Below, piece by piece: positions 1 through 64,000 of a stretch of 64,000 bases of DNA. The translations under genes were made by a program, and so were the position numbers. Source of the DNA: Bryum argenteum (taxonomy: Eukaryota > Streptophyta > Bryopsida > Bryales > Bryaceae); contig CM073327.1 of the NCBI GenBank assembly GCA_037043015.1, forward strand, positions 5,004,727 to 5,068,726. Direction: 5' to 3'. Below the pieces are notes generated by a model. It was given only the letters and a program-made list of their open reading frames with translations, searched no databases and was not told the origin of the DNA. Each line of letters opens with the position of its first letter. Within the stretch, counting starts at the first letter, position 1.

Positions 1-400
1 TGAGGTTTAGTTTGGTTGTAAAGTTTTACATAGTTACTGTATAGCAAAGCCTTGTCTTTGGATAATTTATATAATAAAGTTATTATCAACTTTTAAACAT
101 TTTAACCTTTTGTTTGCTTAGAAATAAAAATATCCAAAATCTGTTGTAGATGAAAGTGAAGGGAAGCTATTTACAACTCAACCATACAATCTTGCAATTG
201 ACTTATTGTAGGCCATGTGGATTTAGACTTGAGTCATAATACCTCATATTCAAGATTAATGCGGAATAGTACTAAAAGAAAGAATACATGTTTTCATCAA
301 GATTTTATAGAACCAAATTTGAATTTAGCGTCAGACCTAGCCTAAAATTCAATGTAGCAAAGCAATTGATGCCAAGCGATGTCCCACCGGTGCCAGCTAA
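1..400. other. AT-rich intergenic DNA with a dispersed-repeat fragment
   Basis: No gene is seen. Roughly positions 145-280 resemble the interior of the TTAA-flanked element at 42978-43949 (shared words around 'ctcaaccgtacaa' and 'gagtcat.aggcctcat'), so this is probably an old fragment of that family. Confidence 0.4.
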
Positions 401-404
401 GGAT

Positions 405-770
405 GTGCTTGCAGAGGCGAGGGAATAGGTACTGGCAGAGGCCAAGGAACTGGTGCCGGCAGACGCGAGGGAACTGGTGCCAGCAGAGGCGAGGGAATTG
501 GTGCCAGGAAAGGCGAGGGAATTGGTGCCTGCAAAGGCGAGGGAACTAGTGCCGGTAGAGGCGAGGAAACCGGTGCTAACAGAGGCGAGGAAACTAGTGC
601 CGACAAAGCCGAGGGAACTAGTGCTCGCAGAGGCAAGGGAATTGGTGCCGGCAGAGGCAAGGGAACTGGTGCTAGTAGGGGCAAGGGAACTGGTGTCTGC
701 AGAGGCGAGGACACCGGTGCCAACGGAGGCTCGTTTGGTGCTAACAGTGGCTCGTTTGGTGCAGATAGAG
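405..770. repeat. 24-bp minisatellite, open in several frames
   Basis: About 14 degenerate tandem copies of a 24-bp unit containing 'gcgagggaactggtg'. Because 24 is a multiple of 3, both strands have long open frames: an 8-aa repeat of the AEARELVP type on the plus strand (453-923) and a Pro/Leu/Ser/Ala repeat on the minus strand (397-906). I see no splice sites, promoter or conserved domain that would make either a gene, so I call the repeat only. A coding exon of a low-complexity protein cannot be excluded. Confidence 0.75.
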
Positions 771-929
771 GCTTGTTTGATGTTGGCAAAGATTCTCCTC
801 TCCCTAGTACAGGCTCCTCCCTTCCCAGTAGAGGCTCCTCCGTTTCTGACCAACCTTCAGCACCGTACGATGGGCCGCACACATGTGGTTCGGGGGCGTC
901 GGCCATCGCTCAGCCAAGGCTAGGTTTTG

Positions 930-2340
930 ATAGTAGCTGCATGCCGCTCATGCGAACGGTCTGCTGCTCTGGCCAATGAGCTGTCACTCCTTCTTATTAC
1001 CTCAGGCATGTTACCCTCTAAACTCCAATAAAATGTAATCACTTCGTTACCTCATAAACTCTAGTAAACCTAATCACACCCCTGTAGAACTATTTTGGTG
1101 ATTTCAACTACATAATCTAAATTTAACTTTTTGTTTATAGTTCTAATTTTTCATAGTATAAGGTACAATAAAATTGAATCAACTTAGACTTGAGTAATTT
1201 TCTACAATTTGAGTAAAAAATAAGATACTTTATGACAATGTCATAAAGTATACCATATTTTAAATATTTAATATATACTTTGTCATTATAAAATTATAAT
1301 AAAAGTAATTGTAATTTCCCAAAGTTTATTTTATTATCACTTTTTCTACACATTAGTTGTAACGATACTCTAAAATTGGCTTAGAGTTACTTGGAACATG
1401 ATTTTACTATTACAAATTTAGCAAAATTGTGATTAAAGTTAATTAGCAGTAAATTAAAGGCATAGAAGAAAATGATACGTATTAATTTTCAAATTTGTAA
1501 ATTTAGGATTTATATTTATTACACCTTTTATGTATAAAACTTGATGTGGTATGAGATGTAACTTCCCTTACTCTTTTAAAGCCATCTTCTTAAAAAAATA
1601 TAAAGACATTTTGCTTACATTAGATCGATACGCTTGAATTTCTCAAAATAGTAAGTATTTATTTTGTAATGAATTCAAGAGACTAAGACTTTAAAAATTG
1701 ATAGAAATTTCAATTTTATTATTAGTAGTTGAGATTGGATATGATTGGCTAAAATTGAATGTTATATGATAAAATAAAAAAGCCACTAATAACTTTAGAA
1801 AAATACAATCAGTCCTCCAAAATAGTAAGGTTTCTTCCACTAAGCCAATGCTAAGAAGACAGTGGAAATATGACTAAAAATGTTCACTATAACTAATTTC
1901 ATGTTTAAAGCTTTAGTTTTAATTTGTAAATTTATTACAAATTAGTTGAAAGGGTAAGATTAATAATTATGATATTGATTTAAAAACTACTTTATTATTG
2001 AATTATGTTTGGTGGGATTACAGCTTACATGAGATGTATTCACCGACACTCCGATACTCCTTATGACACAACCCATTCCCATCTAGTCCGACACAATCCA
2101 TCCCCTCTCCAGTACGAATACTTCTTTTTCTTTATTGTAATCTGAGAACATGTTTTTTTTTTTTCACAAATTAGCTAAACCATTTAAGAGGCAAACAACG
2201 GAAAATTCCAATTCACCACGGTTGTAGGGTCTAAATTATTTTGTATCAGCAGCTTTCCCACGGCTTTAGGGGTACACAAATATTGAATTTGTTCAAATAG
2301 AATCAACTAATATTCACTTTTGGACCAGAATATTCCCTCG
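930..2340. other. AT-rich intergenic DNA, nothing recognised
   Basis: Strongly AT-rich with stop codons in all frames. I see no gene, RNA gene or clear element. Confidence 0.5.
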
Positions 2341-2361
2341 AAATCTGCTCACTGCTCATGG

Positions 2362-2402
2362 AAAATCTGCTCACCGCTCACCGCTCACCGCTCACCGCTC
2401 AC
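2362..2402. repeat. Short tandem repeat, 7-bp unit (CCGCTCA)
   Basis: Five or so consecutive copies of the heptamer ccgctca, preceded by two imperfect copies (ctgctcac). Confidence 0.8.
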
Positions 2403-2439
2403 ACCGTAATCACATTGGGTCCCTTTCTAAGGGGCCGGC

Positions 2440-2760
2440 GTGAATGAAGTGTCCGTTCGTAATGCTAATATCCCGATGGCCACCGGACAAGGGGAAATTG
2501 GAACAATACTACTTCCCCCTCTCGAGGGTGGACACTGTAACTACGCTATTTTCTAGCCTAGTTACTAATGCCTTGAAGATACTTGACATAGTATCCCCCC
2601 AAAGGGATTTGAGGTACCCATACAACAAGGTCCAAAGACCCCCCACAATAGTTGGGTGGACTATAGTGGTGAGCACCACGCCGGCATGGGGAATAGAACC
2701 CACGACCTCCTCATTGGGGGCCTAAGCCCTAACCACCAAGCCAAGGCTTGTGGTGCCCTT
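2440..2760 (-). mobile_element. tRNA-derived SINE
   Basis: Read on the minus strand, the right edge (2760 downwards) begins like a tRNA: an A-box-like TGGCTTGGTGGTTAG and, about 40 nt later, a B-box-like GGTTCTATTCC inside 'GTCGTGGGTTCTATTCC'. This is the head arrangement of plant Pol III SINEs. About 250 bp of body follow towards 2440. The distal end and target duplication could not be fixed. The 93-aa plus-strand open frame across it is incidental. Confidence 0.6.
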
Positions 2761-2769
2761 TAACAACAA

Positions 2770-3580
2770 CATAGATATCATGGTATGAAATTGGATCGTT
2801 ACAATCTTTATTCTAATGTTGAGTTCTTCACTTCTTCTTTTATCTCAATATATAACCATTTATTAGCAGGGAAAATCTCACAAAACTTTCATGAAGGAAT
2901 ATTTGCAAACAAATTTTTTCTATGAACCTCAATTCTATTAAATTGGCACGGTTATGCTAAAATGGTGTCTTTTGAGGTGAAAAAAACAAAAACCAATAAC
3001 ATAGAATTTTGTCAATTTTGACCTCAAAAGATAATATTTCTAAAAAATTCAATTTTCTTCTTGTTTTTTGAGGTCCTTGTGAAATATTTTCACTCCAACG
3101 TTTTCTCTTTATCCTCTATTTTGATGTTGGGTTTTCACTTTTTATTTTTTCTCAATATATAAGAGTTCAGTAGAAGGAAAAACCTCAAAAGACTTTTAGG
3201 AATATTTGTAGATAAGTTATTTGTGAACCTCAATTCTATTAAAATGGCGTTGTAATGATAAAATGGTGTGTTCTGAGGTGAAAAAAACAAAAAAAATATC
3301 ATAGATTTGTCAAGTTCGACCTCAAAGGACAATATTTCTAAACTGCATTTCAAAGACATTGTTCTTTTTAACGGCAGTTAAGAAATATTTTCCCTTCCAC
3401 ATGTGCTCTTTGAAAGCCAATGTTGTTTTCTTACAGAGACTTTCAAAATAGTTGCTCACACCCTAAATCAAGAGCTTTGGGCATATGTGAGAGCGAACTA
3501 CTTACTTGAGGCATTGTGGTGTGATTTTCATTAATTTTGGTTAATGCCATTTCTTCATCTCTATTTGGGTTTCAAAAAAT
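2770..3580. repeat. Diverged tandem pair of dispersed-repeat copies
   Basis: Two related blocks (about 2820-3060 and 3120-3345) repeat the order 'tctcaatatataa', 'cctcaattctattaaaatggc', 'gaggtgaaaaaaacaaaa', 'gacctcaaa'. They include the CCTCAATTC..TTAAAATGGC end motif of the MITE families seen at 33.9-47.8 kb. No gene is seen. Confidence 0.5.
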
Positions 3581-3587
3581 AAATTAA

Positions 3588-4083
3588 TTGAGATGCATTC
3601 AGAAACACAGTTATTTTTTTCGTAGAGTTTATAAAGAGCTGCAATATAATTTTGAAATTCCCCTTGAGAATCTTTTGGACCTTTCAAAACGCATTAGCAG
3701 GTATGCAAGAAAGAGCTCAGGCGCTTTACGTAGCAATGAGCCTATGAGACATAGAAGAGCATTTTTTGCATGGTTCCTCTTCAAGGGTATAAGATACGTT
3801 TAGTTCTATCTAGTGCATTTCTTTTTAAGAGTTTGGTGGATGCAAGTTCTCACCAAATAACTTGTGATAGGATTGTTTTCTCAAAAGCACGGCTAATGTG
3901 TTCTTGTGTTTTATTGCTACGAAGCAACGCGCTTGCTCGTATAATCACATTCAACAAGTCTTCTTTGTTGTCAACATTGAGCTAGCAAGTCAAGATCTTA
4001 CATTGCGATGGGGGCTTGCCACCAATACCACATCCAATGGCGTGCTCATTGTTTATCTTACCAAGAGTACACTGACAAACTAA
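3588..4083 (+). pseudogene. Relic of an unrecognised gene family also found at 36.8-41.6 kb
   Basis: An open frame at 3588-3803 encodes 71 aa rich in Arg, Phe and Tyr, and one at 3898-4083 encodes 61 aa containing IELASQDLTLRWGLA. The latter matches minus-strand peptides at 41.1 kb (VASRDLTLRSGLALDTT), 40.8 kb (LATGDVTLRSGL) and 39.5 kb (LATADLTLESGL). The same peptide in one frame at several diverged places suggests remains of a coding sequence. I do not recognise the protein, and no full gene model can be drawn. The repeat could equally be an old transposon-borne fragment. Confidence 0.35.
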
Positions 4084-4099
4084 ACCAACAACATTAGAA

Positions 4100-5480
4100 T
4101 CATCAAACATAAATAGCAAATGTCATTATGTAATAGCTTAGCCATAAAAAAATGAAAAAAAATGAAAAAAGAAAAAGAAAAAATGAATTGATAAAAATAA
4201 TTAAAAATTAAAAAATTAAAAAAATTATATATATATAAAAGATTCAAACACTTTTTTGCACTGCTCTTCTTTTATGTTATAATGTGTCAATAGTACAAAT
4301 TGCAACCTTCAAGGTAAGGTGCTTTCATGACTCTTGATATTCTTTCACATTGTGAAACTAAACATTTTAACTTTCGCTAAAATATGTATATGCTTTGTTG
4401 CATGTATGTTGTGTGATTGATATGTATCTTATACATGTGTCTTTCCTTGCACCTAAGTAATAGTATATATTGATTGAAGAAGGTTGTTTGGAGTGAGATT
4501 GTTAGTGATAAAATTTTAAAAGGCGCTTTCCATGTAGGACAATGGCATGCTCTACGTATTAAAAAGTGTCTAGGTCTACTTTCAAACAATCTCCTATATG
4601 CCTATATAATTAATGTGAATATGTTTTGCCTAAGTTCAAATTGGGATGTATAATTTTTGTATACTATACATCTTAGAGAACCCTCCTCAAATGAGGCCTC
4701 ATGATTCAAAATTTGATCCACTTGACTTAATACAAGTATACTACAAGATCATACTGTTGAGATCTAGGTAGCTTGTCTTCATTTCATCAATGAGACTTTG
4801 CAAAAACCTATGTTTCAAGGCTCTAGACCCTCTTTGGCCCTTCCTTGCCTAATAATCCTTTAATATAGAATGAAGACTTATTTTCCTCCCCACCTCCCTA
4901 GCCCCCACGACCCCACCTTCGCACATTTCCGCCTTATTTTACTTCATATTGGAAGTATTACATGTCTTGTCTGTTTTTCTGACTTCCACTCCTCTCCCAA
5001 GGTTACTCTCTCTGCCTCCATACTTCCCAAGCCACCTAATGATTTACATTCCTCTTAACAAGGACAACCTAAGGTAGATTTAATTACTTAGTCTCAATTT
5101 GTGTAATACAAAAGACATCTCTTGTTACGATTTTGTGAGTATTTTTTGCATTGTGCATTCTATCTCTAAAGTATCTAATATCTTATCGTACTTGGTCGTT
5201 GAGCAAATGGAGCATTGTTTCATAGATGATTTGCCAAAAGAAAATGTCTTTATGAGTGAATTAAAAATGAGCTTGTTTGTATGTTCTAAGTTTGGTTTGC
5301 AAGTTTGTGTGGGTAGAATAGGTTTAGGTCGGTGGTTAATTAATTCATGCCTATGAAGAGCTCTCAAAGTTCCCATTGCAATATCTAAGAACATCAAGTT
5401 TTGTAATAGAAATATTTAGCACAATTAAAACAAAGTTTCCTTGCTTATTAAAATTGTAGTTATTTGAACTAAACTTTTGA
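4100..5480. other. AT-rich intergenic DNA, nothing recognised
   Basis: Contains A-rich simple sequence at 4145-4240. Nearby open frames such as 5099-5356 have no family features I recognise. Part of 5100-5340 resembles 56.4-56.6 kb in reverse orientation (for example 'ttggtcgttgagcaaatggagcattgtttcat'-like sequence), so it is repetitive. Confidence 0.4.
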
Positions 5481-5489
5481 TCTCAAATA

Positions 5490-6250
5490 AAAAGGTCAAA
5501 TAACTACACCAACCTTTTTTTAAATTTCAAAAAATTAATATCAACTTTTCACCTAAGACGTATAGAGATTAAGTTATAATTAGGATATTTTGATTTTGTT
5601 AAGATTTTAGAAATTTATGACCTTACCTTAATTCTCCTAAAATGGCTATATTCTGTTAAAATGACATATTTTGGGGTGCTCAAAATTAAACAAATAAAAT
5701 TGGATTTTATATATTTTGATATCGAAGAGAAAATAATCTGGAATTGTTCTTCAACAACAATAAGATCCTAGTGAATGGCCATTCGAGAAGAAGGTTGTTT
5801 ATGAAGGCCACTTCAAGAACAAGGATGTTTTGAACTACCATTGCGTAATAAGAAGAAGGTTGATCTTCAAGTGTCATTCGCAAACAATGTTGTTTTTGAA
5901 CTACCATTCAAGAACAAGGATGTTGTTGAACTGCCACGCATTCAAGAACAAGGATGTTTCATACTTGCCATTCAAGAATAAGGATGTTTTTTAATAGCCA
6001 TTTTGAGAATGAGATTTTCTTGAGTTGGCCTTGAAGAACAAAGATGTAATTGGATGGCCATTGGAGAACAAGAATGTAATTGAACATTTACATATGCTCC
6101 TAAAATGACCCGTCTTAGAATATGGCCAAAATGTTGAATCATGACTTCGCCAAAATGGTACAAGATATAAGTAACACCATTTTTATGAAATTGAGGCTCC
6201 TTCCAAATCAAAAGGTGTATACGTCTTGAAACTCAACATTTTAGGCCATT
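5490..6250. repeat. Dispersed repeat with degenerate 'gccattcaagaac' tandem array, copy 1
   Basis: Closely related to 16860-17870: same entry sequence ('tatttatgacctta', 'aaaatggctatatt', 'ttttggggtgctca') followed by about ten degenerate 30-45 bp units built on 'gccattcaagaacaaggatgtt'. No coding frame persists through the array. Confidence 0.65.
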
Positions 6251-6259
6251 CCTGGGCAC

Positions 6260-8330
6260 AACCAAGGTATGGGTATCACTTTTTGTCAAGACTAATTAGG
6301 TGATTTTTGGTTGAAACATCCAAAGTTCATCATTTTTTTCCAATTTTATCAATTACAAAGAGTACAAAATCATTTTAAAATATCGTATATGTAATTGGGA
6401 TCAAGATGCGCATTCCTAAGAAAAAAAATTATTCAGATTTTTTATTTTTGGATCATTGAACCCTCCACAGTAAATTGCATATTGGTAGGATTTGCAAGCA
6501 TCATGGTGCAAATTTTATTAATTTTTTATTTGTCAAACTAACTATTTTATATAATGCACAAGTACATGTAAGTCATATCCAAAAATGGTATCAAAATGTG
6601 ATCATTTGATGTATCAAATGATTGTTTCTTAGGATTTTGTGTCATTAGGACACAACTTACTTTTTCAACTAAAATACCTAATAAAAAATCTTAATATTCT
6701 TCAATGCGAACGATTTTTTTTTTTTTTTTTTTTTTGTAGGCTATAAGTGCTGTAAATTGAAACCACATTTGGTGTTCTCATACTTAACTTTATTTTAGAA
6801 GATGGACATGTTTGACACACTTGCATGAGTTGAAACTGTACTTGGAACAACTTTTTTGAACCCTTAGCAGCTTAGCTTAATTGTGCCCTCATATCTCAAA
6901 ACTCATTGTGAGCCAAAAAACCACCAAGGAGGTGGCAATTAGTCACAAGGGGATTAAGGAACAAGATTATATGAAGAGAAGAGGAATAGACAAGAGAAGA
7001 CAAAGAGAAAAGAAGAAGCAAAGGAAAGAAGAAGAAGAAGAAAACCGCCGCCCAGGGAGTAAAACTTTTTCAACACCCCCGACTTTGGGAGGTCATTTCT
7101 CCTCCCTATGTATTGGAATTGAGCATGCCATATATCATTGGAAAGCTCTACTAGCGCTCTATTCACTGTAGAAATCTCAGAATCAAACTCCTAAAACTCT
7201 CTGACTGATTGCCGAATTTATGCGGCTGACTTGTTTATCGCCGGGGGAAACTCTTCCAACACCCCCGACTTTGAGAGGCAATATCTCACTCCCTATAACT
7301 CCAATTTGAACGTGCTTACCACCATTGGAAAGCTCTACTAGAGATCTACAATCATGTCAAATCTCATTGAACTTGGACTAAAATCGAGTGACTGATGGAG
7401 ATTTGACCAAACGGCCTTGAATGGAGATTGACCAAAAACACTTGAATTCAATGCAACTCCTAACCTAATAAAAAAGGAGGTGAAGATGAGTGAGAAGGAG
7501 GTCAATACCTTCCTTCTCTTATTTATCAAACATTACAAGAGGAAGAAGGGGTGAAACAAGAATTAAGAAGGAGGCGCAAGGCCTTCCTTCTTCTAAAACG
7601 TATACATCACAAAAGAAGGACAAGAAGAAGGAAGAAGTAGGTCCATGGCCTTCCTTCTCCTACTAACTAATTATTACAAAAGAAGAAATAGATAGACACA
7701 AGGAGAGGCTTGCAATTACCTTGAAAACAAGCTCTTAAGTACAAAATATGGAGCCGCCAAAGTAGCGGCTCACCCTAACCCCAACCAAGGCTGAAAGCCC
7801 TACTTAAGGTCTTCTTGAACGAATGTCGTCACTACTTCTCGCGCTCCATCCTTCAAGCATTCAATCTATCACCGGCTCCTTTAATGCAAGTAGCTCACAC
7901 ATACCACCCAAAGTTAAGTGAATAAAATCAAGACAATCAATCATAAATACTAACATGGATATCAAAGGTTAGAGGTGAAAGGCCGACGGTAAAATGTCTG
8001 ACTCTAATTTAAGCAACTAGCCTATTTATAAGTTTTAGGTTCACTAGGGGATCTTCCCTCCTCTAGTCCTTCCCCATCATTCATTGGATTCACTAGGGGA
8101 TCTTCCCTCCTCTAGTCCTTCTCCACTAATCCTAACCTAAAGTTTAATTTCGCGCCAAACAATCTACCGAAAGCCTTCCAACAACTAACTTTTAACATAC
8201 ATATTACATTCATAATTAAATTATCTTAATTGCATTAATTTACTTCCAAATGGCATGGTTTGCTGACTTTTCATCAATAAAAACTACATTAAATAATATT
8301 TTAAACAAGAGGGCGCTTTCACGCTCTCAC
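6260..8330. other. About 2 kb present in the left but not the right copy of a duplicated block
   Basis: Sequences on either side (5.5-6.25 kb and 8.33 kb onward) lie next to each other in the second copy (junction near 17870), so this stretch is an insertion here or a deletion there. It holds a poly(T) run (about 6714-6735), two diverged copies of a 'caacacccccgactttg...ggaaagctctactag' block (7070-7160, 7255-7345), and two copies of 'ttcactaggggatcttccc' (8040-8075, 8089-8125). No gene is recognised. Confidence 0.5.
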
Positions 8331-9981
8331 ACTCATTACTTGTAATCTTTAATTACTAGATTCTTTTGTACTTATTACTAGAATTTAAATCTTTAAGTTA
8401 GTATATTGTAATCCTTAAGTACAAGATGGCATCCAATAATGAGTTATTAAGAAAAAAAATGTAAGATCATCTAAGAATGTGGTGGAAAATATTAGAGTAG
8501 GTCAAACTTTTCAGAAATTTGCAAATTAGATATAGATAGAAATCTGCATAAATTAATGATACTTAGTATTAAATTTAAATACTTTGATAGATTTTTAGTA
8601 AAAAGAGCACATTCCACAAAAAAGTGTCGTAGCTAGAAATGAAGGTAAATTCTTTGGATTTCAACGTTACAATCTTGCAGTAGACATATTGTATATCATA
8701 ATTATGGGTCAAATTTTGAGTTTTGAGGCCTCATAAAGTATGAGGTTTATAATATATTCGTTCTCCAAATTCTCAAAACATCACATAATCTCAAATCTCA
8801 AACATTACATAATAGACTTATTGCAATGTATAAAATCACCAAAATAATGCAACTATACTCACCTTCATCTGAGCAACACCCCTAAAAAAAGAGAAACCAT
8901 GAAAAACAAAAACCTAGACCTAATGGTTTAGAAGGACCGAGCCTCAATTTCACATACTAGATTAAATTCCAAACCAAATCTAAGTAATTCCATCCAAATT
9001 GGACTCCGAATGAAGAAATTATGGGTCTTTAAAGTTGTTGCTTGTCGTCTAAAACGACAAACAATCGAGTTAAGTATAAAGGAAAATAAAGTATAAAGTG
9101 TAAAGGAAATAAAGTTCTTTTGTCAATTTATGAAGGACACAAAGACAGTTTTCACTAGGTAGGGTTTTCAATCATTGATAAATTAGAGTTATACTTCACT
9201 GTCATATCATGATATAGAAAGTTTGGTCATATTTTGTCTTCGAAAACTTATTGAAGAATATCCAAATGTTATCTGAAAAATTGATTTATATCTTTGTATA
9301 GATTATTTTTTCTTCAAAGTTTCCTAACTCATGACCGTCACTTTTAAGCAAGCAATGTGCCTAGTTGCAATCTTATTAACTTTACACCTATTGATGTACA
9401 ATTTTATATATGCTACCTCCACTATACATTTCTTTTGTTTCATTCTTTATTTTATATCAAATTTCTCAATAAGGGGTTGTGCACCATGGTATTATTGAAG
9501 CTATCTCTTCAAAGAACATTAATTTTGATTTGCTTTACTTATAGGTAATTAACAAATTTGATTATACTTAGGCTTGTTTACCTTCTATCCTTAACTGTAC
9601 AAATTTTACCACCATAATAATTATATTTGATAATTCTTTTGAGTTCAATTTCTTGATTATGGGTTCTTTGAAATACATTCAAACCCTCCTATTCTTACAC
9701 TAGGCTAACATACCCACTAGGCTAACATAGCCTCTATGATATCACATATTTGGAATGTGACATGCAGTGACATGTAAAAAGTGGCCAATTAAAATTTCTC
9801 GTGGAATATAGTCAAAATATGAATATGTAAGGATTTTGACATAAGGATTTGAGTGAGTGTATCCTTGATAAAATATTAAACAATATGCTCAAATTCTTCT
9901 TAAGTCACATTTGATTATATTTACATTTCCGGTGTATATAACAAATTAAGGCTAAGGTGAGCATTTCTATTTGACCATTGT

Positions 9982-10470
9982 TCATATATCACAGTCCAAA
10001 GACTGTATGATATCAAAAAGAAGTTCCACAGAAGATCGATATGACAATATTAAGAGATATAAGTTTACAAACGTTGCCTCATGAATTAGATTTCTCATTG
10101 GATTCCTGTTTATTCCTTCTCTAATTACGTCCAATTCCTCGTGTGGGGGTTCTCCTCGCCCAATTCCTCCTTTGGGGTTCTTGTTCCGGCCATGGTAATG
10201 TCGGCCGTACATTCCAACGGCTGTATGCACTTCACTAAGTACCGCAGGTACAAGGCTTCCACAGATCCATTGATTCGGGATGAAGTTAGTTCTTGTATTA
10301 TATTTCTGAGAGCTAGACATCACACACACAAAATCCATTCGGTCCCACCGAATATTATGTGCAGGTATTGCATGCGACTGTACAGATTGAACGTTGATGT
10401 GTTTTAGTATATCATAATTACATTTGAAAGGCTTCTGTTGGGGTAATGATCTATACTCCCCGTAAGGCAA
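9982..10470 (-). CDS. Hypothetical open frame divergent from zinc-finger gene A
   Basis: A 162-aa open frame on the minus strand with no recognised domain. Parts of it stay readable in the mirrored copy (62205-62459, plus strand), where the peptide beginning MDFVCVMSSSQKYNTRTNF recurs, but in that copy the upstream part of the frame is interrupted by an indel. Since the whole block is a recent DNA duplication, peptide similarity alone does not show that it is coding. It could be a non-coding part of the zinc-finger gene's 5' region. Confidence 0.2.
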   Translation of the reverse strand: MPYGEYRSLPQQKPFKCNYDILKHINVQSVQSHAIPAHNIRWDRMDFVCVMSSSQKYNTRTNFIPNQWICGSLVPAVLSEVHTAVGMYGRHYHGRNKNPKGGIGRGEPPHEELDVIREGINRNPMRNLIHEATFVNLYLLILSYRSSVELLFDIIQSLDCDI

Positions 10471-11178
10471 TCAAGAATGATTCTGACCTGAGTTTCGTAC
10501 TCAATGCTTCCTCACTTCTTCCTCCGTCTGTGCATACTCCAGCAGACCCAGAACTTCCGTGAACAATGCAGGCTAGATTCATCCCTTGAGTTCGTCCGAA
10601 TCGATACACAAGTGTTCAAGGATAGTGTATGAGACGAAGGGATGTATCGTAGTGAACTGAATGAGCAATGACGAAACCGATGAAGCCCGAGCAGAAGAAA
10701 CCTCGTGGGTCGAACGTAAAAACCCAGGCCACCGACACCGACAATGGACAGGTTAGTTCATCATTGTATGATTATATGATTATTTTCTTTCAAGATATCC
10801 TTATTGAATGTGTATGCAACTCTTTCCACTCCGAATGACACAATTACCGGTCCATGATTTTGGACATTGAACACGTGCATCGATCCCAATGTGGAGTTAT
10901 TGAAGCTGGGTATTCTGGTTTCGTCTGAGAAAGAAACGTGGCATACCCCTTCCCAAATTGTAGGCGTAAAATTAAATCTTACTGGTTTTGACTTTTATCG
11001 AGAATATTGAGAATTGACTAACTTGATCCAAATGAATAATATAAACGCATTAACTCAGCATCCTGTATTAGGGAGTAAATAATGGAAAATAACAATCTCG
11101 GGAGTTGGGCTACTGGTTTTTACTGGTTTCCACTTTCGAGTGCATTTCTCATTACCCTCACTTCCCGAGGCACAACCC

Positions 11179-11190
11179 TATACATAAATA
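11179..11190 (+). promoter_or_regulatory. TATA box of zinc-finger gene A
   Basis: TATACATAAATA lies 176 bp upstream of the predicted start codon. The same element sits 178 bp (B), 163 bp (C) and 176 bp (D) before the start codons of the paralogues, and is altered only in X, so its position is conserved. Confidence 0.6.
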
Positions 11191-11354
11191 GAGACCCGGA
11201 TAAGAAAGATGCTCATGATATCGTATGTATGTGATTGAGTGCTGAAAGCTCTCATCCTTATCGTCAATACGAAGAGGGATGTGCTCCTAAATTCATCTCT
11301 TACTTTTGAATGTTGCCTCTTGGATAGACTAGTAAGAGTTCGAAGTCGATCGTC

Positions 11355-12893
11355 ATGTCAGGAGCAGGAGCACGTACAGCACACGACTATCAACAACATG
11401 ATGATAGAGCAGGGCATGACCCAACCGAAAAGCCAACCAAGTCCAGGAAGAGCAAGAGTGTAAATCCTATCAATGACGAGCCGAATAAGAAGCTGGAAAG
11501 TTACTCATGCCGCTTCTGCGGAAAAAACTTTGAGAAATACCAGGGGCTTGGAGGCCACATAAACAAGCTTCACTACAAAGGTCCCACTCTCTATTCCTGG
11601 ACCAGTTTGTCGAGTATTCGTGTCTCTCCATTGTTTATCCTTTCCGGTGAGCTTTTCATTAACTTCCAAACGGTTTGCAGATCTTGACAAAGAGAAAGTA
11701 CAAAAAGCACATGAATTGTTGAACAAGCAGAAGCAACAGCAACTCTCGACCTGGCACAACTCACACCTGTAAGTTCGATCAGCATTCCTTGCTTTTAGAG
11801 AACTAATAATTATTAGGAGGTTCTGAGTTTCGCATATTGTCACTGACAGTTTTCTTGTTCATTCGTTGTGCATTTTTGTGACGGTCTAGCAGCAACTTTG
11901 GAGGGGGACTGGCAACAGGGATTGCTCCGGATCCGTATGCGCCTTCGGGGATAAGTAGACCGGTGCTGGCCACCGGCGATAGACAGGTGAGTTCATTACT
12001 CATCATTCTGATTACATAATTATTTTCTTTCAGAACATTCTTAGTGAATGAGTTTGCAACTCTTTCTACTCCGAATGAAATAATTACCGGTTCATTAATT
12101 TGGACATTGAACACGTCCGTCGATACCAATGTAGAGTTGTTGAGTCTGGGTTTTTGGTATGCATTTTGATAATTTTCCACTTCATTTGTTGATTTGGTAA
12201 TCATGACATCATGACTTCATGAGTCACTTGCAGGTGTCTTGGAAACACAGATCTAACAGGACAAATAGTCCGGCGGTGAATCAAGTGCCTGCCTCGGTGG
12301 AGAGTCAAGAGCCTACATCAATAACAGAGTTCAATAGTATTCCAGAGCATCCGGTTGCATCCGGAGATCAAATATCTCGGCATGCGAGACGCGGGATCCC
12401 GATAATTCCGGAACCAACCTTGGTGCTCCCGACTCCTGTGATTGAGGAGCCTCCTGAGCCAACATTCTTTGAGGAGCCTCCAGAGCCAACATTCTTTGAG
12501 GAGCCTCCAGAGCCAACATTCTTTGAGGAGCCTCCAGAGCCAACATTCTTTGAGGAGCCTCCAGAGCCAACATTTTTTGAGGAGCCTCCAGAGCCAACAA
12601 TCTTTGAGGAGCCTCCAGAGCCAACATCCTCTGAGGATTCACCGACAGACCTTCAATCACGATGGGACGAATACTTAGCGAACCATCCGGTACCAGTCGT
12701 TGTGGAGCCACCGACAGACCTTCAATCACGAATGGACGAATACTTCGCAAACCATCCGGTATCAGAGATGCCTCCTTTAGAAACCATTCAGTTTTTCTTC
12801 ACAGGAAGTTCGACATCGAATCCTGCTCTGATGGCCTTCGAACTTGCTGGCCCTTTCAGGACTGAGTTCTTGCAGTTTCGATTTCGGTTCTAG
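11355..12893 (+). CDS. Gene A: single-finger C2H2 (QALGGH-type) protein with Pro-rich tandem repeats
   Basis: Proposed exons are 11355-11580, 11681-11768, 11890-11986 and 12234-12893, which join in frame to 356 aa. Introns begin with GT and end with AG; donors 2 and 3 (GTAAGT, GTGAGT) are strong. Residues 51-73 form one C2H2 finger (Cys52, Cys55, His68, His73) with QGLGGH, a variant of the plant QALGGH helix, so a nuclear DNA-binding regulator is likely. Exon 2 is Gln/Lys-rich (KQKQQQLS). Exon 4 holds seven 9-aa repeats EEPPEPTFF, two copies of DLQSRxDEYxANHP and a Phe/Arg-rich end. I see no LxLxL-type EAR repression motif. The upstream block, TATA box, finger exon and exon 2 are shared with B, C and D. 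Function is inferred from the finger only, and the target is unknown. Confidence 0.75.
12444..12632 (+). repeat. Seven 27-bp tandem repeats inside exon 4 of gene A
   Basis: Seven head-to-tail 27-bp units, nearly identical, keep the reading frame and encode EEPPEPTFF (last unit varied). Gene B has only one full unit followed by a partial one at the same place. Confidence 0.95.
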
Positions 12894-12899
12894 ACATCA

Positions 12900-13240
12900 T
12901 AATTATGAGTGTACATAGATGCTATTAGTTGATTTTGAGTCTGCGGTTTCTGCCTCTTGTAATTTTGATCTTTCTGTAATTACAGAATGATCAAGTAACT
13001 ATTCGTTTCTGAATAGTGCAATTACTATAGTGACTCACGTGGCTTTGTGCATGATCATCAGTTTGGTTTCTCATGGAAAGTGGAGTTTTCAGTTCTAATT
13101 TTACTTTTGCAATTTCATTTTCGGTTCACCTTACAAAGGGATAGTGTTCAGTAGTTTATTATGTTCATTTCTGTATACGTTCTCCATTTGATTACTACAT
13201 GGCTACGGCATCAATCTCCATATTAAAGAAGGCAATTACA
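12900..13240. other. 3' flank of gene A
   Basis: Non-coding. It is nearly identical to the 3' flank of gene B (about 15330-15650), including 'ttttgagtctgcggtttctgcctcttg', so it is probably 3' UTR and downstream DNA carried with the gene duplication. Confidence 0.6.
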
Positions 13241-14230
13241 GATATAAGTGTACAAAACGTTGCCTCATTAGATTCCTCACTGGATTCCTATTTACTCCTT
13301 CACTAATTAAATCCAATTCCTCGTGTGGGGTTCTCCTCGTTTGCCCAATTCCTCGTTTGGGGTTCTTGTTCCGGCCATGGTAATGTCGGCCGTACATTCC
13401 AACGGCTGTATGCAGTTGACTAAGTACCGTAAGTACAAGGCTTCTGCTGGGTGATATAATCTATACTCTCCGTAAGGCAATTATGAATGATTCTGAACTG
13501 AGTTTCATACTCAATGCTTCCTCACTCCTTCCTCCGTCAGTCTGTGCATACTCCAGCAGACCCAAAACTTCCGTGAACAATGCTGGCTACAGGATTCATC
13601 CATTAGCTAACTTCGACCGAATCGATATACAAGAGTTCAAGGATAGTTTATGAGAGGCAGGGGTAAATCGTAGTGAACTGAATACGCAATGACGAAACCG
13701 TTGAAGCCCGGGCGAGCATAGGGAACCTCGTGGGTCAAACGTATAAACCCAAGCCACCGACAAATTAAGGACAGTCAGGTTAGTTCATCATTATATGATT
13801 CTATGATTATTTTCTTTCGAGATATCCTTATTGAATGTGTATGCAAGTCTTTCCACTCCGAATGAAACAATTACCGGTCCATGATTTTGGACATTGAACA
13901 CGTGCATCGATCCCAATGTGGAGTCATTGAAGCTGGGTATTCTGGTGTCGTCTGAGAAAGAAACGTGGCATACCCCTTCCCAAATTGTAGTCGTAAATTT
14001 AAATCTTACTGGTTTTGACTTTTGTCAAGATTATTGAGAATTGACTAACTTGATCCAAATGAATGATAATATAAATACACTAACTCAGCATCCTGTATTA
14101 GGGAGTAATGGTCCAAAATAACAATCTCGGGAGTTGGGCTACTGGTTTCCACCTTCGAGTGCATTTTTCATTACCCTCACTTCCCGAGGCATAACCCTAT
14201 ACATAAATAGAGCCCCGGATAAGAAAGATG
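13240..14230. repeat. Duplicated upstream block, copy 2 (in front of gene B)
   Basis: Nearly identical to 10070-11215, apart from short indels. Together with the shared 3' flank it shows that gene B is a tandem duplicate of gene A. Confidence 0.85.
14198..14209 (+). promoter_or_regulatory. TATA box of zinc-finger gene B
   Basis: TATACATAAATA, 178 bp before the start codon, in the same context as in gene A ('taaccc' before, 'gagccccggataag' after). Confidence 0.6.
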
Positions 14231-14375
14231 CTCATGATTGATATCGTATGTATGTGATTAAGTGCTGAAAGCTCATCCTCATCGTCAATACGAAGACGGA
14301 AGTGCTCCTGATGTCATCTCTTACTTTTGAGTGTTGCCTCTTGGATCGACTAGTAAGAGTTCGAAGTCGATCGAC

Positions 14376-15329
14376 ATGTCTGGAGCCCATACCGCACACG
14401 ACGATCAGCCGCATGATGATAGAGCAGGGAACGACCCAACCGAAAAGCCAACCAAGGACAGTAAGCACAAAAGTGAAGATCCCAACAATGACGAGCCGAA
14501 TGAGAAGCTGGATGGTTACTCATGCGTCCTCTGCCGAAGGACCTTTGATAAACGTCAAAGCCTTGGAGGCCACATGAAGAGTCATTACAAAGGTCCCACT
14601 CTCTTTTCCGGTTTGTCTAGTATTCGTATCTCTCCATTGTTGTTCCTTCCCCGTGAGCTTTTCAATAACTTCCAAACGGTTTGCAGAGCTTGACAAAGAG
14701 AAATTACAAAAAGAACTTGAATTGGTGAAGCAAAAGCAACAGCAACTCTCGACCTCGCACAACTCACACCTGTAAGTTCGATCAGCATTCCTTGCTTTTA
14801 CTTGTAGAGAACGAATATTAGGAGGTTCTGAGTTTTGCATATCGTCATAGTTTTCTTGTTCATTCGTTGTGCATTTTTGTGACGGTCTAGCAGCAACTTT
14901 GGAGGGGGACTGGCACCAGGGATTGCTCCGGATCCGTATGCACCGAATCAAGTGCCTGCCCCGGTGGAGAATCAAGAGCCTACCTCGATAACAGTGCATC
15001 CGGTTGCATCCGGAGATCCAATATCTCGGCATGCGAGAAGCGGAATCCCGATAATTCCGGAACCAACCTTGGAGCTCCCGACTCCTGTGATTGAGGAGCC
15101 TCCTGAGCCAACATTCTTTGCTGAGCCACCGACAGACCTTCAATCACGAATGGACGAATACTTCGCAAACCATCTGGTATTAGAGATGCATCCTCTAGAG
15201 ACCCTTCAGTTTTTCTTCACAGGAAGTTCGACATCGAATCCTGCTTTGGTGGCCTTCGAACTTGCTGGCCCTTTCAGGACTGAGTTTTTGCAGTTTTGGT
15301 TTCGGTACGAGCCATCATGGTTTACATAG
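14376..15329 (+). CDS. Gene B: single-finger C2H2 (QALGGH-type) protein, short paralogue of A
   Basis: Exons 14376-14592, 14687-14771 and 14891-15329 join in frame to 246 aa. The finger is Cys50, Cys53, His66, His70 with QSLGGH; its His spacing is three residues, against four in A, C and D. Exon 2 is Gln/Lys-rich. Compared with A, the sequence from 'PYAPSGIS' through intron 3 and the start of A's exon 4 is missing, so PYAP runs directly into NQVPAP in one exon and the frame is preserved. Only one EEPPEPTFF unit plus a partial unit remains, and one DLQSRMDEYFANH copy. The C-terminus ends WFRYEPSWFT rather than A's Phe/Arg end. It is probably a functional diverged duplicate, but expression is unknown. 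Confidence 0.75.
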
Positions 15330-15399
15330 ATGCTATAATTAGTTGATTTTGAGTCTGCGGTTTCTGCCTCTTGTAATTTTGATCTTTCTGTGATTACAG

Positions 15400-16860
15400 A
15401 ATGATCAAGTAACTATTCGTTTCTGAATAGTGCAATTACTATAGTGACTCACGTGGATCTGTGCATGATTATCTGTTTGGTTTCTCATGGAAAGTGGAGT
15501 TTTCTTTTCTCATTTTAGTTTTGCAATTTCATTTTAGGTTCACTTTACAGAAGGATAGTGTTCAGTAGTTTATTATGTTTATTTCTGTGTACCTTGTCTG
15601 GACATTTGATTACTACATGCATGGCTACGGCATCAATCTCCATATTAAAGGAATTATCATGTTATCTACTAAATGCTTATCTAGAGGGACTTCTCTCTTA
15701 TAACACTTGTAATGACGTGAATAAATTTGGATTCGCACACAAATAACCAAGCAAATTCCTATAAAGGGAAAATTAAACACACAAATGGAACTTCGGTAAT
15801 TAAGGCTAAGTTTTCAATGTAGATAGTTGGAAAGAAACAATCATGAGCCTGCAGTCAAAGTTGGCAGTGACTTCAAGAAAAAAAAATTGAGCAATTCTCA
15901 AATTACGAATCACCATGAATTGTCGAACTTGTGCTTTAAATCGAAGTGCTTCTTCCTATTGTACGTGTGTCCTATGAGTTTGATTATCATTTACTGGCCT
16001 ACTGAAAAGTGCTCAAAAATGGCTCAAATCTCGATTTCCTAATTTGTAGTGAAGTAACCAGAGTAAGCAATTTTGGTGCATGGGAAAGCAAAATGGAAAG
16101 ATTCATAGTCAAAGTGGATTCATCATTTTTGGACACTTCTACAATTTTCAATGAAGGTGGTCTCATAGGTGTCTCTAAAATGGTGCCCTAACTTTGCACC
16201 CTGTAATGTTGGCTGTGATTACATGCTACTCTTGAGTGGAGAAGCTTATATACCTCTGGATGAAGGAGCCTAATGTTACACTATTGGTACCGGTCCAATT
16301 TTGAGCACTCTCCGTCACAACAAGATCTTGCACTTTTGATGTCATATCTCCGCAAAATAAAGACCTAGAAGAATTATCAAAATTATCACTCAAGTGATTG
16401 TTTTCTAGCTCAAATGGCACTACGACCATTCCCAAAAGAAATAGACTTCAGAGCAAACTCGAGACTATATTTCCTAAAATCCTAGTAACTCCCCTGGAAT
16501 GCGGGCCGCAAAGCACGCTTGAAAATGCGGAGAAGAGGAGGTCCAGTTAGAGGGGTCTTGAGGGCAAGGGGTCTTGGAAGCAAGAGGTCTTGGGAGCAAG
16601 GGGTCTTGGGGGCGGGGGGTTTTGGAGGTGGGGGGTCTTGGGGGCGGGAAGTCTTGGGGGAACGGATTTACCCCATATAGTTTGTAACTGCTTCCTCCCC
16701 TGAGAAAGTACAAGAGGGCTGGGGGCTACACTCAAAGAATAAAATTTTAGTATTAAGTACACTCATGGAGTCATGGGGTCCATGTGGCACCCCATCCAGG
16801 GGTCCATGTAGCAAGAAAGACCGTTGAGTAATCAATTAATGTTGTTGCATAGTGAAGGTT
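15400..16860. other. Intergenic DNA after gene B
   Basis: The first 250 bp are the 3' flank shared with gene A. Positions 15791-15855 match 21374-21438 downstream of cassette X. Apart from the G-rich tandem repeat at 16551-16663, I see nothing else recognisable. Confidence 0.5.
16551..16663. repeat. G-rich minisatellite, about 16-18 bp unit
   Basis: Repeated 'ggggtcttggg' blocks with variable spacers (aagca, gcgg, aggtg). The plus strand has many G3-G6 runs and could form G-quadruplexes. Minus-strand open frames here (Pro-rich) reflect the repeat. Confidence 0.75.
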
Positions 16861-17870
16861 ACTACACCAAATTTTTGTCAAATTTCAAGAAATAAATATC
16901 AATTTTTGACGTAAGACAAATACAAATTAAGCTATCATTAAGATATTTTGATTTTGTTGAGATTTAAAAAATTTATGACCTTAACCTCAAGTCTCCTAAA
17001 ATGGCTATATTTTGTTAAAATGACACATTTTGGGGTGCTCAAGAACGAACTTAAAACATTGGATTTTATCCATTTTGTTGTCGAAGAGCAAATAATCTTG
17101 AATTCTCTTTCAACAACAACGTGATGCTATTGAACGGCCATTCAAGAACAGTCAAGGTTGACGTTAATGAAAGACCATTCAAGAACAAGGTTGTTTTGAA
17201 TTGTCATTGCACAATAAGGATGTTTTTTAATAGCCATTTGAGAACAAGATGTTCTTGAATTGCCGTTGAAAAACAAGATGTTATTGTATGGCCATTTGAG
17301 GAGATGTTGATCTTGAACTGCCATTCAAGATCAATGAATGATGTCATTGAACAACCATTCAACAACAAGATGTCTTTGAACAATCATTCAATAGCAAGGA
17401 TCATGTAATTGAACGGCCATTCAACAACAAGGATGTTACTGAGGTATCATTCAAGAAGAAGATCTACTTGAGCTACCATTTGATTTTGAAGTGCCGTTAA
17501 AAATTCTTTGCTTTTTGACAAATTACTTCTCAACAATTGTTCAAAATGAGCAATGTTTTGTGGTAATATTGTTCTTTGACCACTTTTCGGAGGTTAAAAA
17601 CTATGAAAGTATGTAATATTTTGGAATTTTGATAATGTTACAAAATAATCATTTGAAACTACAGAGTATGTGCGTAATAGTAAAAAAATTGACATTTTAG
17701 AGGCAGAAGTAAATTTGCCTCTAAGATGGCCTTTCTTAAAACATGGCCAAAATGGCGAATGATGAATTTGCCAAAATGGCACAAGATATGACACCGTTTT
17801 TGTGGAATTGAGGCTCATCAAAATCAAAATGTGTACATGTTTTGAATCTCAACATTTTAGAGCATTCATA
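16860..17870. repeat. Dispersed repeat with degenerate 'gccattcaagaac' tandem array, copy 2
   Basis: Second copy of the 5490-6250 repeat, in the same orientation and in the same position relative to the duplicated upstream block that follows, so it is part of a larger segmental duplication. Confidence 0.65.
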
Positions 17871-17874
17871 TCTC

Positions 17875-20360
17875 AAAACTCATTACTTGTAATCTTTACT
17901 AGATTCATTTGTACTTATTACTAGAATTTAAAGCTTTGAGTTAGTATATTGTAATCTTTAAGGACAAGATGGCATGCAATAATGAGGTATTAAGAAAAAA
18001 ATGTAGGACGATCTTACGATGTAAGAATGTGGTGGACAATAGAGTAGGTCAAAATTTTCAAAAATATGCAAAGTAGATATATATAGATATAACATATTTA
18101 TAACATATTTGTTCTCAAAACCTAAAACATCACATAATCTCAACAATAGACCTTTTGCAATGAAAAACTCACCAAATGCAGAAATACTTACCTTCATTTT
18201 TGCAACACTTCTAAGAAAAGAAAAACCATAAAAGAGAAAATTCTAGATCTAATGATTTGGAAGGAGCCTCAACTCCATAAACTAGAATAAATTCCCGGGG
18301 ACCTAATCCAAGTAATTTCATTCAAATTGGACTGGGGATGAAGAAATTATGGGTCTTCAAAGTTGTTGCTTGTCGTCTTAAACAACTAAGTAACAACCAA
18401 CTTAAGTGTAAAGGAAATAAAGTCCTTGTTTCAGTTTATGTAAGATACAGACTGAGGGTTTTGACTAGGTTGAGTTTTCAAGCTTTGTAGATTTAGAGTT
18501 ATCCTTCACTTTTAGATCATAATATATAGAAAGTTTGATCATATTTTGTCTTGAACAAACGTCTTCAACAATGTCCAAATGGTTTTGAAATATTGATTTA
18601 TACCTTGTACGCTTAAAGAGATCTTTTTTTTCTTCAGATTTCCTAACTCATGACATGACTACATGAGTCACTTATAAGCAAGCAGTGTGCCTAGTTTCAA
18701 ACTTAATAATTCTTCACCTATTCATTTGATGACTGTACATACTTAATAATGCGACCTAGTACACTACATTTCTTTTGTTTGAGCTTTTATTTTATATCTA
18801 ATTTCTCAATATTAAGAGGTTGTGTACCATGGTATTATTGAAGCTAGCTCTCTAAAGCACATCAATCATGATTTGAATTACCCATACTAGGTAATTAACA
18901 CATTTATTTGCAGGCTTGTCTACCTTCTATCCTTAATTGTACAAATTTTACCTCCATTATAATTATATATGATATTTCTCTTGACTTCAATTTCTTGATT
19001 ATGGGTTCTTTCAAATAGATTAAAACCCTCCTATTGTTACACTAGGCAAACATACCCACTAGGCTAACATACCCACTAGGCTACCATACCCTCTATGATA
19101 TCACATGTTTGGAATCTTGACATGTGACATGTAGAGAGTGGCAAAGTAAAATTGCTATTGGCGATTCTAATCCTTGGAATACACTCATAATATGAATATG
19201 TAAGGATTGTGACATAAGGATCTGAGTGAGTGTATCCTTGATCATATAAGCAATATGCTGAAACCCTTTTTAAGTCACATTTGATTACATTTACATTTGA
19301 GGTGATTGTATACTAGAAATTAAGGTTGAGGTGGACATTTCTAATTGACCATTGTTCATAAATCACACTCTCAAGGCTCAATGGTAATGTATACAAACGT
19401 TGCCTCACTAGATTCCTCATTGGATTCCTATTTACTCCTTCACTAATTACATCCAATTCCTCGTGTGGGGTTCTCCTCGTTTGCCCAATTCCTCGTTTGC
19501 CCAATTCCTCGTTTACCCAATTCCTCGTTTGGGGTTCTTGTTCCGGCCATGGTAATGTCGGCCGTACATTCCAACGGCTGTATGCAGTTGACTAAGTACC
19601 GCAAGTACAAGGCTTCTGCTGGGTGATAATCTATACTTTCCGTAAGGCAATCAAGAATGATTCTGACCTGAGTTTCGTACTCAATGCTTCCTCACTTCTT
19701 CCTCCGTCGGTGCATACTCCAGCAGACCCAGAACTTCCGTGAATAATGCAGGCTAGATTCATCCCTTCGTCCGACTCGACATACAAGAGTTTAAGGATAG
19801 TGTATGAGACGAAGGGATAAAATCGTTGTGAAGTGCATACGCAATGACGAAACCGTTGAAGCCCGAGCAGAAGAAACCTCGTGGGGCGAACGTAAAATCC
19901 CAAGCCACCGTCAATGGACAGGTTGTATGATTATTTTCTTTCAAAATATCCTCACTGAATGTGTAACTTTGCAACTCTTTCCACTCCGAATGACACAATT
20001 ACCGGTCCATGATTTTGGACATTGAACACGTGCATCGATCCCAATGTGGAGTCATTGAAGCTGGGTTTTTTGGTTTCGTCTGAGAAAGAAACGTGGCATA
20101 CCCCTTCCCAAATTATTGTAGACAAGTCGTAAAATTTAATCTTCTTGGTTTCGACTTTTGTCATATTTTTGAGAATTGACTAACTTGATCCAAATGAATA
20201 ACAGAAACACACTAACTCAGCATCCTGTATTAGGGAGTAATGGAAAATAACAATCTCGGGAGTTGGGCTACTGGTTTCCACCTTCGAGTGCAATTTTCAT
20301 TACCCTCACTTCCCGAAGCAAAACCCTATACACAAGTAGAACCCCGGATAAGAAAGATGC
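17875..20360. repeat. Duplicated upstream block, copy 3 (in front of cassette X)
   Basis: Collinear with 8334-11215 from 'cattacttgtaatcttta' to 'aagatgctcatgatatc', where the match stops abruptly. The TATA region has decayed to 'tatacacaagtaga' (about 20328). Confidence 0.85.
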
Positions 20361-20529
20361 TCATGATATCACTCTTAGTTGAAAATTGATATTATTGTCT
20401 GATGTACTCTACAGGTACCAGCAGCCGCTTACATCAATCCCCATGTCGAGATACCAGATGCCTACATCACGCACATCACCTTGAATGCGGAAGAGTTAAG
20501 TGGTGTACATTCCAGTGACCAACACTTAA

Positions 20530-21069
20530 GTGGCCAGCATAGGCTCAAGCAACCAGCAGCAGCAGACTGGAGGCTCAACATTCCTCCGCCATGAAAACCC
20601 GTTTCCAGACTATGAGTTCACTCCAGAACAAGAACAAGAGCTTTTGAGTATTCTCGGAGGCATCACGGGTAAACCGCATAATCATTCGGCAAGGGGGAAG
20701 CGCCCAAGGGTAAGACCAAGTCGCTTACAACAGGTGAAATACATACAATCATCAACAATGTCATGTTACTCATGCAGAATCTGAATTGTACTTACGGTTT
20801 GGGATGGGAGCAATGTGCAGGTTATACCCGAGTTTGAGTATCATGGGGAGATTCCAGGTCCTCGTGTTCGTGCTGAGGATACATTCGTGGAGCCATCAGA
20901 CGAAAATACCGTTCCTAGAGTGCCATTGAGCAAATCCGATCCCGAGGAGTCATCAAGTGAGCCGGAAAGTGGTGATCGAATCCTCCGGGAGGACTTCGAA
21001 GAGCAACTGACAGGATCCTACAACAAGGAAGAAAGGGAAGTCTTCGGGGGAGGCGAAGTCCAAGTCTAG
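20530..21069 (+). CDS. Cassette X: unrecognised acidic two-exon coding sequence behind a zinc-finger promoter block
   Basis: Two open segments, 20530-20733 and 20821-21069, join in phase across an 87-bp intron (CAG|GTGAAA ... TGCAG|GTT) to about 150 aa. The first has a Gln run and the stretch FPDYEFTPEQEQELLSILGG; the second is strongly acidic (DPEESSSEPESGD). The true start is unclear: a TAA lies in frame just before 20530, and another frame (about 20416-20590) is open upstream, so an upstream exon or a frameshift is likely. I recognise no domain. Its upstream DNA is copy 3 of the zinc-finger upstream block and its downstream flank matches that of gene B, so it replaces the zinc-finger coding part. 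It could be a pseudogene. Confidence 0.4.
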
Positions 21070-21154
21070 TTAGAGAAAGTATACCAGGCGAGCCGAGGAG
21101 CATGACATGTATGACAGTAGCAACCGGCACCGTACAATAAGCTTTGAAGCATGA

Positions 21155-21382
21155 ATGTTGATTAAAAGCTTTGCTAGTTATGTATCTAAATGTGATGGAT
21201 GTTCAGTCTACACAGTTGAGGAAAACCGGGGTCCTCATGTGATTGCTGTAGATGGTTTCAAGGAGGCACGACTTGATACGTATCAAGAAGTTCGATTGTC
21301 ACCTTCATTCCAAAGACGAATGTCGATGATAGCGATAGCAAAACTTGATGAGGAAGCACTCATTACTCAATTGGTTCGGTAA
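21155..21382 (+). CDS. Hypothetical 75-aa open frame after cassette X
   Basis: The open frame begins at an ATG and has mixed composition without low-complexity bias (contains YVSKCDGCSVYTVEEN). It lies between cassette X and the flank shared with gene B. It could be a further exon of X or of an inserted gene fragment. I see no recognisable family. Confidence 0.2.
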   Translation: MLIKSFASYVSKCDGCSVYTVEENRGPHVIAVDGFKEARLDTYQEVRLSPSFQRRMSMIAIAKLDEEALITQLVR

Positions 21383-21677
21383 TTGAGGCTAAGTTTTCAA
21401 TGTGGATAGTTGGAAAAAAACAATCATGAGCCTGTAGTTATGCTAGCAATCATGCTAATGATAGTATAATAACAATCATGAGCCTAAAGTGATCCAAAAA
21501 TTCATGCTAGTTTTTCAAATGAATTCATTACATGGACTTGATCTGGAATCGAGCCCAACAAATATCGACAGAGAGGAAGGATTTTGTCACTCCAGAATGA
21601 CATTTAGATTAATAAGACTATTTGTACATCATCATGATAGTCAAGGGTATGTGCTGCTCAAGATTGGGTGCATTCAG

Positions 21678-23208
21678 TCATCTAATGCGAAAATTTTCGA
21701 CGTTGCGTTTGAGAGGCTTAAATAAGTAATCGTTTACTTCCGTGTATTCCCCGAAGCTGACAGGTCGGTAAACCGCTGGACAGGAAGCACTCAGCAGCTC
21801 CGCAATGGGCTGAACTACAGTCTTGTCCGCTAGCATCAAGAAATTTCCAGTAGTGTAGCGCGTCACAGTCGCGTTGACCAATGCACGGTGATAAACGCTC
21901 TTGTATTTGCCATTGCTCAATATCTGCACAAAGACATGGCCCATCAGGAATGAGGAATTCTGCCAGATGTCTCCGAAAAAACCTCAATTCTCTTAAAATA
22001 GAGCTATTCCATGTGGCCACTTGTCACACCGGGTTAACTTACATTTGTAAGAATATGGAGTGGTGTAAGTTGTAATATTAAACCTTTATATACATTGTCA
22101 CTCATTTTCCAGAATAACACATTCAGATTTTCCAGAATAACACATTCAGATTTTCCAGAATAACACATTCAGATTCTGTTTTATCACATGGTTTTGAACT
22201 GAGGTGTGCCATTTTAACGGAATTGGGATTGAAGAAACATGACCCCATCAAGAGTGAAGTTTTCCATATAGAGATTGCATTATGGTATAGAGAAGTTGCT
22301 AGAAGAGTGGTACGTCAGTTTGGTCTCCGAGATTGATGACGAGAGCGTCTTTTATGGGCGGGACAGAATACCATTTACCATCCTTGGAGACCTCCAATCC
22401 TGAGACGTGGCCTTGTTGCAGCACCGTCAATAAGCTCCGATCACAATGAGGATCGATTCCGAGTACGAGCTCCGGTTGCGGGCATGGTGGGTAACAGTTG
22501 AAATCAGTTCGAAGCGAAGCTCCCGGGTCGTGAATCTCCCCCTGCTTGGCTATGGTGTCTCGGTCCAGACCTAAACCCAGTGATATGAACTCCAGTAGTT
22601 GTGTCATGAGTTTGAACACGGCAGCGCCATACTTCTCGACTACTTCCCTTCAGTGGCACGAACATCAAGTTAGGCTTTCGCACTGAGTTCTGTGATTATT
22701 CTGAATTCTGAGTTCTGAATTAGTCTGTCACGGATTTGCACAGGAGAGAATGAGGTACCTGAAGCGTTCTGGCTTTGGAGGTATGCATGGCTGAGCACGG
22801 GCGTTGTTGCTCTCCGACACTGAAGAGGACGAGACTGTCTGCCCATGCGGCCGCTCGATTGCTTGTCTCGCACCAGCGGCCGTAGCCAACACACTTCCCT
22901 GGTTTGATAGCATTCTCTTCTTTCTCTGACTGGCTGAGAGCGAAGAACTCTTCTCCTGAGTCTCGGATTTCTTTCATAAGAGCAGTAGTCACACTGTGGT
23001 TGATCACCTGGAAGGAGCCTCACTCTTCGCAAGCTTTGGCAATTTCAGCGACGACACGGTTCTCATCGCCGGCCAAGTCGATGACAGGAACTGTGATCGA
23101 ATCTTGCTCACATACTGGACGATCCTTAACGGCCTGGATGAACCTTGAAGGCACCTCACTCAAGGCACCTTCCGCCTGAGCAAGGACCTCTTGCACCATC
23201 TGCCCCAT
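21678..23208 (-). pseudogene. 2-oxoglutarate/Fe(II)-dependent dioxygenase (DOXC type), broken
   Basis: Exon 1 (22759-23208) encodes the N-terminal DIOX_N region (VPVIDLAGDEN, then QVINHSV, GYGRW). Exon 2 (about 22314-22646) carries the core with the metal-binding His-x-Asp in GIDPHCDRSLLTVL and ends VINLGDQTD. Exon 3 (21678-21923) continues in phase ILSNGKYKSVYHRALVN, with the distal metal His and the Arg of the 2OG site (RYT rather than the usual R-x-S), then a normal C-terminus. Exon 2-3 junctions are GT/AG. Two defects are visible: a TGA at 23020-23022 where the family has Trp (CEEWGFFQVINH), and about 30 residues missing between exons 1 and 2, whose phases do not fit. A MITE (21982-22227) sits in the last intron. 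The substrate class cannot be told. Confidence 0.7.
21982..22227 (-). mobile_element. Short 'CCTCAATT' MITE in the dioxygenase intron
   Basis: Ends CCTCAATTCTCTTAAAATA and TTTTAACGGAATTGGG are inverted repeats. The body matches 34524-34772 in reverse orientation ('gcacacctca', 'aaaaccatgtgata', 'ttacatttgtaag.atatg'). It contains three tandem 23-bp units (about 22110-22178) built on 'acacattcagattttccag'. Target duplication not resolved. Confidence 0.7.
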
Positions 23209-23209
23209 G

Positions 23210-24100
23210 ATGAGATCTGACTACGGAGTATGGATCTCAGGCCAAGTGCTCTATCTTTATCGTGTCTTCCCCTCGTCACTGCGAGACAGTGCAAACTCGT
23301 CACTACGAGGCAGTGCTGAACGTGTCTGGCTGCGTGGATGTCAGCCTTTCGAGGATGCGGTGCGCACAGCTCGTGACGACGTGGCAGTGAATTGCGTATT
23401 TGGCTGCGAGCATCGAAGCCATTTGAGGATGAAGACGCAGCTCTCATCACGTCTTCATCGAAGCCATTTGAGGATGAAGACGAGTTCTGGGGTAAGCGTT
23501 CGTAGCAGCTACCAAGGAGGATGGAGGAGGGGTAATGAGCCCCCTAATTTTTTTATGTATAGACATTAAATGCCAAGGAGTAGGCTTCCAAGGGTAACTT
23601 GGGGTCGTAGACCTCAAATTTGAATTCAAAATTATCAAAAACGCCCCTGGGAGGTCCCAGATTCTAGGGTGCCTCCTTGGTAGCTGCCACGAACCATTGC
23701 CCAGCTCTCAGCGTTATCGTTTTCCTAGTAAGTTAAATTCTCTGCCTCGAGCACACTAAGTTACATGTTCAGTCTCTGCCTCAACAACAGGCAAGTCCTG
23801 TTTGGACAGCGCTCCCCTGTCCATGCTCAGGTCTTGGCCATATCTGTTGATCTTTTATTTTATCACTGGAGCCCAAAAACGAATCTTTCCAGGATGAGGG
23901 ACGCACCCGTCGTCCGCGCAAGGTAGTGTAGAACGTGTTTAGCAGCGTGCAACTCAGCCATCCGAGGATGAGGGACGATCGAGGCCGTAAGTTCAAACAA
24001 GGCAATCGATAGCGCAGAGGAAAAGGCAGAGGGACAAAATTCATGCACAAGAGCGTGGAGCAAGGTTAGTAGGCAGTATGATATGGAGATAAATTTCTTT
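23210..24100. other. Intergenic DNA with diverged internal duplication
   Basis: Short repeated motifs ('atcgaagccatttgagga' twice at about 23414 and 23458; related 'gaggatgagggacg' words at 23890-23970). No gene is recognised. The sequence is GC-richer than its surroundings. Confidence 0.4.
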
Positions 24101-24104
24101 CAGA

Positions 24105-24323
24105 ACACTAAATTTGATAATTAGTGTTAGATACACTAATTTACATAAACATGTTATAAGTTTTTATTGTTGTTCAATAATTTTACCCACTATATTGGCC
24201 AAGATTGGGGTCCTTAAATAGTATCAGAATCAATGCTCTTGGTAAATTTTTCAAAACAAAAGTAAAAACTTATAGCATTTTCAAATCTTATAATAATCTA
24301 ACACTAATTATCAAATTTAGTGT
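24105..24323. mobile_element. MITE with 28-bp terminal inverted repeats
   Basis: The left end ACACTAAATTTGATAATTAG is repeated inverted and exact at the right end (28 bp in total), followed by a second inverted pair 'ataagttttta' inside. Total 219 bp with no coding capacity. The superfamily was not assigned, as no clear target duplication was found. Confidence 0.75.
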
Positions 24324-24329
24324 ACTTCT

Positions 24330-25680
24330 ACTTGCAGCTTCTCTTATGAAAAAGTCAAAATTCTAACCACTCCCTCCAAACTGTCGATTGAAAGCCCGCG
24401 CACATGGGGCTGAGGGAGGGTTGAAGAAGGGCTCTTCCGCCACCCTCAGCCTGCCGTGAGCCCTCTCCGAGACTGACGGCAAAACGAGCTACCAGCTCAG
24501 CCCACCCCTCAGCCAAGTCGAGCAGCTCCTGCCCGACTCTCCACCAACCTGCCCAAAACCACAAAAGCCAAAAGTGGCCCCTTAACTACCCCTTAACTAC
24601 ACTTACCCTCACCCCTTTGACCCCCACCTCTTCTCTCTTCTTTTCTTCATTATTGTCCCCATCCCTTTGTATTTTACCCATCCCTTTGTATTTTCCCCAT
24701 CCCCTTACCTACCGATTTTTCTTATGACTCCATTATTTCTATTAGATATTTATTAGCTATTCCAAGATTTATAAGAAATAATTTTCCTCCCTTCTTATCT
24801 AAATTTTCACTATTATTCAAAGTTCCAGTCACTTGAACCACTCTAAAGTAATATTTTTGTCATTTCATTCAATAAACTTTGATGCAATTTTCTTTTTAAG
24901 TATTAATAACTTTCTAAAACAGTAGAATAAATAATAGAATCAATCGTCAAATGATGAATTATTAACTTTTAACCATCTTTGCTGATTATTTGATAATTCA
25001 AAACGAGTTATATTTTCTAGTGGGTTTTCAATTACCCAACTCTAATATAAATATACAGGAGTAAAACTTGTGGGCGTTTTAATTGAACACCAATTTTTTC
25101 AATACACTTAAAATTTTCAAAACTATTTTTTCCAATAAAAGGTAATTGATTCCACCAATTTATGGAAAAATCATGTATGGAATCTCGACCATACCCTCGA
25201 CTTGAACTAGAAAAATCTAGTTTGAAGAAAAAGAATTTAATTTTTGACTTCAACTAGATTTTTCTTGTTCTCTTCTTGCTCCATGAGTAACATATAATCT
25301 TCTTAGCATTTCTTCATCTATAACTAAGTTTTGACTTGAAAACAGCTCCGATCTCTCAATAATTTTTTTTATGCTTCCAAAAAACTTATAGGGTTTTAAT
25401 TGGTTGCTGTAAACCTTAAAACCACCTCCACCATGTTAATTTCTAATCCATTTGCATACACCCCTTACTTTCTTGAATCTAATTAATCTTAAGTAATTCA
25501 GGGAAAATAATTTCCTCACCCTCGTGGTCCTAAGATTTTCACCATAAATTTTTATATGACATGAAATACCTAGTAAAAAAATTATAAAGATCACTCAAAC
25601 TAGGGGCTGGGGTAAAGTGGGCTTTAAAAAAATAATAATAATAAAATAAATAAATAAAGAAAATAAAATTAAAATCCAAA
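24330..25680. other. Intergenic DNA, nothing recognised
   Basis: A C-rich stretch (24360-24720) is followed by AT-rich DNA with stops in all frames. No gene or element is recognised. Confidence 0.45.
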
Positions 25681-25705
25681 TAGCAGCTAAATTAAATAGG
25701 GGTAA

Positions 25706-25935
25706 AAAAAAGGGGGGGTCTGGGATACGGGGGCCTGGGAGGGTAGAGGGCTGGGATAATTAAAAGGGTAGGGAGGGGGAGCAAAAGGAAGGGGGGGTAA
25801 TCATGGGGGGCTGGGGTAATTATGTGGGAGGGGGGGGTTAGGCTGAGGGCGGGGGGGTGGCTGCCCTGCCCCCAGCAGGGGGCCCCTACCGCAGCAGCTG
25901 CTGCGAGGCACGCCAGGGCCCCTCCCAAAAATAGG
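25706..25935 (+). repeat. G-rich tract with G-quadruplex potential
   Basis: The plus strand has about a dozen runs of 4-8 G separated by short linkers, such as 'gggggggtctggg', 'ggggggctgggg' and 'ggcgggggggtgg'. Minus-strand Pro-rich open frames arise from this composition. Confidence 0.7.
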
Positions 25936-25939
25936 AGGC

Positions 25940-27780
25940 CTGGCCCAGGCCCAAGCTGAGCAGAACTGGGCCACGTGCGAGGGCCATGAGTGGCCCTTCC
26001 CGTGTGGGCGAAGGGGCCGGGACTGGGAACCTGGGTGAAATTCTCTTATTCGTGGTCGGCAAGCGATCGCTCTGGACGAGTGCTCGATCGACTGCCCGAG
26101 ATCATTGTAGACAAATATGCGCGATCACTATGGATGACTGCGGACGAATGGCCTTCACCCTAGTTCTTGTTTTGAGTTGCTACAAAGATAGTCGTTCCCT
26201 GCAAAAAGCTCCCATTTAGTGAGAGTGGGAGGGTTTTCGAACGAGGTGACAGAGAGCAGTGGAGCTCGTTTTCTTTTGGCGGCCACGCTACCGCCAGGTT
26301 CACAACATGGATAGAGTGGCCGTAAGACATGCTCTTACAGTCTAGAACACTACTACCTTGTCGAAGGCTTTTTGAAGTCTACTTCTAGAAGAGTAGCTTC
26401 TGCCTAAATCTTGCTACTCAATCTATGGTTGTAATTTTGTTTGGTGGTCTTTTCGTCCTACTTTATATAAGGTGTGAACACCTAATTTTGTACACTTAAG
26501 AGATTCCCTATACTTGGAGTGGTGGATTGAGGTACCAGGTGAACTTAGTAAGGTACCACTAAGTTCCGTTGATTAGCAAGGAGTAAAACGAAGTTTCCAT
26601 ATCTTTTCGATATATATAAACACTTACAATAAGAACTACAAATTCTAGGAGTGACCAATATAGGTTCACGTGTAATTGGACAACCCACTGCATGTACGCA
26701 TGGGATACATTGATTATAATTAGCGGGTGATTAAGTCTTCATGAAAGCAAGAATCTAGCATTGATGCATGATTATTGGAGGAGGCCAACTTTGAGTTCTC
26801 TAAGACCTTATTATCCTCTAGGGTACTCGTTGACGTGCTGGCCGACCTTATCACTTAATAATTATTGTGTACGTTACCATGCACAATATGAATGTTTCAT
26901 ATCTAAAGTACCATGTGTCCTCTAGGTGATAAATGGTAACCCAGAGCAGCCTCCCATATGATGCTTCAAACCTTTATGATAGAATCACCCAAACTCATAT
27001 GCCTAGTCCCCAAAAGCAATCCATATGAATGGATGCATTCACAAGCAATTCCTCACCCATTACCATGCACATAAGAATCTACTTCTAAAAACTTACAACA
27101 AAAGGTACGCATTGATTACCAAAAGGTGAGTTGTACATACTCAATCACGATTTTAGGAGGGGTCAATGCACACAAAGAAGAGTTGAGGCATACAAAACTC
27201 TGAAAATTTATAACATATTTATGAAAGATGAGTAAATTTTTATTTGGATTGGGTTCACATTTTTTTAAGATTGCCAATAAGCTATATAGTTTTGGGAGCA
27301 TATGATTCTTATTTCTGATTAAATATTATCATAAAGCTCTCAAAATTCATTTTGTCTAGTACGTAAGATGATAAATATGTCTTTTTGAGATTTATTTGAG
27401 TATTCTTAAATTAGGAATGTTGGATGGTGACATTTTTATTAATTTTTGACTTATTTTCTTATTTTCTCATTACTTCCTTGACTTACGTTTAGAAATATTT
27501 AGAAATTTGTAAAGAGTTCAATAAAATTTATACACTTCCATCATATATTTTTTGTGGAACTTTTTAGTATATATATCCATACATGCCTTAAACATAATGT
27601 ACAATTAACATATATGTAATAAATCAAAAATTGACCACTCATAGCCCGTGCACACGGGTCAGTAGTTGCTTAGCGAGGCCAAGCCCTCCCTCTTTTTATA
27701 GCTCGGACGTTGCGAGCCACCACTTGTTGCCACTTAAGTATCTTCTAAGCTTACAAGCGTTTATTAGCACCGTGAGCAAT
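25940..27780. other. Intergenic DNA, nothing recognised
   Basis: The open frame 25986-26219 (77 aa) has no recognised features. A short palindrome 'cccgtgcacacggg' at about 27644 resembles hairpins seen at ends of some plant transposons but has no partner. No gene is called. Confidence 0.4.
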
Positions 27781-28094
27781 TTCATATACAGTGGTCAGCA
27801 AAAGTGTTCGGACAGGAATAACAATCTTGATTTAGTAGTAACACTTGTCAACTTTGGTGGGTAGGTGCTGATTTTTTCAGCTAATTATAACTAAAGAGCC
27901 ATTTGTAAATTAGAAAGAGTACCAAAATCGACATTGAGCCAGGGCAGCAGTTCATGATGTGTCAATCATGGGTGTCCAATTCATTATGCATACAAGTTGT
28001 GCATCTAAAAAATCTTAACAATCAACATGTATTTATGGAGACCTCTTGCATTTCAAAATTCATTGTGATTGAGTAAGATTGCTTCTGATTAGCT

Positions 28095-29370
28095 ATGGCT
28101 CCTAGAAGGTCTCGTGCTGAACGTGAGTTAGTTGTCCAGATGCATGAGAGAGAGACTACGTACATTGAAATTTCAGTGGTTTTAGGCATCCCTCGAAACA
28201 CTTGCCATGCTATTGTACAGAGGTTTACAATGAGAGGTCATTTGAGAGATGCTCTTTCATAACGGAGACCTTGAATTCTTGATGAATGTGGTGATCGTAT
28301 GGTTGTAAGGTTGTTGAATGCACCAACTAATGGTACAGCTGCAGCAATGGGTATAGAAATGCGATCTCAAGGATTGGATTTGAGTGATGATACAATTAGA
28401 AGATGTCTTCAGAGGCAAGGATTGAGAGCACGAGTGAAAACTAAGAAGCCATTCTTGTCAAAAAAGCACAAAGCACATCGATATGCATGGGCAAAAAAGT
28501 GTAGGCATGCAAGTTGGATGGATTGGAGTTATGTGGTTTTCTCAGATGAGTCAAAATTCAATTTATTTGGCTCAGATGGGAGGCAGTATTTTTGGAGGAA
28601 GAGAGGAGAGCATCTTTTAGATCAACATGTGCAACCAAGATTGTCATATCGGGCGTGTTGAGGCAATCGGGCGGACAAAACGGACGTACGAGTTGTCCCG
28701 GACGGACGGGCGTGCCCGCCCACCTTGATAGTAGGAGGCGTGTAATTTTTTCATGGGTAAGAAACTTTGCAGTAAAAAGCCACGTAGGATGTGACGTGTA
28801 AGTCCATCGTGGCATCGGGGCGGGTGAAATTGTGCCATGGCGGATGAACTTTTGTTAAGGCGGGTGAACTTTTTAGGGGACGGGTGAACTTTAGAGGGGG
28901 CGGGTGAACTTTTGAGGGGGCAGGTGAACTTTGGTGGCGGAGCGGGTGAGGGCCAGTACAACCTACTATCAAATTTGGAGGTGGAAATATTATGGTTTGG
29001 GGATGTATGACTTGGGAGGGAGTTGGCAACCTTGGTCTTATACAAGGGACTATGGATAAGTTTCTATATCGTGAAATTTTGGAGATGGAACTCATGAATA
29101 CTATATACATGCATGATTCAGGAGAGGAGAACGTTATTTTTCAGCACGACAACGATCCCAAACATACTTTTAAGTATGTTACAGATTGATTGTTAGCACA
29201 GAAGTTTCAACTAATTTGGCATCCGCCTCAATCTCTTGACTTGAATCCTATAGAACACCTTTGGAATGAAGTAGATCGTCATATGAGAATGTCGGAGAAG
29301 AAACCCACTAACAAGAAGGATTTGTGGGAGAAATTGGAAGAAATTTGGTATAGCAAACGATGGTAGTCAT
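28095..29370 (+). pseudogene. Tc1-like transposase (DD34E), disabled
   Basis: The frame starts at 28095 with a helix-turn-helix region (RRSRAERELVVQMHERET; IPRNTCHAIVQRF). The DDE core is present: VVFSDESKFNLF (first Asp), VIFQHDNDPKHT (second Asp) and LDLNPIEHLWNEVDR (Glu), with exactly 34 positions between the second Asp and the Glu. It would insert copies of its element at TA sites. It is dead: TAA and TGA codons interrupt the HTH linker (near 28259-28275), a TGA replaces a probable Trp near 29187, a 319-bp MITE splits the core after HVQP, and the C-terminus is truncated (EIWYS runs into KRW-stop, with remnant GSHYDC-like codons after). Plant mariner-like transposases are typically DD39D, so this type is unusual here. 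Confidence 0.8.
28637..28955 (-). mobile_element. hAT-type MITE inserted in the Tc1 transposase
   Basis: The first about 150 bp match the reverse complement of the right part of the 56698-57032 element ('tagttgtcccggac', 'gcccaccttgat', 'catgggtaa.aaactttg'). It is flanked by gtgcaacc and gtacaacc, an 8-bp target duplication with one mismatch. Removing it restores the transposase frame (HVQP-TIKFGG). The right end has lost its inverted repeat and contains five or six copies of 'gggcgggtgaacttt'. Confidence 0.8.
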
Positions 29371-29699
29371 TATGATTGTGCATTCAAGTTTTTATGTAAT
29401 CATTATGATTCTACATTTTAGTTTTTAGCTTGATTTTGTAGCTCATGGCTTTGTTTTCAGTATAAATAGATAACCACTTCACTTTTTGCATAAAGAATTG
29501 GACACCCACAGGATGTGTTTTATTTTTGATTGATTTTTTGATTGACATTTTTTATTATGAATGTTATGTTACATGTTTGTTGTAACTATGTGATTGTATG
29601 TTTAAATTTTTACAACTTGAATATGAGTTAGGTGGGAAAACTAGCTCATATTGGAATAGGAAGCGTCCTGTCCAAACACTTCTGCTAACCATTGTATGT

Positions 29700-29840
29700 A
29701 ACTTGCTTCCCCTCCACATCTCTTGCACTGTGGGGTGGGCCAGGCAAGCTAGCAAAACATATTGGAAAGGTCAAAAGGAGGTGGGCAGAAAGCAGATTAA
29801 GCATCCATTGAGCCTCCATCAGCCTCATGTGCGCGGGGCT
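29700..29840. other. Spacer between the transposon and the PS decarboxylase gene
   Basis: Downstream (3') of the minus-strand decarboxylase gene. No canonical poly(A) signal could be singled out. Confidence 0.3.
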
Positions 29841-31440
29841 TCAGTGAGCAGACTTGGCGATGGCAATCTGGTCGTTCACCCTGACGATCGGACCGTCACA
29901 AGGAGGGGAGCCGGAGGGGAGAGGCTCTGCTCCTGTGAAACGTTCGATGGCTCCGGATTCGAAAATTATCACCACGGCTGACCCGCCGTAGCCAAACCAC
30001 CCAATATCGTCGCCTTTCTGGACATGGTCGCCAACCTTCAGGCCGTCTCGGATGCGTACGGAGGAGATGTCGGTGATGCCAATGGGCATCATGCACACAG
30101 TGCCAATCGATCTATTGTCCGCGGCGATGAACACCAACTTGCGATGATTCACGGCTGTATAGTAAACTTGCGATTCAGCAAGATCCATGTTGTCCCCCAT
30201 CGGCTCCGGTACGCTGAACAGCAGCCCATTGGGCGGTGTGACTATAGCTTCCACCGTCCCATCCACTGGCGCATGAAAGTGGTGGTACATATGGCTGTTC
30301 AGGTACGTATGGAACAAGTCCCCTCCCTTAAAAACGTCGACGTAGGATTTCTCTGTTCAACCTAAAAGAACCTCATCATTTGTTTGATAACGAAGACAGA
30401 CCCAATGTGAAGTTGTTAAAATTATTTTGCTTGTACGATGAACTTGCAATGAAAAGGATCCGTTGATTTGATAACATCGAGGTTTCTGAGCTGTGAAAAG
30501 GAATGCTGGGAAGTGTTTTGGATACGTACTCGTTGTGGGTGACGTGTTTCCAGCGAAGATGTCCACAAGTGAGTATCGCTCGCCTTTGAGCCAAAACGGC
30601 TGAGACGCCTGCAGATCGCGTGCGACCGCCATCAAGTACCCGTCGTTGGTAGACACGATCACTCTGGGGTCGTTCGGTTCAGCAACCGGCCGGGCCGATC
30701 GCTTGATGACGCGGTGGAAGAATGCGTTGTAGGATGAGAAGCCTCCATGCGGCTTCTCCATGTCCAGTTCGTATTCCCAGAGTTGGTAGTCCTGAAAAGC
30801 GGACTCTGACAACCAGCCGCACTCGTCCTTCGTCAAGACCTTCGCACTGTCGGGGCTGTCTAGGTAGGCGCACCATTCCTGCAACCACAACCACAGCAAC
30901 AGTTTCTACATTTCAGAAACACAAACTGATGGACATTTCGAAGTTAGGACCACATTCTGTTCGACGAAAAGGTGGTCGATGCGAAGGTAAAGTTCGTGAC
31001 AGTACCTTCAAGACGGCTCGCATGGCTTCGTTGAAAGTGTAGTCGCGGAAGACATGCATCCCTGCGGTCGTGCCCATCATATACGCAAAAAGTTCCCACA
31101 TCGGGAACACGTGGCACCGGTTGGGGTCGGGGTGATACTCAGGGGCGGTGACGACGACGGTGGCAAGATGCTGCAGCATTTGCTCGATGTCCGTCACGAC
31201 CTTGTGCTCGTCGGCAACCTGGTCGATCATCTCCGTGACGTACATGCGGAAGATTGGATCTGAGTAGATCAGCTCCCGCAGCTTGTTGACGGCCGGGCTT
31301 GACTTGGGATCGACCAACCTGCCTTGCGATTGGAGGCTCCTGTGCCATTCTGTGATGCATGATAGATCCGGTGGCAAGTAGCCCGCCTGGTATCCGAATG
31401 AGTTCTGGTAGCGCGCCTCCTGCAATTTCTCATCCACCAT
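29841..31440 (-). CDS. Phosphatidylserine decarboxylase-family protein
   Basis: Three exons (31006-31440, 30530-30878, 29841-30352) with GT/AG introns of 127 and 177 bp join in frame to 431 aa, near the usual size for the family. Residues about 20-145 match the N-terminal PSDC-type domain (SPAVNKLRELIYSDPIFRMY; FRDYTFNEAM). Residues about 190-431 match the PS decarboxylase domain: catalytic His region YHHFHAPVDG (about 284-293), and FGYGGS with Ser about 386 at the expected self-cleavage point that generates the pyruvoyl group. These proteins decarboxylate phosphatidylserine or related amino acids, and the substrate of this two-domain class is uncertain. No signal peptide or membrane segment is seen. 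The 5' end is uncertain: an acceptor-like TTGCAG precedes the ATG and an in-frame QSNG lies upstream, so an earlier coding exon is possible. No disabling lesion is seen. Confidence 0.85.
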
Positions 31441-31449
31441 CCCATTGCT

Positions 31450-32685
31450 CTGGCTGCAATGCGATCAACGCGGCATCAGCATATCATTCAGGGATTAGCG
31501 TATCTGCTTTAATTTCTTATTGCCATTTCAATCACCATACCTGTAATGTTCAATCGCATCATTTAAGCTCGTCTTCAAGTCTACAAACGTTTGTTTCTTG
31601 ACTTCCACTGAACAAAAATGGCCAGGGTTACGAGAAAGCTCCTCTTAAACACCATCTGAATCGCCGACTAAACTGCCTACCACACAAAAGTTGAGAAGTT
31701 TGCAACCTTTGATTAAATTTGCGAATGTCATACTCAGGGGCAATCCACACGGGCCGCAACGGCAACCAGCTGTTATGTGCGATTGGCTGACGCTGTTGAT
31801 GGTTTGCCACACGGTGGGCAGACCCGGAGCGGCAACTCTGACGTGGCCTGGCAGAGAGCCCTTCCAAAACTTCCTTCCAAAACTTCCAGGCGCTCGACGC
31901 TGGAAGCCCGAGTTTGGCGGGCGCTATCACCAATGGCTGCCTCCCCGCCCTTTTGAATCCCAGGCGCGGCGCGACTTCCCTCCTGCGACCTGCAGCGCGA
32001 CCTCGCGACCTCGGTGCCTGCGGCTGCCTCTCCCGCCCGTCTGCCGCCCGTCTTCCAGCTCTACTCTAACCCTAGCCTTTGCAACCTCTGCCGCTGCCCC
32101 CGTGTGGATTGCCCCTCAGACACAATTGTAAACAGAACAAAGCAATACATACCAGGTGCTTCAACCTCCTTGCCATTCGAGTCACTTCTTAACTTCGCCT
32201 TCTCTGCGATCCCCTCATTTCTGCAACCAATGGGCCGGTCAACAGAATCAATCACTGACAAGACACAAGAGTTCGACAAGATCGTTAATTTGCATCTACA
32301 CAGAACTGCAAACGAGGAAAAGGGACGATCGACAATGGGCCCAATGCAAGAAAGTCGATTGTACTCTAATGCGTGCTGTACTGCAATTAGCTTCTCGACA
32401 AGTGGAGGCATTGTTGCGTGTCCTCCCGCTAGATACTTCGTGCTTGGATACCCTGGGATGCACGCACAACCAAAGTCCTTGTGAACATGTGCGCGCGGGT
32501 TTTAAACCTGGAACTTCGGAGCCCATTACGGTTATGAGGAAGTTCGGAAGATGATTTTGGATGAAAAATTGTTGTCTATCGTTCCGGTATCAGATTTCAA
32601 ATTCATTCATTGGACACTTTGTGTCTGCTTAGATCGATCAATGAGACGTTATTCAGTGTACTATGAATCTCATACGCTTCCTAAA
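31450..32685. other. Upstream region of the PS decarboxylase gene
   Basis: GC-rich at 31740-32130. The minus strand carries GGCTAGGGTTAGAG (near 32065-32080), a telo-box-like motif common near plant transcription starts. The open frames here (31691-32131, 32014-32484) have no recognised family and are probably incidental. Confidence 0.4.
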
Positions 32686-32689
32686 TTAT

Positions 32690-33346
32690 CGAAGTACATG
32701 ATTTTTCAAGTTCCACTGTCACTTCGTAATTGCACAGCATTCGCTCCGCCACTGTCATTCTCGTTCTTGTCGCCTACATCAACGGCGGGAAAAACTTTCA
32801 CCTGATTTTTCTCTCAGGGTGCACATGAAACATGTGGGCACCTGAGTTTGAAACGATTCATCCGTGGATGGATGTCTCGCTGCATAGGCTGTGGCCTTGC
32901 CATGAGTGAGTCAGCTTCAAAGCATCCCGAGGTGGGTCGGGATTCGGGAAGATGCCAAACTGATTGTCGATTGTGTAACTTGTTTTTTTCATATTAGATC
33001 CTGGCGATAGAAAGTCCTAGTTCTGCCAGGAGCAAAACCCTACGCACATAGTAATCAGATTCAAATGCAAGCATATTTCTCCATGTTGAGTTAAACTCAA
33101 GCTTTGTTGGGATGCTTTGAAGCTGACTCATGGCAAGGCCACAGCCTAACTGAGCAGCGAGACATCCATCCACGGATGAATCGTTTCAAACTCAGGTGCC
33201 ACATGTTTCATGTGCACCCTGAGAGGAAAATCAGGTGAAAGCTTTTCCCGCCGTTAATGTAGGCGACAAGAACGAGAATGACACTGGCGGAGCGAATGCT
33301 GTGCAACTACGAAGTGACAGAGGAACTTAAAATATCATGTACATCG
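32690..33346. repeat. Inverted repeat, 239-bp arms, 180-bp spacer
   Basis: 32690-32928 and 33109-33346 are reverse complements with few differences (for example 'cagcattcgctccgcca', 'ctcagggtgcacatgaaac', 'gatggatgtctcgctgc'). The transcript of either strand would form a long hairpin. No terminal target duplication is evident. Confidence 0.9.
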
Positions 33347-33350
33347 AGAA

Positions 33351-33420
33351 TTGAGCGAGCGTGTTCACGGTCATGGCCATGGTCACGGTCATGGTCACGG
33401 TCGTGAATTGTCAATTGGTC
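33351..33420 (+). repeat. Gly-His-encoding short tandem repeat
   Basis: Repeated 12-bp 'catggtcacggt' units beside the right arm of the inverted repeat encode (GH)n in the plus frame of a 64-aa open frame. No gene is supported. Confidence 0.5.
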
Positions 33421-33926
33421 AGGTGTACACGGTAAGAAGAGTTTTCAGTGCGTGGTATTTGATTCTTATTAAGAATTTATTAGATCCAAATAATCTATCA
33501 TTCAATGTAGGTTGTGTTGTTTTGTTTTGTTTCAATTGCAAGTAACATTGTGATCTTGGGAACTGCCTATTGGATCACGTCGCATGAGGTGGCGTTGGAA
33601 GCATTTTTTTTTTATAGAGTTGTGGAAGACAGTGGATCGCTAAATGGGTCGATGGATTCTGAGATATTGAATTTTGAAGTATTTATGACTCCAAAATCAC
33701 GAGAAATTCCAAAATGACCTAATTATAGGCAATATATTTGTGGCAATGTTGTGGGTCATACTATTCTATTTTATAAGGCAAATAATACTTTTAGGATTTT
33801 ACTTTGTGACATTATAATTGAAGAGACGTCGTCTCGATTTAAGTCGCATGAGGCGTCATTGGAAGGGGGTTATTTGTAGAGTTACGGATACAATGGATTG
33901 TGAAACGAGTCCACAAGTCCCAAGAC

Positions 33927-34372
33927 CCTCAATTCCATTAAAATGGCGGTATGCTTTGTACCATTTCGCAAAACCCCTATGAGCCATTTTGGTTGCATTC
34001 TAAAACGTGTCATTTTACAAGCATATTTCTGAACTCAAGTTTAAAAGTATTTATGCCTCCAATATGGCATGTTTATTAATATCACACATGTACTTCGTAC
34101 TATCAAATGATTTCTATAATATCACCAAAATTTCCATAATATCAACAAAATTTTCATAATATCACACATTTTTATGGTTTTTGACCTTTGGACATAGTCA
34201 AAGGGCAATATTCCACAACGGCCGTTCCAAAACATTGTTGTTTTTAAAATGCGGTTACAAATATTTATCCTATCATGTCAAAACTCCACAAAAACCAAAG
34301 TTATTTTTTTCATTTGAAGCACCCCAAAAAGCGCCAGTATACGAGAATAACGCCATTTTAACAGAATTGAGG
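33927..34372 (+). mobile_element. Long 'CCTCAATTCC' MITE family, copy 1
   Basis: About 446 bp with inverted ends CCTCAATTCCATTAAAATGG and CCATTTTAACAGAATTGAGG. Shared interior: 'catttt.caagcatattt', 'aatatcaccaaaatttcc', 'tggtttttgacctttg'. Copies also at 35625, 38787 (partial), 42228 and 44438. Confidence 0.75.
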
Positions 34373-34523
34373 TTGGAGATTTTGAACTTTGAAGTACTTA
34401 TAGCCCCCAAATCACCAAAAAATACAAAAGTGACCTAATTATGCTTATCGACCTACACAAAATATTTCATGTACAATGTAGGAATATTTTGCATACATAC
34501 TCATTTTTTGTAAATCCCCATAT

Positions 34524-34772
34524 CCCCAATTTCCATCAAAATGGCATTATTCCGGTAAAATGGCACACCTCAACTTTCTGAACTTTCAAAAACCATGTGA
34601 TAGAATAGAATTTTGAAGGTGATATTATGGAAAATGAGTGACAATGTATATAAATGAGTGATATTTTAAAAAAATGTAATATTACTGAATACACCATTAC
34701 TTGTAAGCACATATGTAAAATTTGGTGTGACAAAATGGTACATGGCATAGTACCATTTTACCGAAATTGAGG
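34524..34772 (+). mobile_element. Short 'CCTCAATT' MITE family, uninterrupted copy
   Basis: 249 bp with inverted ends CCCCAATTTCCATCAAAATG and CATTTTACCGAAATTGAGG. It is the uninterrupted counterpart of 36200-36749. Confidence 0.75.
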
Positions 34773-34779
34773 TTCGTGT

Positions 34780-35620
34780 ATTACATATATTCAAGATACA
34801 ACTATTTGTAAGTTCAAAGGACATTTTTTAAGTATATATATCAAGGTGACTAGATTAACTATTCTTCTATTTTCAATTATTGGTTACGTACTTCTAGCTA
34901 CATTTATACATACTTATAAATTATTTTCTGCACTTAAATACCCATCATTACAATATTGTAGTCACTTTAAAAATACAAAAAGTTGTATATGTATGTGAAA
35001 GATTCTTAGAACAAATACGACATATTTTACGTTCTCCACTAATCATGACGCATATTCACAAGGAGGAATACATAGTTGAAATTTGCAAGTACAAGAATAT
35101 GTAACCCAGGGAGGTAGAGAAGGCCATGGAACTGAGCATGCCTACAAAAGGCAGGGCATGATTTTTATTCTATTCAATTAAGCCTTCACCTGAACAGAAA
35201 CAAGGTTGTTGCCCGGCGAGTGACTTGCGACTTGCTCACGAATCAGGACATGAAAGAAGATAAAGAATTACAAACTTCTGATTGGTGCTTAAATCTAGAT
35301 CCGTCATCATTTTTATGACTTCTCTGTAGAGAGAAATTTGTGCAAGGCATTCACAATGGAGTTGGGGTTGCCTAGAAAGAACCGTTTGGATTATAAAAGA
35401 AATCCATGTAACATTATTTTTATAGTGTTGTTGGTTCTCGTTGCAGTCAACCATGTTGTCAGTCATGCCGCTCGACTGCTTCTCATTGGCACTCATTGGC
35501 ACTCATTGCCCTGAAAATAGCCCGGTAAGTGACGCGAGTCCTAATCTTAGAATAGTAACCATTACAAAGCATAACATAACTACCTACTAAAATAATATGA
35601 CAACCTACTAGAATAGCTAA
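34780..35620. other. Intergenic DNA, nothing recognised
   Basis: The open frame 35236-35502 (minus, 88 aa) has no recognised features. No element ends were found. Confidence 0.4.
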
Positions 35621-35624
35621 TAGC

Positions 35625-36077
35625 TTTGATTCCGTTAAAATGGCTACCGTATTCCATGTGTCATTTTGCCAAATCCCCTATGAGCCATTTTGCTCGCATT
35701 CTAAAACGTACCATTTTACAAGCATATTTTTGAATTGTAGTTTAGAAATATTTATGCCTGGAAAATGGCATGATTATAAATATCACACATATACTCTGTA
35801 ATATCAAGTGGTACCCCGTAATATCAAGTGATTCTGTAATATCACCAAAATTTCCATAATATGGCACATTTTTTATGGTTTTTGACCTTTGGACATAGTC
35901 AAAGGCTAGGCAATATTACCCAACGGCCCTTCAAAAACATTGTTGTTTTTGAAATGCAATTAGAAATATTTACCCTATCGTGTCAAAAGTGGACAAAAAA
36001 CAACGTTAAATTTTTCCTTTTAAGCACCCCAAAAAGCGTCATTTTACCGGACTAACGCCATTTTAACGGAATTGAGG
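35625..36077 (+). mobile_element. Long 'CCTCAATTCC' MITE family, copy 2
   Basis: About 453 bp, collinear with 33927-34372, right end CCATTTTAACGGAATTGAGG. The left end is slightly eroded (tttgattccgttaaaatgg). Confidence 0.75.
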
Positions 36078-36199
36078 ATTAATCATAGCTCCATCGATAA
36101 GCAACAACTTGAAATAACAACATAAAAAATATTGAAAATTCAACAATATCACTTCAAGAACTTTAACAATTCATGTTTACAAAAGGATTACAACTTAAT

Positions 36200-36749
36200 C
36201 TCCAATTCCATTAAGATGGCATTATTCCGGTAAAATAGCACACCTCAACTTTCTGAACTGCAATTCAAAAACCATGTGATATAATGGAATTTGAATGTAA
36301 TATTATGGAAAATGAGTGACAATGTATACAAAAGAGTGATATTATTAAAACATTGTGATGTAACAGAATACACCATTCCATGTGAGCAGATATGTAAGAT
36401 TTGGTGTAACAAGATGGCACATGACATAGTGCCATTTTCACTAGTAGAAAATGACAAAAAAGTGACGGCAGTAATGACTCGACCGACACAAAGTGTCAGT
36501 TTTAATTTGCTTCTAATAACGTCAAAATAAATTATGATATTTGTCACTTTTCCTTATTTTTTTTACTGATCTATTAGAGTGTGGTATGCTTATTACAACC
36601 AAAAAAAATTTAAGAAAAAGTGACAAATATCATAATTTATTTTGACGTTATTAAAAGCACAATTAAAACTCACACTTTGTATCATTCCGGTCAAGTCATT
36701 ACGGCCGTCACTTTTTTGCCATTTTCTACTAGTGTTTCCGGAAATTGAG
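36200..36749 (+). mobile_element. Short 'CCTCAATT' MITE interrupted by a CACTA MITE
   Basis: 36200-36438 and 36735-36749 together match 34524-34772 collinearly. The break falls in 'tgccattttaccg' of the intact copy. Confidence 0.8.
36439..36734. mobile_element. CACTA-type MITE, family 1, nested copy
   Basis: 296 bp with perfect ends CACTAGTAGAAAATG and CATTTTCTACTAGTG and a 3-bp duplication ttt on both sides. The interior is a long imperfect palindrome containing 'aagtgaca.at' and 'taacgtcaaaataaatta' in both arms. No coding capacity. Confidence 0.92.
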
Positions 36750-36759
36750 ATTTCGGCTT

Positions 36760-38026
36760 ACAAAAAGCGACGTGGCTAGTGTCGCCTGTTGTGCACAACC
36801 GCCACAAGCAATTCCAATTACAAAGAGTGTCGTTCAAGGCTATCACCGCATCATCGAGTGTGGTATCTAGTGCAATCCTAGGTCAAGCTCTTGGCTTCTC
36901 GGCTTGCTAGCTTGATGTCAGCAACAAACTTGTGCTCTTGAATGTAATTATGCAAGCGAGCGCTTCTCTGTAATTAAACACAAACACATCAGTGCTTATA
37001 AGAAAACCATTCGATGATGACAAAGTAACGGCCTTGTAAGGAGCATATTCCACAACATTCTAGAGTGTCCTTTCACGATGCATGTACAAAGGTGCTCTAA
37101 GTTGTTGATATACAAACAAGTATCTTACTTGAAAAGTGTCTTAAACTTTAAAACTACCGTATGTTCCTGTGGCTGGCGGAAGGATGTATTAGTTCATTAA
37201 GGCCTTCACCTACTGCCTTTTGGAGTACAGACTAAAACCAACTGCACTCAGAAAAAAAGGTATTCAAATGGGTTCTTATGGGCCTCCACATTACAAAGAT
37301 TCAACTTCTTCTGTCCTTCAAGCGCACTTCTCTTTTGCTCCAAACGAATCGTGTTGGGGACTTGGTTGATAAAACTATCGTGTTACAAAACTAGATCGCT
37401 AGAATTGTCCTCCAACACGCTTTTGTAATAGCAGATTCAAAATTTTTGATCACGATAAGGGCGCGGCAATTGGTGGTAGCAATGAAGACCACTCAAGCTC
37501 TGCAAGCTTCATGGCCTCTGTTGCTTACGAAGTATGTTGAGAAGATCTTCAGAGAAAAGGATTCGATGACAAAATTTCGGATGAGAGCTTGCTTTCACCA
37601 TTACTTTGCTTGCGGCATTATCGTAACGGATTTCTTACCTCTGACATAGCCACAAATATCTTCGAGGCTTAGGCTAATTGGCATAACTAAACATATCATA
37701 TGCCTTCAAAGAAGAACCACACAATGAACAATCTTGTACGCCTCATCGCTGCGTGTAACGTGATTCGTTCGCACTTATTTCTTACATACATCCTATTGCT
37801 ATGAATTAAGGCTATGTGCAGTAAAGCTGAAGCACGGATTCAACAACCCAACAACATAGAAAAGAGTGACAAATGCGCTCTAAGAGTGTAAGTTCTTATG
37901 TGTTTTTGACGAGAGATCACAACTTGGAGCCAAATAAACCTTAGGTGCGTGTGGTGTTAACGAAAAGTAACGATACCTTGATCTCGTTGATTAAGGATGA
38001 GCAACTAGATCCCTTCGTGGCCCCAT
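36760..38026 (-). pseudogene. Unit 1 of the 36.8-42.6 kb repeated gene-relic family
   Basis: Related to 40.98-41.59 kb ('gagtgtcgttcaaggc', 'gagtgtggtat', 'gcaagcgagcgctt', 'tttgcttgcggcattat.gt', 'ggatttcttacct'). The minus-strand frame is more broken here than in the other units. No complete gene can be drawn and I do not recognise the family. Confidence 0.35.
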
Positions 38027-38029
38027 CTA

Positions 38030-38321
38030 CACTAGTAGAAAATAACACTAAAAGTGACGTCCGTAATGACACAAAGTGTCAGTACTAATTGTGCTTTTAA
38101 TAACGTCAAAATAAATTATTATATTTGCTCATTTTTTTAGATTTTTCTTGGGTTGTAATAAGCATACCACACTCCAATAAATAATAGTAATAAAAGTAAG
38201 GAAAAGTGACAAATATAATAATTTGTTTTGACATTATTAAAAGCACAATTAAAATTAACACTTTGTGTCATTCCGGTCAAGTCATTACAGCCGTCACTTT
38301 TAGTGCCATTTTCTACTAGTG
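38030..38321. mobile_element. CACTA-type MITE, family 1, second copy
   Basis: 292 bp, ends CACTAGTAGAAAATAACACT and inverted equivalent, flanked by cta on both sides. The empty site is visible in the paralogous duplicate at about 41585-41592 ('catctaatgctt'). Confidence 0.93.
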
Positions 38322-38786
38322 CTAATGCTTATTCCTTTAAGACCACAATTTTAGATTAATTTCACCTCTATTTCCAATAAAAACATCTCATATATTTTAA
38401 ACTCATATTTAACTCCACTACTCTGAAATGTTGTACATTAACTTCAAAATAAAATTGTGGAAAGCTATAAATCAACTATTAACATTGTAGACTTCACAAG
38501 GGGCTTGGTATGAAATATACATTAAAATAATTTTTACAATAGTCTTGATTATTTATTATTAATTGGTAACATCAAATATGGAATAAACAATTGATCACAT
38601 TCATTGTCCTCCTACGATTATTTTTATCATACATTGGTTGATGTAAAAATAAAAAAAACTAACACCACAAGAAATCTATCTTGTGCCTCAAAGTTTTACA
38701 ATCCTCCTAATACTTGCAATCATTAACATTTAAGAGTTTTTGTCACTCAATTTGGTCTTTTGAAATGTGTTCAGTGCTTCAAACTT

Positions 38787-39130
38787 TAATCCCATTAAAA
38801 TGAGGTTATTTAATCTACCAATTTTCCGCATCCTAAAAAGTGCTATTTTTGGAGGCATATTTTGAACTGCAATTCAAATTTTCACATTTTTTAGTATCAC
38901 TTGTGTTCTCCGTAATAGCAACAAATTCTTGTAATATCACCAAAAAATTTATAATATCACATAATTTGATGGTTTTTGACCTTTGATAGCGGTCAAAGGT
39001 CAATAATCTCAAATTGCCATTGACAAATATTGTGTCATTTAAAGGTAAATATTTCTCAACGACCATTCAAAAACATTGTTGTTTCTAGAAGGTGACTTAG
39101 TAATATTTGACCGTTCATGTTAAAAATTGC
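38787..39130 (+). mobile_element. Long 'CCTCAATTCC' MITE family, copy 3 (3' truncated)
   Basis: Starts 'aatcccattaaaatgag' and follows the family interior through 'tggtttttgacctttg' but stops before the right end, where GC-rich DNA begins. Confidence 0.55.
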
Positions 39131-39139
39131 TAAAAGCCA

Positions 39140-39900
39140 ATGTCGGCTGCGATGGCGGTGCAATCGCGGCACGATCGTGCATCCGCTTTAAATCGACTGC
39201 AATGGGCGTCGGAGGATTGGGCGCCGAGGGACGTGCTGCGGGCTGGCGGAGTGGCGTAGTTGTTGCTCGCATGAATGGCTCCGGGTGCTCCCGGCCTGCG
39301 GAGTGTCGTAGTTATTTTTGGCGTGAATGGGTGGGATCGGGTTGGCTGGTGCCGCTTGATGCCGCTTTTCTGCTTCTTACGACCGCCACGAACAATTTGT
39401 ATTTTACGCCATCATCTTCCACACAAGTGAGCACGTCACAGATCGTACTGCAGGGCGTGAGCCCCGACTCTAGCGTAAGATCTGCGGTTGCTAACTCGAG
39501 GTGAGAAACGAACTCGTGCTTTTGAATGTACTTACGATTCAATGAAAGTGAGAGTGAGGTTGCATTCACTTTGACCACATAAAGTGAACACATATCAGTT
39601 TTCGTGTAGCAGATTTTCAGGGGAATATCTTACCTCAACTCGAGCACAAATGTCTTGGAACCTCGCGGTGCATGAGTGTACGGATTACATTCGATGTCCT
39701 CGGAAAAGAACCGCACAACGAAAGTTTGTACAAACCTCATTGCGATGATGAGGTAGTAGACATGAACTCCCCTCGCCTCTTTTGTGTCTATCGGCCATAG
39801 CTATGAATGAATGCAAAAGAGAGACTCCGCAACAGACGAGAAGAAGGAAAAAAGATGAGAAATGTGATGAAGTGTAAGCTTTTGTAACCTCATATGCGCA
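39140..39900 (-). pseudogene. Unit 2 of the repeated gene-relic family
   Basis: The minus-strand open frame 39312-39593 (93 aa) contains QKHEFVSHLELATADLTLES, shared with units 3 and 4. 39420-39900 is nearly identical to 40220-40740 apart from an internal gap. Unrecognised protein. Confidence 0.4.
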
Positions 39901-40199
39901 CGAGAAAAAATAAGCCAGCCCTCGTGATATTAGAGTTGATGGTTGGAGGATAAATAATTAATTTATTGCCCTTTCACCATAATAAATATTTGCAAACTCA
40001 TCTATTGAAGTGTGAATCAAAAGCGTGCATTTGCGCAAATGCACTTTCTGTTTTAGACTTTTCAAACATTCCGCATGTAAGTTTTTTGATTCCAAGCCAA
40101 TTATGTGAAATCATAAATAGTTTGTCATATAGCCAACTAGATTTGCAAAAATTTAGGAAAAGTGACAATTATAACAATCTCTTTTATTTTCGGTTTAAG

Positions 40200-40760
40200 C
40201 ACAATTCAACCAAGCACTCATTTCTCTGGTTGAGCCCCGAGTCCCCGACCGCAGCGTAAGATCTCCAGTTGCTAACTCGAGGTGAGAAACGAACTCGTGC
40301 TTTTGAATGTACTTAGACTAGCGAGAGCTTTGTTGCAATAAGGTACACAAACACAATAGTCGTGGTTTTGAGAAAATGATTCAATGAAAGTGAGAGTGAG
40401 GTTGCATTCACTTTGACCACATAAAGTGAACACATATCAGTTTTCGTGTAGCAGATTTTTGGGAAAAATATCTTACCTCGACTCGAGCACAAATGTCTTG
40501 GAACCTCGCGGTGCATGAGTGTACGGATTGCATTCGATGTCCTTGCAAAAGAACCGCACAACGAAAGTTTGTACACCAATCCTCACTAAAACTACAAACC
40601 TCATTGCGATGATGAGGTAGTAGAAATGAACTCCCCTCGCCTCTATTGTGTCTATCGGCGGTAGCTATGAATGAATGCAAAAGAGAGACTCCTGCAACAC
40701 ACGAGAAGAAGGAAAAAAATGAGAATGTTGTAGACAAATGCGCTGAAGTGTAAGCTTTTG
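40200..40760 (-). pseudogene. Unit 3 of the repeated gene-relic family
   Basis: Overlapping minus-strand open frames of 109 aa (40408-40737) and 88 aa (40313-40579), followed by the QKHEFVSHLELATG-coding stretch (about 40265-40310). They could be consecutive exons of one gene, but I cannot fix the splice sites. Unrecognised protein. Confidence 0.4.
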
Positions 40761-40764
40761 TAAC

Positions 40765-41600
40765 CTCAGCCCCGACCGTAGCGTAACATCTCCGGTTGCT
40801 AACTCGAGGTGAGAAACAAACTCGTGCTTTTGAATGTACTCAGAACGGCAAGCGCTTTGCTTCAATAAGGCACACAAACACAATAGTTGTGGTTTTCAGA
40901 AAACGTTAGTGGCGTCGCCGATCGGCTAGGGTTGGGCGTAGCTGGTGCCGCCTTGCTGTCGAATTCTTGCCGTGCACTGACACCCAAGAGCAATCCCCAA
41001 TTAAGAGAGTGTCGTTCAAGGCCATCCGCACGTAATTGAGCGTGGTATCCAATGCAAGCCCCGACCGCAGCGTAAGATCACGACTTGCTACCTCGATGTA
41101 ATTATACACGCGAGCGCTTGGTTGCAATAAGACGCAAACATAGCAATCGATGTTATTATCGATGACATAGTATCGGCTGAGAGATTTCTTTCACCATTAA
41201 TTTGCTTGCGGCATTATTGTGACGGATTTCTTACCTCAACTTGGCCACAAATGTCTTCGTTGCCTAAGCTGATTCGTAGTACTAAATATATCTTATGCCA
41301 TCAAAGAAGAACCATGCAAGAAATGCTCATCTCTACGTGAAGCGTCGGCGCCCCTTCCTTGCATATGTGTCATTGCCATGAATTGAGGCTATGTGCAATA
41401 AAACGCAAATTGAAGCACGGAATTGACAACCAACAATATAGAAAAGAGTGACATTCAAGACTACTTGAGCACCCAATCGCGGGGAGGAGCCAAATGGACG
41501 TTGGGTGCGTGTGGTGTCCACGAAAGGTAACGGTATCTTGGTCTCGTTGATTGGAGGATGAATAGCTCGATCCTTCCGTGACCTCATCTAATGCTTGTTC
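40765..41600 (-). pseudogene. Unit 4 of the repeated gene-relic family
   Basis: Minus-strand frames 40665-40883 (contains QKHEFVSHLELATGDVTLRS), 40906-41127 (VASRDLTLRSGLALDTT, then VRMALNDTL) and 41333-41587 (84 aa). The block 41190-41960 is the duplicate of 37580-38700 lacking the CACTA MITE. Confidence 0.4.
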
Positions 41601-42066
41601 ATTCAAGACTACATTTATTTTAGATTAATCTCTATTTCCACTTCTATTTCCAAAAGAAATATCTCATAATTTGAACTTAAAAACTAACTCTACCACTCTT
41701 AAAACGGTGTAAAATAACTTCAAGATGAAGTCAAAATGAAGCTCTGTATTGACAAATTAACTTTTTAGGCTTTACAAGGGGCTTAGTATGAAATACACAA
41801 TAGGATAATTTTTTGTTTATATAAGTCTTGATTATTCAATTGGTAACATCAAATATATAATAAAAAATTAATCACATTCATTCTTCTTCTAACATTATTT
41901 TTTATCATTCATTGGTTGATGTAAAGAAAAAACACTAATACCACAAGGAATCTTACTATCTTGTGCCTCAATGTTTTAAATTCCTCTTACTCGCCATGAT
42001 TGACATTCAAGAGGATTTTGTCAAACTATTTGATCCTCTAAAATATTTTGAGTGCTTCAACCTTAC

Positions 42067-42227
42067 ACTATAAGAAAACCCCGTTTTTTTTTATGTCTAA
42101 ATCTGATGTGATGTCTAAATCTAACGCTTTAACATCAAGGAAGTGGATGTTGGACATTTTAACATTCAAGACATCAAGTTAAACATCAAAGACATCAAGT
42201 TAGATATTTGAAATTATCTAAAGACAT
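42067..42227. mobile_element. Probable CACTA-type fragment, left end only
   Basis: Begins CACTATAAGAAAACCCC, a typical CACTA terminus, and interrupts the duplicated block relative to about 38780-38790. Interior repeats 'gacatcaagttaaacatc'-like words. No matching right end was found. Confidence 0.45.
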
Positions 42228-42672
42228 CATTTCCATTAAAATAACGTTATTCAATGTGCCACTTTCCGCATCCTAAAACGTGCTATTTTTGGAGGCATAT
42301 TTTGAACTGTAATTGAGAATTATTTATATCGATAAAATCCCATGTTTTTTATATCACTTGCGTCCTCCGTAATAGCCACTGAATCCTGATCCTGTAATAT
42401 CACCAAGATTAAAAATATTACACAATTTGATGGTTTTTGACCTTTGAAAGCAGTCAAAGATCAATAAATATAAATTGCCATTGACAAATATTTTGTCAAA
42501 AGGCAAATATTTCTTAAAGGTCGTTTAAAGATTTGTTGGTTCTAAAGGCCGCTTAGAAATATTTGCCCTTTGATGTCAAGAAATGACAAAAAACCAATCT
42601 TAATTTTTTAATTTTAAGCATGAGAAATCACGCCATTTCAATAAAATAACGTCATTTTATCGGGATTGAGTT
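42228..42672 (+). mobile_element. Long 'CCTCAATTCC' MITE family, copy 4
   Basis: Starts 'tttccattaaaataacg' and ends near 'gtcattttatcgggattgag'. The interior is collinear with the other copies ('tgatggtttttgacctttg'). Confidence 0.65.
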
Positions 42673-42977
42673 CTTTAAAATTACAATGCAAATTCTTCTC
42701 ATAAGTAATTGGCTCTCACATAATTATGCCGAGATTTCTTACTTTAGGGTGAGCAATTATTTAAATATCTCTGAGAACGTAAACATGGGCTTTAAAATTT
42801 TATCATTGAATGTTTTCTTTATTCTTCACCAGTCTTATCTCCTAAAGTTCTATTTCAAAAACCAGCTCAATTAATAACATTGACTCTTTCCAAATATAGG
42901 CCTCATACATCTGAATCTAAAGTATTCTTTTAAATCCAATTGTTTAACTTAACACAATTGTAATGTTTTTCCTTTAA

Positions 42978-43949
42978 CCCCTAAACGCCCAAGCCTATTT
43001 TTAGCAGAAAAGCACATTTCCATAGAAATTGTCATAGATGAAAATCAAAAGAAGCTATTAAGATCTCAACCGTACAAACTTGTAATAGACTTATCAAAGA
43101 TCATGTGGACCAAAATTTGAGTCATGAGGCCTTATAGATCGGGAGATCATAACATATTAATATTAAAAACAAACTGCAAAATTTCATCATTTTCACTTTG
43201 AGGTGGAAATGCTACCAATATACCTATTGCAATGAAAAAATCACCAACTAGTAAGATGTTCACCTTCATCTTAATAAGTCCTTCACCCAACAAGAATTTA
43301 TCAAAAAAATTTCTTGGCTCAAATAAAAGCCATGCAATGGTAAAAAGTACCGAACATTTTACAAAGGAAAAATAGTCCAAAACTAGACCCTTTGCATTCA
43401 ATTTCATGCCTTATCTTCAAAACGTCTTCGATCTTGTTAAGGTTTCTACCACTTAGACTAGACTCTAATTGGAGGCCATCCCAAAAAACTAAGTTGAAAT
43501 CCAACGGTCGATGAGGGAGATATAGCTCCTCAAATATCATCCATTTTCTCACTTTTTCTATTGACAAAACATCATTGCAAATCCAATAGCAAAATCATTT
43601 GGATCAAAAAACTTCTCACTACAAAGTTGTTAAGAATCACTTTAGATCATGACCATGAAAAAAAAAGTCATGAAAAACTATTTTTAATTTCACATAATTG
43701 GCTTGCAATGGTAATACATGCCCCATGCTTGGAAACCCAAAAACAAGAGCTGTCTTCACTAAAGTGCATTCCAATAATTCATACTTTATTGTATGCGCTT
43801 GAAAATTTTACAGCACAAAATAGACTCGATTTGGAACCTAACCCAAGTAATTTCATCCAAAACGGACCTCGGATGACGAAGATATGGCTCTTCAAAGTTT
43901 CTGATGTACATCCAAAATGTCGCTTTTCGACATCGTGGGCGTTTAAGGG
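42978..43949. mobile_element. TTAA-target element with CCC..GGG inverted ends (972 bp)
   Basis: Flanked by TTAA on both sides (42974-42977, 43950-43953). Ends CCCCTAAACGCCCA and TGGGCGTTTAAGGG are inverted repeats. TTAA plus CCC-starting ends is the piggyBac pattern. The interior has no transposase. Diverged interior fragments occur at about 145-280, 8636-8770, 55890-56270 and 58615-59290. Confidence 0.75.
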
Positions 43950-44437
43950 TTAAACCTTAAAGGAGTGTTTGACAGCTATCCAAATATCATGATATTTTAT
44001 TCAAAATCAACATATTAGCAAAATTACGATAATTGTGGGTGGCCATCCCTTTGGAAACCTTCCTTTTCATGATAGTAGATACCATGATATTTCCAAAATC
44101 AAGAACTTTCATGAGACTGTTGTCTCATTGATTGCCATTCCGTGCCCTTCGTCTTTGTCCTTCTCCGCTTTTTGCCTTAAGTTTCTTGTTGCGGCCTACC
44201 CTTGCCTGCCCTTACTCCCCACCATATCCACCCCTCCCACACATGCTCAAATTATATGTAATTAATACTACATAAAAATGTACTTAAATTTACTAAAAAT
44301 GAAAATTACTGAAAATTACTTAAAAATTGTTGAAAGTTTGTAATCAAAATTACCAGAACTGAAGGACTATTTACAATCTTTTTGAATGACAAAAACATAG
44401 CCTTGACCATCAAGAATTTGTCATTAATCGCATTAAA

Positions 44438-44850
44438 CCTCACTTTCGTTAAAGTGGCGGTATTACATAAGCCATTTTGCCAAGACCCTATGAGTCATTT
44501 TTCTCGCATTCTAAAACGTGCCATTTTACAAGCATATTTTTGAATTGTAGTTCAAAAGTATTTATGCAATTATGCCTGCAAAATGGCATGCTTATTAATA
44601 TCACACATGCACTCCGTACTATCAAGTGATTTCTGTAATATCACCAAAATTTCCATAATATCACACATTTTTATGGTTTTTGACCTTTGAACATAGTCAA
44701 AGGACAATATTTCTGGACGGCCGTTCAAAAACATTGTTGTTCTTGAAATGCGTTTAGAAATATTTACCCCTATCATGTCAAAACTCAACAAAAACCTACG
44801 TTATTTTATTCATTTTATGCACCCCAGAAAGGCCATTTTGCTCGAATTGA
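44438..44850 (+). mobile_element. Long 'CCTCAATTCC' MITE family, copy 5
   Basis: Left end CCTCACTTTCGTTAAAGTGG, interior as in 33927-34372, right end eroded ('ggccattttgctcgaattga'). Confidence 0.65.
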
Positions 44851-44879
44851 TGATATTAGGAAAACTTGTTTGTTATTAA

Positions 44880-45762
44880 CCCCTAACTCTCCTTGAAGCC
44901 CGAAATGGGTTTTTGCAGTTCCGGGCAGCCTAGATGAAGGCGTTAAAAGTAATATTTTTGCCTAAGAATTTTATCGGGTCCTCCTTATACTGCAAAGTGT
45001 ATGTGGTAAAATTTGCAAAGTCAAATTCCAATTTTTGAGTCTTCTAGGACGATCCTTGGGTTGCGAGCCGAGATGGGGCAGCTCAAAAAAGTAACATTTT
45101 TGAATTTTTTTTTTGGAAACATGATCATTACTAAATCACTACTCACATTTCAGAGTGACTCAAGTCAAAAAGTTTACCAATTTTACAAGGGCAGCCTTCA
45201 AAAAAAATTTGGGAGCTTGAAACCTCAAAACTGAAATTCTCTACCTCTTAGCACTCGTGGGGGTGTAAACCGATTTCTTTTCTTTTTTTGAAACTTCCAA
45301 CCGTAAGATCTTGTACCTGAGAATATGCTTGATTACTCTTCAAAAAATTGACCGTTGGATGTTTACCATTTGAGAGATCATAACATCCAAAGTTTGTCTC
45401 CCAAGTTTTTTTGGGTATTGCGAAGATTGGTTTTAAAATTTTTGGAGACTGCCCTTGTAAAATTGGTAAACTTTTTGACTTGAGTCACTCTGAAATGTGA
45501 GTAGTGATTTAGTAATGATCATGTTTCCAAAAAAAAATTCAAAAATGTTACTTTTTTGAGCTGCCCCATCTCGGCTCGCAACCCAAGGATCGTCCTAGAA
45601 GACTCAAAAATTGGAATTTGACTTTGCAAATTTTACCACATACACTTTGCAGTATAAGGAGGACCCGATAAAATTCTTAGGCAAAAATATTACTTTTAAC
45701 CCCTTCATCTAGGCTGCCCGGAATTGCAAAAACCCATTTCGGGCTTCAAGGAGAGTTAGGGG
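44880..45762. mobile_element. TTAA-flanked foldback element with 330-bp arms
   Basis: 44880-45210 and 45435-45762 are near-perfect reverse complements, separated by about 220 bp. Ends CCCCTAACTCTCCTTGAAGC and inverted equivalent abut TTAA on each side (44876-44879, 45763-45766). No long open frame spans it. Transcription would give a long double-stranded RNA stem. Confidence 0.92.
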
Positions 45763-45769
45763 TTAATAA

Positions 45770-46980
45770 AATGAATGATTTTTAATACTGCAATCTCATA
45801 TTTTCTTTGGATCCTATCACACCAATCCATATTGTATATGTAATACGAGATTGTATTTTAATTGAATCCATGAGTAAATTTCAATATCTGTGAAATCTTC
45901 AAAAACTTATTGTTTTATTAGTATACACTTGACATTGAAATTACAATAGAATCTTAGCCTATAGAAAAACTAGTGATAGAGTTTTCAACTTGCAGTGAAG
46001 TACTACTTTAACATATTAAATTTTTTAATCCCGTTCAATTCAAAGAGCTAATTCAAAATAAGAGCCATAGACGGAACATTATTACGGAACTACTTACATA
46101 TTTCCATGTGCACCTCTTGGATGACTTGACCTTATAATCTGATTTCAACTGTTCCTAGAAAAGAGAGGTGTTAAGGAGCCTTCGTGACAAAGTATAATAA
46201 AAGAATGTATCTAAACACACAAGACAACATTAAGAATTATCGATATTAGGTTTTTCTTCAAACTGTGTTCCATGGATTTCCATGAGCTTCCTTATGTACA
46301 CATTCAATTACTTTGAATTGGTTATGTAGAAAAGCGGACTCCGATGTATCCAACTTGTCACCTCCTCTTAAGTCAAGAAGCCCAAAGAGTTGGTTGGGTA
46401 GCCCTTGGTGCAACCTTTGAAGCCTTTTCTACACTTCTTACTTATTTTGATTTATACTTGTTATTCATACACCAAGTTTATTGATTAGTGCTTACAAAAA
46501 AATTAAACAAAATAAAACAAATTGGCAACCCCACCCAAAAATCGCCTCAAATTTTCAAACTAATCAATAACCAAGAGTATCTCCCAGAGCCTGGATGTTG
46601 ATTTGAAGTAATTGCAACCCACAAGGACTAATTCTAAACTTCAAGTCTCTAATTGAGATGATTTCGGATGAGTAGGCATACAAAGTGCATAATGAGTAGA
46701 GACACTCGTTGGGCATGGAATGAGTAAGAACACTTGTCGGAGATGCTTTCATTTGCATGGCACTTCACAAACTATCTGCATAGACACAAAGCACTCCGCT
46801 CACTCCAGTTGCACTTCAAAACTTCACAACATTTTGCACTTTGAAACATTTTCAAACCGTTCTAAAGCTTTTGCATGTCTTCGCTCATAGGTTAATTTGA
46901 TTTCTTATGCATGACACTTGAGATACTTAAGAAAAAAAGTGCTTAAAAGTCACCGAATGACGAGTGAGCATGTTATGATA
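45770..46980. other. AT-rich intergenic DNA, nothing recognised
   Basis: No open frame over about 65 aa and no element ends were found. Confidence 0.45.
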
Positions 46981-46984
46981 TTAA

Positions 46985-47056
46985 CCCTTAAACGTCCAAG
47001 CATGCCCCTCGGGCATGCTTTTTAATGTATTTTCAGAGGGGCTGGACGTTTAAGAG
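46985..47056. mobile_element. Minimal TTAA-flanked element (72 bp)
   Basis: TTAA on both sides (46981-46984, 47057-47060). Ends CCCTTAAACGTCCA and TGGACGTTTAAGAG are inverted repeats like those of 42978-43949. Next to the left end is a perfect palindrome AAGCATGCCCC / GGGCATGCTT. Confidence 0.7.
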
Positions 47057-47547
47057 TTAAAATGACAGAGGTCACAGTTCTTAGTTCTTGTGCGAAAGCA
47101 TCAAAATTGGTCCGCACAGCCACGAAGCAAGAATTGACTATGAACTCCACTTGAGGCAATAAACTTGTTAATAGAATTGCAAGCAAATTGCTGAACAGAA
47201 TCCGCACTCGAGATAGTGAATAGGTGCTCGATGTTCCTATCAATGATCTTTAATCTTTGATACAAATCCTATGCAATTGTTTATGTTTAGACTCATGTAC
47301 GAATTCTGGATTAAGAGAGATTTTGGATTTTGGTTTTGTGAAGTGATTAGTATGCTAATTGAAAATTACCTCTAGGGATTTTAAATATTATTATACTCGT
47401 GTGAGATCCCCGAAGTGAATGTTTAATTTGCTTCAAATTTATGTTACCAAAATCATGAGGGAAGCCTCCGATGTCGAGTACCAATGATATGCGTTGTGGA
47501 GGGAGCCCTCCCTGTCAGCACTAAAGTCATAGAAGCCTAGCTTACAA

Positions 47548-47777
47548 CCTCAATTCCGTTCGAATGGCACTATGGTGTGTGCCATTTGTCATACCAAATC
47601 TTGAATTTTTTTGCATAGGAAATGGTTTATTTTGTAATTATATCACAATTCTTTTGTGATATCTCTTCTTTAAATATAATGTCCCTATTCTTCGATAGTA
47701 TCACCTCAAGATTTTGTTATATCACATGGTTTTTGAACTCTAGTTTAGAAAATTAAGGTGTGCCATTTTAGTGGGTT
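47548..47777 (+). mobile_element. Short 'CCTCAATT' MITE family, diverged copy
   Basis: Left end CCTCAATTCCGTTCGAATGG. The interior has 'atatcacatggtttttgaact', and the right end is 'aaggtgtgccattttag'. Diverged from the 34.5 kb copy. Confidence 0.55.
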
Positions 47778-47789
47778 TTACCGAGTAGA

Positions 47790-48160
47790 GTATTACTTGA
47801 GATGGTACAACAATGGGTTCAAATTCTAAGATCATTTGATTAGAATTTAAATATTGTTCGCCACGGACACTTTAAGATGTTTTTAAGTGAAAATATTTTA
47901 ATATGTACTAAAGGCTCATTTGCTACTTGTCGAACCCGAATGTGCACCAAGAGGGTGCAAAGTAACATCTTGAGACGCTATTGTTGAGGGCCTCTTTATT
48001 TTTTGAGGCGCCCCTATTGCCCTTGTTTTTGAAGTTTATATATATCAAAAACATCAAAAACATCTCCACTATAAAGGGAAAACTCTAACTCTCTAAGCAG
48101 GGCATAATACCACACCAAATAAAGTTTTGGTAGCGTCCCAGAAATATAAAAGGTATCGAA
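47790..48160. other. 3' flank of gene C
   Basis: 48060-48160 contains 'accacaccaaataaagttttggtagcgtcc', conserved behind genes D and E, so it is likely 3' UTR of gene C. Confidence 0.5.
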
Positions 48161-48162
48161 AG

Positions 48163-49500
48163 CTATTCCCACACAGATGCACATATATGTTTCTCGTAAG
48201 AGACGTGCAATGGATTTGGTGCAATGTGGTCTGAAAGGTGATGATAGATCTTCTCTTCGACCACCTCGTCTGCCAAATCGTGCTCGTGGAACGTATCCCT
48301 CATGGGCTCATTCTGGAATGCAAAAGCAGCTTGCGGCACACCCGAATTCATGAAGAATTCTTGAATGTTGTTACTGTCTTGATTGGACTGCGGATTGCCC
48401 TGAATCTGTCCCAGGCTAGTGCCCAAAGAGTCGGACTCTATTGTGAGATATGGCGAGGTCCGAGCTGACATCTCTTCGATCATCTCTTCAATCATCTCGT
48501 GCGTCATACTCTGATTGGGCATGGGCCCGTTCGGAAGGCCATTAGCATGTTGCAGCACATCAAAATTCATGTTGCTCTCGTGGTTGGAATGTGAATTGCC
48601 CGGAATCGGTTCTAAATGATTGCCCAAAGAGTCGGACTCCATCGTGGAAGTGAGATACGGCGAGGACGAGACTGACATGTTGACTTGAGCTAACGGTACA
48701 TACGAACCCATGTTCCTATCCTCACTCCGATGCAAATCCTCATGACTGTGTTGCTGGTGAATACCGGAGTTGGACTCCGTCATGTAGTTGGGAGTTGGAA
48801 AGGATCGGAATGGCATGTTGAAGTGATCGAGTCCAACTGGGTTGTGGTTGTAGTAGGCGGTTGAGTTATTCAACGGCAATGCATCAAAAATAGGCACCGG
48901 ACAAGTCATCCCCAAAGGAGGCCCAGACGGATCCGGAGCAATCTCTGTTGCCAGTCCCCCTCCAAAGCTGCTGCTAGACCGTCACAAAAATGCACAAAGA
49001 ATGTCAAACAGAAAACTCTGACGATATTTATGCGAAACTCAGAACCTCGTAAAATTAGTTTCCTAAAAGCCAGGAGTGCTGATCGATCTTACAGGTGTGA
49101 GTTGTGCGAGGTCGAGAGTTGCTGTTGCTTTTTCTTTTTCACCAATTTCTGTGGTTTTTGTGATTTCTCTTCCTCATGCTCTGCAAACCGTTTGGAAGTT
49201 AATGAAAAGCTCTCCGGAAAGGAAAAACAATGGAGAGACACGAATACTCGACAACCTGGAAAAGAGAGTAAGACCTTCGCTGTGAAGCTTGCTGATGTGG
49301 CCTCCAAGCGCCTGGTACTTCTCAAAGTTTTTTCCGCAGAAGCGGCATGAGTAAGTCTCCAGCTTCTTGTTCGGCTCGTCATTGTTGGGATTTATACTTT
49401 TATGCTTCCTGGACTTGGTTGGCTTTTGGGTTGGGTCGTTCCCTTCTCTATCATCATGTTGTTGATCGTCGTGTGCTGTATGTGCTCCGGACATGTCCAT
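48163..49500 (-). CDS. Gene C: single-finger C2H2 QALGGH protein with alternative C-terminus
   Basis: Exons 49275-49500, 49093-49180 and 48163-48973 join in frame to 374 aa. The start MDMSGAHT is the first ATG of the conserved exon, with an internal Met two codons on. The finger is Cys52, Cys55, His68, His73 with a canonical QALGGH. Exon 2 is Lys/Gln-rich (KKKKQQQLS, a possible nuclear localisation signal). Exon 3 starts like A's (SSFGGGLAT) but then runs into a 250-aa Asn/Ser/Met-rich region unrelated to A and B (NSTAYYNHNPVGLDHFNMP; MIEEMIEEM; ADEVVEEKIYHHLSDHIAPN). Compared with D it has one SFPTxNYM unit instead of seven. Likely a nuclear regulator by finger type; the C-terminal role is unknown. 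Confidence 0.75.
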
Positions 49501-49651
49501 CGACTTCGAACTCTTACTAGTGGATCCAAGAGCAAAACTCAAAAGAGATGACTTTAGTTACGAGCACTACCCTCTTTCTATTGACGATGACAGCTTACAG
49601 TACTTACTCACTTACATACGATATCATGAGCATTTTCCTTATCCGAGTCTC

Positions 49652-49663
49652 TATTTATGTATA
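49652..49663 (-). promoter_or_regulatory. TATA box of gene C
   Basis: Minus-strand TATACATAAATA, 163 bp before the start codon, in the same context as in A and B. Confidence 0.6.
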
Positions 49664-49863
49664 CTTAGGGTTATGCCTCGGGAGGAGAGGGTGATGAAAA
49701 TTGCACTCGAAGGTGGGAACCAGGAGCCCAACTCCCGAGATTGTAATTTTACATTACTCCCTAGTACAGGATGCTTAGTTAGTGTATTAATATTATTCAT
49801 TTGAATCAAGTTAGTCAATTCTTCATAATCTTGACAAAATTCAAAACCATTAAGTTTTTAATT

Positions 49864-50183
49864 TACTACTACATTTTGGGGAGGGGGTATATAACCGTTT
49901 TTTGCAAACGTTGTTTAAGCAAAGCAACGTCCTCGAACTTGTTTTAGCAACGTTTTCTAAATAAGAAGCAATGTTTTCAAGAAAAGAAGCAATGTTATCA
50001 AATATGCAAGCAACATTATTTGTAATTTGGTAGATTTGAGGCTAATACTCTTGAGAACGTTGCTAAAACAAGTTCCAAAACACTGCTAGATTTTAGGGAA
50101 CATTTACAAAAAAAAGTGAGCAACGTAACTTATACAAATGCAACGTTCGTAACATTACAAATCCCTCATAATTTCTTGTAGTG
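49864..50183. mobile_element. CACTA-type MITE, family 2, copy 1
   Basis: Flanked by att on both sides. The right end is TTTCTTGTAGTG; the left end TACTACTACATTTTGGGG has T for the first C. The interior is rich in 'gcaacgtt/gcaatgtt' in both orientations, as in the other family-2 copies. The left boundary is less certain, because adjacent upstream-block sequence resembles the element end. Confidence 0.65.
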
Positions 50184-50189
50184 ATTGAG

Positions 50190-52485
50190 AAGAGCCCAAT
50201 TTGAGTGAGTTTGAATCAAAATATGTACCTTTCTTTTTGCAAATAATATAAGTACATCATATGTATTAATAATTTTGACGATTTCTGAAGTGACATATGA
50301 TAAGGATTTGTAGGTAGACCAATTCCGCAATTCGATAGTTTGATAGAACATACTATGTTTGAGATTTTAAAAGATGCGTTTTTATTTCACATTCATTATA
50401 GCAAGAATTCTATGTAGGTATCACGATTTATTTTTTCTTGAATCGGACACAATCTTTTTCAACAGGCGTTCTAAAGTAGCATCATTTATGATCTTGAGTT
50501 GAGATATATTTACATTCTGATTGGTTTTGGAGGTTTTCAAAGGTGAAAAAATATTTAAAAGTGTGATATCAGGAGTCTTGGTGATATTTAGAAAAGCAAG
50601 TGATATATTATGAAAAACATGCATGATTTATGTTGGGAAGGGAGTACCTTTTTAAGAATTTGTCAAATCTACCTCCTGAATAACAATGGGACGGAGGGAG
50701 TATCATTCTAGAGAAAACAACTAGATATACTTTCACATTGAATGGCATATTTTAGAACGTCTGCCAACATGGCAATTCTGCTTACAAGAATGGCACATCG
50801 AATACCGCAATTTCAACACAATCGGTGATCTATGCATTTGCCATTTGCTGCTTGGTGCCAATCTAGAAAAGATAAGAAGAAAAAGTATAAAAAAGAGATC
50901 AATTTGTTAAATTGGTACTATTGGTTCATGTAGTAATTTAAAGTATGAGCATTATGTGTGCAAAAATATTCTTGTATAGAAAAATATCTTCTTTAGACCA
51001 AATATATCTTCTACAATGATTCTTAAATTAGGAACTCCTCTGCAGAATAGAAACAAAGCGAAACAAGAATATAAATAGATGTCTATGCGGTGATTTGCAA
51101 ATTGGGAGAGTATTGTTCATACCCTTGTGGCCACATGAGGTAAACAAGTATACATGCTTATTTTCTATTTTAAGTGTAGCATTACTCACCTCAGTTCAGA
51201 ATTTGCTTTATCACCTCTATTACGGACTAGTCTTCACTAAATCTGCTTTACCACCTCTATTATAGATTTCACGTCTTTTTGTGTTGTGCGCAGTAATATT
51301 TCTTCACCTCATATAGGCGTAACTGCGTTAGGGTATGCTAAATTTCAAATAATAGACCGGATTTAACCACACTAATCTTCTACTCTATTGTCACATAGTA
51401 GTGACAGACTGACAGTCATGAAAAAATTACAACACCTTCTAGTTTTTAATTTTAAAAAAATCATGTAATTGTTATAAATTTTTACCCCCAACATACTTCT
51501 CGTTAAACCTATATTAAGTTCCCGAATTTTTGAGTCATTTTATTCTCATGTATCCCTAATTACCAATTATAGAAACATTCTATTTTTTTAGAGATTCTTT
51601 TTCTTAAGGCATTCATGATAAATTCGTCATGTTCCAATTTCCAACTTCCTCATGACCTTTCATATCGTACAAAGTCTGCTAAATACTTTTTAAAAAAGCA
51701 ATCTTATGCTTTAAGATTGTGAAATTCCAAGCTACAAACTTGAAGATTATTTAATAGTAGGTGAAAATTGTTACAAGTTATAAGATGTACCAGTAAGGTT
51801 TAAAAATTTGAAAGATAAAATGTATATAATTATTTTCGGGAATGATATGAAAGGTCAAGATATTTAGGATTTGAAGAATTGCGGAATTTGTGATTTGGAA
51901 ATGAATTCCTTTTTCAAATAGTATAAATAGAGACATCGTAAGTCAAACCATGAAACCATGAACTCTAGTACTTAAACTCTTGGAAGAAGTTGCTATTACA
52001 GATAGGTCAAAAGAAACATCTTCCACTTAAACCTTACAGAGTAGGCTTAAATTTTGATTTTTTATTAGTACATATGCAACCTAAAATTTCATATAATTGT
52101 GCACGAACTTCTATCAATGAAGCACAATCTATAACTGATATTTTTTGGTTGTAGTCAACTATTAGTACAACAAAAACTTTGAGACCGGGAAACTTATAAG
52201 TCAACTAGAAATCAACCTAAAACTTACCAATAAAGTTGAAGTGTTACTACACTTTAAACTTTTTGTCTATTAAAAGATTATTTAAAAAAAAAAAAATGTA
52301 TATCTACAATTCCAATCACTAAAGGAAAGTTTTTATCAATACATACTCAAAAAATTTCGAACAACTCATTTCCATAAAATAGGGCTATCCTTAACTTTAT
52401 CTCAGGCCACTTGTGAAGCGTTTCATCCAAACTATCAAATGAACATTAATCTAGAGCCATTTCCTATTAAAACTATAATTTTGTA
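50190..52485. other. AT-rich intergenic DNA, nothing recognised
   Basis: No open frame over 70 aa and no element ends were found. Confidence 0.45.
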
Positions 52486-52489
52486 GATA

Positions 52490-52646
52490 AATTGAGGTTG
52501 AAAACATTGCTTAAATTTTCTTGGAAATGATGCTAAAGCAAGTTTCAAGACATTGCTCAAACTCTAAGCAAAGTTTACAAAAAAAGCAATGTTTACAAAA
52601 AAAGCAATGTTGGTAACATTGCAAACCCTCCTCTTTTCTAGTAGTG
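52490..52646. mobile_element. CACTA-type MITE, family 2, right half only
   Basis: Matches the right half of 52801-53088 ('ttgaggttgaaaacattgctta', 'aagacattgctcaa', 'gcaatgtt') and ends CTTTTCTAGTAGTG. The left half is absent. Confidence 0.65.
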
Positions 52647-52800
52647 AACATCAATTGGAAGACTTGGTTGAGGTTGACCTAACTCTCTCTTTCTAATCTA
52701 TGCCATAACGCTGCACCCGAACGTCACATGTAATAGTAATACAAAACACATCCTAGTACTTCTTCTGGTTGCTAAATGCATGATTGTTTAGTATGATTGT

Positions 52801-53088
52801 CACTACTAGAAAAGAGGGGGTTCAGAAGTGTGACAAACATTGCTTTTTGTGCAAACATTGCTTATTTGAGCAATGTCTTGGGGCATGCTTTAGCACCCCT
52901 TCTAAGAAAATAAGCAATGGACATCTTCAACCTAAAATCTACAAATTTTTAATAGATTTGAGGTTGAAACATTGCTTATTTTCTTGGAAGGGTTGCTAAA
53001 GCATGCCCCAAGACATTGCTCAAGTAAGCAATGTTTGCACAAAAAGCAATGTTTGTCACATTGCTTACCCCCTTCTTTTCTAGTAGTG
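52801..53088. mobile_element. CACTA-type MITE, family 2, intact copy
   Basis: 288 bp with ends CACTACTAGAAAAGAGGGGG and near-perfect inverted equivalent, flanked by tgt on both sides. It is nearly one long palindrome, with at least eight 'gcaatgtt/aacattgc' subterminal motifs. Confidence 0.92.
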
Positions 53089-53096
53089 TGTATTGC

Positions 53097-53676
53097 TCAA
53101 GTCTCGTGTGCATTGTGAAATCGAGAGCTTCACGGTTTCATTATATTTCCTTAATGCTCAAGCACCCAAAATTCACCCAACTCCAAACCCAAATAAATTG
53201 AGATTGGAAGACTTCTATTAATTAACACCAAAAACATCTGCACAATAAAGTGAAATCTGTTAACATGGCCCAATATCACGCCAAGTAAAGTTTTGGTAGC
53301 GTCCTCAACATGCAAAAGCTGAAATTCAAGTATCACAAAAGTTCTAATCTCATAAAGATAATTTGCAAAATCTTGATCTTCTACTCATAGAAATGCGATG
53401 CTGGTCGGGGACAACACTGATTTGACTGCTCAACTCATTTCCCTAACCGTGGTTGTAAAACGAGGTTTCTGTTGGCTCGTTCTCAACTGCAACTTTCAGA
53501 TAGTGTTACATTTAAATCTATTTCTTGGTCCTCATTCCAACGCGAATTGCATGTGAATGCCAGAGCCGGACTCATGGACTTCAGGTTCTGCAAGGGCGGG
53601 ATGAGATTTTGCAAGGGCAGGACGAGATTCTGCCGGGGGATGAGATCTTGCAAGCTGAAATGTTGAGGTGTTGCTC
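53097..53676 (-). pseudogene. Duplicated 3' tail of zinc-finger pseudogene E
   Basis: A tandem repeat of 53677-54230: 'gtgcattgtgaaa', 'cccaacttcaaacccaaata', 'gtaaagttttggtagcgtcct', 'ccctaaccgtggttgtaaaacgaggttt' recur in order. It contains the 3' UTR motif and the start of the C-terminal exon on the minus strand, without finger exons. Confidence 0.7.
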
Positions 53677-55029
53677 GAGTCATGAGTGCATTGTGAAAGC
53701 TTCACGGTCTTATTATATTTTCCTTAATTATGCTCAGATCCCAAACTTCACCCAACTTCAAACCCAAATACATTGAGATCGGAACACCAAAAACATCTCC
53801 ACAATGAAGTGATATTTGTAAACATGGCCCAATACCACGCCTAGTAAAGTTTTGGTAGCGTCCTTGACATGCAAATGCTGAAACTCATGTATCACAAAAT
53901 TTCTAATCTCATAAAGATTCGCAAGATCCTGATCTTCTACTCATAGAAATGTGATGCTGATCGATGACAACACTGATTTCACTGCATAACTCATTTCCCT
54001 AACCGTGGTTGTAAAACGAGGTTTCTATTCTAGGCTCGTTCTCAACTGCGCTTTCAGCTAGCGCTACATTTAAATCTATGTCCTCATCCTCATCCCAACT
54101 CCAATTGCCTAATACCTGTTCCATGTGAATGCCGGGATTGAACTGTATCATGGAGTTGAGGTTCTGCTAGGGCGGGACGAGAGTCTCCGAGGGCGGGACG
54201 AGGGACGGGATTCTTCGAGAGCAGGACGAGATTCTCCGAGGGCAGGAAGAGATTTTCGAGGGCGGGACGAGGTTCTGCGAGGGCGGAACTGATATATTGA
54301 AGTAAGTAAGTCCCGTCTGGTGGTCGTAGTAGTAGGGGGTGGGTATTCAACGGCCACACACCATATGCAAGCATTGGAAAAGTTGTCCACATCGGTGCAG
54401 ATGGATTCTGAGCGATATGTTCTGCATCTGCAGCAGACTGAGTGTGTCGCTAGTCCCCCTCCAAAGCTGTTGCAAAACCGTCACAAAAATGCAGAGGAAA
54501 TGAAAAAGAAAACTATGAGGACATGCAAATCATAACTTCCTATCACTTCACCAAAAGCAAGCTAAGGGTGTTGATCGAACTTACAGGTTTGAGCTGTTCT
54601 GGGCACAGAGATGCTTGTCGGTTGTGCTTTGCCAGCAATTCATGTGCTTTTTGGAATTCCTCATTCTTACGATCTGCAAAGCGTTAAGAAGTTAGTGGAT
54701 AGATCACCGGAACAGCAATGGGGGAGATAGGAGCACTGTCTCACCGATAGGAGAGAAAGGAACATTGGCTGTGCGTATTCATGTGGCCCCCAAGAGCTTG
54801 CGACTTGTCAAAGACCTTGCCTCACAAGCGACATGAGAAAGTCTTTCCGAGCTTCGTATTCGGTTCATCGTTGGGATTTTCATTCTTGCTCTTCCTCGAC
54901 TCCGCTTCATCTTGTAGCTGAGGGCCGGGTGCTATTGGCTCCCCTTCAACTTGTAGTTGATCGCCAGGTGCTGCAAGCGTTCCATCATGCATGTAGCTGA
55001 TTGCCGGGTGCTCCGTTCGCTCCTGACAT
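53677..55029 (-). pseudogene. Gene E: degenerate zinc-finger paralogue
   Basis: The first exon (start about 55029, MSGANGAPGNQLH) shifts frame after about 14 codons. Read on in the next frame it contains three GAPGxQLQ-like repeats, then KTFSCRL-stop-GKVFDKSQALGGHMNTH. The TGA (54822-54824) replaces the second zinc-binding Cys. An exon-2 equivalent (QKAHELLAKHNRQ) ends in a good donor, but the exon-3 acceptor TCTAG seen in the other copies has become TTTTG. The C-terminal part is replaced by a 'gggcgggacgag' minisatellite (54165-54290). It is therefore non-functional as a finger protein. Confidence 0.75.
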
Positions 55030-55477
55030 GACGATTGTCGTCAAACTCTAGCGATCCAAGAGTGACGCTCAGCTGCAAGTTCACTAGCGATTCCCTCTTG
55101 TTCCTGGCTACGACGCTGAGAGCAGACACAAAAGTCCCCAACATAAGCATTTCCCAGCCTCCATGTTTATTTATGTGTTTCGAATGTAAATATCTATTTT
55201 CATATTATTGAATGTGTAAGTTTACCTTTTGGATACTTTACATGAAGAGTTGAACACATTGTGCGGCCGAAAAAATTCCTCTTAATAAGTTAATATATGA
55301 TTAGTCCATCTTTCAAAATATCTTGAATGTACGAATTACATGAGAAGAAATTTTCCCATATTAAGGTTCCATGGTCAACTTCACCCCTTAAGTGAAGCTT
55401 TTATTATTAGCGTTAAGAAAACCAAAGGCTCTTGACGAAAGCTAACCAAAGGCTATCACGTGCATAGACTTTTTGTA

Positions 55478-55780
55478 CACTACTACATACAATTTGAGGG
55501 GGTTTGCAACGTTTTCTTCTCAAACATTGCTCAAGTTTAGCAATGTTTTGGAGCTTGCTTCATCAACGTTGTCAAGAAAATAAGCAATGTTATCTGCTCA
55601 CAAAGAAACGTTAAATATTTATAATATAATTGGAAACGTTGCATTAATTTTCCTTGAGAACGTTGCTCAAGCAAGTTCCAGAATGTTGCTCAAGCAAGTT
55701 CTAGAACGTTGCTAAACTTGAGCAACATTTACGTAAAAGCAATGTTTATAACGTTGCAAACCCCCCCTTTTCTAGTAGTG
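55478..55780. mobile_element. CACTA-type MITE, family 2, copy 4
   Basis: 303 bp; left end CACTACTACATACAATTTGA, right end CTTTTCTAGTAGTG, flanked by gta on both sides. The interior repeats 'aacgttgc/gcaatgtt' about ten times. Confidence 0.88.
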
Positions 55781-55859
55781 GTAGTTGAGTTTTTAAGTCA
55801 ACTTTATTAGTCATTAAGAACCCTTAACTCCTAATTATCCTTCACGAAGTTTTAGCTAA

Positions 55860-56690
55860 ATTTTTTTTTTTTTTTTTTCAAATGAAAATAGAGATAAGAT
55901 CTTCAGATCTCAAGCGTACAATTTCGTAAATAATAGACTTGTTGTAGATAATATGAACCAATACTTGACTCATGGGACCTCATAGAGTCATAGAATGCAA
56001 AATCATAACGTTTTAGTGCGGAAAACATGCTTGAAAAAACCATCATTTTCACTTTGAAGTGAAAATAATACCAACATGAAATTTACAATAAAAAAATCAC
56101 CAAATAGAAAGTTGTTCATTTTCATCTCTTGAAAAGACTTTATTGTACCAAAAAATTCATCAAATATTAAAATCTTGGCTCAAATTTATAGCCTTGCAAT
56201 GGTGAAAACTCCCAAAAATTTTACAAGAAAAATAATTCAAGGTTAAGACATAGTCATGTTATTACAAGAATTGGTGGTGTGTTGCAAATTTGAGAAATGG
56301 TGAATGCAGGCTTTTACAATTCGATAGAAAAGTGCCATTTTAAAGTATTGCGTCTTGATTACCTATTGTCAGTTGCTTTGGCACATTACTTTCACCTAAT
56401 TTTGCTTCCTTGCCTACAAAAACTCAGAATAACATTTCCTTTTGGCAAACCATCGTATGAAACAATGCTCCATTTGCTCAACGACCAAGTTCAATTAGAT
56501 ACTCAAAAGATAGCATGCACAATGCAAAAAATTGTAGAGATGTCTTGTGTATTACACAAACTGCGAGTAAATTTATCTTAGTTTGGTTGTACTTGTTAAG
56601 AGGAATTTAAATCTTAAGGTGGCTTGGGAAGCAAGGAGGCACCAAGGCAGAGCGAGTAAGGGAGAGGGAACGAAATAGTTTGAATATCAA
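55860..56690. other. Repeat fragments, no gene
   Basis: 55890-56270 resembles the interior of the TTAA element at 42978-43949. 56290-56590 has an open frame (94 aa) that is partly the reverse complement of the 5.1-5.3 kb sequence, so I treat it as repetitive rather than genic. Confidence 0.4.
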
Positions 56691-56697
56691 GTAAAAT

Positions 56698-57032
56698 CAA
56701 GGTTGTCAAACCGGGCAGGCACTTCGCCCGCCCGCCCGACTTGCCCGCCCGATTGAGCTCTCGCTCGCCCAATAGGGCCAAACGGCCATTGACTTTTAGT
56801 TAAGGTAAAAAAACGAAGACGTGGCAAGAGTTTTGGTGAAAACTAAGCACTTGGCCGCTATGTACGAGCCAAGTGAGACGTCACACAAGCTTTTTACTTC
56901 AAAGTTTGTTACCCATGAAAAGAATTTCACCCCCTACAATCAAGGTGGGCAGGCACGCCTGCCTGTCCGGGACAACTAGTTTGCCCCGTTTGCTCGCCCG
57001 ATCACCTAAACGCGCTCGGTTTGACAACCTTG
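56698..57032. mobile_element. hAT-type MITE, intact copy
   Basis: 335 bp with ends CAAGGTTGTCAAACCG and CGGTTTGACAACCTTG, flanked by a perfect 8-bp duplication agtaaaat (56690-56697, 57033-57040). The length of the duplication and the CAAGG-type ends indicate the hAT superfamily. No coding capacity. Confidence 0.93.
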
Positions 57033-57049
57033 AGTAAAATAAGGCGGAA

Positions 57050-58610
57050 ATGTGCGAAGGTGGGGAGGAAAATAAAGACTCATTGTATATTGAAGAGTCA
57101 TGAGGCAACGAAGAATGATATCACGACAACGTAATTAAATACAATTTTTAACCTTATATACAATTTTAATTGTGCACAAATTAATATATAGTGTTCCATG
57201 GGGTAGTTGATATAGGGTCCCGTGTAGAGTGTCTCACCCCAAAAAGAAGACCCCCCTCTAATTGCGCACATCTTTTTATGGTCAGTCTTGGAAATGTGTT
57301 GTGTAAAAACTAGTGATGAAATCTCATGAACATTCCAATAAAGTACTTAAATAATTTGACACTTTTTGATTTGCACCTTGTTAGAGTGTCTGGAATAGTC
57401 CTTACACCCAAATACAAGACCTGGACATCTCACATTGTCCGGTTTAGCATGACTTCAGGACTCATCTAGACGAGATAATTATCTAATATTTTCCGGATTT
57501 TCGGTGTGGATGTCTATATACATGTAATGATGAATATTTTGTAGCACTTGATTATACGTAATTGACTATTTAATTGTATCATAAGTTCTATATCATGATT
57601 CAAATAAAGTCATGTTTCCTTGATTTCCATAGAATAATCTTTATAAAGGCAAGAATCTTGGGTGCCCGCCTTTAGGTAGGTGCCCGCCTTTAGGTGGTTT
57701 CACCACAAAGATGGTTTTGGCCCTAAAATTTTAAAAATTACTTCATATAAGGATTTGCATGAAAAAAGGGCTATTTCAGTTCTAGTTTTGAGTCTAGTTC
57801 TAGGGTGCAGTTCCCGTTCCGGAAGCCCTGGGGTACCCAAACCTGACCAACACCCATTATTATTATTATCTATTATTTAAGGCAGGGAGTTTGTTTTCGT
57901 TTTTTTTTTGGATACATGTGACATAATGATCTCGGGAACTACCTATTGGATTGTGCCGCATGAGGTGTTGTCAAGAGCGGATTTGTATAGAATCATGGAA
58001 AACAATCATCTCGTGAATCGATAGATTCCCGAATATTGAATTATTAAGTAATTATGGCTCTCAAATTACTAAAACTTACTATAATAATCTAATTTTATAT
58101 TGAGGAGAAAAACAAGAGAGGCATCATCAAAGTATATAAGTGGGAGTGGCAACATTGCAAAGGCATACTAGTCTATTATCTCAAGACAGGTAGTTATTTT
58201 TTGTATTCTTTTGTTTTTTTTTACCACGCCCACTTGAGTACTTTGACCATGCCCCTCTTGTTTTTTAGCTAGATTTAATATTAGGCTCTTTTGATTCAAT
58301 GGTGATTTAGGTACATAATTACTCAAAAATTTAATATCTTGAGATCTGTTGACTATTATTTCTTTTTGTTTGTTTTGTATGCCCGCTTGCATACTCGTAT
58401 ATAATTATATCAAATGGATTCTTAAGAAAAGTTTGATTCTTTATATAGGTATGGTGATAAAATACAAAGGTTAAAGTTTCATAATAAGATTGGGATATGA
58501 TTTTTTCTATAGTCAAATAATAGGATGCATTACTTAAGAATCTCAATGAAAGCTTATGCAAAAACAATTAAGTACTAATATGATTTTTTTGAATAAGTAC
58601 CCCCTTTTCC
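57050..58610. other. AT-rich intergenic DNA, nothing recognised
   Basis: Contains a 21-bp near-direct duplication 'gggtgcccgcctttaggt' (57659-57695). No gene is recognised. Confidence 0.45.
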
Positions 58611-58614
58611 AATC

Positions 58615-59290
58615 GATCCTTGAACGCCCAAGGGGGGTCTTGAGCCTAGACACATAGGCTTTTGCAAAGAGTAATTAAAGAAATTGAAGGCAAGCCATCT
58701 AGATCTCAACCGTATAATCTTGTATTTCACTTCTTTTAGGTCATGTAAATCAAATTTGGGGTCATGACGCCTCATGGATTGCAAGCTCGTAACATGTTGG
58801 TACTCAAAAAAGGTCACCGAATTTCAGCATTTATATTTCAGAATATATCTCAACAAACAAATTGCAATGAAAAATTCACCAACTACAAAGTTGTTCAAGC
58901 TTATCTCATAAACACTCTTGTACAAAAAAGAGTCATCAAATAAATTTCTTGCCTCAAATAAAAGCCTTGCAAGGGTGAAAATTGCCAAAACATTTACAAA
59001 GAAAAAGGGACCAAATTTACACTGCTTGCACTCAAATTCTTGTCTTATTTTCAAAACACCTTGAATTGGGCCAATATTTTTACCACTTAAACAAGACTCA
59101 ATTTGAGACCTATTCCAATTAACAAAGTTGAAATCCATTGGTGGAATGGTGGATGAAGGAGACATAGCTCCTCAGAATCATCCAATTTTTCACTTTTTTC
59201 ATTGGAGAATTTTTTTAAGAATTCGCTACCAAAAGTACTTGAATCAAAAATCTTCCAACTACAAAATTGTTTGAATTTATTATAAAACTA
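58615..59290. repeat. Partial copy of the 42978-43949 TTAA element
   Basis: Begins near 'ccttgaacgcccaagg', like the element's left end, and follows its interior ('agatctcaaccgta', 'gcctcatggat', 'caaataaaagccttgca', 'cacttaaacaagactcaatttg'). No right end or TTAA is visible. Confidence 0.6.
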
Positions 59291-59299
59291 TGTCTGTGT

Positions 59300-59670
59300 T
59301 AAATTTTCTCAGATATAATTATCTGTAGTTTTGTATAATAGGCTTAATATTATGGATATACAAAAGATACATTTCAATCACACAACATACATGCAACGAA
59401 GCATAATTATACGTATTTTGGCGAAAGCTAAAATGTCCAGTTTCACAATGTCAAGAGTCATGAGAGCACCTTACCTCGAAGGTTGCAATTTGTACTATTG
59501 ACACATCACAACATAACGAGACCGTAGTGCCAAAAAGTGTTTGAATTGGAGAACATCAAAAACATTTCACAATAAAGGGAAAATTGTAAGCAGGGCCTGA
59601 TAGCACACCAAATGAAGTTTCGGTAGCGTCCCTGAAATTCGAAAGCTGTAAATTTATGTATCACAAGCAA
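59300..59670. other. 3' flank of gene D
   Basis: 59560-59640 holds the conserved 'aacatttcacaataaaggg ... caccaaatgaagtttcggtagcgtcc' region shared with genes C and E, probably 3' UTR. Confidence 0.5.
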
Positions 59671-59673
59671 TTC

Positions 59674-61178
59674 CTACACAGATCTACATATCTTTTTCTC
59701 GTAAAAGACGTGCAATGGATTTGGTGCAATGTGGTCTGAAAGGTGATGATAGATCTTCTCTTCGACCACCTCGTCGGCCAAATCAAGCTCGTGGAACGAA
59801 TCCAGCATAGGCACATTCTCGAATGCAATAACAGCTTGAGGCACACCCGAATTCACGTTGTTCCTGTCTTGATCCGAATGCGAATTTCCCGGAATCTGTC
59901 CCCGGTTAGCGCCAGAAGAGTCGGACTCCTTCATGGAATTGAGATATGGCGAGGTCCCAGCTAACATCTCTTCGATCATCTCTTCGATCATCTCGTGTGT
60001 CATACTCTGATCGGGCATCAGGGGCCCGTTCTGGAGGCCATTAGCACGTTGCAGCATATCAAAATTCATGTTGCTGTCCTGGTTGGAATGTGAATTGCCC
60101 GGAATCGGTTCTAAATGATTGCCTAAAGGGTCGGACTCCATCCTGGAAGTGAGATACGGCGAGGACGAGACTGACATGTTGAAGTGAGCTAACGGTACAT
60201 TATTCACATTCGAATCCATGTTGCTATCCTCGCTCCGATGCACACTGTAAGGAATATGTTGCTGGTGAATACCGGAGTTGGACTCCGTCATGTAGTTGCG
60301 AGTCGGAAAGGACTGGGCTGGCATGTAGTTGCGAGTCGGAAAGGTCTGGGCTGGCATGTAGTTGCGAGTCGGAAAGGACTGGGCTGGCATGTAGTTGCGA
60401 GTCGGAAAGGACTGGGCTGGCATGTAGTTGCTAGTCGGAAAGGTCTGGGCTGGCATGTAGTTGCGAGTCGGAAAGGACTGGGCTGGCATGTAGTTGAGAG
60501 TCGGATAGGACTGCGCTGGCATGTTGAAGTGATCGAGTCCAACCGGGCAGTGGTTGTAGTAGGCGGTTGAGTTATTTGACGGCCATGCAGCATAAGTAGG
60601 CACCGGTCTACTTATCCCCGAAGGCGCATACGGATCCGGAGGAATCTGTGTTGCCAGTCCCCCTCCAAAGCTGCTGCTAGACCGTCACAAAAATGCACAA
60701 CGAACGTCAAACAGAAAACTCTGACGATATTTATGCGAAACTCAGAACCTAGTAAAATCAGTTTCCTAAAACCCAGTAGTGCTGATCGAACTTACAGGTG
60801 TGAGTTGTGCGAGGTCGAGAGTTGCTGTTGCTTTTTCTTTTTCACCAATTTCTGTGGTTTTTGTAATTTCTCTTCCTCATGCTCTGCAAACCGTTTGGAA
60901 GTCTCATCGGAAAGGATAAACAGTGGAGAGATACGATTGCTCGACAAACCGGAAAAGAGAGTAAGACCTTCGCTGTGAAGCTTGCCGATGTGGCCTCCAA
61001 GCGCCTCGTACTTCTTAAAGCTTTTTCCGCAGAAGCGGCATGAGTAAGTGTCCAGCTTCTTGTTCGGCTCGTCATTGTTATGCGTCCTGGACTTGGTTGG
61101 CTTTTGGGTTGGGTCGTGCCATGCCCTATCATCATGTTGTTGATCGTCGTCTGCTGTATGTGCTCCGGACATGTCCAT
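59674..61178 (-). CDS. Gene D: single-finger C2H2 protein with 11-aa repeat array
   Basis: Exons 60968-61178, 60796-60883 and 59674-60676 join in frame to 433 aa. The finger is Cys47, Cys50, His63, His68 with YEALGGH, so the first residue of the QALGGH signature is changed to Glu at the Q position. Exon 2 is Lys/Gln-rich. Exon 3 begins SSFGGGLATQIPPDPYAPSG and continues SRPV exactly as A's exon 3 does, then switches to the C-type region. It contains seven 11-aa repeats MPAQSFPTRNY (about residues 150-225), where C has one, and the same C-terminal MIEEMIEEM and EEKIYHHLSDHIAPN blocks. C and D are close sisters; role inferred from the finger only. Confidence 0.75.
60301..60531 (-). repeat. Seven 33-bp tandem repeats inside exon 3 of gene D
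   Basis: Head-to-tail 33-bp units with only scattered single-base differences. The reading frame is kept (11 aa per unit). The near-identity suggests recent expansion. Confidence 0.95.
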
Positions 61179-61249
61179 CGACTTCGAACTCTTACTAGTC
61201 TATCCAAGAGGCAACATCAAAAGTAAGAGATGACTTTAGGTGCACATTC

Positions 61250-62960
61250 CTCTTCGTAAGTTCGTATTACGAGAGGATGAGAGCTTTCAGCACTTAATCA
61301 CAAACATACGATATCATGAGCATCTTTCTTATCAGGGGTTCTATTTAATATGTACAGGGTTTTGCCTCGGGAAGTGAGGTACTGAAAAATGCACTCGAAG
61401 GTGGAAACCACCAGTAGCCCAACTCCCGAGATTGTTATTTTCCATTACTCCCTAATACAGGATGCTGAGTTGGTGTGTTTATGTTATTCATTTGGATCAA
61501 GCTAGTCAATTGACTCAATTCTCAATAATCTTGACAAAAGTCAAAACCAAGAAGATTTAAATTTACGACTACAATTTGGGAAGGGGTATGCCACGTTTCT
61601 TTCTCACAGACGAAACCAAAATACCCAGCATCAATGACTCCACATTGCGATCGATGCACGTGTTCACTGTCCAAAAGTTTCATTCGGAGTGGAAAGAGTT
61701 GCATACACATTCAATAAGATATTCTGAATTAAAATAATCATATAATCATATAATGATGAACTTACCCGTCCTTGTCGGTGGCTTGGGTTTTTAAGTTCGA
61801 CCCGCGAGGTTTCTTCTGCTCGGGCTTCAACGGTATCGCCATTGCGTATGCACTTCACTACGATATATCGCTTCCTCTCATAAACTATGAATCCTTGAAC
61901 TCTTGCATATCGAGTCATAAACTATCCTTAAACTCTTGTATATCGATTCGGACGAAGGGATGAATTCTTCCAGCATTGTTCACGGAAGTTCTGGGTCTGC
62001 TGGAGTATGCACCGACGGAGGAAGAAGTGAGTAAGCATTGAGTACGAAACTCAGGTCAGAATCATTCTTGATTGCCTTACGGGGAGTATAGATCATTACC
62101 CCAGCAGAAGCCTTTCAAATGTAATTATGATATACTAAAACACATCAAGTGAACGTTCTGTACAGTCGCATGCAATACCTGCACAAAATATTCGGTGGGA
62201 CCGAATGGATTTTGTGTGTGTGATGTCTAGCTCTCAGAAATATAATACAAGAACTAACTTCATCCGGAATCAATGGGTCCGTGGAAGCCTCGAACCTGCG
62301 GTACTTAGTGAAGAACATACAGCCGTTGGAATGTACGGCCGACATTACCATGGCCGGAACAAGAACCCCAACAGGAATTGGGCAAACGAGGAGAACCCCA
62401 CACGAGGAATTGGGCAAACGAGGAGAACTCCACAGTCACGAGGAATTGGTCGTAATTAGAGAAGAATAAACAGGAATCCAGTGAGGAATGAGGCAGCGTT
62501 CGTAAACTTATATCTCTTATTATTGTCATACCCTCGGTGGAACTTCTTTTTAATATCATACAGTCTTTGGACTGTGATATATGAACAATGGTCAAATAGA
62601 ATGCCCATCTTAGCCTTAATTTGTTATATACACCTGAAATGTAAATATAATCAAATGTGACTTGAGAAGAATTTGAGCATATTGTTTATATGATCAAGGA
62701 TACACTCACTCACATTTTTCTCTCACCTTACAATCCTTACATATTTATATTTTGAGTATATTTCAAGAAATATGATTATCATGAGCAATTTGAATTGCCC
62801 ACTTTCTACATGTCACATGTCACATTCCAAGCATGTGATGTCATAGAGGGTATGTTAGCCTAGTGGGTAGGTTAGCCAAGTCTGTGGGTATGTTAGCCAC
62901 TTAGCCTAGTAAGTGTAACAATAAGAGGGTTTGAATTGTATTTCAAAGAACCCATAATCA
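61250..62960. repeat. Duplicated upstream block, copy 4 (reverse orientation, behind gene D's promoter)
   Basis: Reverse complement of about 9640-11215: order and content match from the TATA region to 'gaacccataatcaag' (about 62945). It shows that gene D carries the same upstream block as A, B and X, inverted. Gene C retains only the proximal part (to about 49860). Confidence 0.85.
61342..61354 (-). promoter_or_regulatory. TATA box of gene D
   Basis: Minus-strand TACATATTAAATA, 176 bp before the start codon; altered from TATACATAAATA in A-C but in the same position. Confidence 0.5.
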
Positions 62961-62964
62961 AGAT

Positions 62965-64000
62965 TTTGAACTCAAAAGAAATATCAAATATAATTATAAT
63001 GGAGGTAGTTAAGGATAAATGCCCATATCTAGACTCTAGAGTGGATGGTTTCTTACGAAAAGACTTAATTAATAAATAAATAGAATTGTTCATGAAAAAC
63101 GGAGACACAGATACACTCTAATAAATCTTACCAAATATATATTACCAAACTAAATCCTTTTGTCAGAATTCAACTTAATATACTTTATGATGATATGATT
63201 CAAGAAACCAAAGTTAACCTCATGTATAGAGATTTAAATTATTTGGACAACAAGTTTTAATGTCGCCAAAGCATGGTCCGATACGGACTACGTGATCCAA
63301 AAGAGCAGGAATGTTACGGCAGATAGCCTTTTGTGTACCTGCCTGCTTCCGAGTTGGCGAGGACGAGGTGCCAAGTGGGTACACACAAGGCTGTCAGCTG
63401 CAACATTCCGGCTCTTTCCCATTACCGGACGTAAGCCCATAGCAGAGGGGTTTTCATCCATCACATTTGCATGTAATTCAATCGGATAGTTTTCCGTCAG
63501 ATTCGGATGTTTTCAAGCGCATTCAAAAATTCTGGGTGCATGATCGTTACACTTTATGAACCATCCTGCACCTAGCATGGGCGGATATACTTGAATTTCT
63601 TCGGGGGGTGGATTGTCCATTAGCTATTATAGAACCAGAAGCTTGAGTGCATAAGTGCATCGCCCATTTCAATGATGACATATGTGGACGACGCATCCTG
63701 ACACAGTTGAAGAAGCCATCATTTCAATGATGACAAATGTAGTCGACGCATCCTGATACAGTAAAGAAGCTATCGCGGCCTGGACCAAGAAAAAATCACT
63801 ACAGGAACAGGAGTCTCCCCGTCGTCTCTAGGAGATTGGGTCCAGAATCCGGATTCTGTATCTTCCATCCTCAGGTATAGGATCCTAGATGTATATCATC
63901 ACTTCTGAATATCTTTTCGGCTTTGGTATTGGAGTAGGCTGTTGCTTCTTCACGGCTGTTTCAAGATTACCAGTGATATAGAGAGTGCTAGGTCTCAGAG
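62965..64000. other. Intergenic DNA, nothing recognised
   Basis: A small inverted repeat ('agccttttgtgtacc' at 63327 and 'ggtacacacaaggct' at 63378) lies in a GC-richer patch, and a short direct repeat 'atttcaatgatgaca' occurs twice (63667, 63721). No gene is recognised. Confidence 0.4.

Follow-up and report, generated by a model that had tools for sequence, protein, structure and literature searches.

How does a gene that keeps its zinc finger come to end in a different protein tail? The question is raised by a 64-kb window of Bryum argenteum, by which we mean the whole stretch of DNA analysed (64,000 nucleotides of contig CM073327.1), where finger genes that begin alike continue into C-terminal regions of two kinds.

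A shared front that reaches into a second gene family

The window carries four finger genes with open models, A (11355-12893) and B (14376-15329) on the forward strand, and C (49494-48163) and D (61172-59674) on the reverse strand (Table 1). They form part of a cluster on one chromosome in which single-zinc-finger genes alternate with an unrelated family, called H. To the right of the window the cluster continues with the finger genes F and G, and two members of the second family, H1 and H2, are situated between G, F and D. The H family is built of a short 'MTKP' exon, an intron and a Pro/Glu-rich exon; H1 and H2 have the 5' region, the MTKP exon and then the H tail, with no finger exon between them. 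A preliminary description of the window had proposed that A, B, C and D have in common their promoter and finger exon as well as exon 2 and the first part of exon 3, and alignments bear this out: blastn gives an unbroken match of A to C at 10946-11966 (83%) and to D at 9607-11966 (82%), both ending at 11966. The front is longer than first described, and in A, B, D and a further locus, E, takes in about 0.9 kb of the H family, whose 5' region has matches in its own genome at A, B, D, E, H1 and H2 only. The MTKP exon within this region is open in A, broken in B (from 13689, with a stop after 10 codons) and altered in D (near 61842-61768). That the parent family of the A/B tail adjoins the window, and is also the source of the sequence farthest 5' in A, B, D and E, had been missed, as had the chimeric make-up of locus E and Cx, a fifth finger copy in the window.

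Table 1. Features of the loci, in positions of the window
Locus	Feature	Position	Strand	Evidence
A	H-family 5' region	10073..10667	+	blastn, A vs H1 10188-10903, 68%
A	H exon 1 (MTKP exon), open, phase 0 at GTTAGT donor	10668..10751	+	translation
A	5' part of H intron 1	10752..10944	+	alignment with H1, H2, C
A	Finger-gene promoter and leader	10945..11354	+	also in B, C, D; remnant in E
A	Exon 1 (finger C-x2-C-x12-H-x4-H, QGLGGH)	11355..11604	+
A	Exon 2	11681..11768	+
A	Exon 3: finger-gene sequence up to 11966, followed by the end of an H exon 1	11893..11986	+
A	Intron 3: H intron 1 of second H copy	11987..12233	+	A 12064-12265 matches H1 1730-1531
A	Exon 4: H-family Pro/Glu-rich tail, 27-bp repeats	12234..12893	+
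B	H-family 5' region	13255..13972	+	blastn, translation
B	Exon 1 (finger, QSLGGH)	14376..14610	+
B	Exon 2	14687..14771	+
B	Exon 3: finger-gene start and H tail	14894..15329	+
E	H-family 5' region, MTKP exon 19844-19921	19395..20097	+
E	Finger promoter remnant	20098..20370	+
E	Body of third family	20371..21340	+
C	Exon 3, ancestral-type tail	48163..48970	-
C	Exon 2	49093..49180	-
C	Exon 1 (finger, QALGGH)	49248..49494	-
Cx	Degenerate finger-gene copy, F/G type, TGA within finger match	53158..55391 (about)	-	blastn
D	Exon 3: common start to 60600, ancestral-type tail (33-bp repeats) beyond	59674..60673	-
D	Exon 2	60796..60883	-
D	Exon 1 (finger, EALGGH)	60950..61172	-
D	Finger promoter	61173..61586	-
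D	H-family 5' region	61587..63007	-	blastn, own-genome matches

Locus E is a third chimera, in which the same front is joined to a third family. Relatives of its body lie at C7:7.27-7.41 Mb, and E is frame-shifted against them. Because the H-to-finger junction recurs at four loci (A, B, D and E) and the finger-to-H fusion at two (A and B), an assembly artefact is thought unlikely.

Reading frames look constrained in an array with frequent decay

F, G, Cx, H1, H2 and E all appear truncated or broken, and decay is therefore common in the array. The cluster might then consist mostly of decaying duplicates, the open frames of A-D being leftovers that encode no functional fusion protein, an account that we consider unlikely. 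It would agree with the truncated or interrupted state of F, G, Cx and H2, the frame shift of E, and the dN/dS ratio, which was not significantly below 1 in any of eight front/tail comparisons, all confidence intervals including 1. It would also agree with the displaced splice donor of C: the donor orthologous to GTTTGT is shifted by 1 bp, and the frame is broken with it. Whole codons had been reported for all four models; C regains them only with a non-orthologous donor at 49247 or when exon 2 is skipped, and A needs a fourth exon. The pattern of indels argues against decay, however. In the A-B and C-D pairs, 12 of 13 coding indels are multiples of three as compared to 5 of 24 noncoding ones, and from noncoding rates 6.9 frame-breaking indels would be expected in the C-D tail exon and 6.7 in the A-B coding sequence, where none was seen. 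Simulations point the same way, a stop being expected in 86% of D exons at 5.5% change and, as a weaker argument, in 55% (A tail) and 39% (B tail) of simulations at 3.3% change. Moreover, relatives of both tails, P0001 and P0010, are open in other data. The reading frames of these genes thus look constrained.

A candidate fusion of finger and H genes at locus A

Locus A runs from the 5' part of an H gene through a finger gene to the 3' part of an H gene, and its anatomy and junctions can be read directly from the sequence. The H-to-finger junction falls at 10944/10945 in an alignment with H1, H2 and C, followed by a finger promoter with a TATA-like TACATAAATAG from 11181. The finger-to-H junction lies at 11966, the exact point where A leaves D, and in blastn A 11969-12158 matches D's own H segment at 61782-61615. 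Beyond the junction, the H-derived end of exon 3 provides an in-frame LATGDRQ region, and the extra intron at 11987-12233 makes the model of gene A one of four exons. D keeps 'PYAPSGISRPV', as had been noted, right up to the base where A switches. A common switch point at SGISRPV, as originally proposed for all four genes, holds for A and D only, because B lacks this motif, reading PYAP/NQVPAPV, and C reads PSGPPLGMTCPV at its site. B equals A minus 334 bp (A 11944-12277 is absent), its finger-gene start abutting the H tail at 14944/14945. In D the H-to-finger junction is present and the finger-to-H junction absent.

These features are probably best explained by a tandem array made up of single-finger genes (with a JAGGED-like finger and exon 2) in alternation with the unrelated H family, where two deletions in an H-finger-H stretch gave rise to locus A. 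One deletion would have brought H intron 1 up against the finger promoter, yielding the front that is also found in B, D and E. The other would have joined finger exon 3, just past SGISRPV, in frame to the last codons of exon 1 of the next H gene, whose intron 1 and tail exon were thereby turned into the new C-terminus of the finger protein. B would be a copy of A that later lost 334 bp; C and D would have kept the ancestral tail, and A and B would go back to one fusion to the neighbouring H family. This order of events is the one we infer.

An H segment is repeated on either side of the finger in A (10769-10914 and 12009-12154, 84% alike). The two pieces differ by a JC value of 0.218, compared to 0.04-0.08 among the upstream H pieces, and in a tree the inner piece stands outside the clade of upstream pieces with a support of 85. 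These data indicate that the flanking pieces belong to different H lineages, such that two deletions in an H-finger-H array would explain A; a like pattern could also come from gene conversion between upstream units. The repeat might instead reflect insertion of a finger gene into one H gene, by transposition or template-switch repair, with duplication of an H target of ~190 bp, but the flanking segments are not sister copies, and D carries the H-to-finger junction without its finger-to-H counterpart, making an insertion rather improbable. Capture and joining of gene pieces by a transposable element of Helitron or MULE type is very unlikely: a Tc3-like transposase piece (28275-28658) and inverted repeats are present in the window, but every match obtained with the H 5' region or with the finger promoter falls in an interval of ~66 kb on one chromosome.

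If spliced to 12234, the MTKP exon of locus A would enter the tail exon in the same frame as exon 3 of gene A. It is conceivable, if on balance doubtful, that locus A is a two-headed gene and that the surrounding array is, jointly, a generator that places fronts. Transcripts from the far promoter would then join the MTKP exon (10668-10751) to 12234 and encode an H-type protein, and those from the inner promoter would encode the finger-H fusion, both using the same tail exon in the same frame. The front that the generator places, an H 5' region with a finger promoter, would come to stand ahead of any adjoining sequence, the products being a finger with its own tail (D), a finger with an H tail (A, B) and the third family (E).

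Separate sources for the two tails

The protein search with the A/B tail scored the best 7989 candidates by word sharing. In Smith-Waterman comparisons the A and B tails matched H1 with z scores of 10.7 and 13.6, and a C10 gene with z scores above 21 (0 of 500 shuffles reaching the score in each case), indicating that this tail is derived from the H family. AlphaFold2, applied for the A/B tail to P0010 with A, B and C10, gave a mean pLDDT of 53.7. Neither P0001, P0010 nor E had a Pfam match, no Rfam match was found at gathering scores, and a sub-threshold match of H1 to a Pfam phage protein was taken as low-complexity noise.

The C/D tail looks ancestral, a status that rests on short matches. 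Just past the junction it continues weakly into the finger genes F and G: immediately beyond it, D 60594-60521 has a DNA-level match in F (E 1e-6), and the 3' flank of the tail matches Cx (E 2e-21). In Smith-Waterman comparisons, the score of D against the G tail was reached by 1 of 500 shuffles and that of C by 15; against distant C8 finger genes the result was mixed, with 0 for D but 25 for C, and comparison of the C/D profile with C8 tails gave a probability of 5.7%.

That the two tails are homologous and merely diverged, which the preliminary description had named as its refutation, is extremely improbable, since, apart from one nominally low value (A v C, reached by 10 of 500 shuffles), Smith-Waterman scores were reached by 391 (A v D), 235 (B v D) and 133 (B v C) of 500 shuffles, BLASTP of A against D gave a best E of 3.1, profile-profile comparison of A/B with C/D a probability of 0.04%, the A/B tail matches H1 and the C10 gene instead, and the DNA match of A to D or C ends abruptly at 11966. 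The proposal of a constant finger module with unrelated tails thus survives, but calling the tails 'exchangeable' was an overstatement, as the data fit one replacement.

Discussion

Genes A and B appear as a clear example of a known route to new genes, in which a tail is replaced in frame by that of a neighbouring family. Type I fusion genes of Oryza, as outlined by Zhou et al. 2022 (PMC9199173), have both parents detectable, and 2 of 35 have them in the same region. Similarly, A and B would unite two genes in one frame after duplication, with relatives of both parents present and, as in those 2 cases, in the same region. The finger part matches C, D, F and G, and the tail matches H1 and the C10 gene; separate parents persist in the same genome, C and D with their own tail and H1 and H2 without a finger exon. 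Unlike the Oryza genes as that source presents them, the two parents here take turns along a single array, D, A and B persist as successive steps, the sequence at the far 5' end of the front is of the same family as the tail, and the fused frame is a predicted one. In Drosophila yakuba, tandem duplication gives rise to chimeric genes (Rogers et al. 2017, PMC5460883), and as outlined there, regulatory regions and exons are reshuffled by tandem rearrangement, with chimeric structures as the outcome, much as proposed here. Those chimeras are population variants with RNA-seq, whereas our copies are older and would result from deletions between alternating families.

Each of A-D has a single C2H2 finger. 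In JAGGED and STAMENLESS 1, as portrayed in PMC6164605 and PMC8836172, one such finger, of the QALGGH class, comes before a charged segment similar to the one seen here. A profile search gave E values of 1.2e-15 (JAGGED-related), 8.4e-13 (JAGGED-like) and 2.4e-10 (STAMENLESS 1); the profile included four C8 paralogues with better conservation, and much of this signal probably stems from them. Of the four genes only C has an exact QALGGH, which is altered in A, B and D; A-D also lack an EAR motif (LxLxL or DLNxxP), and their tails differ from those of JAGGED-type proteins. According to one of these two sources, the EAR motif is not conserved among 13 homologues. None of the titles and abstract openings examined in the open-licence PMC literature describes the genes studied here.

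If the fusions are transcribed and spliced as we infer from the models, the finger would be kept and an Asn/Ser-rich tail swapped for an acidic Pro/Glu-rich one, a change that presumably alters regulatory output. The cluster offers an unusually legible case of a transcription-factor-like protein acquiring a new tail, as relatives of the parents, the first-junction form (D), the fusion (A) and its trimmed derivative (B) are found together, with junctions located to a precision of a few bases. Should A and B be expressed, the effect of swapping the tail on a near-constant finger module could be compared directly.

A constant finger-gene front

The finger exon returned at least 12 matches in the 258.8-Mb assembly (25 contigs; all own-genome counts are lower bounds). 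Seven lie on C7, the contig carrying the window (C7:5004727–5068726), in genes A, B, C and D, the degenerate copy Cx, and F and G to the right of the window, and the remaining five, more distant, are on contig C8. Each predicted protein of A–D contains one C2H2 finger; in the three scanned with Pfam (A, B and D) it scores under the curated threshold. Because the finger is of the QALGGH class, which one review describes as unreported outside plants (PMC6164605), and because its named profile matches are plant proteins, we take the host to be a land plant.

The preliminary description had A–D sharing promoter and finger exons, and this was borne out by all-against-all blastn of nine regions, in which A matched C over 10946–11966 and D over 9607–11966 of A, and by the finger promoter (10946–11354), which has at least five own-genome matches (A, B, C, D and the chimeric gene E). 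As the match between A and D starts at 9607, the part common to these two genes comprises an upstream stretch together with finger promoter and exons. Positions 10073–10742 of this upstream stretch have at least nine own-genome matches, spread over six loci: A, B, D, E and two genes of the H family, H1 and H2. All of them are on C7 at 5.0148–5.0805 Mb. The models of A, B and D consist of whole codons, as had been proposed for all four; in C, the donor orthologous to that of the other copies has shifted by one base, which disrupts the frame. The C model is open with the donor at 49247, and the shifted donor also gives an open frame if exon 2 is skipped.

Coordinates of gene models and related copies (L031 and L032, stretches right of the window; L037, a stretch on contig C10)
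Feature	Location	Strand	Description
Gene A	11355-11604, 11681-11768, 11893-11986, 12234-12893	+	predicted, 363 aa
Gene B	14376-14610, 14687-14771, 14894-15329	+	predicted, 251 aa
Gene C	49494-49248, 49180-49093, 48970-48163	-	predicted, 380 aa, donor at 49247
Gene D	61172-60950, 60883-60796, 60673-59674	-	predicted, 436 aa
Cx	53158-55391	-	degenerate fifth finger-gene copy, nearest to F and G
Finger gene F	L031 about 5400-7100	-	right of window
Finger gene G	L032 about 5400-7000	-	right of window
H1	L031, from 1859 downwards	-	5' region, short MTKP exon, intron, Pro/Glu-rich exon
H2	L032	-	similar to H1, truncated
C10 gene piece	L037 5080-5364	-	C-terminal block of A/B tail

Origin of the two tails

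Searching with each tail separately, a check proposed earlier, gave at least six own-genome matches for the A/B tail, in B, A (three pieces), H1 and the C10 gene. For the C/D tail there were at least four, in C, in two pieces of D and, limited to the shared start, in A. On C10, the own-genome finger-exon search found no finger match. We compared Smith-Waterman scores of 20 tail pairs with 500 shuffles. No shuffle reached the scores of A or B against H1 (z 10.7 and 13.6) or against C10 (z above 21). Between tail types the score was reached by 391 (A–D), 10 (A–C), 235 (B–D) and 133 (B–C) of the 500; A and B against G gave 479 and 308, and against C8 33 and 295. For D and C against G the counts were 1 and 15, and for D, C and G against C8 0, 25 and 0. 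At the DNA level, D matches F directly past the junction (60594–60521, blastn E 1e-6), and its 3' flank matches Cx (E 2e-21). From the shuffle tests and these DNA matches, we take the finger gene to have continued originally into the C/D tail, on support that is real but short, and the A/B tail to be acquired.

The tails of A (18% Pro, 15% Glu) and B (15% Pro, 11% Glu) have no confident predicted fold, and those of C and D contain 10% Asn and 11–12% Ser. Relatives in other data, which cover the tails and do not include the preceding sequence, are P0001 (identity to D exon 3 in 223 of 308 aligned columns, gaps counted) and P0010 (88–90% identity to the A tail). Each tail type has its own in-frame coding repeat in one copy, a 27-bp minisatellite in A (12442–12637, 7.3 copies) and a 33-bp one in D (60289–60524, 7.2 copies). 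In F and G alike, a stop interrupts the tail exon, and beyond it lies a DEDEDIDLNVAL stretch that may resemble an EAR motif. The H1 tail has in-frame stops relative to the B tail, and H1 is without the GTTAGT donor seen in A; H2 is H1-like and truncated. A swap of tails would be expected to change regulatory output.

Junctions at gene A

A and D correspond up to and including ...AGTAGACCGGTGC (A 11966, D 60600), past which A continues with TGGCCACCGGCGATAGACAG followed by GTGAGT, the end of an H exon 1 and its donor; this exon end is read in the frame of H (LATGDRQ beside ATDTDNGQ). At the opposite junction, the H part ends in ...AAACGTGGCAT (10944) and the finger promoter starts with ACCCC. 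Because A 11944–12277 is missing from B, SGISRPV and the H intron are lost there; the switch point after SGISRPV, supposedly common to the genes, thus holds for A and D up to 11966/60600 and not for B.

Had a finger gene been inserted into just one H gene, sister H repeats would be expected on either side of it in A. Instead, the inner H intron of A differs from the upstream one by JC 0.218, compared with 0.042 (B), 0.082 (D) and 0.055 (E) between upstream introns and that of A, and a small tree places it outside the clade of upstream copies (support 85) and separate from H1/H2 (support 100). Gene conversion among the upstream units could blur this two-lineage signal. Two deletions, and not one insertion, would have joined the H and finger pieces at A.

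Gene E (19395–21340, +) is a further chimera of H 5' region, finger promoter and a third family. It departs from the finger promoter at 20370. Of the four third-family relatives compared, three begin to match at 20367–20369 and one at 20410. These relatives lie at C7:7.27–7.41 Mb; by eye, the E body is frame-shifted against them.

Array order and mosaicism

In minus-strand sense the order is G, H2, F, H1, D, Cx and C, so that finger and H genes alternate on the right side; A, B and E occupy the left end in the opposite orientation. Four-gene site patterns supporting AB|CD, AC|BD and AD|BC number 1, 2 and 3 in the finger promoter and 29, 2 and 2 from exon 1 onward. The D exons cluster with those of C (tree support 100), and the D promoter lies at JC 0.091 from A and 0.084 from B versus 0.209 from C. 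On these patterns, recombination or conversion went on within the array.

Elsewhere, the window holds two open stretches with matches to phosphatidylserine decarboxylase (29844–31464, -; PF12588 E 5.5e-23, PF02666 E 2.5e-22), situated in its most G+C-rich part; a Tc3-like transposase piece (28275–28658, +; PF01498, E 1.8e-15); a tandem array of 13 copies of a 24-bp unit with several frames open (411–721); and a 98% complementary inverted repeat of 246 nt (44873–45118 and 45524–45769, 405-nt spacing).

Coding constraint

In the A–B and C–D pairs, 12 of 13 coding indels were multiples of three versus 5 of 24 noncoding ones (Fisher p 3.5e-5), the sole coding exception being the 1-base shift at the C donor; noncoding rates predicted 6.9 frame-breaking indels in the C–D tail exon and 6.7 in A–B coding sequence, and none was observed in either. 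This test is partly circular because the models were selected as open. In selection-free simulations at 5.5% change, a stop was acquired by 86% of the tail exons simulated for D; at 3.3%, this was so for 55% of those simulated for A and 39% of those for B. The dN/dS was 0.48 for the A–B tail (bootstrap range 0.19–1.18), 0.94 for the C–D tail (0.60–1.62), 0.62 to 2.19 for six front pairs and 0.55 to 1.09 for three MTKP-exon pairs. Since every bootstrap range of the two tail and six front pairs spans 1, dN/dS does not demonstrate purifying selection.

A fusion gene with a possible second product

In plants, fusion genes are described whose parents both persist, including two of 35 Type I cases with parents in the same region (PMC9199173), as are fly chimeras arising from tandem duplication (PMC5460883). 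The finger-H fusion is a new, well-resolved case of this known kind of gene. The MTKP exon of A is open and ends in phase 0 at the GTTAGT donor, and its predicted splicing to exon 4 has the same frame as the finger fusion; the MTKP exon of B is broken, and D showed no H tail behind it. If A indeed makes both an H-type and a fusion protein, this two-headed locus would be more than a further member of the known fusion-gene kind.
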